Source of the DNA: Nymphaea colorata
Lineage: Eukaryota > Streptophyta > Magnoliopsida > Nymphaeales > Nymphaeaceae
DNA: 64,000 nucleotides
Reading direction: 5' to 3'
NCBI RefSeq assembly: GCF_008831285.2
Contig: NC_045146.1
Coordinates: 3,872,001-3,936,000, forward strand
Made by a program: the position numbers and the translations under genes. The notes under the pieces are model-generated. The model was not told the DNA's origin, made no database searches, and was given only the letters and a program-made list of their open reading frames with translations. Shown here in pieces: positions 1 to 64,000 of the stretch (positions within the stretch are counted from its first letter, which is position 1; each line of letters starts with the position of its first letter).

Positions 1-1909
1 AAAGCGAATCATACCAAGGCCGTCATCATCGCCGTATCGGCGTCGGCAGCTGCATGCATTCTGGTGGTGGCAATTCTTCTGATATGTTTGTACAGGAGGA
101 GGAAGAAGAAGCCTAAGATGGAATGGGCCGTCTCGAAGACACCGATTCCGGTTAAAATCAACGAACTCGGTCCGTTCTCCTTCCAAACCGATACGTGCAC
201 CTGGGTTGCGGACATCAAGGAACCGACGTCGGCCGCCGTCGTGATATTCGAGAAGCCGTTGCTGAGCCTCACGTTCGCCGACCTCATGGGCGCGACGACC
301 CGCTTCAGTCGGGAGTCTCAGTTGGCCGAGTCGCGAAGCGGACCGGTTTACAGGGCGGTTCTGGCCGGGGACATTCATGTGGCAATTAAGGTGCTGGAGC
401 TTGCTAGGGACACTGAAGTGGAGGAAGCGGCGGCCAAGCTGGCGGCCTTGGGCAGGGTCAAGCATCCCAACATATTGCCCCTTCTAGGGTACTGCATAGC
501 AGGTACGTCAAGGGTAATTTTGTCATTTTATCTTCACATTTAAAAATTAAAAAAATCATGCACTTGTTCAAACCAGTTTAATTGTCAGCTAATTAATGTG
601 AGCTTGGTATGCTCGCATCACTTCCTTTTGACAACCGTGTCCAAAAATTCAACAAATGTGGAACCCTATCCTTCTAGGGGACGGCTTTAGATATAAGGCT
701 GCTTTAGAACTTAGTGAATCTATTGTTGGTTCATTCAAATTCAGAATAGCGTTTGTCACCGTCAGCATTTCAAAAAAAAATGATGCCTACAAGAATCGAA
801 CTGACAACATGTTTTTATTGGTTTATCAACTCGACCAACTCGACCAGCTGCACTTTGGACAAAACTGTTTCAGACATTCTATGACTCGAAACTAACAATT
901 GAGATAAAGGGTCCCCGGAATCTTGTTTACTACCTACTGGTTAACTAAGAATAAGTTCTTCCAAAAAAATATATTCTTGAACAAAAATCCTGCCATCAAA
1001 CACTCATCCCTTATGAAATTCGGACTAAAGTATTGAATTAGAACGAGAGTTTTCAAACTTAGGTTTGTGTACTTATGTCTCCTTTTTTTGCTCTTCTATT
1101 CCATTATTTCCAAGGCTTTCTCGAAAAGACATTCTTCTTTTTGACTTTCATGAGATTAATTTGCTTGGCCGTGGTTTTAATGCGAACAGCACGTATGTAG
1201 TATAAGTAACTTCAGCACAGAAACATGAGACATTGAATGGGATGCATTATTTATTATCCTTGCAGGGAAGGAGAAGCTGTTGCTGTACGAGTTCATGGCG
1301 AATGGGAATCTTCACCAGTGGCTTCACGAGCTCCCAACCGGAGCGACCAACGTGGAGGACTGGAGCACGGACACATGGGAGCAGCAGGCCGGCGGGGAGC
1401 AGGGCTCGGCCGAAAGGGCTGGCTGGATCACCCGGCACCGCATCGCCCTGGGCATCGCCAGAGGGCTCGCCTGCCTGCACCACGCCGGAGCCCGGCCGGT
1501 CATCCACGGCCGCCTCACCCTCTCCAACATCCTCTTGGACGATGACCTGGAGCCCCGGATCTCGGATTTCGGATTCGGAGATATTATCGGCCATGGATCT
1601 TACGACCAACCACAATCCTCCGCCCGTGGATCGGATCCGGCAAGTCCGGAATCCGATGTGTACAGCTATGGGGTGGTGCTGCTGGAGCTGATGACCGGAC
1701 GGGCTGGGTCGGAGGAGATGGTGGGGTGGGTCCGGAGATTAGTCCGGGAGAGGCAGGGCGAGAAGGCCATCGATCCGAGACTGAAGCCGTCTGGGTCCGA
1801 TACCGGCATGGTCGAGTGCTTGCGGGTCGGGTACCTGTGCACGGCCGAGTCCAGCGAGAAGCGGCCCACGATGCAGCAGGTTGTTGGTCTGCTTAAGGAC
1901 ATAAATTAA
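1..1909 (+). CDS. LRR receptor-like kinase of At2g24230 type, 3' part, probable pseudokinase (exons <1-502 and 1266-1909)
   Basis: Frame 1 is open from the window edge, so the ectodomain lies outside. Visible residues 7-31 form one hydrophobic transmembrane segment followed by a basic RRRKKK stop-transfer. A juxtamembrane stretch leads to a kinase-like domain beginning near LSLTFADL. The first exon ends at 502 (G|GTACGT) and the second starts at 1266 after TTGCAG; the phase matches and the protein stops at 1907-1909. Family resemblance is to Arabidopsis At2g24230-like LRR kinases ([35 protein letters not shown]). The VAIK lysine (388-390) and DFG (1565-1573) are kept. The glycine loop is degenerate (AESRSGPVY), and the catalytic loop reads HGRLTLSN (from 1505), so the HRD aspartate and the following lysine are missing. 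The activation segment is short. I infer a catalytically dead plasma-membrane receptor that signals through partners. Exons are GC-rich compared with the flanks. Confidence 0.88.
503..1265 (+). other. Intron of the receptor-like kinase gene
   Basis: A 763-bp AT-rich intron with GTACGT donor and TTGCAG acceptor. It splits the kinase domain between GYCIAG and KEKLLLYEF, and the codon phase is preserved across it. I see no repeat or other gene inside. Confidence 0.85.
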
Positions 1910-2130
1910 TACAAAGACCAACCAGTCTGCTGTCCATGAAAAAGATTCTTCCAACTCCTTCTTCTTCGTCTTGGTTCATGGAGTCTTTTTTTTCTTTTTT
2001 CTTTTTCCTTCTCTTCTTCTTCATTTGTATTTTTTTTTTTACTTTACCCTGTATAGTGCAATTGATGAATTACCAAATTTTCTTTCCCAATGGAATTTTT
2101 GGGATTTTTTTTTTGTCTTGGTCATTTTTT

Positions 2131-2528
2131 AGGGTCTCTTTGACGGACAGGATATTTCCTGTTTTACCATTGGAAATAAAATTCAAATTTTTAAAAATTT
2201 TTCTTGCCCATCAAACTTGGGATGAAAAAGCTTACCTTAACGGGGTTGGTTTTCCGAAATTTCTCTTTGGACAAATTATCCCACCCCAAGGGTGGTGGAA
2301 ACAAATTTCCGAAACCAAAAAAGTAACCATTGGGTTCTCAAAGCACCGTTTTTTCATCTTTCTTTCCTATCAAACTGAAAAGTTTATTTCTTAGATATAA
2401 ACCCAAGTCCAACAAACACAAATGGGTTTTGGAAATCTGGATTTTGTTTCCACTTCTTCAATTCGTGAAATAAGTTTCCGAAAACTTCTTCCCAATTCTA
2501 CATTTCCAATATGTCAACGGGCCCCCTA
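2131..2528. mobile_element. Candidate MITE with GGG...TTGAC inverted ends
   Basis: The left end AGGGTCTCTTTGAC and the reverse complement of the right end (GGGGCCCGTTGAC) match imperfectly. The 398-bp interior is AT-rich with TTTCC/GGAAA words. I found no convincing target duplication, so class and limits are uncertain. Confidence 0.35.
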
Positions 2529-2622
2529 TTGTTCTCTGAACCGGGCGCCACAAATATAGTGCTCTAAGACCAATAAATTACATAAAAAACTATCAATATT
2601 ATGAGATGATCATGTGGTGGCA

Positions 2623-2753
2623 GCTGCTAGATTTTGTTGGATGGCTAAAACATTATGACCGGCCGCTAAAGACACTATAAGCTGTTGCTAATGCTCTTAT
2701 GGTTAAAGATTAAGATTCTAATTTTTTTTATCCATCTAATAAAGTTGATCAGC
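2623..2753. mobile_element. Small inverted-repeat element, GGATGGYTAAAA family copy 1
   Basis: The left end GCTGCTAGATTTTGTTGG and the reverse-complemented right end (GCTGATCAACTTTATTAG) pair imperfectly, followed inward by ATGGCTAAAA and ATGGATAAAA. The same inward motif occurs in the elements near 7.7, 57.0 and 62.3 kb. No target duplication is clear. Confidence 0.45.
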
Positions 2754-4969
2754 AGCCCATTGATTACAATTTTCTAAAGATTTACAATTGTGCCTGCCTA
2801 ACCTTTATTGTGATTGATTAAGTGACTTATAAAGGACGATTACAACGTAAACAAAGTAAACGTCCGTGAGGTACTAATACATAAATAAGCAATTTCTTAT
2901 ATGCCTATGCGGGCAATTGCCCACACAAGCTCGCATGTGCCTCTACCACAGAGACTGCAAACAAATAATAGCGATTTCAAGTGGACTTGACCTTGGAGAT
3001 TCTTTTTGGACAAGTTTCAGCCAAAATAGAAACTTCAAAGACATGAGGATTGGCCTGTGCCTAGAAATATCCTCCTTATAAAGAAATGGCTTCTTCCATA
3101 CTAGGCCCAATCTGGTTTGCAATTAGAAATCATGATCCATATTGTGAGAAAGAGAGACTCTCAAGCTTTAATTAAAACCTGAAAAAAAGTTAGTAAGAGT
3201 TTTGGTTGGATTTATATACTGTGGAACTATGATCTAAACCTGGTTTTATTTTTAACATGCGATGAGATGTCAAATATTGATTGGTCTTACAGATGCCAGT
3301 CTTGAACAGCTGGGTACATGGAGCCTTACCCACTGAAGCACATGCACTTGTCCCTGTCCCCTGACCCCCTTTCTACTTTTATCACACTATTTGGTCTCCC
3401 CCCTTCTCTCTCTCTCTAGGTAACTTTTGAGAACAATCGGCACGATAACCGGATGGAATCACAGGCACCAAAATTTTTTTGCAGGAAAAGTACTAAATCT
3501 AGATAAGATATCAACATTTCTGGATTTTGGGTTGTACCAAACTGTAAGATTAGATGCCACAAAGCCTTGAATTTTTTTCTGATTTTTCAGACTTCCCACT
3601 GTCAGCATCAGTCACAAGGACTAGACATTAGAGCTGTTCCCCTCAGGTCAAGTGAAATAAATGTCTTGTTTCTTCGATTTCTTTTGTTCCTCGCTCTTTT
3701 CGTTTGCAGTGTACCAATCAATCCATTGTTGAGGCTTAGACATATACGATCTACGTATATGTAAAATTTCTAAGAGGGCCTGTAGATCTTAGAAACTTTG
3801 CATATATGTAATATTTGGCTTTGCATGATTCTTTCTAGAAACAATTAGCGCATAAAGTAAAACCAGTGTTTGGCTTTGCGAAATCTTACTTTACTAAGAT
3901 GAAAAACATACGCAAAAAATATGGTTTTGCATGATTGATTCCTATAGTTACATGAAACTTCCTATAAAAATGGTTATATGAAACTTGTGAAGTTAATTGA
4001 AGAACTTGAAAAAATTTATATATAAATAAAAAAAAGTTTAGTTTCATATCTATAAAAAATTGAAAATATTTCTAATTATAATTTGGTCCCTTACGACAAA
4101 AAATTCTAGCCCTGCCCCTGCATGAGAGCAAGCAACTTTCAAAAGTTTTGTAGGTCAGAGTAATTAACTAAAAAATGATAATTTAGAGTTTTTTTTATTT
4201 AAACCATAATCATGTATTCCTAAGTGGTGTATGAGTTGTCGATCAATCAAGTACAGGATAAATGCGTGAAAATAACTGTTAATGTGAATAAACATTGGGG
4301 AAAAAACGTAATTAAGAAATGGACAAAGTATCCTTCAGTTTAAGACAAAAATAAGTGTTCTTGTGTTTTGCCTCCAAACACGTCAATTATAGGCAAGGGG
4401 TCCAACTTTTTCTTTCCTTTTTCCTTTTTAACCTGGAAAAAGGGAGATCCAACCTGATTGAATTCTAACTCGTGTTTGACTGCCTCCTTGTATTTTAAGG
4501 ATAACTTCTTGAAAATAAAAAAACGAAAAGGGAAAAGTAATCCAAGCCACCATCAAACACTTTCTTTAACATACGCTCGATCATTCAGTACTAAAGTGTT
4601 AACGTCGAGTACTGAACAATCAAGTGCTTTCCGAGGGACTTTTTTTCACTCAATATCCCAAGGTTAGTCGTCCGATGGTGAATTAATCCTACACTTAATT
4701 TCTTGAATTGCCATTTTCTTGATTAGGATGAAGATATCCAATCGGTCAAACGTGAGGTTGGTGATCGAGATCCAGTCTGGGGCCACCTCCCTGTCACATG
4801 ACAGGAGTCAGATTAACTTTACTTTTTCGTCGTCCGTTGCCTTTTGAAAATTAACTGTGTGATGTTGTTTTTGATTAGACTCAGTTTCATACTAAATTAA
4901 ACTCTTTATAAAACTTTTACAATAACTAATTAATCCTTATCTTGGAATGTAGTGGGCAACAATGTGGTC

Positions 4970-5110
4970 TACATCTTCTAAAAACTTGGGTTCGAATCTT
5001 GAAGTTTATCTCTTCTAAAAACTTGTGCTCTAATCTTGAAGTTTACTTCTGCTCGAATCTTAAAGTTTACTTCTTCTAAAAACTTACTTGTGTTTGAATC
5101 TTGAAGTGGT
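4970..5110. repeat. Degenerate tandem repeat, about 37-bp unit, roughly 4 copies
   Basis: The words CTTCTAAAAACTTG, CGAATCTTGAAG and TTTACTTCT recur in order about four times, with one unit shortened. No coding potential is seen. Confidence 0.6.
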
Positions 5111-5680
5111 CACTATTATGTCTTAATGTGTTTTACTTTTAAATAATAAAAATAAATCCGAACAAAAAGAGGCCAGTGGCATGTTTAGGAGCCGTGAAAT
5201 ACCACTCATTTAAAAAAAACAAAAAACTATTAACTCTTTGAGTTGTATCCAGCATTTGTAAATTTATGAGTAATTCACCAGAAGTGGCGGAGAGTTTATG
5301 TTATGACATTCAGCTACCCATCTTATTTGAAAACCACGTTGCTGCCGACAATGGAAAAGTCCTAAATTATTTTTTATAAAGGTGTGATGCTGATGAGACA
5401 AGAGAATAAAAATGTATGAGAGAGAGAGAGATAAAAAGCCTGCAGTCGCCAGAAAGTTCATCCTTTCTCACTACATTATGCGTTTGTAAGCTTTGTAAAA
5501 AGGAAGCGACTTTTCTGTCAGCTTGTTGTTTTCTTGGAAAATTAATGTTTTTAAATTTTCATTTTAACCCCAATTACAAGATTGGAAATCACAAATTTAA
5601 GAACGGTTTTGAATGAGGCAAAAAACAAAAAAAAAAAACAAAAATTTAATTTAAGTCATTGCGTCGAGCTTTTTTTTTCT

Positions 5681-6075
5681 AGGGGGTACTTGATGTCTTA
5701 GAATTTTGATTCTGAAATCAAAGTTCTAGAATTAAATTTCCTCTTCAACCTGGAATTAGAATGAAAATTTTAATTCTAATTTTCCTTTGAGTTTGATAGT
5801 ATAAACTTTTGATTCTAAAATTAAAAACGACTTGTTAAGTAAAAATGAGTATTACAATTCTAGAATTCATAAATTAGTGCTTTCATGTGTCGTGTCGCAA
5901 AGAGAGACCAAAAAATTCCAAAAGTTTGAAATCACAATTACGCTCCATAGAATGTGATCATAATTCCGTAATTTGGAATATAGAATGAACCTATAATTCT
6001 AGAATCACAATTTTTTGTTTGATAAGGCAATTCCCATCTCAGTTGATTAAAATTGAATCAAACGCCCTCTTTTAT
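5681..6075. mobile_element. Candidate AT-rich MITE with GGGSGTWYTTGAT ends
   Basis: The left end GGGGGTACTTGATG and the reverse complement of the right end (GAGGGCGTTTGATT) resemble each other. The interior is full of AATTCTAGAATT-type words in both orientations. I could not identify a target duplication. The end sequence resembles PIF/Harbinger or hAT MITEs only in a general way. Confidence 0.35.
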
Positions 6076-7588
6076 AATTGTTCTACATTTTTTGATAAAT
6101 ATATGATGAATCAAGTGCTTTCTCGGAATTCCCCTTTTCAGCTTTTTATCCTTTTCCAGCATTTGAGTATAATATTTGAAAATATGAATCTAACTTGAAA
6201 CTAGTGGACATGAGAGTACTGCAAATTCTGAGTAGACCACATGAATGATCAATCTTGCTTATATAGAACAACCAATTAAAAAAAAATAAAAGAGCAGTTT
6301 CTTTGCTTGTAAAATGAGAAATTATTGGAGAAATTACTAGTGAATACAAGTGATATATAATATGATAATGCATCAAAAAGACAAACGACAGAAAATCCCA
6401 CTGGATGTCTGTCTTCTTCTTCCTTGCTCCGTACCACTTTTCTTTTATTTTGTTTACAAATTCTTCTTTCAATTCCTGTTTAACCATGTGATCTCCCTGA
6501 CGCACTCTGCGACGTTCACATTGAGGTGCTTCGATGAGGATATCATTTTGACCATAAAAAGGAAGCAGAAAGCTGCAGAAAACTACTGTAACGATTGGTT
6601 TGTAGTATTCTTCACGCATGCTACGATAATATTGCCAGTAAAGATGTCAATATATCGGATTTCGGATATCTGATTCCAATCGAATATGGAAAAAACAATA
6701 GTTCTACCTATAGAAAAGATCATGAAAGAGGATCAAAATGGTACCCGAATCTAATGTCTTTCCTGAGTTTTCAGATACAATGGGCAGAATTTAATATCCA
6801 ATTAAGAAACCAGATTGAATTCGGGTATCAGAATTGTACATCTGACTGATTTGGATTCAGATATACACAAATGCCTTATCAGACTCGAATTCATATTCAA
6901 ATTAAATTTTGTTTTTAACAAATATCTTATATCCATTGCTCTTACATTTTAAAAAACAGTAGGATTCAGTTCAAAATTTGAATTCCTATGTGAATGTAAA
7001 AATCAGATTCGGATGGGCTTCGGATTGTGAAATTGGATTCCAAATTCAGATTCAAATATGATTTTTCTTCTTTCATATTTGAATCCTAACATATGAATAT
7101 CTAAAAAAACAGATATGTTTAAAAGTATATCTTATTCGAATTTGATCCATTGACATTCCTATGTTCATAGGATGTGGGTTTTCTTTCTTCCTAAACTCAA
7201 ATTTGTCGCATGAAACACATGCATTGCAGTTGTAACTTTTTAATTGATGCTGAAATTGATGCAATTTCAAAGTTTTCTTTGGCATTGCAATTTGTTATAA
7301 GCATGAACTTGTGTAGGTACAAAATTAACTATCATATTCTTAGAATTGCATAGAGTTTAGAAATATATGCCTAACTGCCAGATTCCTCTGCAAATTGACC
7401 ATTTCATGATAATATACATGCTTGTGTCACATGGGTGTTTTTTAATTTATTTGTTCATTTCTAAAATAACATATATAAGGTGATCATGTCCAACTAGCTG
7501 CAACAGTGGAAGGAAGTGGTCATGCTTCCCTTGCGTGCCTGTCAAACTTTAGGACCTATAGTTGGGCCTTTACGATGCATTTAATCTT

Positions 7589-7591
<3 letters not shown>

Positions 7592-7649
<58 letters not shown>

Positions 7650-7653
7650 CACA
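7592..7653. repeat. Microsatellite (TA)n followed by (AC)n
   Basis: About 48 bp of alternating TA is followed by a short CA tract. It sits just outside the inverted-repeat element at 7670-7862 and is mirrored by (TA)n-(GT)n on its other side. Confidence 0.9.
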
Positions 7654-7669
7654 ATACACATAAAAGTCT

Positions 7670-7862
7670 CATGTTTACATGTGCTGGATATTGTTGGATG
7701 GTTAAAAATTAAAAGTCTATCTAAAAAAAACAGCTGTCACATGACCATTAGCAATGGTTTATGATGCATCAACATGTATGGTGTTTCAACAATGATCTAT
7801 GATGCTTTTAGTGGTGAATTTTTTTATTTTAGTCATTTGGCAATATCCAACATGTTAACATG
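7670..7862. mobile_element. Microsatellite-bounded inverted-repeat element, GGATGGYTAAAA family copy 2
   Basis: The left end CATGTTTACATGTGCTGG pairs imperfectly with the reverse complement of the right end (CATGTTAACATGTTGG). The pairing continues inward through GATATTG to GGTTAAAAAT, about 38 bp in all. The interior holds CAGCTGTCACATGA, GGTTTATGATGCA and CAATGATCTATG, which recur in the copy at 57 kb. Both sides are bordered by (TA)n and CA/TG arrays, as in Micron-type MITEs that associate with TA microsatellites; that class label is inference. Confidence 0.55.
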
Positions 7863-7863
7863 G

Positions 7864-7865
<2 letters not shown>

Positions 7866-7907
<42 letters not shown>

Positions 7908-7920
7908 GTGTGTGTGTGTG
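7866..7920. repeat. Microsatellite (TA)n followed by (GT)n
   Basis: About 39 bp of TA alternation, then ACATG and a TG tract, form the right border of the 7670-7862 element. Confidence 0.9.
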
Positions 7921-8637
7921 CTGATTCTAAAAATATTTGTCACCTTTTAATGTATCTCCCTTCATTAAATGTAATATCTAAAGAAAAAGTGGCCATTTCT
8001 AGAATGTCATGTTATTGAAATAGATGTGCCAGAACAATATCCCTTATAAGCAATTGTTTAGTTAATTTGTGAAAAAGGGGAACCCAATCCCAATATCTTG
8101 ATTTCTGGTAACCATGGGAACTTGTAGATATAATTAACTATGTCATCCTGGTTCCATGCTGTGCAGAATCACTATTCTGTAAATTCCGAAGAAGTTCAGA
8201 ATTCAAAACCAAATTGAAGAACTAAGGAACGAGAGAGCAGATACAGGGAATTGTGGAGGGTCTGGTGAATGCAATGCCTTTTGTTTCTCAAAGCTCTTCT
8301 TGGGACTAGTTCAATAATGCAACTTCCTACGTTGGTCTTCTATATTGTATATTTCAGGTCAGGTGAGTGGGAGGAAATCTCACTGTCGAAGTCACCTCCC
8401 CCCCCCCCCCCACCCAAGGGTCTAGGCCTATTTTTGGTGTCTTGGGCTGATGCCGCCGTTATTACTTTAACTTGTATATCATTGTGCCCCTTTTTATAGT
8501 ATATAGAGTTGAAGCCACCAGGGTTCAAAATAGAGATTGGCTGCCTATCAACTCCCAACCGGACTATTGTGTCACTTCGCATGGTGATGTAATTTGGCAT
8601 ATTTAGACACGAGATATGAAGGAGACACCATTACTGG

Positions 8638-9104
8638 CACGGCTGCACAATGAGCCGAGCCAACTTGGGCTCGACTTGAACTCGCTCGAAAAAACTTGGC
8701 TTGTGCTTGACTCGTATATAAACCAGCCGAGTTTGATATTATGAAGATACTCGAAATGATAAATGAGTTGAGTTCGAGTTTCAGGTATTCGACTCGTTTA
8801 TACTCGACTCGACTCGCAAACCGGTCCGGTTTCACAAGTTACACGAGTTAAACACTTTCACGAGTTACACGAGTTGACACTTATGCAAGTTAAATGAGTT
8901 AATGCTTATACGAGTTAATGCCTAATCGAGTTAAATGGGTTAAACGAGTTGAGTTCGAGCTCGCTTTTGTGTAGTCAAATCGAGTTCGAACTTGTTATAA
9001 GAAGCTCAACTCTAGTTTGAGCCATGCTCAAGCTCGAGTTTTTTGAGCCGAGTTGAGCTCAAGCTGGCCAAACTCATGTTTGACTCAGCTTGTGTGCAGC
9101 CCTA
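8638..9104. mobile_element. Non-autonomous hAT-type element (467 bp), ACTCG/CGAGT subterminal repeats
   Basis: The ends CACGGCTGCACA and, reverse-complemented, TAGGGCTGCACA form imperfect terminal inverted repeats. They are flanked by ATTACTGG (8630-8637) and ATTATTGG (9105-9112), an 8-bp target duplication with one mismatch, as expected of hAT transposition. Inside, the pentamer CGAGT or its complement occurs many times, especially toward both ends, as subterminal transposase-binding repeats do. There is no transposase ORF, so movement would need an enzyme from elsewhere. Confidence 0.75.
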
Positions 9105-9762
9105 ATTATTGGGGCAAACAATGCAATAGCTTCGGCTAGAGAAAAACCCAAAACGGCTTACATCCAAATGATTGGATTATAAATTTGAAATTACAGAAAG
9201 TTAGAGAATCTCCAACCTGTGAAATATCCTTTTTTCTCTATTTTCTTTACGTGTACTCCTCATCTGTTAAGGCAGTGACAATTGGAGTTAGTAAACTAGC
9301 AATTATTTCTTTGGAAACTAGCAATTACTTTGTATTATATATATGCCCATCTTCTGCATGGGCACTTTAATTTCTGGTGCATTTATAATAAAAACTAGCT
9401 ACCAAGATCGGGGATGGTTAAAGATAAAGCTAGACTTCGCTATTTGTTAAGTTAATTTAAGGATCCGTACGGGAAACATCATCTAATTTTTTAAAAGAAT
9501 ATTTTGTTGGAACTTACGATTGTTTTCTTATGTTTCGAAGTCAGTCAGATTTAAACTAAAGAATGTCCCATTATGTAATCGTGGTGTATACAGTGTAATA
9601 TAATATTTAAACTCCTACCATGTTCTGCTCACACTCCTTTTCTCAGTTCATGACCTCACCAAAGCCTTCACTTCTCTTTGACTGACCATGCTGTTTTTGA
9701 CCTTTAGCGAGTGGTTGGCACTTGTATACCAGAAAATTGGCACTTGTATACCAGAAAACATT

Positions 9763-9763
9763 C

Positions 9764-9809
<46 letters not shown>

Positions 9810-9813
9810 GGAG

Positions 9814-9849
<36 letters not shown>
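9763..9849. repeat. Compound microsatellite (TA)n(GA)n
   Basis: Alternating TA passes directly into a long GA tract with a few GG interruptions. The small ORFs across it (IYIYIY, ERERER) are repeat artefacts. Confidence 0.95.
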
Positions 9850-9851
<2 letters not shown>

Positions 9852-11130
9852 TTCAACCCTTCAACTTTTCTAGATGGGCAGTTAAGAAAAAAAGAAAAAG
9901 AAAATTCTCATTGAGTTTTTAGAGAAAAACTCTCATATCTCTTAAATTTTTTTGTAAAGAACGTGAATTGCAACTCATATGGATAAGAAACGCTATGCCT
10001 CTCGATTTGATGATGCACATTCTAGATCAGGTTTTTACAAAAATAAATGACGACCTTTTAAACCATCAACTTTTGATGCTTTTCTAGCCATAGTTTTTCT
10101 TTGCTTCAACTTTTTCTTACTAAGATAGCTTGTTTCTATAGGATGAATTGTTAAGTTGGCAATAAAAAAAAAAATCTACTGGCATTCTTATCACTTGAGA
10201 GAGAGAGATAGATCTTATTTCGGCTTTATCTAACAAAAGGAAGCCCCAGTTGGAAATGGGAACTAGGATCAAACAATACAAACAGAACTTGAAAGAAGAT
10301 CTAACATTTTGCACTTTGCTAACCAAGACACTGGTATGAGCATTATATGATTTTCCTCCAAAGAAATTATCAACATCATCATCTTTTCCTCTCGCTGAAT
10401 TTGTTGATATATGAAATTACTAACCACATCTCCTTTAAATAATCAGGACAAGTGAAATTAGTCATGGCTCATGCTTTCCTTTGATTAGAAGTTTCATTTT
10501 CCTTGCCTTAAAGATATAAAAAAGCAAGCCCTTTCTTCGGGTGAGCAGGAGAAATACTTCATACTAATTCTTGTAAGAGAGTCGAAGCTCCCACCCAACC
10601 CCTTGTCTTCGTAGAATACAATATCTGGTTTGATACCTTAGGGTGCTTGTCCCGCGGTGCTTCGATTGATGCGTCAGTGATCCTCTGCTTTTAGCCTAAA
10701 GAGTTGACACATTGAGGATTTGAAACAGGAACTGGTTACCTACCAGCACCAACACCCTGACCATTGCCCCAAACCCCTGGAGGACGAAAGCGTTTCTTCT
10801 CTCATTATTCCGTGTGCTTCAACAATGAAAAATCCTTTCTTGTGCCATGGTCAAGCTTAGGGACGTTAGGTTTCCAAAGACATAAAATTAAACCGCACAG
10901 ACTCCACTCCATGTCCCTAGCTTAACTTGTTCCTCTTCAATAGATTAGTGACTTTAAAATCTTTTCCTATCCATCAAACATATATCCTCCTGGGATGTCT
11001 TCTTGTAATCACTAGGAGGATCTTCATAATGAATCAGCATATTCACTTGATGCTCAAAAAATCTCAAACCATCTTTCAGCTCAATGAAGAACTCTAAAGG
11101 GCCATTTGATATTAAGAACAAAGTGAATGG

Positions 11131-11232
11131 TTCCATGAATATGCCCCAAAGTTGGAGTAGATTGATGGCATGCTTGAACAAGTGTCCCATAGATCTGCCT
11201 GAAAGTTAGGATAGATTCATGGCACACTTCAA
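11131..11232. repeat. Imperfect tandem duplication, about 60-bp unit
   Basis: The series GTTGGAGTAGATT, ATGGCATGCTTGAACAAG and TGTCCCATAGATCT is repeated at once as GTTAGGATAGATT, ATGGCACACTTCAACAAG and TGTCCCATGAATCT. No function is apparent. Confidence 0.6.
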
Positions 11233-12796
11233 CAAGTGTCCCATGAATCTACCCTAATATTGAGGTAGCTTCATCGAACACTCATATGTTGTTTCTAATA
11301 TCAAACAGCGCCTAATGTATACATTTGTAGTTGCCAATTCCATCCTTTTCATTTTGGAATAAAAGTTGGTTTAAACTTCCTTACATGTAATATGATATGA
11401 TTCCATAAGCATATGGAGACTCTGGGTCAATCAAGAAAAGTATGCTTTGTTTCCCTTCAGTGGGATCAAAGAGATACAGAGACTTGCCTAAGTAGGGTTC
11501 CTTTTTGCTATATTACCTACAAAAACCTGGGTCCTATTTTACTTTTTATAAGACAGAGGGCATTAGGTTAGCCATACCAGATTTATACGTCGAACTTTTG
11601 ACCTCCTTCTACATGAAGATACTAAATATAAATTCTTACAAATATTGAGTCTCTCGCATCTTCCATTTTGTACAGATTTCGGTAGTGGTATGAAGTGTTA
11701 GGTTCAGCTAAATGCATGTCTAAAGCTGTAAAATATTTAGAGCTGAGATAATTTCAATGCAAGATAAATAAAAAATTAAATAAAATTCAATGCATAATAA
11801 ATCATTCTATCAAGCACCTTCCTTTCGAACCATATCCCCTCAACTTCCTTACCTCCTGATCTTCCATTCCAATTGAAAGCTCACGGCTGTGGAAATGCTT
11901 TAATCAAAACAAACCGCATGGAAGAAGCTTCATGGTTCATAGGGATTATAGTTCGACAAGAAAAATTCAAGTTCTTAGATTTTTAAAGCATATTTATAGT
12001 CTCATTCGTCTAGTTCCCACAAAGATTTACAAAGGTCAGGTTATGGTGTTCTAAGACATTCAGTAAATAGGCAGTTGAGAATACGTTTGCATAGTTTGGT
12101 TTCATTGACAACACAAGAACAACAATAGTTTGAAGGGGAAAATGGTCGATAGGAGAGAGGAGGACGCAGGGTTGCTACCATCCTGTTCTTGACACTTAAT
12201 GGTGAGTTCTACCTAATACGGGAGACTTTCCAATCAGAAGGAAAGACAAGCACGAGGTTCACATGCATCAGTGTGTACTGCTGCATACATGTGACTTGAA
12301 AAGTAGACGGATTATGTACATCGGCTCTACACAATTAATTATATGTTGCTTGACTTGTCAAATTAAAGTCTTATAGTACTTTGTTAACAACTAGATTAGA
12401 GAAAGAGGGTACCTCTTTCGTAGAACAATACCGACTGGATTTATGTCCTTTTCCTTCCCCTGAAGCATGACCTTCCCGCCAGCATCTACAGCTACCTTGA
12501 AGTTATACTAAATCCATCACTATCTATGCTTTCACTAAGCGTCGAAAACATCTCTCTCTCTCTCTCTCTCGATTTTTGTTAATGTACACCAAAACAATTT
12601 ATTACGCCATATAAGAAGGCCGGTTTCCTTCTCTCTTTTTTACTAATAATGAGGAACCACTGGTTTCTTAAATGCGTCCGGCTTGTATGCTCTACTCTAG
12701 TTTGACGTATACAATCAAAAGTTTAGCAGCAGAACAAAATGAAATTTCTAACAATTTACAAGGACAATTCTACTATTTTTATTCTCTCTGTATGTA

Positions 12797-12831
<35 letters not shown>

Positions 12832-12841
12832 GAGAGAGACA

Positions 12842-13045
12842 GAGACTCCTGTCGGGATGAAACTTTGCTTTGTAAATACAAGTCTTATCCATGTTACAAA
12901 ACATCAACATGACAAAAACTATGGCAAAATTATCATACTGCGAGAGAGAGTCCTGTTGGGACAAAACTTCGCTTTGTAAATACAAATCTTATCCATGTTA
13001 CAAATATTTACAAAACATCAATATAACAAAAACTATGACAAAAGT
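12842..13045. repeat. Imperfect tandem duplication of about 110 bp in the TOL 3' flank
   Basis: Two adjacent units share CTTTGTAAATACAA, CTTATCCATGTTACAAA, CATCAA and AACAAAAACTATG in the same order; the second has a small internal duplication of the TTACAAA word. The (GA)n tract at 12808-12846 abuts it. It lies within 330 bp of the TOL stop codon, so it may be transcribed as 3' UTR. Confidence 0.65.
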
Positions 13046-13165
13046 TTCAAGTATGACTCGCAAATCTGCAGGAACATCTAACGGGATACAATCTAATCCA
13101 AAGGCTAGCATGCAGAACAAAATCTATACAGTAAACGCTATGAAACCAACAAATAATGCATGAAC

Positions 13166-13871
13166 TCAAGAAGAAGTTTGATTAATACATGCACCATTAC
13201 AAGCTGATGATTGGTTTGATGCATGTGATGATTCTGTCTTTTGTTGGAATGCCGCATCCACCTCTTGTGACAAAGATTGAAGGGCCAACACTGTGTCTTC
13301 TGAGCTCACATCATTGTGTGATTCCTGCAACTTGTCTTCTGCATAATATGGAGGGACTCTGTTCCAGTAGAGTGGCTGAGAAGGAACAAGCATTGGTATG
13401 AAACTTTTTTCTTTCAATTCCCATGGGGGAGGTGGATAGGCAAATGGATTTGAAAGTGATGCCTGTGAGAACAAATTTTGTGGTGGTCGACCGTCAGACA
13501 CACCCGAGAAGGAAGCACTCTGTGGTAGATCATCCCGTGCCCAAAGCACCATATGATTATTACTAGGCAACTTCCAAGAATGCATTTGCAACTGCTCTGG
13601 TAAATAATGTTGCAGCACTTCAGTTGCAGTATAGTCTGGTTTCTGCTCACAAACTGGAGTTGCTTGCATATGCAACTCACACCTGCTTCTTGCGTAGTCA
13701 ACTGGATCAATATTTCTACCATGACAGTTTCTGCTCAGTGGAGGCTGTTCAACAACCACCAACTCCATGGTTCCAGCACTAGCTGATATTTGTGAACTTA
13801 TATGGGCCAATGAAGCTTGACTACTTGCTGCCTTGTCACTTCTATATGGGGTACTTTGTGCCATGGAATGC
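13166..13871 (-). CDS. TOL exon 10 (C-terminal proline-rich tail and stop)
   Basis: The acceptor is TTTTCAG|GCATTCC. The 706-nt exon encodes a Gln/Ser/Pro-rich tail with [13 protein letters not shown] and stops at 13168-13166. The tail is typical of class TOL6/TOL9 proteins; YPPPPW may serve as a protein-binding motif. Confidence 0.92.
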
Positions 13872-16800
13872 CTGAAAATTTCACATTTTCATAAGAAACA
13901 TATGACAGGAGTACAATCTTATCTGCATAAATGCTTAGCTTCAGTACGGCAAAGTAAAAAACAAAAAAACATCAACATTCTCACCTTAGAACAATTTCAA
14001 AAACAGTATATCTGTCTAAAAACAATTCAAAACACCAGTTTCCCGTTTCTCCTTTGGTGTATTTCCAACTTAATAATACATATTCCAATCTTCCGCACCC
14101 AATTCCAGTAACATTTTGGAACAAAGATATCAACCAAGGCAGTTTATCCTTTTCAACACCGCCAAGAGGCAGCAGCCCTCTCTAAAAGGAGAAGCAAGCC
14201 TAAACAGCCAAAATATCAAAGTAACCAAGCACAGGAGTACCTATTTTGGGAATGTCTAGTTTCAAAGTCTTTAAATGTGTAAGTCACCAATCCCAACTTC
14301 AAGACTGAACATGTAATGTATTATCACGTCAGTCTACCAGTGACATTCCTACTGAAACATATACTCAAGGGTAGGTGCAAAGTAGATAACGTCAAAACAG
14401 CTATATATTGTTGGTAGCATACTAAGTTGTCAAAAATCCAGAACTGGACATGTGTCAGATAAGACACCTAAAGAAGACCATTCAGTCTGAGTCAGTCCAA
14501 GTTAGTTGACTAAAAATTAGTCAAGAAGTCTGAAAACCAGAATATTTCAAGTGATAAAAGTAAAAAAGATGAAATATCATTATGAATCAAGTAAACCACA
14601 TAGTTCAGCCATCTTTCCATCAAGACAGCAGACCAGTGCCATCCATTATAAATGTGCTTGGTACTTTTATGGAATGTATGGTTGATTGCAATTTAAATAG
14701 CTCTCTTGTTAGCATTGCAATGTTTTAATGGCTCTTCAATGACCAAGTCCATGTCTTTAAGAAGACTTCTTAATCTTAACTATGTGTTCTCCACAGTCCA
14801 CAGTAGTAATTGCCATAGCTCAACACACACTGTAGCGATGAATGACAAAGAGATTTGTTGTTTTTTTTACATCTCCAAGAGAAAAGGGAAGATCCTAAAA
14901 AAACAAAAACCAGTGTAGGATCCTGGTTATTTAGGTTCCCGTCATCCCTTCCCCCCAAAAAAAATTAGATCTAATGGAGATGATGTAAGTAAAAATCATC
15001 CATTTGTATTATTCTTGACATTTCAAACTATGCAGCTTGTTCACCATGTAAACACAAGTAAGAACATGTTAGAGCTGCCTTGCAAAGTGTGATTGAAATA
15101 CATGATACGGCTCCAATTAGCTTGATATGAAGTCAGATTGTCCAGCAATTTTCAATATCCATATCAGATAGTTGGTTCTTCATAGTCTGTGAAACACTAA
15201 AACTTAAGCTTGCAGAGACCCAAAAAAATGAGAGAGAGAGAGAGAGGGAGAGGCTGATTTAGAGAGAGAGAGAGAGAGAGAGAGAGATAGGGAAAGAGGG
15301 TTTTCAGCCAGGAAGAAGAGAGATAGAGTTACCTGCATAGACCTGGACCACCATGATGAAAGAGAGAGGAGTACATCTTCAAGGCGACAGGAGGAGAGAG
15401 AGATATGGGGATAAAGGATTAGGGTCAAAACCCTTTGCCCACTTTTCAAACTATTAAAATTCTTTACTTTATAAAATTTCTCTAACCCCTTCTATATTAT
15501 ATATATTACAAACAAGGATTTAAATTTTTAAATAAATGTTAGTAAAACTTGTATATATACATGTGTGTGTGTGTGTGTGTGTATATATACACACACACAC
15601 ACCCCCCTTGCCATACCCCCTACCCACATTTTCTAACATTATCGTTTCCATACGGCCATACCTAAATCACAGTACCCATACCCGAACTCATACCCTCACC
15701 CATGCAACTTAGTCCGAGATACATGATCTTTCGATAATGTTATAAGCAAACTTAGTCTGAGATAGAACGTAACAGTGATGTGAATAAGCCACTTCAATTT
15801 CAAGAAAGAAAGTTAAAAAAACCCAAACTAGACACTCCAATGTATTCAAGAAATCCTTTTATCAGACTGAATGTCTTTATCACTTCCAATGACAATCATA
15901 TATGCATATCATTGTCGTGCAACAAAAGAACAATAAAACTTGTGTGTGTTCTTTCAGCCGAAAAGGTTTGAGCGCATATAAAGTTTTCCTTAACAAAAGG
16001 GTTTTAACCTCATGCATGATCATTCTGGAAGGAGGATCCAAATACATGACAGTTAAGGTTTTTAATAGTTGTTGGGCAAGAAAAGCAAAGTTCTCACAAT
16101 AATCAATTCCCATCATCTCCAAAGTACCCCTTAGAAACTAACCTAGGTTACAACTTTTTGAAGGTACAATACTTTTGGTTTTGACCCTAAAAATCAATCT
16201 AACCCAATAGTTTTCTTGCCTAGAGGAAGCGATTGAATTCCTCACTTTTATTGTTCTTATGGGCAAGGAGTTCAAGATTTATGGCCTCAACCCATTGTTG
16301 GTGTTGCTTGATTCATGATACGAGGGAGGTTTAGGGTGAAAGTGGACAGCTACAACACACGATTACTATCTAGGGGAAAAAGATTCATAAGAAACAGATT
16401 GTTGAGGAGCTCTAGTGCTCCTAGTGGACTTTCTAAAAGGAGAGGGGGTTCTTATAGTTCATTGTAAAAAATGGTTCATTTTTCTCTGCTATTAGTTTCA
16501 CATGTATTCAAATCATTTGTGGGACTAAGGTGAGGACATCATCGCTCTCAAAAAGGAATTCATCATTCTCAAAAACATCATGTGAACAAGAAGGAAGTAG
16601 ATCAGAGTAGAATGCACATTCATCCTTGTTCTTGGATTTTTACTTGTTCCAAAACCACTTTCATTTTCAACAAAGATGACATTTCTTAAAACAGACAATC
16701 TGTCGTTTTCTGATCATAACATTTGTACCATTTTTTGGTTTCAGGTGACATTTATACCCTTTTTTGGTTTCTCAATCTTCTAAGAACGCACACTGGATAC

Positions 16801-19800
16801 AGTTTTAATGTCTTGCAGTAAGTAGAGTTTTAGTAGTTTCTGTATATGTTTGTTCTTTCTTTCAGCAAGTCCATTTTGTTGCATTGTTTTTGTGCACGAT
16901 CTTTGATTGACGAATTCTGTTGTCTTCCTATGTTCTGAATTCCTTAGGCAGATTTTCTCCTCTAAAGTCAGTTCATAGAGTCCCTATATTGGTCTAGCTG
17001 GATTTTAACATACTATGAACTATTTTGACACTTAAATTCAAGTTTGAGAAAATAATCCAAGAGTATATAGAAAAATCATCAATAAATATTACATAATACG
17101 AATATCCTACTTTAGGTACTAGAAGAGCAGGACTTGAAACATCAGAATTCATGATCCAAAGGGCTTTTTAACACAAAAAGTTCTAGCTGGAAAAACATTT
17201 TCATTTTCTCCATGATACAATCTTTACAAGTAACACTGTTACTGCAGAATTCTTTCAAGAAATAAATACAGGAATACAAGGCCTCCCAAGTTCCAATGCT
17301 AAAATTTTCTAATTTTTGATGCCAAACATTCAAATGACTTTTTTGGTCAGTTTACAAGATGAAGACTTTGAGAGGTCCAAAAAAGTACTTGTAATAAAGA
17401 TAACCTCTTCTAGAACCTTCCTTAATTGGTGAAACACAAAGCTTTGATGGAAAAAATATTATACCCATGATAGTAATTTGGGCAACAGATAACCAATTAA
17501 AGTTCAATTCTGCAATGCACATAATATTAAGAATTTTACAAGACTTGTACTTTTCAAAGTCCGTAAAACTACATCCCTTCTAATTTTAAGAAGTGTGCCA
17601 ATAACCATTGAAATAAAAACAAGATAGGATAATCATACCTAGTGGAGAAATAGAATGGCATCTTTTGGTATGGATTAGTTGCCCCTTATGAGAGGTTAAA
17701 GAGCCTCCATGAGTTGCCAAGGGACATGGATCCAATTTTTGCTGATTTTTCTTTCGCAACCTCATGAGATTCTGCAAACAGTGACTCTCTCTTCTTTGAA
17801 AAGTTCTTCTTCTTTAAGTTTAGGACATTTTGGCTTCATATTTCTCACTTCTCCACAATGACCCTAAGTAATTCTGTTTGATCAATCATAATATTGTCTA
17901 AAGTGAGAAGGTTTATATGTTGTAACATTTAAACCAAGTCTTGTGGTAGCTACAACGATACTATCATTCTTGGCTTTAAGATTACAGATGCTATTCTCCT
18001 CCATAGAGAGCCTGCGAGAGCCTCTTGCATTGAAAGAACATGCTCCCTTTGAAGGACAGATGTCCAAAGCCCAACAAATTCGGATGCAAGAATTATCATA
18101 ACTTTGTAAGATTTTTCATCTTCCAATTGTTGATGGCAAAGAGCACTATTGGAAAGGTCATGCCAATTTAGTCCACAAAGAACAAATTCATATCAAAGTT
18201 GGGTGAGAAATCCAAGATATTTCTTAGTAGTTTTATCTCCTTGTGCATATTCATCATTCTTTCTTGAAGATTACATTTATAAGCAACATCCTTTATGGTA
18301 TGACTGTCTTTAAGATAAACCCATGAGCTCAGCAAATTTTGCACTTGTGGTCAACTCCATTTAAAAATCACATGACTGTGAAAAGTGACTATAACAGTCA
18401 CAAAGAATACATATAATACCAAAAAGACACTAAGGCCAAGTGAAGAAGAGTAATACTCATTCAATAAACAATATAAAGGCTGTAAAACACAGCTTATCCT
18501 TTACAAAGACTGTTACAAGCAATGTTATCCGTATCGTACGATACGCACGCGTACGTATCGTATAGGTTGAAGAAACCTATACGATACATGTTCAATACAC
18601 GATACGCGTGCGTATCGTACCCGTATCGGCCGTATCGTACGATACGGGGCCTGTATCGTACGATACGGGCGATACACCCCCGTATCGTACGATACGAGAG
18701 AAAACATAAAATTCTTTATTTTTTAAAAGTTTAAACACTCCTTCCTCTCTCTCTTCTTGTATTTAAAGACTCCAATAGACATAGGAGGGAGAAGTTTTGC
18801 ATATTTTCATAAAAATTAACCGATGATTCATCGATTTGGGAGATATCATCGTTGAATCATGAAATATGATAACTGTATGTTTGAACTTATAAAATTCTGA
18901 TGTAATCTAAGTCCTAAAACTCCAAGACTTAAGACTCTCAGTCCTCAAATTTTATAAAATTTTCAAGTTTAAAATTGTGATAGATGCTTATTATGTTAAT
19001 TTGAATATTTGATTTCTTATTTTTGAATGTGTTGTTGATAGTATACACATGAATGTTCCTTATGTATGATGATCTTTTTTATATTTGAATACATTTTTTA
19101 TTTTTCTTGATTTCTGATTTTTTGTTCATTGTTTTCAGATTTCTGAGAATTTTTGTCTATTTTTTCTGATTTTTAAATATTTTTTAAAATTAAAAAATTA
19201 ATTTTACGATACGTTACGCTACGTTTACGATACGTTACGATACGGCGTATAGGTCGGCCCGACCGATACGCGATACGCTACGCCTTTTATAACATTGGTT
19301 ACAAGGATATTTATAAGAGAGAATAAGAAGAGATGAGCTAAACTAGCCGTTGGGCTAGTTCCAACAGCTCTTAATAGAGCTGTTGGAACTGCCAACGGCT
19401 AGTTTGGCAGAAATAATAAAAAAATAAAAAATAAAAAATAAAGAGAAAAGAAAGAAATAAACTAATTCCTAACTAATCCTAAACTAGCTCTTAACTAAGA
19501 TAATACCTAATTAAGAGATAACAACAATAAGAAATCATATTTCTTAACACCCCCCCTTAAACTTACGGTGCTATCACCGAAAGTTTATCTAAAAGAAAGT
19601 TGAATCTGGGAGAACATAGAGGCTTTGTGAAGAAATCAGCCAGCTGGAACTCGGAGGAGACATATGGAAGTTTGATAGTCTTCTTCAAAAATTCTTCACG
19701 AACATAGTGACAGTCCATTTCTATATGCTTTGTTCGTTCATGGAATGTTTGATTCTTGGCAATGTAGATAGAACTTTTGTTGTCGCAGCATAAATCAGTG

Positions 19801-22800
19801 GGTTCTTCTATCTTTATTCCCATATCAAGGAGCATTTGGCGAAGCCAGACAATTTCCATAGTTGTAGAAGCCATGGCTCGATATTCAGCTTCAGTAGAGG
19901 ATAGTGAGACTTTCTGTTGCTTTTTGCATTTCCATGAGATGAGTGATTCTCCTAGAAAAACACAAAATCCAGTAGTTGAGTGTCTATCATTAGGATCTCC
20001 TCCCCAATCAGCATCAGTATAAGCAATCAAGTTCAAGGAGGAAGAGGAAGACATAAAAACTCCCTTGTTTATTGTTCCCTTAATATATCTGATGATACGA
20101 AGAACAGCTCCCATATGAACGGTTGATGGAGCATGTTGAAATTGACTCACAGTATGAACTGCATGAGCAATGTCAGGCCGAGTGATGCTAAAGTACATCA
20201 AGGATCCCACAAGTTGTCGGTAAGGAGTGGGATTGGCAAGTGGAACTCCATCATCAATCTTCATCTTGCTTCCTACTGCTTCAGGAATTTCTGTGACCTT
20301 ATCATCTGTTATGCCTGATTTAGCAATGATCTCTGCAGCAAACTTAGTTTGTGACAAAAAATATCCTCTAGTAGAATATGCAACCTCAATACCCAAGAAT
20401 TACGTTAGAAAACCTAAATCTTTCATTTCAAAAGTTTCTTGTAGTAATTTCTTACATTCTCTAATACCTTCCTTATCACTACCTGTAATGATCATATCAT
20501 CAACATACAGTAGAAGAATTATGATACCTGCAGTAGTATACTTAACAAACAAGGCAGTGTCAGTTAAGCAAGAATGAAACCCATAATCAGAAATAACAGA
20601 ATTAAAACGGTCAAACCAAGCTTTAGGAGCTTGCTTGAGGCCATAAAGAGCCTTCTTAAGTCTAAGAACTTTCCTTTGAGGAACAGACAACCCTGGTGGT
20701 ACTTCCATATAAACCTCTTCCATAAGATCCCCATTTAAAAAGGCATTTTTAACATCCATTTGATAGATATTCCAGTTTTTAACAGATGCTAAAGCAATAA
20801 GGGTCCTAACAGTAGTCATTCTAGCTACAGGGGCAAATGTTTCCTCATAGTCAATACCATATTCTTGAGTGTAACCTTTGGCAACAAGCCTTGATTTATA
20901 CCTTTCTAGGGATCCATCACTTTTAGTTTTCACCTTGTATACCCACTTGCATCCAATAGTCTTTTTCCCTATAGGTAAATCTTGTATTTCCCAAGTTTGG
21001 GCTTTTCTCAAGGCATCCAATTCTTCTAACATGGCATTCTTCCACTCAATATATTTGGATGCTTCATTAAAAGTAGAAGGTTCAAAGTGAGAGTGAATGA
21101 CATTAATTCTAGCTCTATGAGATGGAGTAAAAGTTTCATAAGACACAAACCTATTGGGTTGTCTTACATTTCTAGTGGATCTCCTAAGGTTTTCTCCACT
21201 TTGAGTTGGTTGGAGATCAATGGTCTCATGATGTTCTTCTTCACCAACTTCTTGTTGCCGGTTTCTTCTATGATAAGTGATTATATCCTTGGCCATTCTA
21301 CTATCATTACCACCAGTGTTGCTATCATCACCATCATGCATTTCATCATCACATTGAGAAAGGAACTTAAATAAAAAGGAATAATCATTATTGTGTTGTG
21401 ACTCCTCACAATTTTTAAAGCCACTTTCATCTTCACAAAACCTTACATTCCTTGAGACAATGATCTTGTCTTTAATTGAGTCATAACATTTGTAGCCTTT
21501 TTGGGTTTCAGAATAACCAATAAAAGCACATTCAATAACTTTTGAACTTAGCTTATCAGCCTTGTCATTAAGAACAAAACATTTGCATCCAAAAATACGA
21601 AGTCTATTGAAATCGGGTTCATACTTGAATAATTTTTCAAACGGAGTGGTATTATGTAAAACTTTTGAAGGCATTCTGTTTATAAGATAAACAGAGGCAA
21701 GTGCGGTTTCAGCCCAAAAGTTTTTAGGCACATTTTTGGAAATAAGAAGGGTTCTTGTTGTTTCAATTATGTGCCTATGTTTTCTTTCTGAAAGTCCATT
21801 TTGTTGAGGTGTTCTTGGACAAGATTTTTGGTGGACTATCCTATAGTTTTTCAAATATCTTTCGAACTCATTTGAAATGTATTCACCTCCGGAATCAGTC
21901 CTTAAAATTTTTAATTTAGCATTGAATTGTGTTTGTACTAACATGTGAAAATTTTTGAATATCTCAAAAACTTCGGATTTATATTTTAGGAAATATATCC
22001 AACAATAACTAGTGAAGTCATCAACAAAGATCACATAATATGATAGCCCTCCTTTTGACATGATAGGAGAGGGTCCCCATACATCGGAATGAACAAGCTC
22101 AAAAGGCAAAGAAGAGAAGAAGTTCCTTTCTCCAAAAGATAAAGATTTCATTTTTCCATGTATACAATCATTACATTTAAAATTTTCAATACAAATATTC
22201 TTGGTAGGGTTCATCATAGACAATTTTCTAACATTTGGATGACCTAATCTTTGGTGCCAAACATTGATGTCCACATTTTCAACATAGTGACAAAACTTTT
22301 CTTTGGGGATGCATAAATTGTCCATGTAGTAAAGGTCCCCTTTTCTAAAACCTTCCCCAATCAATCTCCCGGTTTGGTGATCCTGCACCAAACATTTATT
22401 TGATGAGAAAACAACATCAAATCCAAGATCTGAGATTTGTGACACAGAAAGTAAGTTAAGATTAAGTTTAGGAACATAACTAACTTTTGGAACAAAAAAT
22501 TTTTGTTTTCCAAATTCTTTTTCAAAATTCCCAATCCCTTTAACACTTAAAGAAGTTCCATCGGCGGTAACAACATTTGATTCTTTTCTTGTTCTTTCAA
22601 ATTTGGTCAAAGATGATATATTTGGTGTCACATGAAAAGATGCACCAGAATCTAAAAGCCAAGAAAACATACCAGGAGTGTTGGAGATGGATGCCGTTGT
22701 TGCTAGTGCTCCGGAATTTGACTCCTTGATCATGGGTTGAAGGGCTGTCATGATTTGATTCAACGTTGTGGATATAGATGATAGATCACATCCTTCATTT

Positions 22801-25800
22801 GTGACATTTGCGGCCTTTCTTTGATCAAATTGTCTAATGTTGTAATGTCCACCTTGAGGATATGAAATTCCCCGGTTGTGTTGCCCTCCTTGTGGATATG
22901 AAGTTCCTCCTTTGAGAAAATTTCCTCCAAGATTCTGCGATTGTCCTTCATTGTTGTTCAACTTTGGGCAACTAGGTCTTATGTGACCCGGTTCATGACA
23001 AAAGTGGCAAATAACTTTATATTCTCCTCTAATTTGATTCTTAAAGTGAGGAGGTCTAAAAGACTTGATGTTGTTTCCAGGTCTAGAGGCGGCTAAGGCT
23101 CTTTCTTCTTCTTGTTTTGAGACAAGAACACTATCTTTATCCATTTCTTTGGATAGTTTCATTCTAGTTTCCTCTCCACTTAGCTTTGTAAGAAGTTCAT
23201 GAATGAGTGGAGGAGAGGATGAAGAAAGAAGGGCTGACCTTATTTGTTCAAATTCGGGCCGTAGCCCTTGAAGGAATTGAAAAAACCGAAATTCATCTAT
23301 TTCATTTCTTCTAATCTCATGGCATTTGCAGTCCAACCCTAGTTCGGGACTTAGTTGATCTAACTCATTCCATACACTAGAGATTTCCATGAAAAATTCT
23401 CTAACATTTTTCTCTCCTTGCTTGATACTTTGGGCCTTTTGAATCAAAAGATACTTTCGGGCCATATCTTTTTGGGTGAACATTCCCTTAAGATATTCCC
23501 AAACTTCACTAGCCTTTTTATAATACATAGGATTTTGGGCAATTCTAGGTTCAATACTTCCATAAATCCATTCTTTAATCCTAGAATTTTTAGCTTCCCA
23601 ATCGTCTAATTTTTTGTAATATTCATTCATAGCATTTTGTCTTTCCACTCCATCTAGTTGTTTTTCAATCCCATTTTCTATTTTGGTCAACTTGAGAGTG
23701 GGAGGGATAGACGTACCTCTTATGAAGCCCCATAAATATTTTCCTTTGATATGCATTTCCAAACATTTTGCCCATAGTGTATAATTGGTTCCGTCAAGCT
23801 TGTATGGAGCATAATAGCTTCCTCCTTCAATTGAAACTTTGGAGTCTTCCATGAGAGCAATACTTGAAACAATAATCTCCAAGGAAGTCAAGAAAAAACT
23901 CTTCTAGAAATTTCACCAAACAGTTGGTGAGCAACCGCAGCAAAAAGGCCTTCAAAAAATTATATCCTCCAGCAAAGAATCTCTTCAATCAAACCAGCAA
24001 CATAAAATCTCAGCAGCAGCCTTTAACAAGCTTTGAGAATCAGCCCACTGGCTCTGATACCATGTGAAAAGTGACTATAACAGTCACAAAGAATACATAT
24101 AATACCAAAAAGGCACTAAGGCCAAGTGAAGAAGAGTAATACTCATTCAATAAACAATATAAAGGCTGTAAAACACAGCTTATCCTTTACAAAAACTGTT
24201 ACAAGGATATTTATAAGAGAGAATAAGAAGAGATGAGCTAAACTAGCCGTTGGGCTAGTTCCAACAGCTCTTAATAGAGCTGTTGGAACTGCCAACGGCT
24301 AGTTTGGCAGAAATAATAAAAAAATAAAAAATAAAAAATAAAGAGAAAAGAAAGAAATAAACTAAATCCTAAACTAATTCCTAACTAATCCTAAACTAGC
24401 TCTTAACTAAGATAATACCTAATTAAGAGATAACAACAATAAGAAATCATATTTCTTAACAATGACTTCATGGTAATTGGTTCTTCAAGCTTGCCACTTC
24501 TTTCCATGATCATGAATAGTTTTTCTCTTTTTCATTTCTTGAAAGTCTGTGACCTTGTAAGAATCAAACTGCATTCCCTTCTGGTTTCTCCAATAAAATT
24601 CTTTTAGCCTCTTTACACCATCATGGCATTCCATGATAGAGGCCCACGTAACATAGTTGTAGAAGCAAGGTTTGGGCAAGAAATGGTGGTAATATCCTCT
24701 TTTTCCATAATGAACACAAGAAGGAACCTAAAATGCTTGGAAAGAAAGGCCTAAAAGGACCATGACAAATCATGATAACAAGATCCTGAGGAGTCAGTGA
24801 ACTGGTTGTCCAACTAGTCCCTGGCAACTTCAAGCCAGTTTCTAGTTGCCAGACCACCAACCGTGCCAACTGGCTGACTGGTCAATGATTCGACAACCAA
24901 TGTAGTATTCATCATTGTAGTAGTACATGTTACGAGATAGAGAGAGAGGCGGCAAAAAGTTATCTATGCATTACGTGACCCTAATCTCTATTAAGAGATT
25001 AGGGTTAGGGAAAATTACAAGAGAAGTCCACTAAAAATAACAAAACATTTAAAGAGATCCTCCCTAACTTCCTAATATTTCAGAAACCCCTTTTTGTATC
25101 TTTAACACTCCCCCTCAAGCTGGAGCATATATATCAATCATGCTCAGCTTGTTACAACATCTCAGGAAATCGCCTATGGGAAGAGCTTTAGTGAGAATAT
25201 CTGTTGCCTGATCTTCTGAGGAGACATGAATAGTGCTAACAATTCCTCCTTGAACTAAGTCCCGAATATAGTGGCAATCCACTTCAATGTGTTTAGTCCT
25301 CTCATGGAAGACAGGATTGTTAGCGATATATGTAGCTGCCTTGTTGTCACAATACATCTTCATTGGGAGATTCACTGAGACATCCAACTCTACAAGTAGT
25401 GATCTAACCCACGACATTTCAGCCACAGTTTGAGCCATAGCCCTATATTCCGACTCAGCACTAGAACGAGCCACAACATTCTGCTTCTTGCTCCTCCAGG
25501 AAATAAGATTACTGCCCACAAAGACACAAAAACCGGTAGTAGACTTCCTATCATCTACAGATCCAGCATAATCAGCATCACTATACGCCTCGATGTCAAC
25601 ACATTCTCCTTTCTTGAACCATAGCCCCTTTCCCGGGGCTGATTTCAAGTATCTTACAATCATTAGAGCTGCATCCCAGTGAACTTTTCGGGGTTTTTCC
25701 ATGAATTGGCTCAACTTATTCACAGCAAAGCTAATGTCGGGATGAGTGACAGTCAAATATAACAGTTTCCCTATCAGAGATCTATAAGATCTAGAGTCAA

Positions 25801-28800
25801 ACGGCTCTGAGTCATCATCATGTATATGAATGCGAGGATTCATGGGAAGTGTGGCAGGTTTAGCCCCCAATAGTCCCGTTTCCTGTAGAAGATCAAGAGC
25901 ATATTTCATTTGAGACACTACAACTCCTTTATTACTACGAGCCACCTCAATACCAAGAAATAACGAAGTTGTCCAAGGTCTTTCGTAACAAAGTGTTGCT
26001 GTAAAAACTCCTTTGTTTGAGCTATCTCTTGATCATTTTCCCCTGTAAGAACAATATCATCCACGTAGACAATCAATATCACAAGTCCTGCTGAGCCTCG
26101 CTTGATAAACAATGAGTGATCAAGCTGGGATCGGCTAAATCCACACTTAGATAACACTTCAGTAAGCTTTTGGAACCATGCACGGGGACTCTGTTTGAGT
26201 CCATAAATAGCCTTCTTTAACTTGCATACCTTGGAACACTCCCCTTGTCGCTCAAAACCAGGTGGTTGCTGCATATAAACAACCTCAGAAAGGTCTCCAT
26301 ACAGAAAGACATTTTTGACATCCAATTGAAAAAGAGGCCACTCTCGTTGGACAGCAAGAGAGATAATCAAGCGAATAGTGCCCAACCGGGCCACAGGCGA
26401 AAAGGTCTCAAAGAAGTCAACACCATAAGTCTGAGTATACCCTTTTGCGACAAGACGAGCCTTGAACCTTTCAACTGACCCATCAGAATGATACTTGATG
26501 GTGAATACCCATCGTGAGCCAACCACATCACAGCATGTTGGGGGGTCTACCAAATCCCAAGTCTCCCGAGAAAGAAGAGCATCCATTTCCTCCTGCATAG
26601 CTTGTCGCCAACGTGGATCTAACAGGGCATGATGGTGCGAGGATGGGATAACATGACGAGATAAAGCTTGATCAAACTGTACTAAGTGTGTACTCAGATG
26701 AGCAGTAAAGACAGAATTAGATATAGGATGTAAGGTACACTGTCGCTTGCCCTTGCGAATAGCAATAGGGAGATCTGCTGCAGAATAGTCATCACTTAAA
26801 CCTGAGTTAGTCTTATCAGTAGAGCTTACCTCTTGAGACGATGCTGGTGGACGGTTGAGAGAGGGACCTAGACGACGAGTGTAAACCAACGGAGGCTCAA
26901 GAAAACGTTCATGTGACCTAGGTTGAGATGATGGAAATGACTCAAGTGACACTGGTGGAATAGGAAGAGGTATAGGTGCATGCATCTCAGATGAAGAGGG
27001 ACTTGACGGAGGGAAATAAGGACGAGACTCAAAGAAGGTAACATCCGCACTGATAATGTCTTTCTTGGTCAAGGGATCAAAGCATTTGTATCCCTTTTGA
27101 TTGGCTGAATAGCCAATAAATATACATTTGATGGCTTGGGCAGCAAGTTTGCTTTTGTTCGGGCCTAGGATATGTGCAAAGCAAGTGCATCCAAAAACTT
27201 TGGGAGGTAAATGAAATAATGAACGCCCTGGATATAGAATTTGTATTGGAATACGGTCTTAAATGGAGGAAGAGGGTAATCTATTAATGAGGTAACACGC
27301 ACTAAGGATAGCATCACCCCAAAAATAGGCAGGCATGTGAGAATGTAACATGAGGGTACGAGCTACGTTTAGGAGTTGCCGATGTTTGCGTTCGGCTACA
27401 CCATTCTGTTGGGACGTATGTGGACAAGTATATTGAGGTCGAATTCCATGGTCGGCATAAAACTGAAGTAGAATGGAAGACTTGAATTCAAGAGCATTAT
27501 CAGTGCGAATATTTTTGACAATGAATCCAAACTGAGTTTTTATTTCCTTGATAAATTTTTGAAGAATACATATGACTTCAGATCTTTCCCTTAACAAGAA
27601 AACCCAACTGACTCTAGTAAAATCATCAACTAGAACAAGATAATATCGAAAACATGATCGAAAAGGAACCCGACTAGGACCCCATACATCCACATGAATG
27701 AGATCAAAAGGACTCTGACTCGATGGACTCTGACTCGAAGGAAAGCTGCTCCGTGTATGCTTGCCCAACTGGCAGGCATCAATAAGAAGGACTCTGATGT
27801 AGGAATGTCTGGAAACATGCGACGAAGTTTTGGTACGGAAGGATGACCCAATCTGAGATGCCATTGGAAGGGAGAAGGCTTGGAAGGGACTGAAGATGCA
27901 GCAACATCAACTGGGATTGACAAAAAATAAAGGCCCTCACGCTCATGGCCGCCACCAATCATCTTCCCAGTTGGTAAGTCCTGAAAAGAACAAGAGTCAG
28001 ATTAAAAAATGACTTTACATTGTAAGTCGATAGCTAGCTGCTTCACAGATATCAAATTAACAGGAAACTGAGGTGCATATAGCACATGTGTAATAGTGCC
28101 TAAATGTGGAAGATAAATATCACCGCTACCCAAAACAGGGGACAACTTGCCATCAGCCAGCTTAACATACTGTGGTGTAGAAAATCTGACAAATGATGAA
28201 AAATTTTTTGGTTGATTACAACAATGTCTAGAAGCGCCCGAGTCTATCATCCATGTCATACCTGGATCAGCAGTAGGAGCACCAACAGAGAATGTTGAAT
28301 CTACAACAGCAGCATTGGTAGATGTAGAGGCAGATGTAGAGCCAGACCTCTGAGCAAGAACACGATCATATTCATCCTTACTTAGGTTATGAGAATATGA
28401 CATAGATATAGAATGATCAGTAGAAGACTCAACCATAGATATTGTTGCCTTTGAATGAGTTGCCTGGGATGAAGAAGGACCTCTGCTTGTGGTGATTCTA
28501 CCTCCACCACGTCCAGAGGAAACATTAGACCTGAGGTGAGGATGTTTGTCCCAACAACGGTCCTCTAGATGACCAATTTTGCCACAATAAGAGCACTGAA
28601 ATCTGCCACGTCCAGCACCACGGCCTGTACCACACTCCTTAGTGCCTCCAAAAGAACTAGGGCCCCGTCCTCCTGATATCACAAGTGCAGAGACTGGTAT
28701 GTCATGCGTAGTCTGAGAAAGAGTGGCTGCAAAACGACTCAGCCTATTATACGTGTTAGAATTTGAGACTTTGCCACAGAGTATTCTGAAGATGGGCCAG

Positions 28801-31800
28801 ATAAAAACTTCGCCACCATACCAGTCTCAACGTGTGATGCATAACAAGGAAGAGCCTTTAACCGTTCATATGCAGCAGTCAAAGTAGCAAAATATTGAGA
28901 TAGGTCCTGATACCCTTGTCGAATGTTGCATAACTCCTCTTCTAGTTGTAGGATCTTGATTACATTAGTGGCATGCGAGTATGTCTTTCTCAAGAAAGAC
29001 CACATATCCTTGGCCTTGGTATAATATGCAATAGTTGGGGCTATATGAGACTCCACACTATTCATAATCCAAGACATAACAATATAATTATCTTCATCCC
29101 ACGCAGCATATATTCCTTTTTTCTCAATAGGTTCATCCTCCTCAAGAATATATTTCTTCCTATGACCAGCCACCGACATTATGAATACCCTAGACCATAT
29201 TTCATAATTTGAGCCATTAAGTTTCATCGTGGTTCCATAAGAGAATGAATTCCCAGCCATCTTGTAGTCAGTAGACCCTTCAGATTTACTGTTTTCAGCC
29301 ATAGTAAATAAAGAAGACCAGATTGACGCAAACGTTTAAAGAAAGAGGGCTAGGAAATTACTGTCACTTCAGATCTGGTTCAGCCGATGACAAAAACAAG
29401 AATGAACTCCCAACGACTGAAGACTGTTGCTCCCAACGACTGAAGACTGCTGCCACTTATAACAGCAGCTAGTTCTCATAAAACTTCTTGTCCACGTGTC
29501 AAAGAAATCCACGAAATCAAACAAAAACTTGTACTAAGGATCAGCAACAGTCCTCACGCAGCCTTTCTTTACTGAATTTGTATCCACGATCTATAGAAAA
29601 AATCTGATCATATTCAAAAACCTGAATTTATAAGCAGCACATAGACTCCACAAAGCATCCACAACACCTCACGCAGCTTGACTTTACCGAAACTGTATTT
29701 ACGATCATCACAAACCACAGCGTCACACGTCACGCTGCATCCACAATAGTCTCTTCATACGACCAATATGAGGATCTGATCATGCCTTCCACATAGGCGT
29801 GATCAGGTCCTCCTTCTCACGGCACGCCCAACCCCTATTCCCTCACTGTCTCCTTATTGGGTGATAAGAGGGAATAAGGAGTAGCGGTGACAAGGGAGAG
29901 GACGAAAGAAAAAGAAAAGGAACGAACTCACTTGGCTGTTCGCCGGAAAGATTGTCGCCGGAGAAGATGGTGATCGCCGGAGAAGGTCACCGGAAAGCGC
30001 ACTCTGCTGTCGACGCCCACACCCGCTCTGATACCATGTTACGAGATAGAGAGAGAGGCGGCAAAAAGTTATCTATGCATTACGTGACCCTAATCTCTAT
30101 TAAGAGATTAGGGTTAGGGAAAATTACAAGAGAAGTCCACTAAAAATAACAAAACATTTAAAGAGATCCTCCCTAACTTCCTAATATTTCAGAAACCCCT
30201 TTTTGTATCTTTAACAGTACAAGTATAGACAGAAACAGAAACTAGAGGAGTATATTAACTGCACAAATATACACAATTCGTGAGGATCCATAGGATAAGT
30301 AGTTATTCTTAATCACAAGTTGATCAAAATTTAAATCGGTCAAATGGAATGAATGAAATGGAGCACATAGTACTGGAAGAAGGGATCGGCTGCTCCTTGT
30401 TAGTTATATTATAATATTTTTATCATTATCTGATAATACATCATGTAATTTAAGTATTGGATGGTTCCTTGGAATAGGAAAGAATAGCCAAGGCAGGCTA
30501 GCATGCCTATTGTATCTTGAAAACCCAACACTTTGAAAAAGGGAATAGATGGAGCCAACAAGCTCAACTTAGAACAGAAATAGGTCCACTGAACATAGGA
30601 AGAGAACTAACCTGGCCCGAAATCAATCCCGGTGTCTGTCTTTGAGCTGTCACATAGCCAGCTTTAGTTTGATTCAAAAAGAGCTACTAGCAAAGACACT
30701 AGGTAATATGAGACACAAATATATAGGGCCCCAAAAATTTTCTAAGAACTTAGATATAAGACAGCTTTCAAACCTTCCTAACAGACGGATGTCAAAATAC
30801 ACTCCTCCCCCTCCCTCTCTCGTATTAAGGAACACGCTTCCTCCCATGTTGGACCCTAGGTCAAAATGTTGCGTTTGACATTAACTTGAATGACTGTGGA
30901 CCTATGTCACACGAGTGCAGGTACGGGTACGGGGATACGGGTACGGACACGGAAATTTTCAAAATTTTCGGATACGCGGACATGGCAAATTTTATATTCT
31001 AAAAAATGATAAAATAAAAAAACATTAAATTAGTAGTTCACTCTTACAATCTCGTAAGAAAGTTTGTTTTATCACAAAAGTGCTGAGTATTTGAAAGGAT
31101 TGTTCATGAAAATAATTGGATGCATCACAAAAAAATGATAAAATGAAAAAAAAATTAAATTAATAACTTTTATTTTTTGGCGTGTCCCAGCCGTGTGTCC
31201 GGATCCGCGTGTCCGCATGTTGACACGGATACGCAGGCTAATTTGCCGTGTCCATGTGACATAGCTGTGGACCAATAGTAACTTGGGTGTTTGGTCTAAT
31301 GCATTTTCAATTCGTCCCATAGTGGTGCAGTATCACATAGCTAGCTTAGTTCACACACAAAAAGCTAAGAAGGTGACAACTAGATAGTATGGACACAGAT
31401 ACAAAGGACCCTAATATATGACTATTATGCCCTCCCAATAAATGGAGTGTTTTACAATTGATTACTTGGAAATTAGATAAAAGTTTAAGCAGCAACCCTT
31501 GAGCATAAAATGCAACTGGATACAAAAGAGCACAAAGCCAAAGGGGAGGCTTGAGAAACACAGATACTGGTATAACTGCAACCAAATTCCAAGCAGCATG
31601 CTTCAGTATTATAGATAATCTCCCAGAACTCATAACAAAAATTGAAACTCCTGGCCAAGACAGAAAACCATGAAAAATAACGAAGCAAAGAACTCAAACT
31701 AGAGTTTTACTTGCTAATAGTTTCATAGAACCTAACCTGCGAGCAAGTTGAGAAAAACCATCATTATCATCACCATCTTCTGCTTCATCCATTCCCTTCT

Positions 31801-34800
31801 CATCGTGAGGCACTATCACCGGGACCCTGGATTCTAGTTCTTCACTGTCATGAACTGCTTGTGCTATTTTGTCATGGTCGGTGCCAACAAATTGGTTGAC
31901 ATTTAAGGTCAGGGATTCCATTGGAATCGGCTCACTCCTGCGATCATTATCATGCCAGATGGTTAAGAAATTTTAAATAAAAGCATTTGCTTTCAGGACA
32001 GGCTAACCAGCACCCCTGCAGCTACACAAGTTTAAGAAACATATTACTGTCAGTAAGGCCTAACCTGGGAACAAGATGAGCCATCTCACCATCTTCAGAC
32101 TTACATCCTTTTTCCACTTTCTGAGGAACTGGAGATGCAGCGTGCAATTCTTGAGTCGATTGCACTTGTTCAGGTGGTGAAGGGGAATATGATGCTTTTG
32201 CATCATATTTGGCAAGCACAGCTTGCAGATTATCACTCAAAGTTAGAGCTTCTTTCAGTACTGCCTCATCCCTGTAATTGCAATCACATAAAATAAAATG
32301 CTTCTTAGACACATACACATGAAAAGAGAGACAGAAACAGGAAACTTCACACTAGATTGTACGTCCTTTTACAATTGTATTTTAAGAACCAAAGAACTAC
32401 TGATCCTTCATACATTTGATTAAATTTTGCCACCAAAGTATGTTAACATTTTATTTGATTTGACAGCTTTTCTGAAATTTTCAGTGACAAAAAAAGGCTT
32501 CCATTGATAACTACAGTCTACAGGTACAGCATATTAATAGTATTTCATATTTGAAAATCCTAACGTAAGTTTGATCACACACACTCACAGAGTCCCTATT
32601 GCTAGTGTACTGAATTACACAATAAAAGCATGACATTATGAGAATCTACAAACATCATTTGAAAGTGTAGTCAGAAATATCAGCATTATTTTCAAAATAG
32701 TCATAGTATCATAAAAAGGAAACAATCAAAACAGAAAGTTATCGGTCATCTAATTCTCATGAAAATATCACGATACTTTCCTCAAAAACATTTTAAAGGT
32801 GTTTGAACTTTTAAATATTTTTTTCTTTTAAAATTTTAATAATTATTTAAAAGGTTTTAATGTTTTCGTAATAAAATTTGTACGACTCCTAAATTTCATA
32901 ATGTACTTATTATTTTTATATATTTTTTTATTTCTTGAAATCCCAAGACTTTCCAGAGAATAATAAACTTCCCCATTAATACCCAAGAAAAGCCTTGCCA
33001 GCAGAGGCCCAATAGCTTTATCTGTGGCTACAATTTTAACTCAGGTCACCATCGACAAGAGAGGAAATTTTATCAGCTGCTAACAACCAGAACTCCATAG
33101 AAGCTAATGACAGAACCCATTAATTTCTAAATTTGCGAAAATGAATTTCTCTTGACAGACTAAATTTAAACTTCAATTGAAGAAAAAAGAAGTTGAGAAA
33201 AGTCCACAGATCTTACTATGCAGCACTTGTAAAGAACATTCATTGCAAAAGATCAAATATGCAGCTACAGAATATCTTGGACATCTAAATATTATTTAGG
33301 TTTGTCTTTAAAGGGACTAAGACGATGTTATATGATGCACGTCACAAGGCAGAAAAATTTAGAAACAAAAAATTAGCTGCTTGGAGGAGAAAGAACTAGA
33401 AGGCAAAACAATTCCATTTATTTGCATGGTAAACAATTTTCTCCCTTTTCTTCTTCATCTTCAAAAGTTTTAGTTATCACAATTTATTTGATAATTTCAT
33501 GAGATTTATTAGAAAACAGTTGCAAGATTTGCCTCACAAAAAATACAGCTGACTGATATTTTTGAATATGAATGAAACATTTCATAGTAAAAGTATACAT
33601 CGATTGCATTTACCTTTTAAGCTTCAAGTTCTAGGCAACATACAACAACCTGAAGTAAATCATCACTACTTTAGTTAATATAACCAAGATAGTACTCACT
33701 CTATCATGTTAATTAGTTCTACAATTCTCTTCTGGTTGATGCAGCACTGATTGACAAGATCCAAGACCACTTCATCCTTCAACGCCTATTAAGGCAAAAA
33801 ACACAATGAGCAATTGAGTGCTGACCAGGATGCAGGACAGGACAAAATCGATGCAGCCATTCTAATGAGATCATTTACATGCATGTAGCTTTCATAGTGG
33901 TTTCATTCAGTACACTTTAGAAAGGTTATCACTTAAAACAAAGAACAATTAAATTGTCTAACAATAACAAAGAACCACATAAGAGAAGGTTGCCCAAGTT
34001 AGATCCTTCCATTATTGCTAGATCATGAATAACAAATGATAAAGATGTCGAGACTTCAGGAATAGTTCATAACAATATGAACATCAAAACTCAACCCTTT
34101 ACGGGCATATCTGGTTGAGTCATTCATATACCTTAGCATGAATAGACTTAATCATGTCGCACATGCTGTAATGTACCTGGACATCTTCAGCAAGCACCCA
34201 CTTAATGCATGAGTGCTAGCTGAGGGATGGATGTAAATAATAAATTCCGCCATATATTTTTTTTTTCACTAGGGGGAATATCTTATATCATGAAGGTTGT
34301 GTAAAACTGGACTGTAGAGTCAAGAAAATAAATATAAATCTTCGACAATAATGTCAAGAAAAATGGAACTCAGAAGCTGAATGAGAAAAAAATTGTCCAT
34401 AAATATTAATGAATGCTCCAAAAGAAGTTCATGAAGATATGAGAAACAGTCCCTTATTTGTAGAGGAGAGAATACATGAATAAGGAGAAGAGCTAGTCAT
34501 TGAGCTAACTCCAATGGCTAGTTAGAGTCTGGTTTTAATCAGACACAATATATGTTACTTCCGGCCGTCATAGAGAGAGAAAAATCACTTAATTAACTAA
34601 CCCTAAGCTCAATAATAAAGAGAGTAGGGCAGCGGTAGAGACTTACAAATAACGTAACCAAAAATAGAAAAATGTTTAAAGAGAACTCCTAACTATTAAC
34701 TATTGCACAAGACCACCTAGAAACTGAAAGTCTTCTAATTCAACACTCCTCTTCAAGCTTGTCACAACATCTAGAGAAATCACCAATAAGAAGAGTTTTG

Positions 34801-37800
34801 GTGAAGACATCTGCAGTTTGATCTTCAGATAATACATAAATGGCGGTTATGGTTTCCCCTTGAACAAGGTCCCGAATGTAATAGTAGTCCACTTCAATAT
34901 GTTTAGTTCTCTCATGGAAAGCTGGATTGTTTGCAATGTATGTGGCTGCCTTATTGTCACAATACATCCTTATGGCAAGAGGAACTGACATACTTAGGCT
35001 AAATGGATTTAGCCTAAGTCATTTCAGTAGTAGTTTGAGCCATAGCCCTGTACTCAGATTCTGTACTAGATTTTGACACCACACCTTGCTTTATGCTTCT
35101 CTAGGATATAAGATTGCCTCCTACAATACAAAAAATCCTGTGGTAGACTTCTTGTATTCGATTGAACCAGAATAGTCAACATCACTATAGGCTTCTACGT
35201 CCAAGGCATTGCCTCTTGTGAAACAAAGTCCTCACCACCATTAATGTTGCATCCCAATGAACTTTCTTGGGTCTTTCTATGAATTGACTTAGCCTCCCCA
35301 CTGCAAAGCTAATGTCTGGTCAGGTTACAGTACATAGAGGAGCTTCCTAATAAGGGAACTGATCGAGAATCCACTAATTTTGATTGGTCATCATGAAGAT
35401 GTATGTGTAGATTCGTAGGTAGAGTGGCCGATTTAGCTCCTAGCATCCTGGTGTCTTGCAATAAATCAAGAACATACCTCCGTTGGGATAGAACTACACC
35501 TTTCCTATTGCGAGCAACCTCTATTCCCACGAAACATCATAGTTGACCAAGATCTTTCGTCACAAAGTGTTTTTGAAAAAACAACTTTGTATCAAAAATT
35601 TCTTGATCGAAGACGCTTGTCAGGATTATATCATTAACATAAACTACTAGAATGGGCATACCCCTGGAATTCTTCTCTGATATTAGGATAGGTAGTGGGT
35701 AAGATGATCATGGCATCTCAGTAGAGGTAGGAGAGGGACTATAACAAGGTTGAGACTCAAAGAACGTGACATCCGTATTGATATACTCCTTTTGAGTTAA
35801 AGAGATTAAAACATTTGTAACCTTTATGATTTCTGGAATAGCCAATAAAGTGGCCAATTTATTACATGTAGGCCCAAGGATGTGAACAAAGCATGTGCAA
35901 CCAAATATTTTGGGAGCGATCGAAAACAAGGGTAGTTGTGGGAACACAAGCTTAATGGGAAACTGGTTGTCCTTGGAGGATGAGGGTAAACGGTTGGTCA
36001 AGTAACAGGCAGTGAGAATGGCATCTCCCAAAACATATGCACGTAAATGAATATGAAGCATTCGGGAACGTGCCACATTTAAAAGTTGGTGATGTTTTCA
36101 CTCAGCTACTACATTTTGCTGGGAGGAATAGGGACAAGTAAATTGAGGGGAAATGTCATTATCATAGTAAAATTTCATTAATGTAGATGTCTTGAACTCA
36201 AGAGAGTTATTAGTGCAAATGTTTTTAACAAGAATACCAAACTGGGTCAGTATTTCAATAATAAGAGTACATATGACTTCAGACATTTCTTTCAAAAGGA
36301 AAACCCAAGTGACTCGAGAATAATTATCAACAATGACAAGAAAATAATGAAATCTAGACCTACTAGCAACTTTGTCAGGACAACACACATCAACATGAAG
36401 AAGATCAAATAATCCACAACTGGAATGGACTATGACTTGATGAATAACTACTATGGGTGTGCTTGCCAAGTTGACAAGCTTCACACTGGAACGACTGTGG
36501 TACTGATAGATGAGGAAGTAGGTGACAGAGCTTGAAGATGGATGGATGACCCAGTCTAAGATGCCACTGAAAGAAGTAGAACAATGAAGAAATCGAGGAG
36601 GTTGTAATACTGACAGAATCAGACAAGATGTAAATGTTCCCCTGCTTATAACCTCCACCAATCTTCTAAGTCCTAAAATAAACATAAACCAGAGTAAAAT
36701 GTAACACGAAAATGTAAGTCATTAGTCAATTGTCCAATTGATAAAAAACTAGTGGGAAACTCACGAGCATATAACACATTAGGAATTGTATAGACTGAGA
36801 AATCTTAACATCTCCATAGTCCATAATAAGAGACCATCTGTCATCTGTAAGTTTCACATGACGAGTCTGAAGTAATGTGTAGAAGAAGATAAACAATGAA
36901 GGTCTACTATAAAAGTGCCTCCATGCCTTTAAATCAATAACCCAAGTAGTACTTGTATCATGTGGAGCAGTATTGGCAGACATAGTACTGTATATCATAA
37001 CTGTAGAGGCCAAAGGCTAAATAGATCTGTGTGCTAAAAATTGCTCACACTCTGACTTGCTAGTATTCACTATCATAGTCTCTGAACGATAAGAAGACGA
37101 AGACCCTTCTATTACTGATGAAGCTGCCTGGACAGATCTAATAGAAGACTATAATGAATTCTTGCCCTGCTTAGATGGAACACCTCTGCCTAGGGATGTA
37201 GCGGAATGACGACCATGTTTATCCCAACATCTGTCTTCCAAATGTCCTATTTTCCCATAGTAGGTGCACTGGAATCTCCCACGACCTTCTCCTGACCCTC
37301 AGCCTGTGCCCCTCCCCCTTGAGAAACTACCCCCACGGCCTCCTGAAGCCATCAAGGCAGAGACAGGAGAAGGTTGGGAAAGGGTCACAGCAAGACGGTA
37401 GAGTCTATTGCAAGTCTCGGCAAAGTCAGGGATTTCTATTGTAGTCAACATCTACGCCTTCACTACTGCATATTCGAGAGAAAGCTCCTGTAGAAATTTT
37501 GCTACCATAGACTGTTCACCATGAATCTTGTGGCATGTGGGACATGGAAGACGCAGAGCTTTTAGTCTTTCATAGACTGACTTGATGGAAGTGAAGTACT
37601 GAGCAAGACTTTGATCACCCTATCGTAAATTAAGTAATTCCTCCTCCATTTACAAAATCTTGCTAACATTCTTGTCATTAGAGTATGTTGTTTAAAAAAA
37701 TCCTACATCTGTTTGGCAAAGGTATAATATGTGTAGAAATACGAACAAGAAGGAGACGAAGAGAAACAATGATCACGATGTAACGTGGAAAACCCTCAAC

Positions 37801-40800
37801 ACGAGGGAGAAAAAACCACGAATGAGGAGGAGTTGGTGCCCACTAGCAGCCAGACTCTCTCTCTCTTAAGATTATCATTAACACTTAAGGATTAGGGTTA
37901 CATGACTTAAGTAGAGCCCAAAACGGGCTACAAGGCGGGTCGGGTATGGATCCGGACCCGAAACACACAATCTATCAACACTCCCCCTCAAGTTGGGCAT
38001 ACATATCAAACATGCCCAACTTGGATACATTCCTCTCAAATGAAGCTGAAGGAAGAGCTTTCGTCAGAACATCAGCAGTTTGGTCTTCAGACTTCATGTA
38101 AGGTAAGATCAACTCTTTCGCATCAATCCTTTCCCGAATGAAGTGACGATCAATTTCAACATGTTTTGTTCTGTCGTGAAGAACAGGGTTGTTGGCTAAT
38201 GTAGAAACACGAACCACAAAGAGAGAGTAGAGAACGAATACACAATATACGTGGAAAACCTCAGAAAGAGGTGAAAAACCACGGGGAAGCTCTGACCTAG
38301 GGGCTCACCGCAACCCTAGGAGAGAGAAAATTATATTTCACTTAATTCAACACTTAAACATAAGTGACAATATAAAGAGGGAGAGAGGAGAAGCCGCCTA
38401 GGGTACCGAGCCCACCTCGGTACCCGCGCCCCATAGAACCGGGTCCAGATATGGACCCGGTTCCCACAACAACATATTCTAACACTCCCCCTCAAGCTTG
38501 GCATACATGTCAAACATGCCAAGCTTGCTAACATTCTTTTCGAATGAAGAAGTACAAAGCCCTTTAGTTAGGACGTCTGCAATTTGATCTTCAAACTTCA
38601 TATATGGCAGAATCAGCTCCTTTGAGTCAATGTATTCCCGAATAAAGTGACGGTCAATCTCCACATGTTTGGTCCTGTCATGTAGCACTGGATTATTTGC
38701 AAGATTAATCGCAGACTTGTTGTCACAGTACATCTTCATTTTATCTCCCAGTTCCACACCGATATCAGTCAAAAGAATTTTCAGCCACAGCATCTCTGTA
38801 ACCCCCATTGCAACAGCCCTGTACTCAGCCTCAGCACTAGACCTCGAACATACTTCTTGCCTCTTACTCCTCCAAACAACTAGGTTACCTCCAAGAAAGA
38901 TACAATACCCTATAGTGGACCTCCTTGTGTCAGTGCAACCTGCCCAATCTGCATCTGAGTAGCCCTCAATAGTAAGTTTGTCTTGTCGAGTATACAGCAG
39001 TCCTTTTCCTGGGTCATTCTTTAGATATCCCAACACTCTTTCTGCACTCTTCCAGTGACAATCCGTGGGAGCATGCATAAATTGACTTAGCACATTTACC
39101 GCATACGTGATATCAGGGCGAGTTAGAGTAAGATAGATAAGCTTACCGACTACCTCTGATATCGCCCTTTTCCTTCCTCATCCAGAATAGTGCCCGTCTT
39201 GATACTTATCTTAGTCCCCGACTCCATAGGAGTAAGATAGGGCCTACAACCAAGTTTACCTGTCTCCTTTAGTAAGTCAAGAGTGTACTTCCTTTGATTC
39301 ATAACCAGCCCTGTCTCTGATCGGGCAATCTCTATCCCCAGAAAGTATCTCAGCTTACCCAGATCCTTGAGGTCGAATTCTTTAGCTAATCTCTCCTTCA
39401 TCTTTCTGTTTTCTTCTTCATCACTGCCAGTGACAATCATATCATCAACGTAGACAAGGAGAAGACTCACCAGACCATCTCTCTGCTTTATGAATAGGGT
39501 ATGATCTCCATTTCCTTGCTTGTACCCAGTAGACTTCATAACGATCCTTAGTCTCTCAAACCAAGCTCTAGGAGACTGCTTCAAGCCATACAAAGCTTTC
39601 TTGAGGTAACAACATTTTCCCTCTTGAACATACCCGGGAGGCATGCTCATATAGACTTCTTCCTCCAGATGGCCGTTCAAGAACGCATTTTTAACATCAA
39701 GCTGGTCCATGCGCCACTTCCTGTGCACAGCAAGAGCAAGAATAACCCTCACGGTCTTCAACTTTGCAACCGGGGCAAAGGTCTCAAGATAGTCGATCCC
39801 ATACTTCTGGCTGAACCCCTTTGCAACCAGACGAGCTTTATATCGATCTACAGTGCCATCAGGTTTGTACTTCACGTTGTAAACCCACTTAGAGCCAACT
39901 AAGTGTGTCCCTTTAGGGATATCAACAACTTCCCATGTTTTGTTCTTATCTAACGCACCCATCTCCTCCGTCATAGCATGTAACCACTTGGGATCATCCT
40001 TAGCATCATCCACCGACCTGGGAATAACAACTTTGGATAAGGTTGTGATAAAACATTTGTAATTTGTACTGAGCTTAGCATAAGAAACAAATCTCTGAAT
40101 AGGGTGAGAAGTACATGACCTGGTGCCTTTGCGCAAAACAATGGAGAGCTCTTCATTCGATGGACTTGGGTCATCCGGGGAGATCACAGGATTGGGATTA
40201 GTTCTATCCTCATCACCAACATCTTCCACTGTAGCTTTCTCCTTTCTGACATAAACCTGGCCAAACAAGTGATCCCGGGCAACAGTGGGCTGAGCATCCA
40301 CCGTGACCCCTTCCATATGACTGCCCTTCTCATTACTGCCCGTGACCGTGTCAATCACACTGGGACTAACCTTGTAATCCAAAAACTCCATAAACTGAAT
40401 CAGCTGATTAGAGGAATACTCTTCCCCTTTGTTCCCAAGACACTCCCCCTGAAGAGGATTCACCGGAAAATACGACTCATGTTCATGAAATGTGACATCC
40501 CTCGAAACATACACTTTGGAAGTAGTGGGATCCACACATTTATACCCCTTCTGAGTGGAAGAGTACCCCAAGAAAACTCCTTTAATAGACCGGGGATCAA
40601 GTTTTTTGAGAGTAGGGCTATGATTATGCACAAAACAACTGCACCCAAAGACACGAGGAGTAAGAGGCCACGGATTCTGAGTGGGCCACAGGGTAGAATA
40701 AGGAGACTGACCATCCAACACCCTAGTAGGCATACGGTTAATGAGATGTGCACTAGTGAGAAGTGCATCACCCCAATACCGCTTCGGGACATGACGTTGG

Positions 40801-43800
40801 AACATAATGGCCCGGGTAACATTCAATAGATGACGATTTTTACGTTCAGCTATACCATTTTGAGGAGGGGTATAACTACAAGAGGTTTCATGAACAATAC
40901 CCTTGCCTTTCAAGAATTCATCAAGGGATTGGGAGACACATTCCCTTGCATTATCTGTACGGAAAGCTTGCACAGTAGTATGGAATTGAGTCTCAACAAA
41001 GGCAACAAAGTTTTTCACAACTGCTGGAACCTCACTACGTTCTCGCAACAAGTACACGAACGTACATCTAGAGTAATCATCAATAAGCGTCAAAAAATAA
41101 TGACAACCACCACACGTGGGTACTCCAGAAGGACCCCAAACATCGGAATGAACTAAGGCAAACGGATGAGTGGTTTTATTCAATGAAATAGGGTACGAAG
41201 CCCTGACATGTTTAGCCAATTGACACACTTCACAAGCGAAGGAGTCAATGGAGACAGAAGCAAACAAATGAGGAAACAACTTCTTTATTAACTGGAAGGG
41301 GAGATGTCCAAGACGCTCGTGCCATCGCAGAACAGTAGATCTATCGTTCACACCAGACAAGTGACCACTCGTGGCAGAAATCAACGCTGAAGCAACATGT
41401 ACCGGCAGCCTGTAGAGCCCATCAGTAACCGAACCAATCCCAATCTTCTTTCCCGTCACCAAGTCCTGCAGGGAACAGTGATCAGCAGAGAAAATCAGAT
41501 TACAGTTTAATTCTTTAGTAATACTGCTGACAGAGAGTAAGTTCACAGGAATATTTGGAACATGCAGGGCATTGTGGAGACGGTATTTGTTCAACAGGGA
41601 CAAGCTCCCTTTCCCAGCCACAGAGATAGAAGACCCATCTGCCATAGACACGCGTTGCTTGCCAGAGGAAAGTTGATATTCTTGAAAGAGTTTAGACTTT
41701 AGAGTCCCCTGTCATGTGGTGAGTGGCTCCACTATCAACAATCCAATCACCAAGAGAAGGGTTACCTTGATCAGTCGAGGCAACGAGGGCTTGGGCTAGC
41801 TGAGCCCCTTCAAACGTGGAGGACTCCTCAGGGGTAGTAGATAGGCGGCTGATGTACGCCTGTAGCTCCTTGAGTTGAGCAGGGGACAGCTTGGACTTTG
41901 CACCACTAGAAGAATTGCTCTGACTGGAATCAGACACAGAAGGGCTACGCTTGCCAGAGGGAGGACGACCTCTGACCAGTCTCTTCTCGGGATGAAGATC
42001 CCAACAGAAATCCACCGAATGCCCCAACTTGTTGCAATGAGTGCAATGCCGGGCAGGACGCTGCCCAGTCCCTGAGGCACGGCTGACAAAGGCAGAGGGG
42101 CCATGACCGGTGTCAAGATGCATCACCTGGCGACGTTGTTCTTCAGACTCAACTCGAGCATATACTTCCTCTATCCCTGGAATCTCATCACCATTAAGAA
42201 TCTGGCTACGAATAGACTCAAATTCATCCCGCAGGCCTCCCAGAAACAGAAACGTACGGTCCATCCATTCCTTTTCCCAGTAGAGGGAATGATCTGAACC
42301 GCACTTCCACTCATCAGTCACATGATAATCTAGCTCCTCCCATTTGGTCTTCAGGGCAGCATAAAAGGCAGCAACAGACAAATCACCCTGTGTCAAGGAG
42401 TAAATACTGCGTTTAATCTGATAGGTGCGCAGATGTCTCTTCTTGCGACCATACATCTTTGCAAGCACAGTCCACATATCAAAAGAGGTCGGCTTCCGCA
42501 GAATGAGAGGCTGGATATCAGAGGACACGGAGCTGATAATCCACACCTTCACTTGGCTGTCCTCCAACGCCCACGTCGCCCATTGAGGATCAGATTTGAT
42601 GGGCGCAGGTTTGTCGCCAGTGATGTAAGAGAGACGCCCACGGCTAGTAATCCCAATCTCGAGAGCGGCAGACCAAGATAGGTAATTGTCCTTGGTCAGA
42701 CGGATGGAGGTGACCTGGATCGGCACGTTCTCAGTCTTGGAGGCGCTGCCCACGTCAAGAACGGCATCTTTTTGAGTCCCCATCGCTTCTGCCATCACAA
42801 ACAAGCACACAGCAACAAGAGGCACAGCGGCGGGAATGAGGCAGCGGCGACGGAAGGCAGGCGCCGGCGCAACACAGAGGCCACCCACGGTGGCAGAAAC
42901 CAAGAACGGGCCGAACGGAGGACTGCGGAGGCGCAATAGAGGACGGCGGAACAAAGGACGACGGCGGAACAGAGGACGACGGCGGCGGAACAGAGGACGG
43001 CGGCGGCGGAACAGAGGACGGCGGCGGCAGAGCAGGGCGACGTCACAAGGGCAGCAGCGGCGCTGGAACTTCAACGGCGTCGGGCGACGAAAAAACTTGA
43101 CGATCCTCGGGAAAGAAACGCTTCTCCAACTTCGCTGTCTCTGATACCATGTAGAAACACGAACCACAAAGAGAGAGTAGAGAACGAACACACAATATAC
43201 GTGGAAAACCTCAGAAAGAGGTGAAAAACCACGGGGAAGCTCTGACCTAGGGGCTCACCGCAACCCTAGGAGAGAGAAAATTATATTTCACTTAATTCAA
43301 CACTTAAACATAAGTGACAATATAAAGAGGGAGAGAGGAGAAGCCGCCTAGGGTATCGAGCCCGCCTCGGTACCCGCGCCCCATAGAACCGGGTCCAGAT
43401 ATGGACCCGGTTCCCACAACAACATATTCTAACAGCTAAGTTGATTGCAGACTTGTTATCACAGTACATCTTCATAGGTCCTTCAATCTCTATTCCAATG
43501 TCAGTCAACAATATCTTCAACCATAATAACTCTGACACTCCCATAGCAACTGCCCTATATTCTGCCTCTGCACTGGATCTAGAGCAAACATCCTGTCTCT
43601 TGCTCCTCCATACAACAAGGTTTCCTCCCAAGTAGACACAGTACCCTGTAGTGGATCGTCTGGTATCACCACAACCTGCCCAATCCGCATCAGAATAGCC
43701 CTCGATTTCCACAATCTCTTGTTTCACATACAGGAGTCCCTTACCAGGATTTTTCTTCAGGTAGCATAGCACTCTGTCCACAGCCTTCAGATGTGCATCG

Positions 43801-46800
43801 GTTGGCGCATGCATGAATTGGCTCAAAACATTCACCGCAAAGGTGATATCAGGTCTCGTGAGGGTAAGATAAATTAGCTTCCCAACCAAACGTTGATATC
43901 TTCCCTTGTCTTCTTCACAGAGAGGCTCTCCATCTCTAAGACTCAACTTGTGCCCAGTGTCAAAAGGGGTAGGAGTAGGTCTACATCCCAATTTACCAGT
44001 TTCTTCCAGCAAATCTAATGTATATTTCCTTTGGTTTAGTACAAGACCAGTACTAGACCTAGCAACCTCCATACCAAGAAAATACCTTAGCTTGCCAAGA
44101 TCTTTGAGGTCGAATTCTGTAGCCAGTAACCCTTTTAGCTTGATAATCTCCTCCTCATCATCTCCAGTAACAATCATGTCATCTACGTAGACGAGCAGGA
44201 GAGTAACCCTGCTCTCCTTCTTCTTCACAAACAAAGTGTGATCTCCATTTCCTTGTTTGTATCCATGACGTATCATCACTCTTCTCAGTCGTTCAAACCA
44301 CGCTCTGGGCGATTGCTTAAGGCCATACAAGGCCTTTTTCAGCTTACAACACTTTTCTGGTTCTTCATATCCTGGAGGCATATGCATATATACTTCTTCT
44401 TCGAGGTCACCATTGAGGAATGCATTCTTAACATCCAGTTGATACATCTTCCACTCCTTCATCACAGCTAGGGATATAACCACCCTCACAGTCTTCATTT
44501 TCGCAACAGGAGCAAAGGTTTCCAAGTAATCAATTCCATATTTCTGGCTAAACCCCTTGGCCACAAGTCGAGCTTTATATCTTTCAACACTCCCATCTGG
44601 TTTGTACTTGACGGTATACACCCATTTGGATCCAACTAGGTGAGCGGCTTCAGGAATCTTCACCACTTCCCATGTCAAGTTTCTTCTTAGGGCATCTATT
44701 TCTTCTTTCATTGCATCAGCCCACTTGGAGTCACTTTGAGCTTCAGCGACAGTCCTGGGAATCACAGCCAAAGAGAGAGTAGAAACAAAACACTTGTAAT
44801 CTTTCCCAAGTCTGGAATAAGAAACAAAATTACCAATGGGGTGTTGAGTACATGACCAGACACCCTTTCTCAGGGCAATGGGAAGATCGTCATTCTTCTT
44901 TTCAACTTCATCATGAGTCTCCACGGTCTCCTTGGTAGGACTTGGTTCATCCAGGGAAGGAGTGGCATTGGGATTGGAAGTAGATCTAGCATCACAAGTC
45001 ATCACCTCTGTCCGAGTACCTCGTCTAGAGTAGAACTGTCCAAACAACTGAGGGCCTTCCTTCTCAATGCTATTGTCACCCCTTTCCTCCTTCTCAGGCA
45101 CATCAACAGTATTAAGTGATTCTGCTTTCTTGTAGTCCAAAAAATCTATAAACTGAAGTTCTTATCTCTGAGAATACTCTTCCCTGCCCACAGACTGCTC
45201 CCCCTGAAGAGGATTCGCACCAAAGTAAGAGGCATGTTCCAAGAAGGTAACATCCCTCGTAACATAAGCTCGACCAGTAATAGGATCAATACATTTGTAT
45301 CCTTTTTGCGTAGGGGAGTATCCAACAAAGACACCTTTGATAGACCTAGGATCAAGTTTCTTGACATTTGGACTGTGATCATGGATAAAACATACACAAC
45401 CAAAAACACGAGGAGGAAGAGGAAATGGTGGACGACTGCCAGGAAGCAACGAGTGGGGAGTCCTACCATTCAAAACACGACTGGGCATGCGATTAATAAG
45501 ATAGGCACTAGTAAGAACTGCATCACCCCAATAGTGTTTAGGAAGATTTCTCTGAAACAAAAGAGCCCTGGTGACATTAAGAAGTTGACGATTTTTCCTT
45601 TCAGCTACCCCATTTTGAGGGGGGGTGTAACTACAGGATGTCTCGTGAACAATCCCCCGTTGTCTAAGAAACTCCTCAACAGGCTGACACATGTACTCAC
45701 GGGCATTATCGGACCTGAAAGTTTTAACATTCGCACCATACTGGGTATGCACAAGAAGAATAAATGTCTCTATGATGCGAGGAACCTCGCTGCGGTCTTT
45801 TAACAAGTATATAAATGTAGCATGAGAGAAATCATCAATGAAAGTGATAAAATACTGAAAACCTTGACGGGTATGAATGCCCGAAGGTCCCCATACATCA
45901 GAGTGAATCAGGGAAAAAGCTTCATTAGCACAACTAGAAGAAAGAGGGTACGAAGCCCTCACATGTTTGGCAAACTGACAAACATCACAAGAAATGGAAG
46001 ACAAATCAAAGGAGGAACACAAGTCTGAAAACAAATGTTTCAAAATCCCAAAAGGTAAATGCCCAAAACGTTCATGCCAGTACATAAAAGACTGAAGACA
46101 ATCTTCTCTTCTCTTATCTGTCTTGCGGATCGCTGTCAACAGAGCAGTAGCCACACGTATGGGAAGACGATATAATCCATCAGAAGCTAAACCAATCCCA
46201 ATCCTCTTCCCTGTCACCAAGTCCTGCAAAACACAACGATCGGCAGAGAATATAAGTTCACAATTCAATTCTTTAGTAAGTCTACTAACTGATAAGAGAT
46301 TTAAAGGAAACTGGGGAACATGTAAAGCGCCATGCACATGAAATTTGTCCAACAAGGACAGAGTGTCTTCGCCTGCCACACAGGTAGAGGAACCATCTGC
46401 AAGAGAAACACGTTCCTTTCCCGAGGACAACTTATGCTCATGAAACAATTTTGGATTACCTGTCATGTGATGAGTAGCACCACTATCGACAATCCATTCC
46501 CCCACAGAAGAGTTACCTTGATTGCCAATAACCGCGAGAGCATGATTAGCTGTAGTTCCCTCTGAGGTCTCAATCTTGTTGACATCGATCCTGCCCAAAT
46601 AAGCCCTTAGTTCACGAAGCTGGTCAGCAGAAATGGAGATTTTTTCTCCACTGGATGCTTGCACCTCAGACACAGGCGTTCTCCCAATCGAAGATCTCCC
46701 TTTGTTTCCCTTCTTTTCTGGATGAAGATCCCAACAATAATCCACGGTGTGACCTGTCTTCTTGCAGTGAGTGCACCGGCGAAGGGATCTAGACGGGCCG

Positions 46801-49800
46801 CCAGGACCACGACTCACGAGAGCGGATCTCTCGTTATAGGGCACAAGTTCCTTCTTCCCGTCTTTTGTAACAAGCCTCCTCTGTTCTTCCGCTTCAATAC
46901 AGGAGTACACATCTTCAATACTGGACACCTCCCCTGAATTTAGAATCTGGCTTCGAACACCTTCAAACTCATCATTTAAACCTGCTAAAAATAGGAACAC
47001 CCTGTTTCCCCATTCATGAGCAACATAGAGCGCCTGATCATGGGGACAATGCCAAGGAATATCAGAATGATAGTCAAGCTCTTCCCACTTGGCTTTCAAA
47101 GCCCCATAGTACTCTGCAACAGACGAGTTCCCTTGTCGAATGCCATAGACTGTCTTCATTACTTGGTAAGTACGAATTGCGGTCTTCTTTTGGCCATACA
47201 TTTGCTCGAGGACCACCCACATGTCTCTAGCAGTCTTCTTTCGAAGGATAAGGGGCTGAATATCGGCGGAGACAGAATTGACAATCCAAGTTTTCACTTG
47301 ATTATCCTCAAGAAACCAAGTATGCCACACATCACTTGTTCTTGCTGGTTCGGGGTTGCTCCCATCAATATAGGCCATGCGACCACGGCCAGCAATCCCC
47401 ATAGTCATAGCAGGCGACCACGAGAAATAATTCTCCTTGGTGAGGCGAAGAGTGATGACCTGCATGGGAACATTCTCAGTTCTAAAAGCCCCTATTTCAG
47501 TGGGATTGGTGTTGACGGTTGACGAGGAAGAGGCTACCATAATCACAGACCAGTCTAGCTACGGGAGAAGCCCAGTAGGCAGCAAGGGCAGCAGGGAGCA
47601 ACAGCACCAATCCTTCGGAAGACAGGAAGGGCAGCAGAGAGCAGGCAACGGACAAAACGGAGAACGCCTAAACCTCACCGGCGGAAGAGACAGCAACAGA
47701 GAGGCAGCGCTGGAGGAAAAAACGAGGCAGAGCGGCGCGGCGCTGGGCGGAAACAGACCGCCGGAACCAGGCAGAGCGGCGCACCGGCGGAAGCAGACCA
47801 CCGGAACCAGGCAGAGCGGCGCGGCGCTGGGCGGAAATAAACCGCCGGAACCAGGCAGAGTGGCGCGGTGCCGAAAAAAAAGGCACGGCGGTGGGCGATG
47901 CGTCGGTTGACAGAGAGGAACACCGCTGGACAGGGCGTCGCTGGGCAGGCCGACGCTGGGCGGAAGCGGCTGAACAGGAACGGCGCTGATCAGGGCGTCG
48001 CTGGGCCGGTCGTCGCTAGGCGGAGACGGCGGAATCCTGAGCGGCGCTGATCAGGGCGGCGCTGGGCGGAGACGGCGGCGGGGCGACAGACGAAGCCTGT
48101 GCAGGCGTCGGGCGAAGCTCAGGCACGAGCGTCGGGCACGGGCGATGAACAGTGCCGGGCGAGACGATGAACAGTGTCGGGCGAGTCAATGAACAGTGTC
48201 GGGCGAATCCTCCTCCAACACGGGCAAAAGACAAACCAGAAACGCCGGAACTTCACGGCTCTGATACCATGTAGAAATACGAACAAGAAGAAGACGAAGA
48301 GAAACAATGATCACGATGTAACGTGGAAAACCCTCAACATGAGGGAGAAAAAACCACGAATGAGGAGGAGTTGGTGCCCACTAGCAACCAGACTCTCTCT
48401 CTCTTAAGATTATCATTAACACTTAAGGATTAGGGTTACATGACTTAAGTAGAGCCCAAAACGGGCTACAAGGCGGGTCGGGTATGGATCCGGACCCGAA
48501 ACACACAATCTATCAACAGTATGCAATAGCAGAGATAATCTGTGGTTGTGCACTATTCATGATTCATGACATGATAATATTATTATCTTCCTTTCACGTA
48601 CTATATTTTCCACTCTTCACCACATGCTCATTTTCTTCTATAACATGCTCCTTATGATCTCTAATCATAGATATCATAAACACAAGGGACCAAATCTCAT
48701 AATTAGATCCATCTAACTTTATAGTAGAACCATGCTAAAAGGGATCGTCCGTGTTCTTATGCTCATACTGCATCTTTGTCATGTCTTCATCAGCCATAAT
48801 GAGAGACTGGACAATATGACCTTAATCTGGTCAAACTTTGAGAAAATCAAAAGTATAGCGCACAACAATCAACTTGAGAGGATTTAGGAAGCACAATTTT
48901 TTTAGCATCAATAAAAGTACTAAAAAAATATCTATCAACTTGTTGTTCAATAAATCAGTCCACCAATCACAGCAATTAACTTGAGAGGATCTAGGCAGGA
49001 GAATTTTTCAGCATTAGTAAAAGTACTCAAAAAAATATCTATCAACTTGTTGTTCAGTAAATAAGTCCATCAAACTCCCATGTAGTAGACTTCATACCAT
49101 TGCTTACTAGAATCCACATATGCATATAAAAAAGGCAATCAATCTGATAAGAGTATACCCAACTTGCATCCACTTTTCCAGTCAGCTAAAAAAAAAAATC
49201 TAATAAGAATATGGTCCACGTTCAGCCACTCTTCCACAAGCCCAGATCTGATTTAGAACTTGCCAACACAACTCCCACACAGTTGCTCACGCTCCACTAC
49301 ATCCATGTCGGGAACCTAATCACACACACCTTTCACGTGTGATTAGGTTCCCCTCCCACGCTGCTCCATTATCTCCCGATCAGCAAAGAAAAGAGAGAAA
49401 GGAAGGGTAGTGGAAGAAAAGAGGTGGAAAAAGATGATATAGAGAAGAGAAGAAGAGGTCGCCGGAAAGTCACGTCAGCCGCCAGCGGAGAAGGGTGGAT
49501 ATCACCTTCTCTGATACCATGTTAGAGCTGGCAGTCATAGAGAGAGAGAAATTACTTAATTAACTAACCCTAATCCCAATAATAAAGAGACTAGGGTAGC
49601 GGTAGAGACTTACAAATAACATCAACCAAAAATAGAAAAATGTTTAAAGAGAACTCCTAACTATGAAATATTGCAAAGGACCACCTAGAAACTTAAAGTC
49701 TTCTAATTTAACAATATAAAAACAGAAAAATATAGAAAATACAAAGGGAAAAAGTAAAATACAAGAGGAACAAATGTTATACAAAAAGGGAAAATGTATA

Positions 49801-50317
49801 TACAAAAATAAATATATGTACATAAATAGTTACACCACATGACTAATCACACAATATAACTATAAACAAAGAGATTACATACATGAATCTGACAGATGAC
49901 AAGATGCATTTAAAAAAAAAAAAAGTAAATTTAATGACTTCTTATCGTGCTCTTTTTTTTGCCCTTTTATTCCTGCGCAAAAGCTCTTTACAAAAGGGCA
50001 TTGTTGCAATTAAAAAAAAATTAAGAATGAATTCTCAAATGTGTTGAAACTTGAAAGTACGTAAAGAGAGGCAATTTCGAGCATGCCATTCCTTTTAGCA
50101 GCCAAAGAGGAACTATAAGAACTGTTTATGACTTTTAGTGTTTAGACCTTTCATTTTTTTAGAAAAGCTGCCAAGATTTTCCCAAGAAAAATAACTTTGC
50201 CGAAAAATAACCAAGAAAAACCTTGTCAATTGTCATTAAAACCACAAACATGACAGACACCAAAGCATATGAGAATCTGGCTGCCAAGAAACTTGCTCAA
50301 GCTAGTTGACTTTCTTC

Positions 50318-50359
<42 letters not shown>

Positions 50360-53300
50360 AAATAAGGACATTGGTTAAGGAATGGCAAATGACAGACTTT
50401 CATTGTTTCTGGATAACTCGGATAAATGCAGTAACCCACAAAAATGAGCTACCTATAGTTGGTTAATACACAATCTGCATAAGAAGCACCTCCTTCTTGA
50501 TCATAAAATACTGACACAAAAATAGCTATATCAAATAGGCACTGCCATTACATGATTTCTAGTGATATCATCAAATAATGAGATTGATGGAGAGGAGTCT
50601 GATGGAATAATTTATATGAAACAGAGTTTCACAGAGAATTACCCGCGGGAAGGTAGAGTAAATAAATAAATAAATAAATATACAAAAAATAAAAAAAAAT
50701 CAAAACACTATATATATATAGATATATATAGTGTTTTGATTTTTTGTTTTTTTAGTCAAGAATAGACCTTGACAAGTTAGATTAGATGTCGGTTGGCTGG
50801 TCCAATATCTAGATCTGTCACTTCTTCATGTGTGCATTGCAGGTTCATTTCATTTATGATTTTCTAAGCATATTAAGTGAATAACATTGTTACTTTCTGC
50901 AGGTCGTCTTTGTCTCTGTGCATGCTCCTTTGAGAGACTTTATGTGCCATCTAATTTGTCTCCAGTAAGCTCATTAGTTTATGACTTTTGCCCGTGGTTT
51001 GTCCTCCTATTTGAGCTGGTGAAACTTTTTCACAGTTTTCACATGGAGAATGCCATCATCATTTTGCTTCTACTTTGGAAAAGCCAAGTTCATCGTATGT
51101 ATTTTTGACCATGCAAGCCAGATTATTTCAATATAATATTCAAACCCTAATAATTTTAGCCAGTAACTTGACCAAGACAAACTGGTTCATCCTCATAAAT
51201 CACCAGCTAAGTTTTCCAGAGAGAACAAGCAATAGAAAAGAAACAGCTTAGACCTACAATTTTGGATTCAGTCCTTAGGTTCTAAGGCCATGATGTTCAA
51301 GGAACATTAACAAGCTATGTAACACAGACTCTTCAAAACAGTTGCCAGTGTATGTGCTGGTGCGACAATATAGAATTTGCTTTCTTTTTCATTAAATAAT
51401 TGACAGAATTATGACTTTTTAATTGTTCTTGTACTTTGTAGACAAATATATATGTGTGTGTGCACATGTGCTGGAACCTTGTCCACAGATGTTTTCTGGC
51501 ATTGCCCAGATTTACTCTTAAAAAAAAAAATTCTAAATGTGACATTTAAGGCAATGAATTGGTAAATAAGCATTTTTATCTATCAGACGTGGATCTATTT
51601 AAACATTCCTACAAACATTACAAATTTGAAATAGTCTAACACAGTACATTTCTACCTGATGGTCACGAGGATTTATAGCATCCAATATCTCCTCCAAAAC
51701 AGATGTTACATTATAAGCTGACTTCATATCTACCGAGCTGCAAGAGTTTTGAAATGTTAGCACAGTTGCAACTCTTTCATATCAAAAAGTGGAGGATCTA
51801 AATAAGATATCATTAACTCAGATAAGGAAACGATATTATACTACCGCCGGTTGTTTGCATCAAATATTCTTGTTTCGTCAAGCTGCCTAGCAACATGAAC
51901 TGGTATGCCATAAACAACCTGAGGAGTTGGTGCAGATAACTGTCTTGCAGGAGGAGTAATTATAGGGACTGAATCTCCTGATAATTGAGGAAACACAAGC
52001 CCAGACATCTACAGTGGGAAAAAAGAAAATGTTTAAAATACTCAAATAATGGGAAGATTAAATTGGATTTGCAATCCATCTTTATTCATTACTTTTCAAA
52101 GGCCATGTTGATATCATCAATAGTGAATTAGGAAGTGCAAGACAATTGTTGCTCCACCTCATGATACGAAAGTGCGTCTAAATTTGTTTATGCCAATATT
52201 CATGCTGCTTTGTTTCATACACGTGGCTGTATCAGTACCAACGGATATAATATTTTCCAATACTCCTTGTTTCACACTCAACCAAGAAATTAGGTGTATT
52301 CATCCATTATTTCTCAATAACAGCTGTTTCAATAACGGAGAAAGATGTATTCTTCTGTATATTTCCAATCTTTTATATCATTTTGCAACAAAACAACTTC
52401 TCATTTCACCAGAAAATTTTTTTGGACCTTTGCCAATAGCATCAATCACTTATACCCTGGCAGATGTGGCAGATGTGGGACAAAGAACACAGAGCCACAA
52501 AGTTGCCCCTCCACCCCCAAAACTGAAAATAAGATCTACATTAAAAGAAGGATAAGTCATAAGAGAGAAAATTACTTGCCTCCACTCCTAAACGTCGAAC
52601 CTCGGGAGTTGGAACTCTTAACGACTTTTCACTCCTGGGACATTGATAACTAGGCCCAAGGGTTGTCTCACATTTTGATTTGTGATTGGATTGTGCATTT
52701 TACTTGAGAACACAATTACTTTCCATGTATGCCATGGGATGATGCAAGAGGAGGCCCCCAAAACATAACTTAAGATAAAGAGAGAAAGAGTTTGTGTAAT
52801 CCCCTGAAGATTTACTTGTCATTCTTAAACTACTATCTCTAAAATAAATTTTGATACTGAGTTTCTCAGTAATATCTCTTTACCCAATTAACCATAAAGC
52901 ATTTTCAAGATAATCAGGAGACGAGGAAACCTAAGAGTGCTTTTAAAAATGCAAGCCAAAATGTGTATATGTGAAGGAGGAATTGCTTAAAAGAATGAGA
53001 TCCCCTTAAAAGAATCCATCTCTCAAAATCAGGAAGATACTGTGTATCTTAGACTGGTTTCCCAAGGTAGAATCACGACCTGATAAATGAAAGATTGATC
53101 CATTTAATAAAGAGATCAATCCATTTAATAAGAGAACATATGTAACACGGAGACCTTTCAAATGCAGAAGTACCCGTGTTGATGCAACACGACAAGGGTA
53201 GGGATGTGGCAGTGGACATGGCTTGCGTGCATCTTTGACTGTGCCAGGTGGGTCAACACACCCATGGCCGAATCCAATTATGGACCTGTTTTTTCCTTTT

Positions 53301-56300
53301 TTTATCTTTAGATGGTGAACTTAGAATAGCTTTCAAAGGCCATTCTCAATTTTGTTGCATACAAGGGAGAAAAAAAAACCATCCTCTTAAAGTGGTACCC
53401 AACTTGATTTCCAGTGTTTGGAGACCTTTTCCGGTGAGCAGCGGATTCTCAAGAAAATGCAGCTTATTCCAGTCAGTGATAGCAGCTTTTGCTCATAATT
53501 TTAGATTCCTTTTCAGTTTTTCTTTCTCCTGTCATTTTTTCAGTTTTTTCATCTATCTATCTCTCTCTTTCTTTCTATGTATCTCTGTCTCTTTTTCAGT
53601 TTTTTTCATATCTCCATCTCTTTCTCAGTTTCTTTCACATTTTTGCAGTTTTACCACATTTCAGTTTGTTTTTGTTTGAATAGAACCGTAAAAGCCGTGT
53701 CAGTTCTCTGTTTGTGTATATATTATAAGTATGGACTGTGGATACACACAGATACAACGGTTGATCTCATCATCTTGTGACTTGTTTTATGTTTTTATTT
53801 TGTTCTGTGTTTATATTACTATATATAATGTTTCCAGTTCACGTTTTTACTTTGTATCAGGTGAATATGTACATTTGAAGTCTGTTAATGTTTTAAATTT
53901 ATGCTAAGAAAGTAAGAAACACATCATGGCAGTAATTGGAAGATAGACCAATTGCACTCCAAACGAATGCAATTCTGTTAAAAAGGGATCAGGTAAATGC
54001 TATAACCAAATTACGTACCAATATATTCTTAAACATGATAAATTTTGAGGTATATATCCAGTGGACATCTGATGAACAGCATCAAGGTCACATAAAACAT
54101 TTTCCTAGTCATTGTTAAGTGAGGCAGGCCTAACAAGATTGAATCCTCACCCTTAGTTCATTATAGGCCCAAAAGAATTGGGGAAATTTCCCTCCTGGCC
54201 CACCAAAGGCTTCCTTCCATGCAAGTATTAGCATCAGAATTTTGTCGCGAACTTTTAAATCAACCTGAAAAGAAACGGGTAAAAAAATACTTGAATGTCC
54301 TAAGTGCAGTTATAATAAGAATAAGCTTAGACATTTCTGGCAGTAAGAGAAACAGGTAAAAAGACATCCAAATGTCCTAAGTGCAGTCATAAGAGAATAA
54401 GCGAAAACATTTACTCTGGCAGTGTCAATCAAATTAATAGAATCAACCAAAACCAAAAGTACCATGTAATTTTATGGATGATCCAGCTTGTGAAGATGAC
54501 CACATACACATTAATAACTACAGATCATAAAGCTAATTGACTTTTCTATAGGCACAACAGCTCGAGATCACAAAGGCAATATCCCTATAAATTTATGTGC
54601 AATAGGTAAACTAAAATTCCACAAAAGCTAACTTTACAAAATTAGCACATTAAAATATGAGACATACTCAAACAATAAGAAAGGTGAGCAATCTCCAACA
54701 AACCAAAGTTGGAAGTGTTCGAACTTGCGATGCTCTGTATTCAAATGAAAGAACACATAATCCTAATTCCAAGCAAACTATTGAAATTTTTTCAATAAGA
54801 GAGAGAGAGAGAGAGAGAGATGAGCGATAATCAGGTCAAAATGTTTCACCAGATATTCTGCTTTTGTTCTCATTTCTCTACCCTACACTAACTATTTTCA
54901 AGAATATGTTTACCTCTATGAACAAAGTGAGATCCTAGCAGGAAACCTCCAATTTTGGACAGGAAAAACTCTTCATCAATTTTGATTGAAAGCTGTGATT
55001 TTCTTGGAACAATTAAATTTCAATAGATGGGGATGAATCATAAAGGATTTGCATAAGGAAAAACTTATCTAACAGTCAGCATGCATCGAAAAACCAACAT
55101 GGTAAATGAGAGTACCATTTATATGGAACAGGAGAACTAATAAAAACTAACAAGCATCTCAACCCAGCATCACATGTTCCTCTTACGTGATGTCATCAAT
55201 TCTGTTATTTGCAGTTATTACACTAAATATATAGTCTGTTGTGGTTTCGGTCACAACTAAATGTATTACACTAAATGTTCCAGTAATGTCATGGAAGAAT
55301 GGAACCTTGAATATATCAAGCACTAAAAATTGTTGAAGGCCAAAGAAAGTTCATATTTGTCATTCCAATAGCTGCTACCCCCTTCTCTCTCATCTATTAT
55401 ATATCTCCTCTCTCTTTTTCCTTCTCTTTTTCTTCTTTCCTCTTTCTATTATCGTACCTACAGTTACATGCCAGACATGGTTTCATTCCCATTAAGTCAG
55501 AAGTTGAATCAGATTTACCTAAGTGCCCCAGGCACAGGTCCAATGCTAGAGAATTTTGGAGTTTCAGTTATGACATGCTACCAAGTATATCTAGTTACCA
55601 CTACTGCACTGATTCACCATATAAAACATCTGTGCACCAATTTCACAATTTTAAATGTGAAGCACATTATTGAAATTTTTCAGGCAGTTGAATAGAACTA
55701 CGTGCAATCAACTATTTATCAAACAGATATGAGAAAACCATCTCCATAAGCCATTACTTTAACAGTATTCAAAGAATCTATATCTTGCATCTAAAATATG
55801 CTTTAAATCACCTCAGGAAAAATTAAGTTCCATGGAAGAAGTCTTTGAAGATCAACAACGAGTTCTAGACATACCGTTTGTTGGGCAAGTTTGATAATTT
55901 TTTGCAAAATGTTGGTCTCCACAACTTGACACCATACATATTCACCACAGTTTTTTACTAGCATTTCCAGTAACTGCAGACAAAATATAGCAAGCACACT
56001 ATGTCATTCACCTTGGGGAGCAAGATAGAAGTAGTTAATGGTCACTCAACTTGGTTCAGTGACAGAAGAAACCATTTTTTAATAGCTCAATATCCCAATA
56101 CCACAAAGGCAAAACCAACAAAACGAATTCTGGTTCTACCATCCTAAGAACCGAGGAAATTTAATGGTACTGAGCCTAAGTCTGCATGCACAAGCATTTC
56201 ATGAATGAGCAACAAATATTTGCTGTTCAATAAATCAAAAAGTACTACATAATCACACAGGAATTAAAAAAGGAGGGCGTCAGATGTGCTGTTAAGCACA

Positions 56301-57753
56301 CAAGGTATATCAAACACTCAACCGGAGAGAAAACAAGAAAGTAAACATCTTCTTCCACACACTATTATAAATTGTGAAGCTAATGAAACTACAGTTACGA
56401 TGTTATGCAAATCCTCATCCTACATACGGTAAATTTAATAGAAATGCAAGAAAAAGAAGGCCTAATACACATTAAATTTGAGTTGAAGGCATGATGCTAA
56501 TGATGAGAACAGAGCGTTTGTTTGGAAATTTTCAAGTTTCCATAAGAAGAACCAGTAACAAGCTCTTAAATTGACCATCAAAATTACATGTACAAAGAAC
56601 CATTCAGGAAAAATAATTTTGACACACTCAGCCCTAGTTATATGGAATCAAAGTGTAACAATTGATAGAAGTATGCAGCTTCATATATCTTTGGGAACAG
56701 AGTAAATGAAAGAAACAACAGTAGAATAAGTAATCAGAATACCATCAAAGCAAGCAGCTGAATTTTTGAGTTTCTGTTGCCAATGCGTCTTTTCACAGCT
56801 TTCATCACGTCCTTGGAGTCCCTGCCAAATCAAACTTTTCATCCACAGAACACGCAAGAGGGCAAACAAACAAGAACAACATAAATAATACAGTTAATAT
56901 CAATGAATGAATTAATGAAAAAAATAAATAAGTATATGTACATGGGAGTTATATGCTGTTGTATATATGCCGGATGGTTAAAAATCTCTCACTAGAAAAA
57001 CAGCCGTCACATGAGCACTTCCTTATTCTTGCAAAGGTTTCTGTGAACGGTTTATGATGCAGCAATGGTTCATGCTGTTTTTAACAATGATTCATGGTGC
57101 CCTTATCAACAGATTTTAATTTTTAACCATCAAGTACACGGCAGCATAGAATTCTCCTTGATATAGATAGACAGACAGATAGATAGACAGATAGATAGGT
57201 AGATACATGTACATACCTACAAGATGGAGAAACTATGTATTAATTTTTAAATCCTGACCACTTCAGTCACTGTGTCAATGTCCCTATCTCTCTCCTCCCT
57301 GATGGATACCCACACACAGACACGCATACACATATAATGCGAATTAGAACCAAAAGCTAACATGAATTGAAATTCAAATCACACGACCATTAAGAACTTC
57401 GGTGGCTTGTCCCAGTAAACTCAACTAATAAAAAGGAATACATTTGAACGTCATGCCAATTGCTAGAAATGAAATGAGAAATTAAATTACTTTAACAAAT
57501 TAACGCAGAGACCTAATTATATCCACCTCATATATTCAAAAGCAATATCCAAGACTACTAGACATGGCTAACTAATAACGTCGATGAGAGAAATATATAC
57601 AACCAGGTAAGTAAAAGAACGCCGAAAAACAGAAGATAAAACTCACAGTGGATTCGAGTTAAGCAAATCGGAAATTTCTAAGTTTATCGCCCAATCGGGA
57701 TCGACAAGGTGATCGCTGGTGGCCTTCTCCACGAGAGACGCGAATTTGGCCAT
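13166..57753 (-). CDS. TOL: TOM1-like (TOL) ubiquitin-binding adaptor, VHS-GAT protein, 10 exons, 614 aa
   Basis: Exons: 57753-57647, 56821-56743, 55973-55875, 54264-54151, 52008-51845, 51737-51656, 33785-33700, 32271-32065, 31937-31737, 13871-13166. All junctions are GT-AG, phases match, and the 1845-nt frame has no internal stop. Residues about 5-135 form a VHS domain ([52 protein letters not shown]). About 190-275 form a GAT domain ([27 protein letters not shown]). FSQLARRHS near 375-382 and [10 protein letters not shown] near 520 match the tail of TOL6/TOL9-type plant proteins. Known role: TOL proteins act as ESCRT-0-like receptors, binding ubiquitinated plasma-membrane cargo (for example PIN auxin carriers) and sending it to multivesicular bodies. 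ATG at 57753 suits the family N-terminus. Introns 6 and 9 carry all the large retrotransposons. The subfamily number is not certain. Confidence 0.93.
15228..15300. repeat. (GA)n microsatellite cluster
   Basis: Two GA tracts are separated by a short GGGAGAGGCTGATTT spacer. The ORF on the complement is repeat-derived. Confidence 0.9.
15556..15603. repeat. Palindromic (GT)n-TATATA-(AC)n microsatellite
   Basis: A GT tract runs through GTATATATAC into an AC tract. The whole is its own reverse complement and could form a cruciform or hairpin. Confidence 0.85.
18377..19549 (-). repeat. Copia A 3' LTR, split by a hAT-type MITE
   Basis: LTR sequence covers 18377-18519 and 19306-19549. It starts TGTGAAAAG and ends CTTAACA on the + strand. 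The 786-bp excess over the other LTR is the MITE at 18520-19297 plus its 8-bp duplication. Confidence 0.93.
18520..19297. mobile_element. Non-autonomous hAT-type element (778 bp) with CGTATCG arrays
   Basis: It is flanked by the perfect 8-bp duplication GTTACAAG (18512-18519 and 19298-19305). The unoccupied site is visible in the partner LTR near 24205, so the borders are exact. Terminal inverted repeats are CAATGTTAT. The left 190 bp and the right 90 bp are dense in CGTATCG/CGATACG and GTACG words; the middle is AT-rich. There is no transposase. The 8-bp duplication and subterminal repeats indicate hAT. Confidence 0.9.
19563..23891 (-). pseudogene. Copia A gag-pol, one nonsense mutation
   Basis: The frame is open for 1163 residues from 23891, then a TAA at 20402-20400 replaces the usual aromatic codon in the conserved FLG motif between RT and RNase H. 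The same frame continues to 19563. Domains in order: gag, zinc knuckle [14 protein letters not shown] (about 295), protease LLDSGAS (about 413), pre-integrase HQRLGHP, integrase, RT ([10 protein letters not shown]), RNase H ([15 protein letters not shown]). This would be a normal-length Copia polyprotein of about 1440 residues but for one stop. The products copy and integrate the element. Confidence 0.9.
24063..24461 (-). repeat. Copia A 5' LTR (399 bp)
   Basis: It runs TGTGAAAAG...CTTAACA on the + strand and carries the uninterrupted MITE target site ACTGTTACAAGGATA. The PBS abuts it at 24051-24062. Confidence 0.93.
24928..25107 (-). repeat. Copia B 3' LTR (180 bp)
   Basis: It runs TGTTACGAGA...TCTTTAACA on the + strand and contains the inverted pair CTAATCTCT/AGAGATTAG. 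It is short for a Copia LTR. Confidence 0.93.
25115..29302 (-). pseudogene. Copia B gag-pol, five disabling lesions
   Basis: Gag starts at 29302 ([10 protein letters not shown]). Lesions in order: a frameshift near 28750-28765; an in-frame TAA at 28004-28002; a frameshift near 27785; an in-frame TAA at 27261-27259; a one-base deletion near 25960 in the YFLGIE motif. Recognisable parts are zinc knuckle [14 protein letters not shown], protease WMIDSGAS, pre-integrase HLRLGHPS, integrase ([13 protein letters not shown]), RT (YVDDIVLTG) and RNase H ([20 protein letters not shown]). It ends MIDIYAPA at 25115, at the purine tract. Confidence 0.88.
29303..30024 (-). other. Copia B 5' leader
   Basis: This untranslated region between PBS and gag has no ORF of note. 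It contains a short direct repeat of CCAACGACTGAAGACTG near 29408-29450. Confidence 0.7.
30037..30216 (-). repeat. Copia B 5' LTR (180 bp)
   Basis: Identical by eye to 24928-25107. The PBS abuts at 30025-30036. Confidence 0.93.
30902..31264. mobile_element. Non-autonomous hAT-type element (363 bp) with GTGTCCG/GGTACGG repeats
   Basis: It is flanked by the perfect 8-bp duplication CTGTGGAC (30894-30901 and 31265-31272). The ends CTATGTCACACG and, reverse-complemented, CTATGTCACATGG are terminal inverted repeats. Subterminal zones contain GGTACGG, GGATACG, GGACACGG and GTGTCCG words; the centre is AT-rich. No ORF. It lies in TOL intron 9, 470 bp from exon 9. Confidence 0.88.
31737..31937 (-). 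CDS. TOL exon 9 (acidic linker)
   Basis: The acceptor is ATCGCAG|GAGTG and the donor CGCAG|GTTAGG. It encodes an acidic region ending [12 protein letters not shown], which joins HSM in exon 10 to restore the conserved QLARRHS motif. Intron 9 (17.9 kb) follows. Confidence 0.9.
32065..32271 (-). CDS. TOL exon 8 (end of GAT domain and acidic linker)
   Basis: The acceptor is ATTACAG|GGATGAG and the donor CCCAG|GTTAGG. It encodes [19 protein letters not shown], then a Pro/Ser/Glu-rich linker. Confidence 0.92.
32272..33699 (-). other. TOL intron 7
   Basis: 1428 bp of AT-rich intron between GTGAGT and ATTACAG. I see no transposon or RNA gene in it. Confidence 0.85.
33700..33785 (-). CDS. TOL exon 7 (GAT domain)
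   Basis: The acceptor is TTAATAG|GCGTTG and the donor ATAGA|GTGAGT. It encodes [20 protein letters not shown] and the rest of GAT helix 2, in phase with exons 6 and 8. Confidence 0.92.
34553..34745 (-). repeat. Copia C 3' LTR (193 bp)
   Basis: It begins TGTTACTTCC and ends TTCAACA on the + strand. It is clearly diverged from its partner at 49520-49713. Confidence 0.88.
34740..37731 (-). pseudogene. Copia C pol and distal gag, heavily decayed and internally deleted
   Basis: RNase H fragments ([24 protein letters not shown]) lie at 34740-35530. At 35531-35700 only the end of RT remains ([11 protein letters not shown]) before the sequence jumps to the post-integrase region, so most of RT has been deleted. 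Integrase and pre-integrase pieces ([17 protein letters not shown]) lie at 35708-36685, a protease relic near 37000, and zinc-knuckle and gag relics up to 37731, where D interrupts. The final stop (34742-34740) lies inside the LTR. Confidence 0.82.
37732..37980 (-). repeat. Copia D 3' LTR (249 bp)
   Basis: It runs TGTAGAAATACGAAC...CTATCAACA on the + strand. It shares the core GTAACGTGGAAAACC and a related opening with the LTRs of E, showing that D and E are sister families. Confidence 0.92.
37975..38199 (-). pseudogene. Copia D RNase H, C-terminal piece separated by E
   Basis: This is the continuation of the D polyprotein after the E insertion: [20 protein letters not shown], then [18 protein letters not shown], ending LEGEC with the stop at 37977-37975 inside the LTR. 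It joins the main part (43440 and above) across the E target duplication GCTAA, in the conserved motif [11 protein letters not shown]. Confidence 0.88.
38200..38484 (-). repeat. Copia E 3' LTR (285 bp)
   Basis: It runs TGTAGAAACACGAACC...ATATTCTAACA on the + strand and contains the inverted pair ACCGGGTCC/GGACCCGGT. Confidence 0.93.
38479..42795 (-). pseudogene. Copia E gag-pol, two frameshifts
   Basis: The likely gag start is ATG 42795 ([10 protein letters not shown]). The zinc knuckle [14 protein letters not shown] and protease [13 protein letters not shown] are followed by a tandem copy of TCTAAAG near 41690-41700, which adds seven bases and breaks the frame. The next 833-residue frame carries pre-integrase HERLGHLP, integrase ([12 protein letters not shown]) and RT ([11 protein letters not shown]), then loses one T near 39152 within [10 protein letters not shown]. 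RNase H ([22 protein letters not shown]) follows and ends LEGEC, stop 38481-38479, inside the LTR. Confidence 0.9.
42796..43137 (-). repeat. Copia E leader with GC-rich tandem repeats
   Basis: Between PBS and gag, units built on GGCGGCGGAACAGAGGAC repeat from about 42940 to 43030. The gag frame stays open upstream through this leader (an RRRPLF repeat on the - strand) into the LTR, but family comparison favours the ATG at 42795. Confidence 0.75.
43150..43434 (-). repeat. Copia E 5' LTR (285 bp)
   Basis: Three substitutions from the 38200-38484 copy. The PBS abuts at 43138-43149. Confidence 0.93.
43440..47546 (-). pseudogene. Copia D gag-pol main part, single stop codon, split by E
   Basis: One frame runs from ATG 47546 to the E insertion, broken only by a TAA at 45164-45162 after EEYSQR, between integrase and RT. 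Domains: gag, zinc knuckle [14 protein letters not shown] (about 258), protease [13 protein letters not shown] (about 355), pre-integrase HERFGHLP, integrase ([12 protein letters not shown]), RT ([11 protein letters not shown]) and RNase H ([21 protein letters not shown]) up to SAINLA. Apparent codons below 43440 are read-through into the LTR of E, not D protein. It is close to E in sequence throughout. Confidence 0.9.
47547..48257 (-). repeat. Copia D leader with GC-rich tandem repeats
   Basis: About 47720-47870 has three copies of a roughly 45-bp unit containing CCGGAACCAGGCAGAGCGGC and GGCGCTGGGCGGAAA. Looser CGCTGGGC/GTCGCTGGGC repeats continue to about 48090, then TGAACAGTGTCGGGCGA repeats to 48200. 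ORFs on both strands here are repeat artefacts. Confidence 0.8.
48270..48518 (-). repeat. Copia D 5' LTR (249 bp)
   Basis: Three substitutions from the 37732-37980 copy. The PBS abuts at 48258-48269. Confidence 0.92.
48519..48797 (-). pseudogene. Copia C gag, N-terminal relic
   Basis: The - strand ATG at 48797 ([10 protein letters not shown]) opens the gag of C. It is similar in layout to the gag of B and is decayed by stops. D interrupts it at 48518; the rest of gag resumes at 37731. Confidence 0.7.
48798..49508 (-). other. Copia C 5' leader
   Basis: Untranslated leader with a direct repeat: ATCTATCAACTTGTTGTTCA occurs near 48929 and again near 49037, as part of a longer duplication of about 110 bp. 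Confidence 0.65.
49520..49713 (-). repeat. Copia C 5' LTR (194 bp)
   Basis: It runs TGTTAGAGCTGG...TTTAACA on the + strand, about 10% different from 34553-34745. Confidence 0.88.
49719..51655 (-). other. TOL intron 6, proximal part
   Basis: AT-rich intron between exon 6 and Copia C. It contains a (TA)n array at about 50320-50353 and a perfect hairpin at 50695-50745. No coding homology was seen. Confidence 0.65.
50695..50745. repeat. Near-perfect inverted repeat (hairpin)
   Basis: The arms AAAAAATCAAAACACTATAT and ATATAGTGTTTTGATTTTTT are exact reverse complements around a short TA-rich loop. Confidence 0.85.
51656..51737 (-). CDS. TOL exon 6 (start of GAT domain)
   Basis: The acceptor is CTTGCAG|CTCGG and the donor CATCAG|GTAGAA. 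It encodes [20 protein letters not shown], the first GAT helix. Its 3' neighbour exon is 17.9 kb away across intron 6. Confidence 0.91.
51845..52008 (-). CDS. TOL exon 5 (VHS-GAT linker)
   Basis: The acceptor is CTGTAG|ATG and the donor CGGCG|GTAGTA. It encodes the linker with [20 protein letters not shown], equivalent to the SGVEFP...ITPP linker of TOL6-like proteins, and [15 protein letters not shown]. Confidence 0.9.
52009..54150 (-). other. TOL intron 4
   Basis: A 2142-bp intron (GTGAGG...CTGTAG). It has a T/C-rich zone at about 53480-53690. The ORFs on its + strand show no homology and sit in low-complexity sequence. Confidence 0.75.
54151..54264 (-). CDS. TOL exon 4 (end of VHS domain)
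   Basis: The acceptor is TTTCAG|GTTGAT and the donor AGG|GTGAGG. The 38 codons contain [18 protein letters not shown] and [13 protein letters not shown], the most diagnostic VHS block of plant TOL proteins. Confidence 0.94.
54265..55874 (-). other. TOL intron 3
   Basis: A 1610-bp intron (GTATGT...TTTCAG). It contains a (GA)n tract at about 54797-54821 and a T/C-rich tract near 55380-55445. Nothing else is recognised. Confidence 0.8.
55875..55973 (-). CDS. TOL exon 3 (VHS domain)
   Basis: The acceptor is TCTGCAG|TTACTG and the donor ACG|GTATGT. The 33 codons encode [20 protein letters not shown] and the following helix. Confidence 0.93.
55974..56742 (-). other. TOL intron 2
   Basis: A 769-bp ordinary AT-rich intron with GTATTC donor and TCTGCAG acceptor. 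Nothing else is seen in it. Confidence 0.85.
56743..56821 (-). CDS. TOL exon 2 (VHS domain)
   Basis: The acceptor is TTTGGCAG|GG and the donor ATG|GTATTC. It completes the split leucine codon and encodes [17 protein letters not shown] and QLLALM, the canonical VHS helix 2-3 region. Confidence 0.92.
56946..57157. mobile_element. Inverted-repeat element, GGATGGTTAAAAAT family copy 3, in TOL intron 1
   Basis: The left end (TATGCTGTTGTATATATGCC, then GGATGGTTAAAAAT) pairs with the reverse-complemented right end (TATGCTGCCGTGTACTTG, then ATGGTTAAAAAT), about 30 bp. The interior repeats words of the 7.7-kb copy: CAGCCGTCACATGA, GGTTTATGATGCA, CAATGATTCATGGTGC. A GATA microsatellite follows on the right. 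No target duplication was identified. Confidence 0.6.
57164..57210. repeat. (GATA/GACA)n microsatellite
   Basis: GATAGATAGACAGACA-type repeats lie just outside the inverted-repeat element in TOL intron 1. Confidence 0.9.
57647..57753 (-). CDS. TOL exon 1 (start of VHS domain)
   Basis: ATG at 57753-57751 starts [16 protein letters not shown]. The exon gives 35 codons plus two bases and ends [27 protein letters not shown] is the conserved first helix region of plant VHS domains. Confidence 0.93.
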
Positions 57754-60714
57754 CTTCAAAATCACGGAGGCCAAAAGACCAGAAACAAGAATCTCCTAAT
57801 CCCCACGACTCAAGCAAAGACCATATGTAGAAGAGAAGCAGGAAAACCACCTAACCCACGCGGAAAACCAGCAAGAAACAACAGTCCCCACTAAAATATT
57901 TGCCTGGCCACACCTCATGCATAAACAATGGCGCTAGAGAAACCATCCCTCAAGCGTAAGACTTCACCCCACCACCAATTTTTACGTGATGCCAGTTAAA
58001 CTTCTCCTCATAGATATCACAATGGAACCAATAATTATCCAACGATAATGATTGTGCGATAGACATTTTTGATATAATAATAATAAATGATGGTGGTCGA
58101 GGGATCGCGGAAAAGAGAAAGAGAGCCTGGTTTTGGAATGAGGCTTAACTGCGTCGTTTTCGAAGGCAGTCAGCAACAATAACGATATTGTGTGGGAAAA
58201 GACGGAAAAAAGGAAAGGAAAATGCTTTTTGTCCAAGGGACTGGCCATGTTCTATCTTTTATTTCTGTTTTTCTTTTTCCCGTAATCCTTTTTCTACAGA
58301 GAGCGCCAAAACCAGAAGATCGACTCCTGCGGGACCAATTTCAGTTGGCTATCAGACACTTATCCGGTATTCCCTGGGCAGAATTTAACTCAAGGTACAA
58401 CATTTTAAACGTATATCAAAACGGCTCGTTGGTTTATGAATATTTCTCGTTCCCTAGTATTTTTCTGAAAACTTCTAGGAGAAATAGCTTGCTATCAAAA
58501 ATATCCAGAACATCAGGTTTTCAAAAAATAAAATTCTTTATTTTGATTTCGAAGATATCGTAGATAGCATTGAAAGCATCTTCATCCTGTCTCTGACCGG
58601 CCCTTCAAGTCAAAGTCAGCAGCGACTGCATATTTAACAAAAACATCACGGTAGTTATCAATGCGTTCTGAGATGCATTAAACACCAAAATTTCCATAAT
58701 GGAAAGGTCAAAATTAACAAGTGAACGTTAAATCCTTTGGGCATTTGTTCTAAGATGTTAAAATCACCTTTTTGCTTGCTTCCACAACAGACATGTAAAT
58801 AATTTTGTAGAAAATAATTATGGTTGTTAATGGATCGAATTAGAATAAGATACTTCCTTTAAAGTATCGATGCTCACATATTCATATTCGCTAGGATTTG
58901 AATGTGATCGAATAAAAGTTATATCATATCTGAATTTGACCTTTGATTAACATTCAAATATGACGAAAAAACCACTTGTTGCAAGCGAATCTGATCCCAA
59001 GATGTTAAGAGCAGACCAACCGCAAATGGTATGAAGGACTTTTTCATTAATTTTTTTTGGTCCCTCATCTCTTTCTATAATTTCTTCAACCATGGGTGGG
59101 AGCTTTGTAAGACTTGCAAAAAAAGGATCAGAGCACCCTGAAAGCCTAGTTATTAAACTAATATCTGATACATAGTCCATATGGCTACAAAATATTGAAT
59201 GAATTTTATTATTTAATTAATAATAGTCAACTTATTAAAAAATATATGCAGGTCGGCATTGCTGGATATATTGATGCTTATTATTCAATTAGGAAGACCT
59301 TATTTCGGTTCGTGCGGTGCGACAGTCCTTTCTCTCCGCTGCAAGCCAAAGGAGAGAGAGAGTGTGTATAGATCACTTGAAAATCTTAAAAAGTATAAAT
59401 AAGCTTGGGCATCGAGCCCGCTAGGCTCAGCCCGATATGGAATCGGGTTCAGGTTGACCCAACACCTAAAACCAGAACATGAGCCTAGGTCGACTAAATT
59501 AAAAATATATATATATTTAATATAAAATAATATAAAATATAATTAATAGTAATAAAATATTATAATTATATATAAAAATCAATAATAACATATGCATTAA
59601 AAAAATCTTATCAAACCGAATCAGGCTTAGTCGGGCCCACCTAGGCCGGCTCGATAACTTAATGGGTCAGCTGGGTGCCTTTTTTTTCAGGCTCTGGCCA
59701 AGTACTGAGTAGCCATCAAGTACCCAACCCAACACTGAGCCTCTTGTATAAACAAAGTAAATAACATAACAAGAGAGGTGAAAGGGCACAATCACTTTCT
59801 GACATTCACTGCTTGGCTTTTAACTATGGGAAGTGAAAGAACGTAACAAACAACCTGTCATCTAAAAATATAAACTCGTGTGTGAAAATATTATATTTCT
59901 ATGGTTGCAAGAAATAATTCAAACTTGGAGAATGTTTCTGTAATTTTTCCTTGATTTAATCAAGGACAACATTAGTTCAGACCATTTTGACGTGTAAGAA
60001 GAAAACCAACGACACAAAAAATCAACAACCATTAATACACCAAACCTTGTCGATTTAAAAAAAAAATCGCTATTTTATTTCTTACAAAAGTGTCTTAAGA
60101 CATGCTTCTCTAATAAATAGGGAAATTGGTAGATCCCTGACAACTAGGTCATGGATAAAATTAGACCCTTTTAATTGTTGCTAATGAAATATTTTAAACA
60201 AAATGCAACATCTTAATACATTTATAAAAACTAATTTGGTATAAAGCATGCTTTAGTTTAAGTTGTTTTTATGAAAAATAATGACTTCTCTTATAGAAGT
60301 CGGTCAATTTTACTTATTATAAAAATGTGATTAAATTAAAAAAATGGTTAACTTAACATATGTTCTTATCAACTTCATATTATATCTTTAAGGTTAGATT
60401 ACAGAAAAAAGCACCTTTGTCGTGGAAGCCCATTTTTCCAAGCGTACCGAGGACAACCAGACAAATTTAGTTGGAAACAAATTAATTAAGAAAAAATTTA
60501 TTTTTTAATTAGATTAAAGTGAGTATATCTCAATTCTCAAGAATAATGCGAGACAATATTCCAAAGTTCAACTTGGAGAAATCCAGACTTTAACTTGATG
60601 TCAGTGTCATAAGCTGTCAAATCAACATCTGTAGCTCATACGAGGGAATTAAGTGTAGGACCGAATGAACTGTAAATCAACAGATTTATGTAATAATTTA
60701 AATAATTGTAAGGT

Positions 60715-61068
60715 AGCGTTTGGATGACATAGTAAAAAACTGGTTTCTTAAAAATTGTTTTTTAACTGGTTATGAAAAATTGGTTTGTGTGTTCGGATGA
60801 TAGAACCAAATTTACATAATTTTTGAGTCCCCAAGTTGTAATTTTAAGTTTCTCAATGAAATTTTTAATTGGTTGCTGTATGTACCTTCACCACGGCTGC
60901 CTAGTTATTCATTTCACTTCACTCCCTTCTGAAAAATGGTTTCTACAAAAAATGAGTTTTGGCAAAACTCGTTTTTTTTATGTCATTCAAATGCCCCGAA
61001 ACGGTGTTTGACAAGCAAAATCATTTTCTATCGCCAAAAATCAGTTTTGGGGTGTCATCCAAATGTCC
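60715..61068. mobile_element. Candidate MITE with CRTTTGGATGACA inverted ends
   Basis: The left end GCGTTTGGATGACA matches the reverse complement of the right end (ACATTTGGATGACA). Inside, GGTTTCTT/AAAAACTGG and CAAAACTCG/CCAAAAATCAG words occur in both orientations. No clear target duplication, so superfamily is left open. Confidence 0.5.
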
Positions 61069-62267
61069 TATGTCCTAAAGGAGCTTTTTTGTTATTGTAA
61101 CATTTTAAAAAAGAAATATATAAAAAACTCCGAAGCTAAGCGTGCTTGGGCTAAAGGCTATCTTGTTTACGACTTTAGACTTCCAAGTTAGTGATGTTCC
61201 ACAAAGTCAGACATTTAAAATAACAAGCCTTTTCGTGGCAGTTTCATCTCTCATTGTGTATAAACTTAACATTATATGTAGTTCCATGTGGCCTTCTTCC
61301 TTTTCTTACTCGGGGAAAGTACCATGTGAGGTTGAGACACTTGGTCCCTCATTACATGGGGAAAACTACTTCGGGTCAGTGGTGGAGCCAACAATTGCTA
61401 GCTAAGGAGCACTAATGGTTTAAATCCACATGTAAATAAATAAAAACTACAGAGGTTCCAATATATAAACAAGTTCACTTTTGTGGGCTGGTGCGGACAA
61501 CTACCCATAGCAGCCTACATGTGTCTCCATTAGTATTTTGCTTCGGGTTCAAAAACTATTAAGCACTCTTGGCGAGTTGAGCTCCATAGCATGCTCACCC
61601 TTGGGAGGGTCCTTCAGCTTCGGGACAAAGCCGAGGCCAGCGTGCATGCATATAGACCTTGGGGGTGAGGGTACTTGACTGAAGGTTTTGTACTATTGAG
61701 CGGGCAACAAAGTCTCTCAACCCGAATGTATATATATATATATTGCAGATCTAAGGGATGAGGCACCCCTTCCATCAAACTCACCTGGGGCCATCCATGT
61801 GTGATTGTTGGTAGAGTCCACTACGCAACTTGCACCTTGACCAGCATGACATAATGGGAACTTGACTTTTGAGTCCTTTACATTATTTAGGCCTTAAGAA
61901 ACCATCGTTGTCTATATATTGGCAAGACCCAGTTGATAAGATCCTGAGATAATTTTCTCAGAAAAATAATGCATCTACGATCACCTTTATAAGGAAGGAT
62001 GTCATCTTATGTACATTCGTTGAAACGATGGTTGTTTAGGAGTCATTCCTGTCAGATGAATCGACTATGTGTGGTGAGCTCTAATGATCAACAAGCTTTA
62101 AATGAAAAATGCTCATTCAGCATAAAGGAAAGGTTGGACTGGTCGAGAGTCCAGTAGCAATTAAATGGTTTAGCTTTGAGGCTTCGCTTTCAGATCCCTC
62201 CGCACCCCTCCGATTACATTTCAATATAGGGCAATACTTCTAAAGGTAACAATTTCAAGGGAGAGTT

Positions 62268-62390
62268 TAGATGTGCCAGATACAATTGTTGTCAGATGGC
62301 TAAAAAAAAACTATCATAAGAGGAAACAGTTCATGGTAATTTTATCAACGGTCCTATGGTGCTTTCAATAATGCAACGTTCCACATCTAG
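62268..62390. mobile_element. Small inverted-repeat element, GATGGCTAAAA family copy 4
   Basis: The left TTAGATGTGC and the reverse-complemented right CTAGATGTGG form short inverted ends. AGATGGCTAAAA, CAGTTCATGG and TATGGTGCTTT inside recall the other family copies. Confidence 0.4.
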
Positions 62391-62849
62391 CAGACTTGAA
62401 TCCTCTAATTTTAAGAAGTATAAAATGTCTTACAAAGTTATTGAGGTTGAATACTTTATATCAAGTTTCAGTATTTACTTCAGCATTAACTTGTCCTGTT
62501 TTCCATGGATGTTATGTTTGTAAAGCTTAGTGGTTAGCATTTACTTGGGTTTCACTTCTTAGAGCGTTTCTATAAATAAAAGAAAGGAGAAAATCTAGAT
62601 TCATTAGTAAAAACATTATCTCTATGAGTTTTCCACAAAATTTCCTAATTACACATGGATCATATCATTGAGGTTATGGGTTTCATAAAATAAATGATTT
62701 GAAACGTAGGAACACCCATTTTGAATGCCTTTAATGGTTGCAGCATTTCAAATCCATGCTTTGTTTTGAATACAATTGGGGGCAAGTTGTTTGCAGTTTT
62801 TGGATTGGATGGTTAATTTGTCATAACCTGAATCAAGTTTTAATTCTTT

Positions 62850-64000
62850 AGGTTTATCTCTAAGACAAAATCCAAAATATTCTGAGCCTATCATACTAGA
62901 TTATTACATTAGAAAAGGGCTTATATGATGATATGTTTTCCTTGTTCAAGATTCTAAGGTCTAAAGAGAAGTACATGGATTTACCTAATGCAACAAAAGT
63001 ATGCCAAACTGCATAATTTTTTAGCTGATCATGTCAATGTTCAACAACTTAATATCTAACAAAGAAAGTTATTCACCATAATTGTGGATGTCTTCTTAAT
63101 GGTGCATTTAAAATTTCGAGATAATCTTCCTTCAAAATTTTGGGAGAATATGCACACCAAAGGGCTGCCTACCTAAGTAGTAGAAACCTGTTACATTGAG
63201 AGATAAAACATATTTCAAGTAACTATAGAAAAGCATCTTGTATTCATCTTTAAGTATTTGGTATGTTTTTGCTTTATTACCACCAATCTTATCTCCTATA
63301 AAATAGAATTTGATTATAAGGCCATAAAAGGTGTTTTTTAGGCAATGAGAAGACCGAAGGCCTACAAAGTTTATGTTCCAAAAATGCATGTAATTTTTAC
63401 AAGCATATATTCATGTTTTCCACAAACAAAAGTATAATTCCCAATATTTCATATATAATATTAAGAAAAAACAACCAAATCCAATTTTTCCAATTCTATC
63501 TGATGAGTTACATACCAGCTTGGTTCCAATTGTTGAAAATCACATTTCTTCCTCTTCAATTGAGTCCATTGGTTCCCCTTTTCATAAGCATATCTAAACC
63601 AATCATGTTCACAAGTGCAAGATCAGCCCACTTGATGTGAAAATTTAGTTAAGCTCTTTAAGAAGTCTACCAAAGTTCATCTGCCATAAGCTTGGTTAAG
63701 TGACTTCTACTAGTCAATTGCCCAAATTAGAAAAGGTATTCAATTTCTACTTTATCATTTTGTTGTCTTTGAGAAACCTTTCCACCTCATAAGGACTTTA
63801 TAGTAGCTATCTATTATGATGCAAAACCAGTGTCTTTGAACAAGTTGCCAACATCTTTTTTGGCAAAAAGCTACATAAGCCAAACTTCATGTTATAAATG
63901 AGAATATCATATGAATTTTAACGGCATTATCTAAGGGTGTTCAATTGCTTGGATCTTCAAAAAATGAGTGTTTACTATTGTTTGATGTTTGTGAAAGATT
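62850..64000 (+). pseudogene. Decayed Copia pol fragment G, running off the window
   Basis: Read on the + strand with many stops and shifts, it resembles the Copia integrase C-terminal half: LPSKFWENMHTKG (from about 63130), KPVTLRDKT (about 63186), then AIKGVF and YKVYVPKMHVIFTS (about 63330-63410). A weaker match to the integrase-RT linker continues to the edge. It is the only large element not in the TOL orientation and lies outside the gene. LTRs were not found. Confidence 0.5.

Follow-up and report, generated by a model that had tools for sequence, protein, structure and literature searches.

The window, that is, the whole 64,000-nt stretch of Nymphaea colorata DNA that was analysed, contains a ten-exon coding gene on the minus strand (57753..13166), defined by an open frame, splice sites and VHS and GAT domains. 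In our spliced model, exons 1-5 are located at 57753-57647, 56821-56743, 55973-55875, 54264-54151 and 52008-51845, and exons 6-10 at 51737-51656, 33785-33700, 32271-32065, 31937-31737 and 13871-13166. Joined together, they give 1,845 nt, coding for 614 residues followed by one terminal stop, with no internal stops, while the other two frames of the same sequence carry 35 and 49 stops. All nine introns are GT-AG, and the phases are consistent throughout. With stops at 4.7% of triplets, as measured in intron 6, the chance of 614 codons without a stop is 1.3e-13. A preliminary description of this DNA had proposed a stop-free frame of ten exons and 1845 nt with matching phases, a coding share of about 4% of the span and two introns of about 17.9 kb. 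The exon model proved exact to the base, the coding share was computed as 4.14%, and the introns in question measure 17,870 bp (intron 6, 33786..51655, phase 0, within the GAT domain) and 17,865 bp (intron 9, 13872..31736, separating the VHS+GAT part from the C-terminal exon). Directly beyond the stop codon lies a tandem pair of units of about 100 bp, 79.6% alike (12838-13049).

Pfam places a VHS domain at residues 4-115 (1.9e-26; 93 bits vs a cutoff of 29.8), followed by a GAT domain at residues 199-268 (1.2e-11; 45.1 bits vs a cutoff of 31). The latter is interrupted by intron 6 after residue 215, in line with the split proposed earlier, and likewise by intron 7 after residue 243.67. A motif scan, run with what we take to be the clathrin-box pattern, gave a loose match at residue 417, outside VHS, and another within VHS at residue 61. 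Plant TOLs are characterised by clathrin-binding motifs after GAT, and beyond the loose match at 417 no clear one was seen in this protein. When the first 313 residues were compared with solved structures, 12 sequences matched at 0.01, the best being chain 9rdc_C (162.5 bits), with HRS (78.5 bits) and TOM1 (74.3 bits) next. Structure 9RDC is described as the N. benthamiana TOL9a domain, there termed ENTH, bound to a Phytophthora effector (PMC13240173). The VHS part of our protein is identical to this NbTOL9a domain at 75 of 144 positions, and residue 6 of the one aligns with residue 6 of the other, which fits the start codon of our model. Because of the VHS and GAT domains and the 75/144 identity to Nicotiana TOL9a, the gene is, judged from its sequence, a TOL (TOM1-like) gene, the identity already suggested for it. 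The order of domains, VHS (ENTH in the NbTOL9a paper) and then GAT, is also that described for plant TOLs, which act as early ESCRT adaptors and number nine in Arabidopsis, where they are partly redundant (PMC12051064). Exon 10 had no match in a plasmid collection, as expected for a plant gene.

The two long introns are filled by LTR retrotransposons, partly nested, as had been claimed. We resolved them by self-comparison of the window in pieces, element ends and protein matches. Six insertions are supported: five (A, B, C, D and E) by an LTR pair, a target duplication and a priming site, and the sixth (F) purely by protein matches. LTR pairs of the TG..CA form and priming sites are present in all five of the former, and the 5-bp target duplications are perfect in four of them (B, C, D and E) and agree at 4/5 bases in A. 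The priming sites, with 11 or 12 matches of 12, adjoin the 5' LTR in every case, always on the minus strand, and two further sites with a weaker match (10/12) occur elsewhere, at 2561 and 13137. On the plus strand, there was neither a priming site with at least 11 matches nor a significant element protein match. The minus-strand priming sites and element proteins thus put all six elements in the sense of the gene (two-sided chance 0.03). We did not build on this orientation as a special signal; intronic transposable elements in rice are reported without a strong orientation bias (PMC7145194). Integrase precedes reverse transcriptase (RVT_2) in A, B and E, as seen by Pfam, while D was classed from RVT_2 and gag pieces only and C was placed by tblastn matches to D.

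In intron 6, the Copia elements form a three-deep nest of 15,161 bp, with B within A within C. The outer one, C (34553..49713, minus strand), is the oldest dated; it has LTRs at 34553-34745 and 49520-49713, the target duplication ATATA/ATATA and a pol broken in several frames. Element A (37732..48518, minus strand; LTRs 37732-37980 and 48270-48518; target duplication ATATG/GTATG) sits in the gag of C, which matches residues 1-93 of the D gag on one side of A and residues 103-185 on the other. Element B (38200..43434, minus strand) carries LTRs at 38200-38484 and 43150-43434 and the duplication GCTAA/GCTAA. With element C taken out, intron 6 would be about 2.7 kb long. Between the gag and the 5' LTR of C, we also observed a tandemly duplicated 107-bp unit (48861-49073; 86-87% alike).

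The LTR-element content of intron 9 comprises 5,289 bp, 6,085 bp and a relic no shorter than about 3.5 kb. Element D (24928..30216, minus strand) has identical LTRs (24928-25107 and 30037-30216), the duplication GTACA/GTACA and broken reading frames. Element E (18377..24461, minus strand; duplication ATGAC/ATGAC) has its 5' LTR at 24063-24461 and a 3' LTR split by an insert into 18377-18519 and 19298-19549. This 778-bp insert (18520..19297, no strand assigned) is included in the 6,085-bp span of E and must be younger than E, since it is sited in its 3' LTR. Its ends read CAATGTTAT/ATAACATTG, with 9 inverted bases identical and 13 of the first 20, and it is flanked by an 8-bp duplication, GTTACAAG twice; from these features, we take it to be hAT-like. 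The decayed Copia relic F covers at least 14516..18004 (minus strand) and is recognised by matches, spread over several frames, to the proteins of E. Neither its LTRs (low-stringency search, three stretches) nor its ends were found, and the stretch 24462-24927, between E and D, gave no significant gag match by which E and D could be placed inside F.

The LTRs differ at 18/194 positions in C, 3/249 in A, 3/286 in B and 0/182 in D. For E, the count is 2/387 plus a 12-column gap; counting its two LTR pieces separately gives 2/143 and 0/252, with eight positions shared between them. Intervals on the LTR distances use slightly trimmed lengths. At substitution rates of 7e-9 to 1.3e-8, general background values, the insertion of C dates to about 4-7 million years ago and those of A, B, D and E to less than about 1 million. 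By LTR differences, B is no older than A, which is consistent with the nesting, although the intervals overlap widely. The insertions of A, B, D and E look recent, C is the only old dated insertion, and F is a decayed relic.

What an intact frame can prove was gauged by simulations in which the coding sequence accumulated neutral mutations amounting to half the LTR distance of the element in question; splice-site hits were lethal, and indels were set at 0.08 per substitution (2 gap events vs 26 substitutions in the LTRs). At the point value for C, the frame stayed intact in 0/4,000 and 0/6,000 neutral runs. It survived in 15/6,000 when the lower bound of the interval was used, in 29/6,000 with coding DNA mutating at half the LTR rate, and in 291/6,000 with both combined. 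Neutral survival at the point values (6,000 runs each) was 27% for A, 32% for B and 58% for E, and for D, taken at 3/180, 17% (6,000 runs), and a second round reproduced this. With distances set to the upper ends of their intervals, the intact frames of 6,000 numbered 144 for A (2%), 227 for B (4%), 845 for E (14%) and 651 for D (11%). Overall, we conclude that the TOL gene has very probably been constrained for a large part of the period since C inserted, and that the strong evidence of past constraint comes from this old element only. Such sizeable survival after A, B, D and E means that an intact frame cannot separate a working gene from a recently silenced one. The statement in the preliminary description that the gene had stayed functional through at least six insertions is well supported as regards the number of insertions and the constraint since C, but not as regards the young A, B, D and E, after which about 17-58% of neutral frames survive at the point values.

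Transposon-filled introns in expressed plant genes are already well described, as far as the cited accounts go, and the TOL locus is a good example of them; keeping in mind this record, our finding is less surprising. Large, repeat-rich introns are reported from grapevine, cycad, redwood and rice (PMC3058033, PMC9023351, PMC8728005, PMC7145194). In grapevine, repeats make up more than 80% of large introns; Copia exceeds Gypsy about 6.5-fold, and near-identical LTR pairs are numerous (PMC3058033). Rice has 5,809 heterochromatic introns (PMC7145194). In cycad, the mean intron length is about 30.8 kb, and expression was demonstrated both for its longest gene and for the one that harbours its longest intron (PMC9023351); annotated redwood introns reach 1.95 Mb (PMC8728005). 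Next to these, the 17.9-kb TOL introns are modest. The closest parallels are Arabidopsis RPP7/COPIA-R7 and IBM1, where a retroelement or heterochromatin lies in a long intron and a mechanism keeps transcripts full-length; in RPP7, the 5' LTR of the intronic Copia element can end the transcript (PMC7529245). Unlike these two genes as described there, TOL bears a far larger element load, in introns 6 and 9. Long-read RNA of Arabidopsis also ties transposable elements to alternative transcript ends (PMC10241880). Among the matches listed in our literature searches, no title on TOL gene structure concerned TOL introns, and none on nested insertions in introns concerned the present one. What the locus adds is a clear worked example of one gene with insertions of very different age, together with a quantitative bound on the conclusions that an intact frame allows.

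Taken together, this TOL gene, which would encode an early ESCRT adaptor, is probably still working despite its Copia-filled introns. Its protein would, by the role of the family, bind ubiquitin and sort plasma-membrane cargo for destruction. Two of its introns have acquired Copia elements, namely the old C, the recent-looking A, B, D and E and the decayed F; the whole span would be transcribed and both 17.9-kb introns spliced out, and the element DNA would be silenced as intronic heterochromatin, with poly(A) sites held down as in RPP7/COPIA-R7 and IBM1. Genes with heterochromatic introns under EDM2/IBM2 control are characterised by H3K9me2/CHG methylation of the intron, on which their choice of poly(A) site depends, and the TOL gene would be a candidate for this class. 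We favour a working gene because of the open frame, the GT-AG borders in 9/9 introns, the VHS and GAT domains, the NbTOL9a match and the frame kept since C, and because published expressed genes have introns that are rich in transposable elements or longer. Speaking against it, the four young sense insertions may have ended expression and left the frame unmarked, and 291 of 6,000 neutral frames do survive when the low interval end for C is combined with the half coding rate.

The first of these objections leads to a gene silenced recently, in which full-length expression stopped with the insertion of one of the young elements (A, B, D or E), too recently for the frame to have decayed, and other TOLs cover for the loss. 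Neutral survival of 27% (A), 32% (B), 58% (E) and 17% (D at 3/180) agrees with such a scenario, as does the partial redundancy of Arabidopsis TOLs (PMC12051064). However, survival drops to 2-14% once the upper interval ends are used, the frame was evidently preserved after C had inserted, and expression is compatible with transposon-rich introns in the accounts of rice, grapevine and cycads; we therefore regard recent silencing as unlikely. It is still more improbable that the assembled allele is atypical, with the gene being shorter in most individuals because the youngest insertions are polymorphic or the nest is partly mis-assembled. LTRs that differ at 0/182 (D) and 2/387 (E) positions would permit insertions so recent that they are still polymorphic. 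Mis-assembly, however, fits poorly with a window free of N, with target duplications that follow the pattern of true insertions (perfect in 4/5 elements, 4/5 bases in A, plus the 8-bp copy flanking the hAT-like insert) and with the C gag, which is interrupted by A and picks up in order on its far side. The duplications and the resuming gag argue against mis-assembly only, not against polymorphism.

If silencing failed in the working gene that we prefer, the product would depend on the intron. Failure at intron 6 is predicted to yield 215 residues plus 18 intron-encoded ones, a VHS-only protein as anticipated before. At intron 9, however, the predicted product has 379 residues plus 14 and consists of VHS+GAT without the tail, and the earlier VHS-only claim does not extend to it. 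The strong internal termination signals that had been ascribed to these introns were not confirmed by the sequence, as sense AATAAA occurs in 0/11 LTR pieces. Plant poly(A) signals are loose, so the absence of AATAAA from the LTRs neither proves nor excludes poly(A) sites. It is tempting, if very doubtful, to suppose that the sense Copia LTRs serve as poly(A) switches at two domain borders, with element silencing setting the ratio of full-length TOL. On the same far-fetched supposition, use of a site in intron 6 would give the VHS-only form and use of one in intron 9 the VHS+GAT form without the tail. Were this true, transposon chromatin would tune membrane-protein turnover, and if LTRs set isoform ratios, control of the RPP7/IBM1 type would be extended to an ESCRT adaptor.

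Elsewhere in the window, protein-kinase pieces (Pfam PK_Tyr_Ser-Thr) occur on the plus strand at 64-543 and 1280-1909, and they are probably exons of one receptor-like kinase (64-1909) cut by the window edge. Finally, a 102-bp self-complementary stretch (74.5%) lies inside a 54-bp tandem repeat at 11157-11282.
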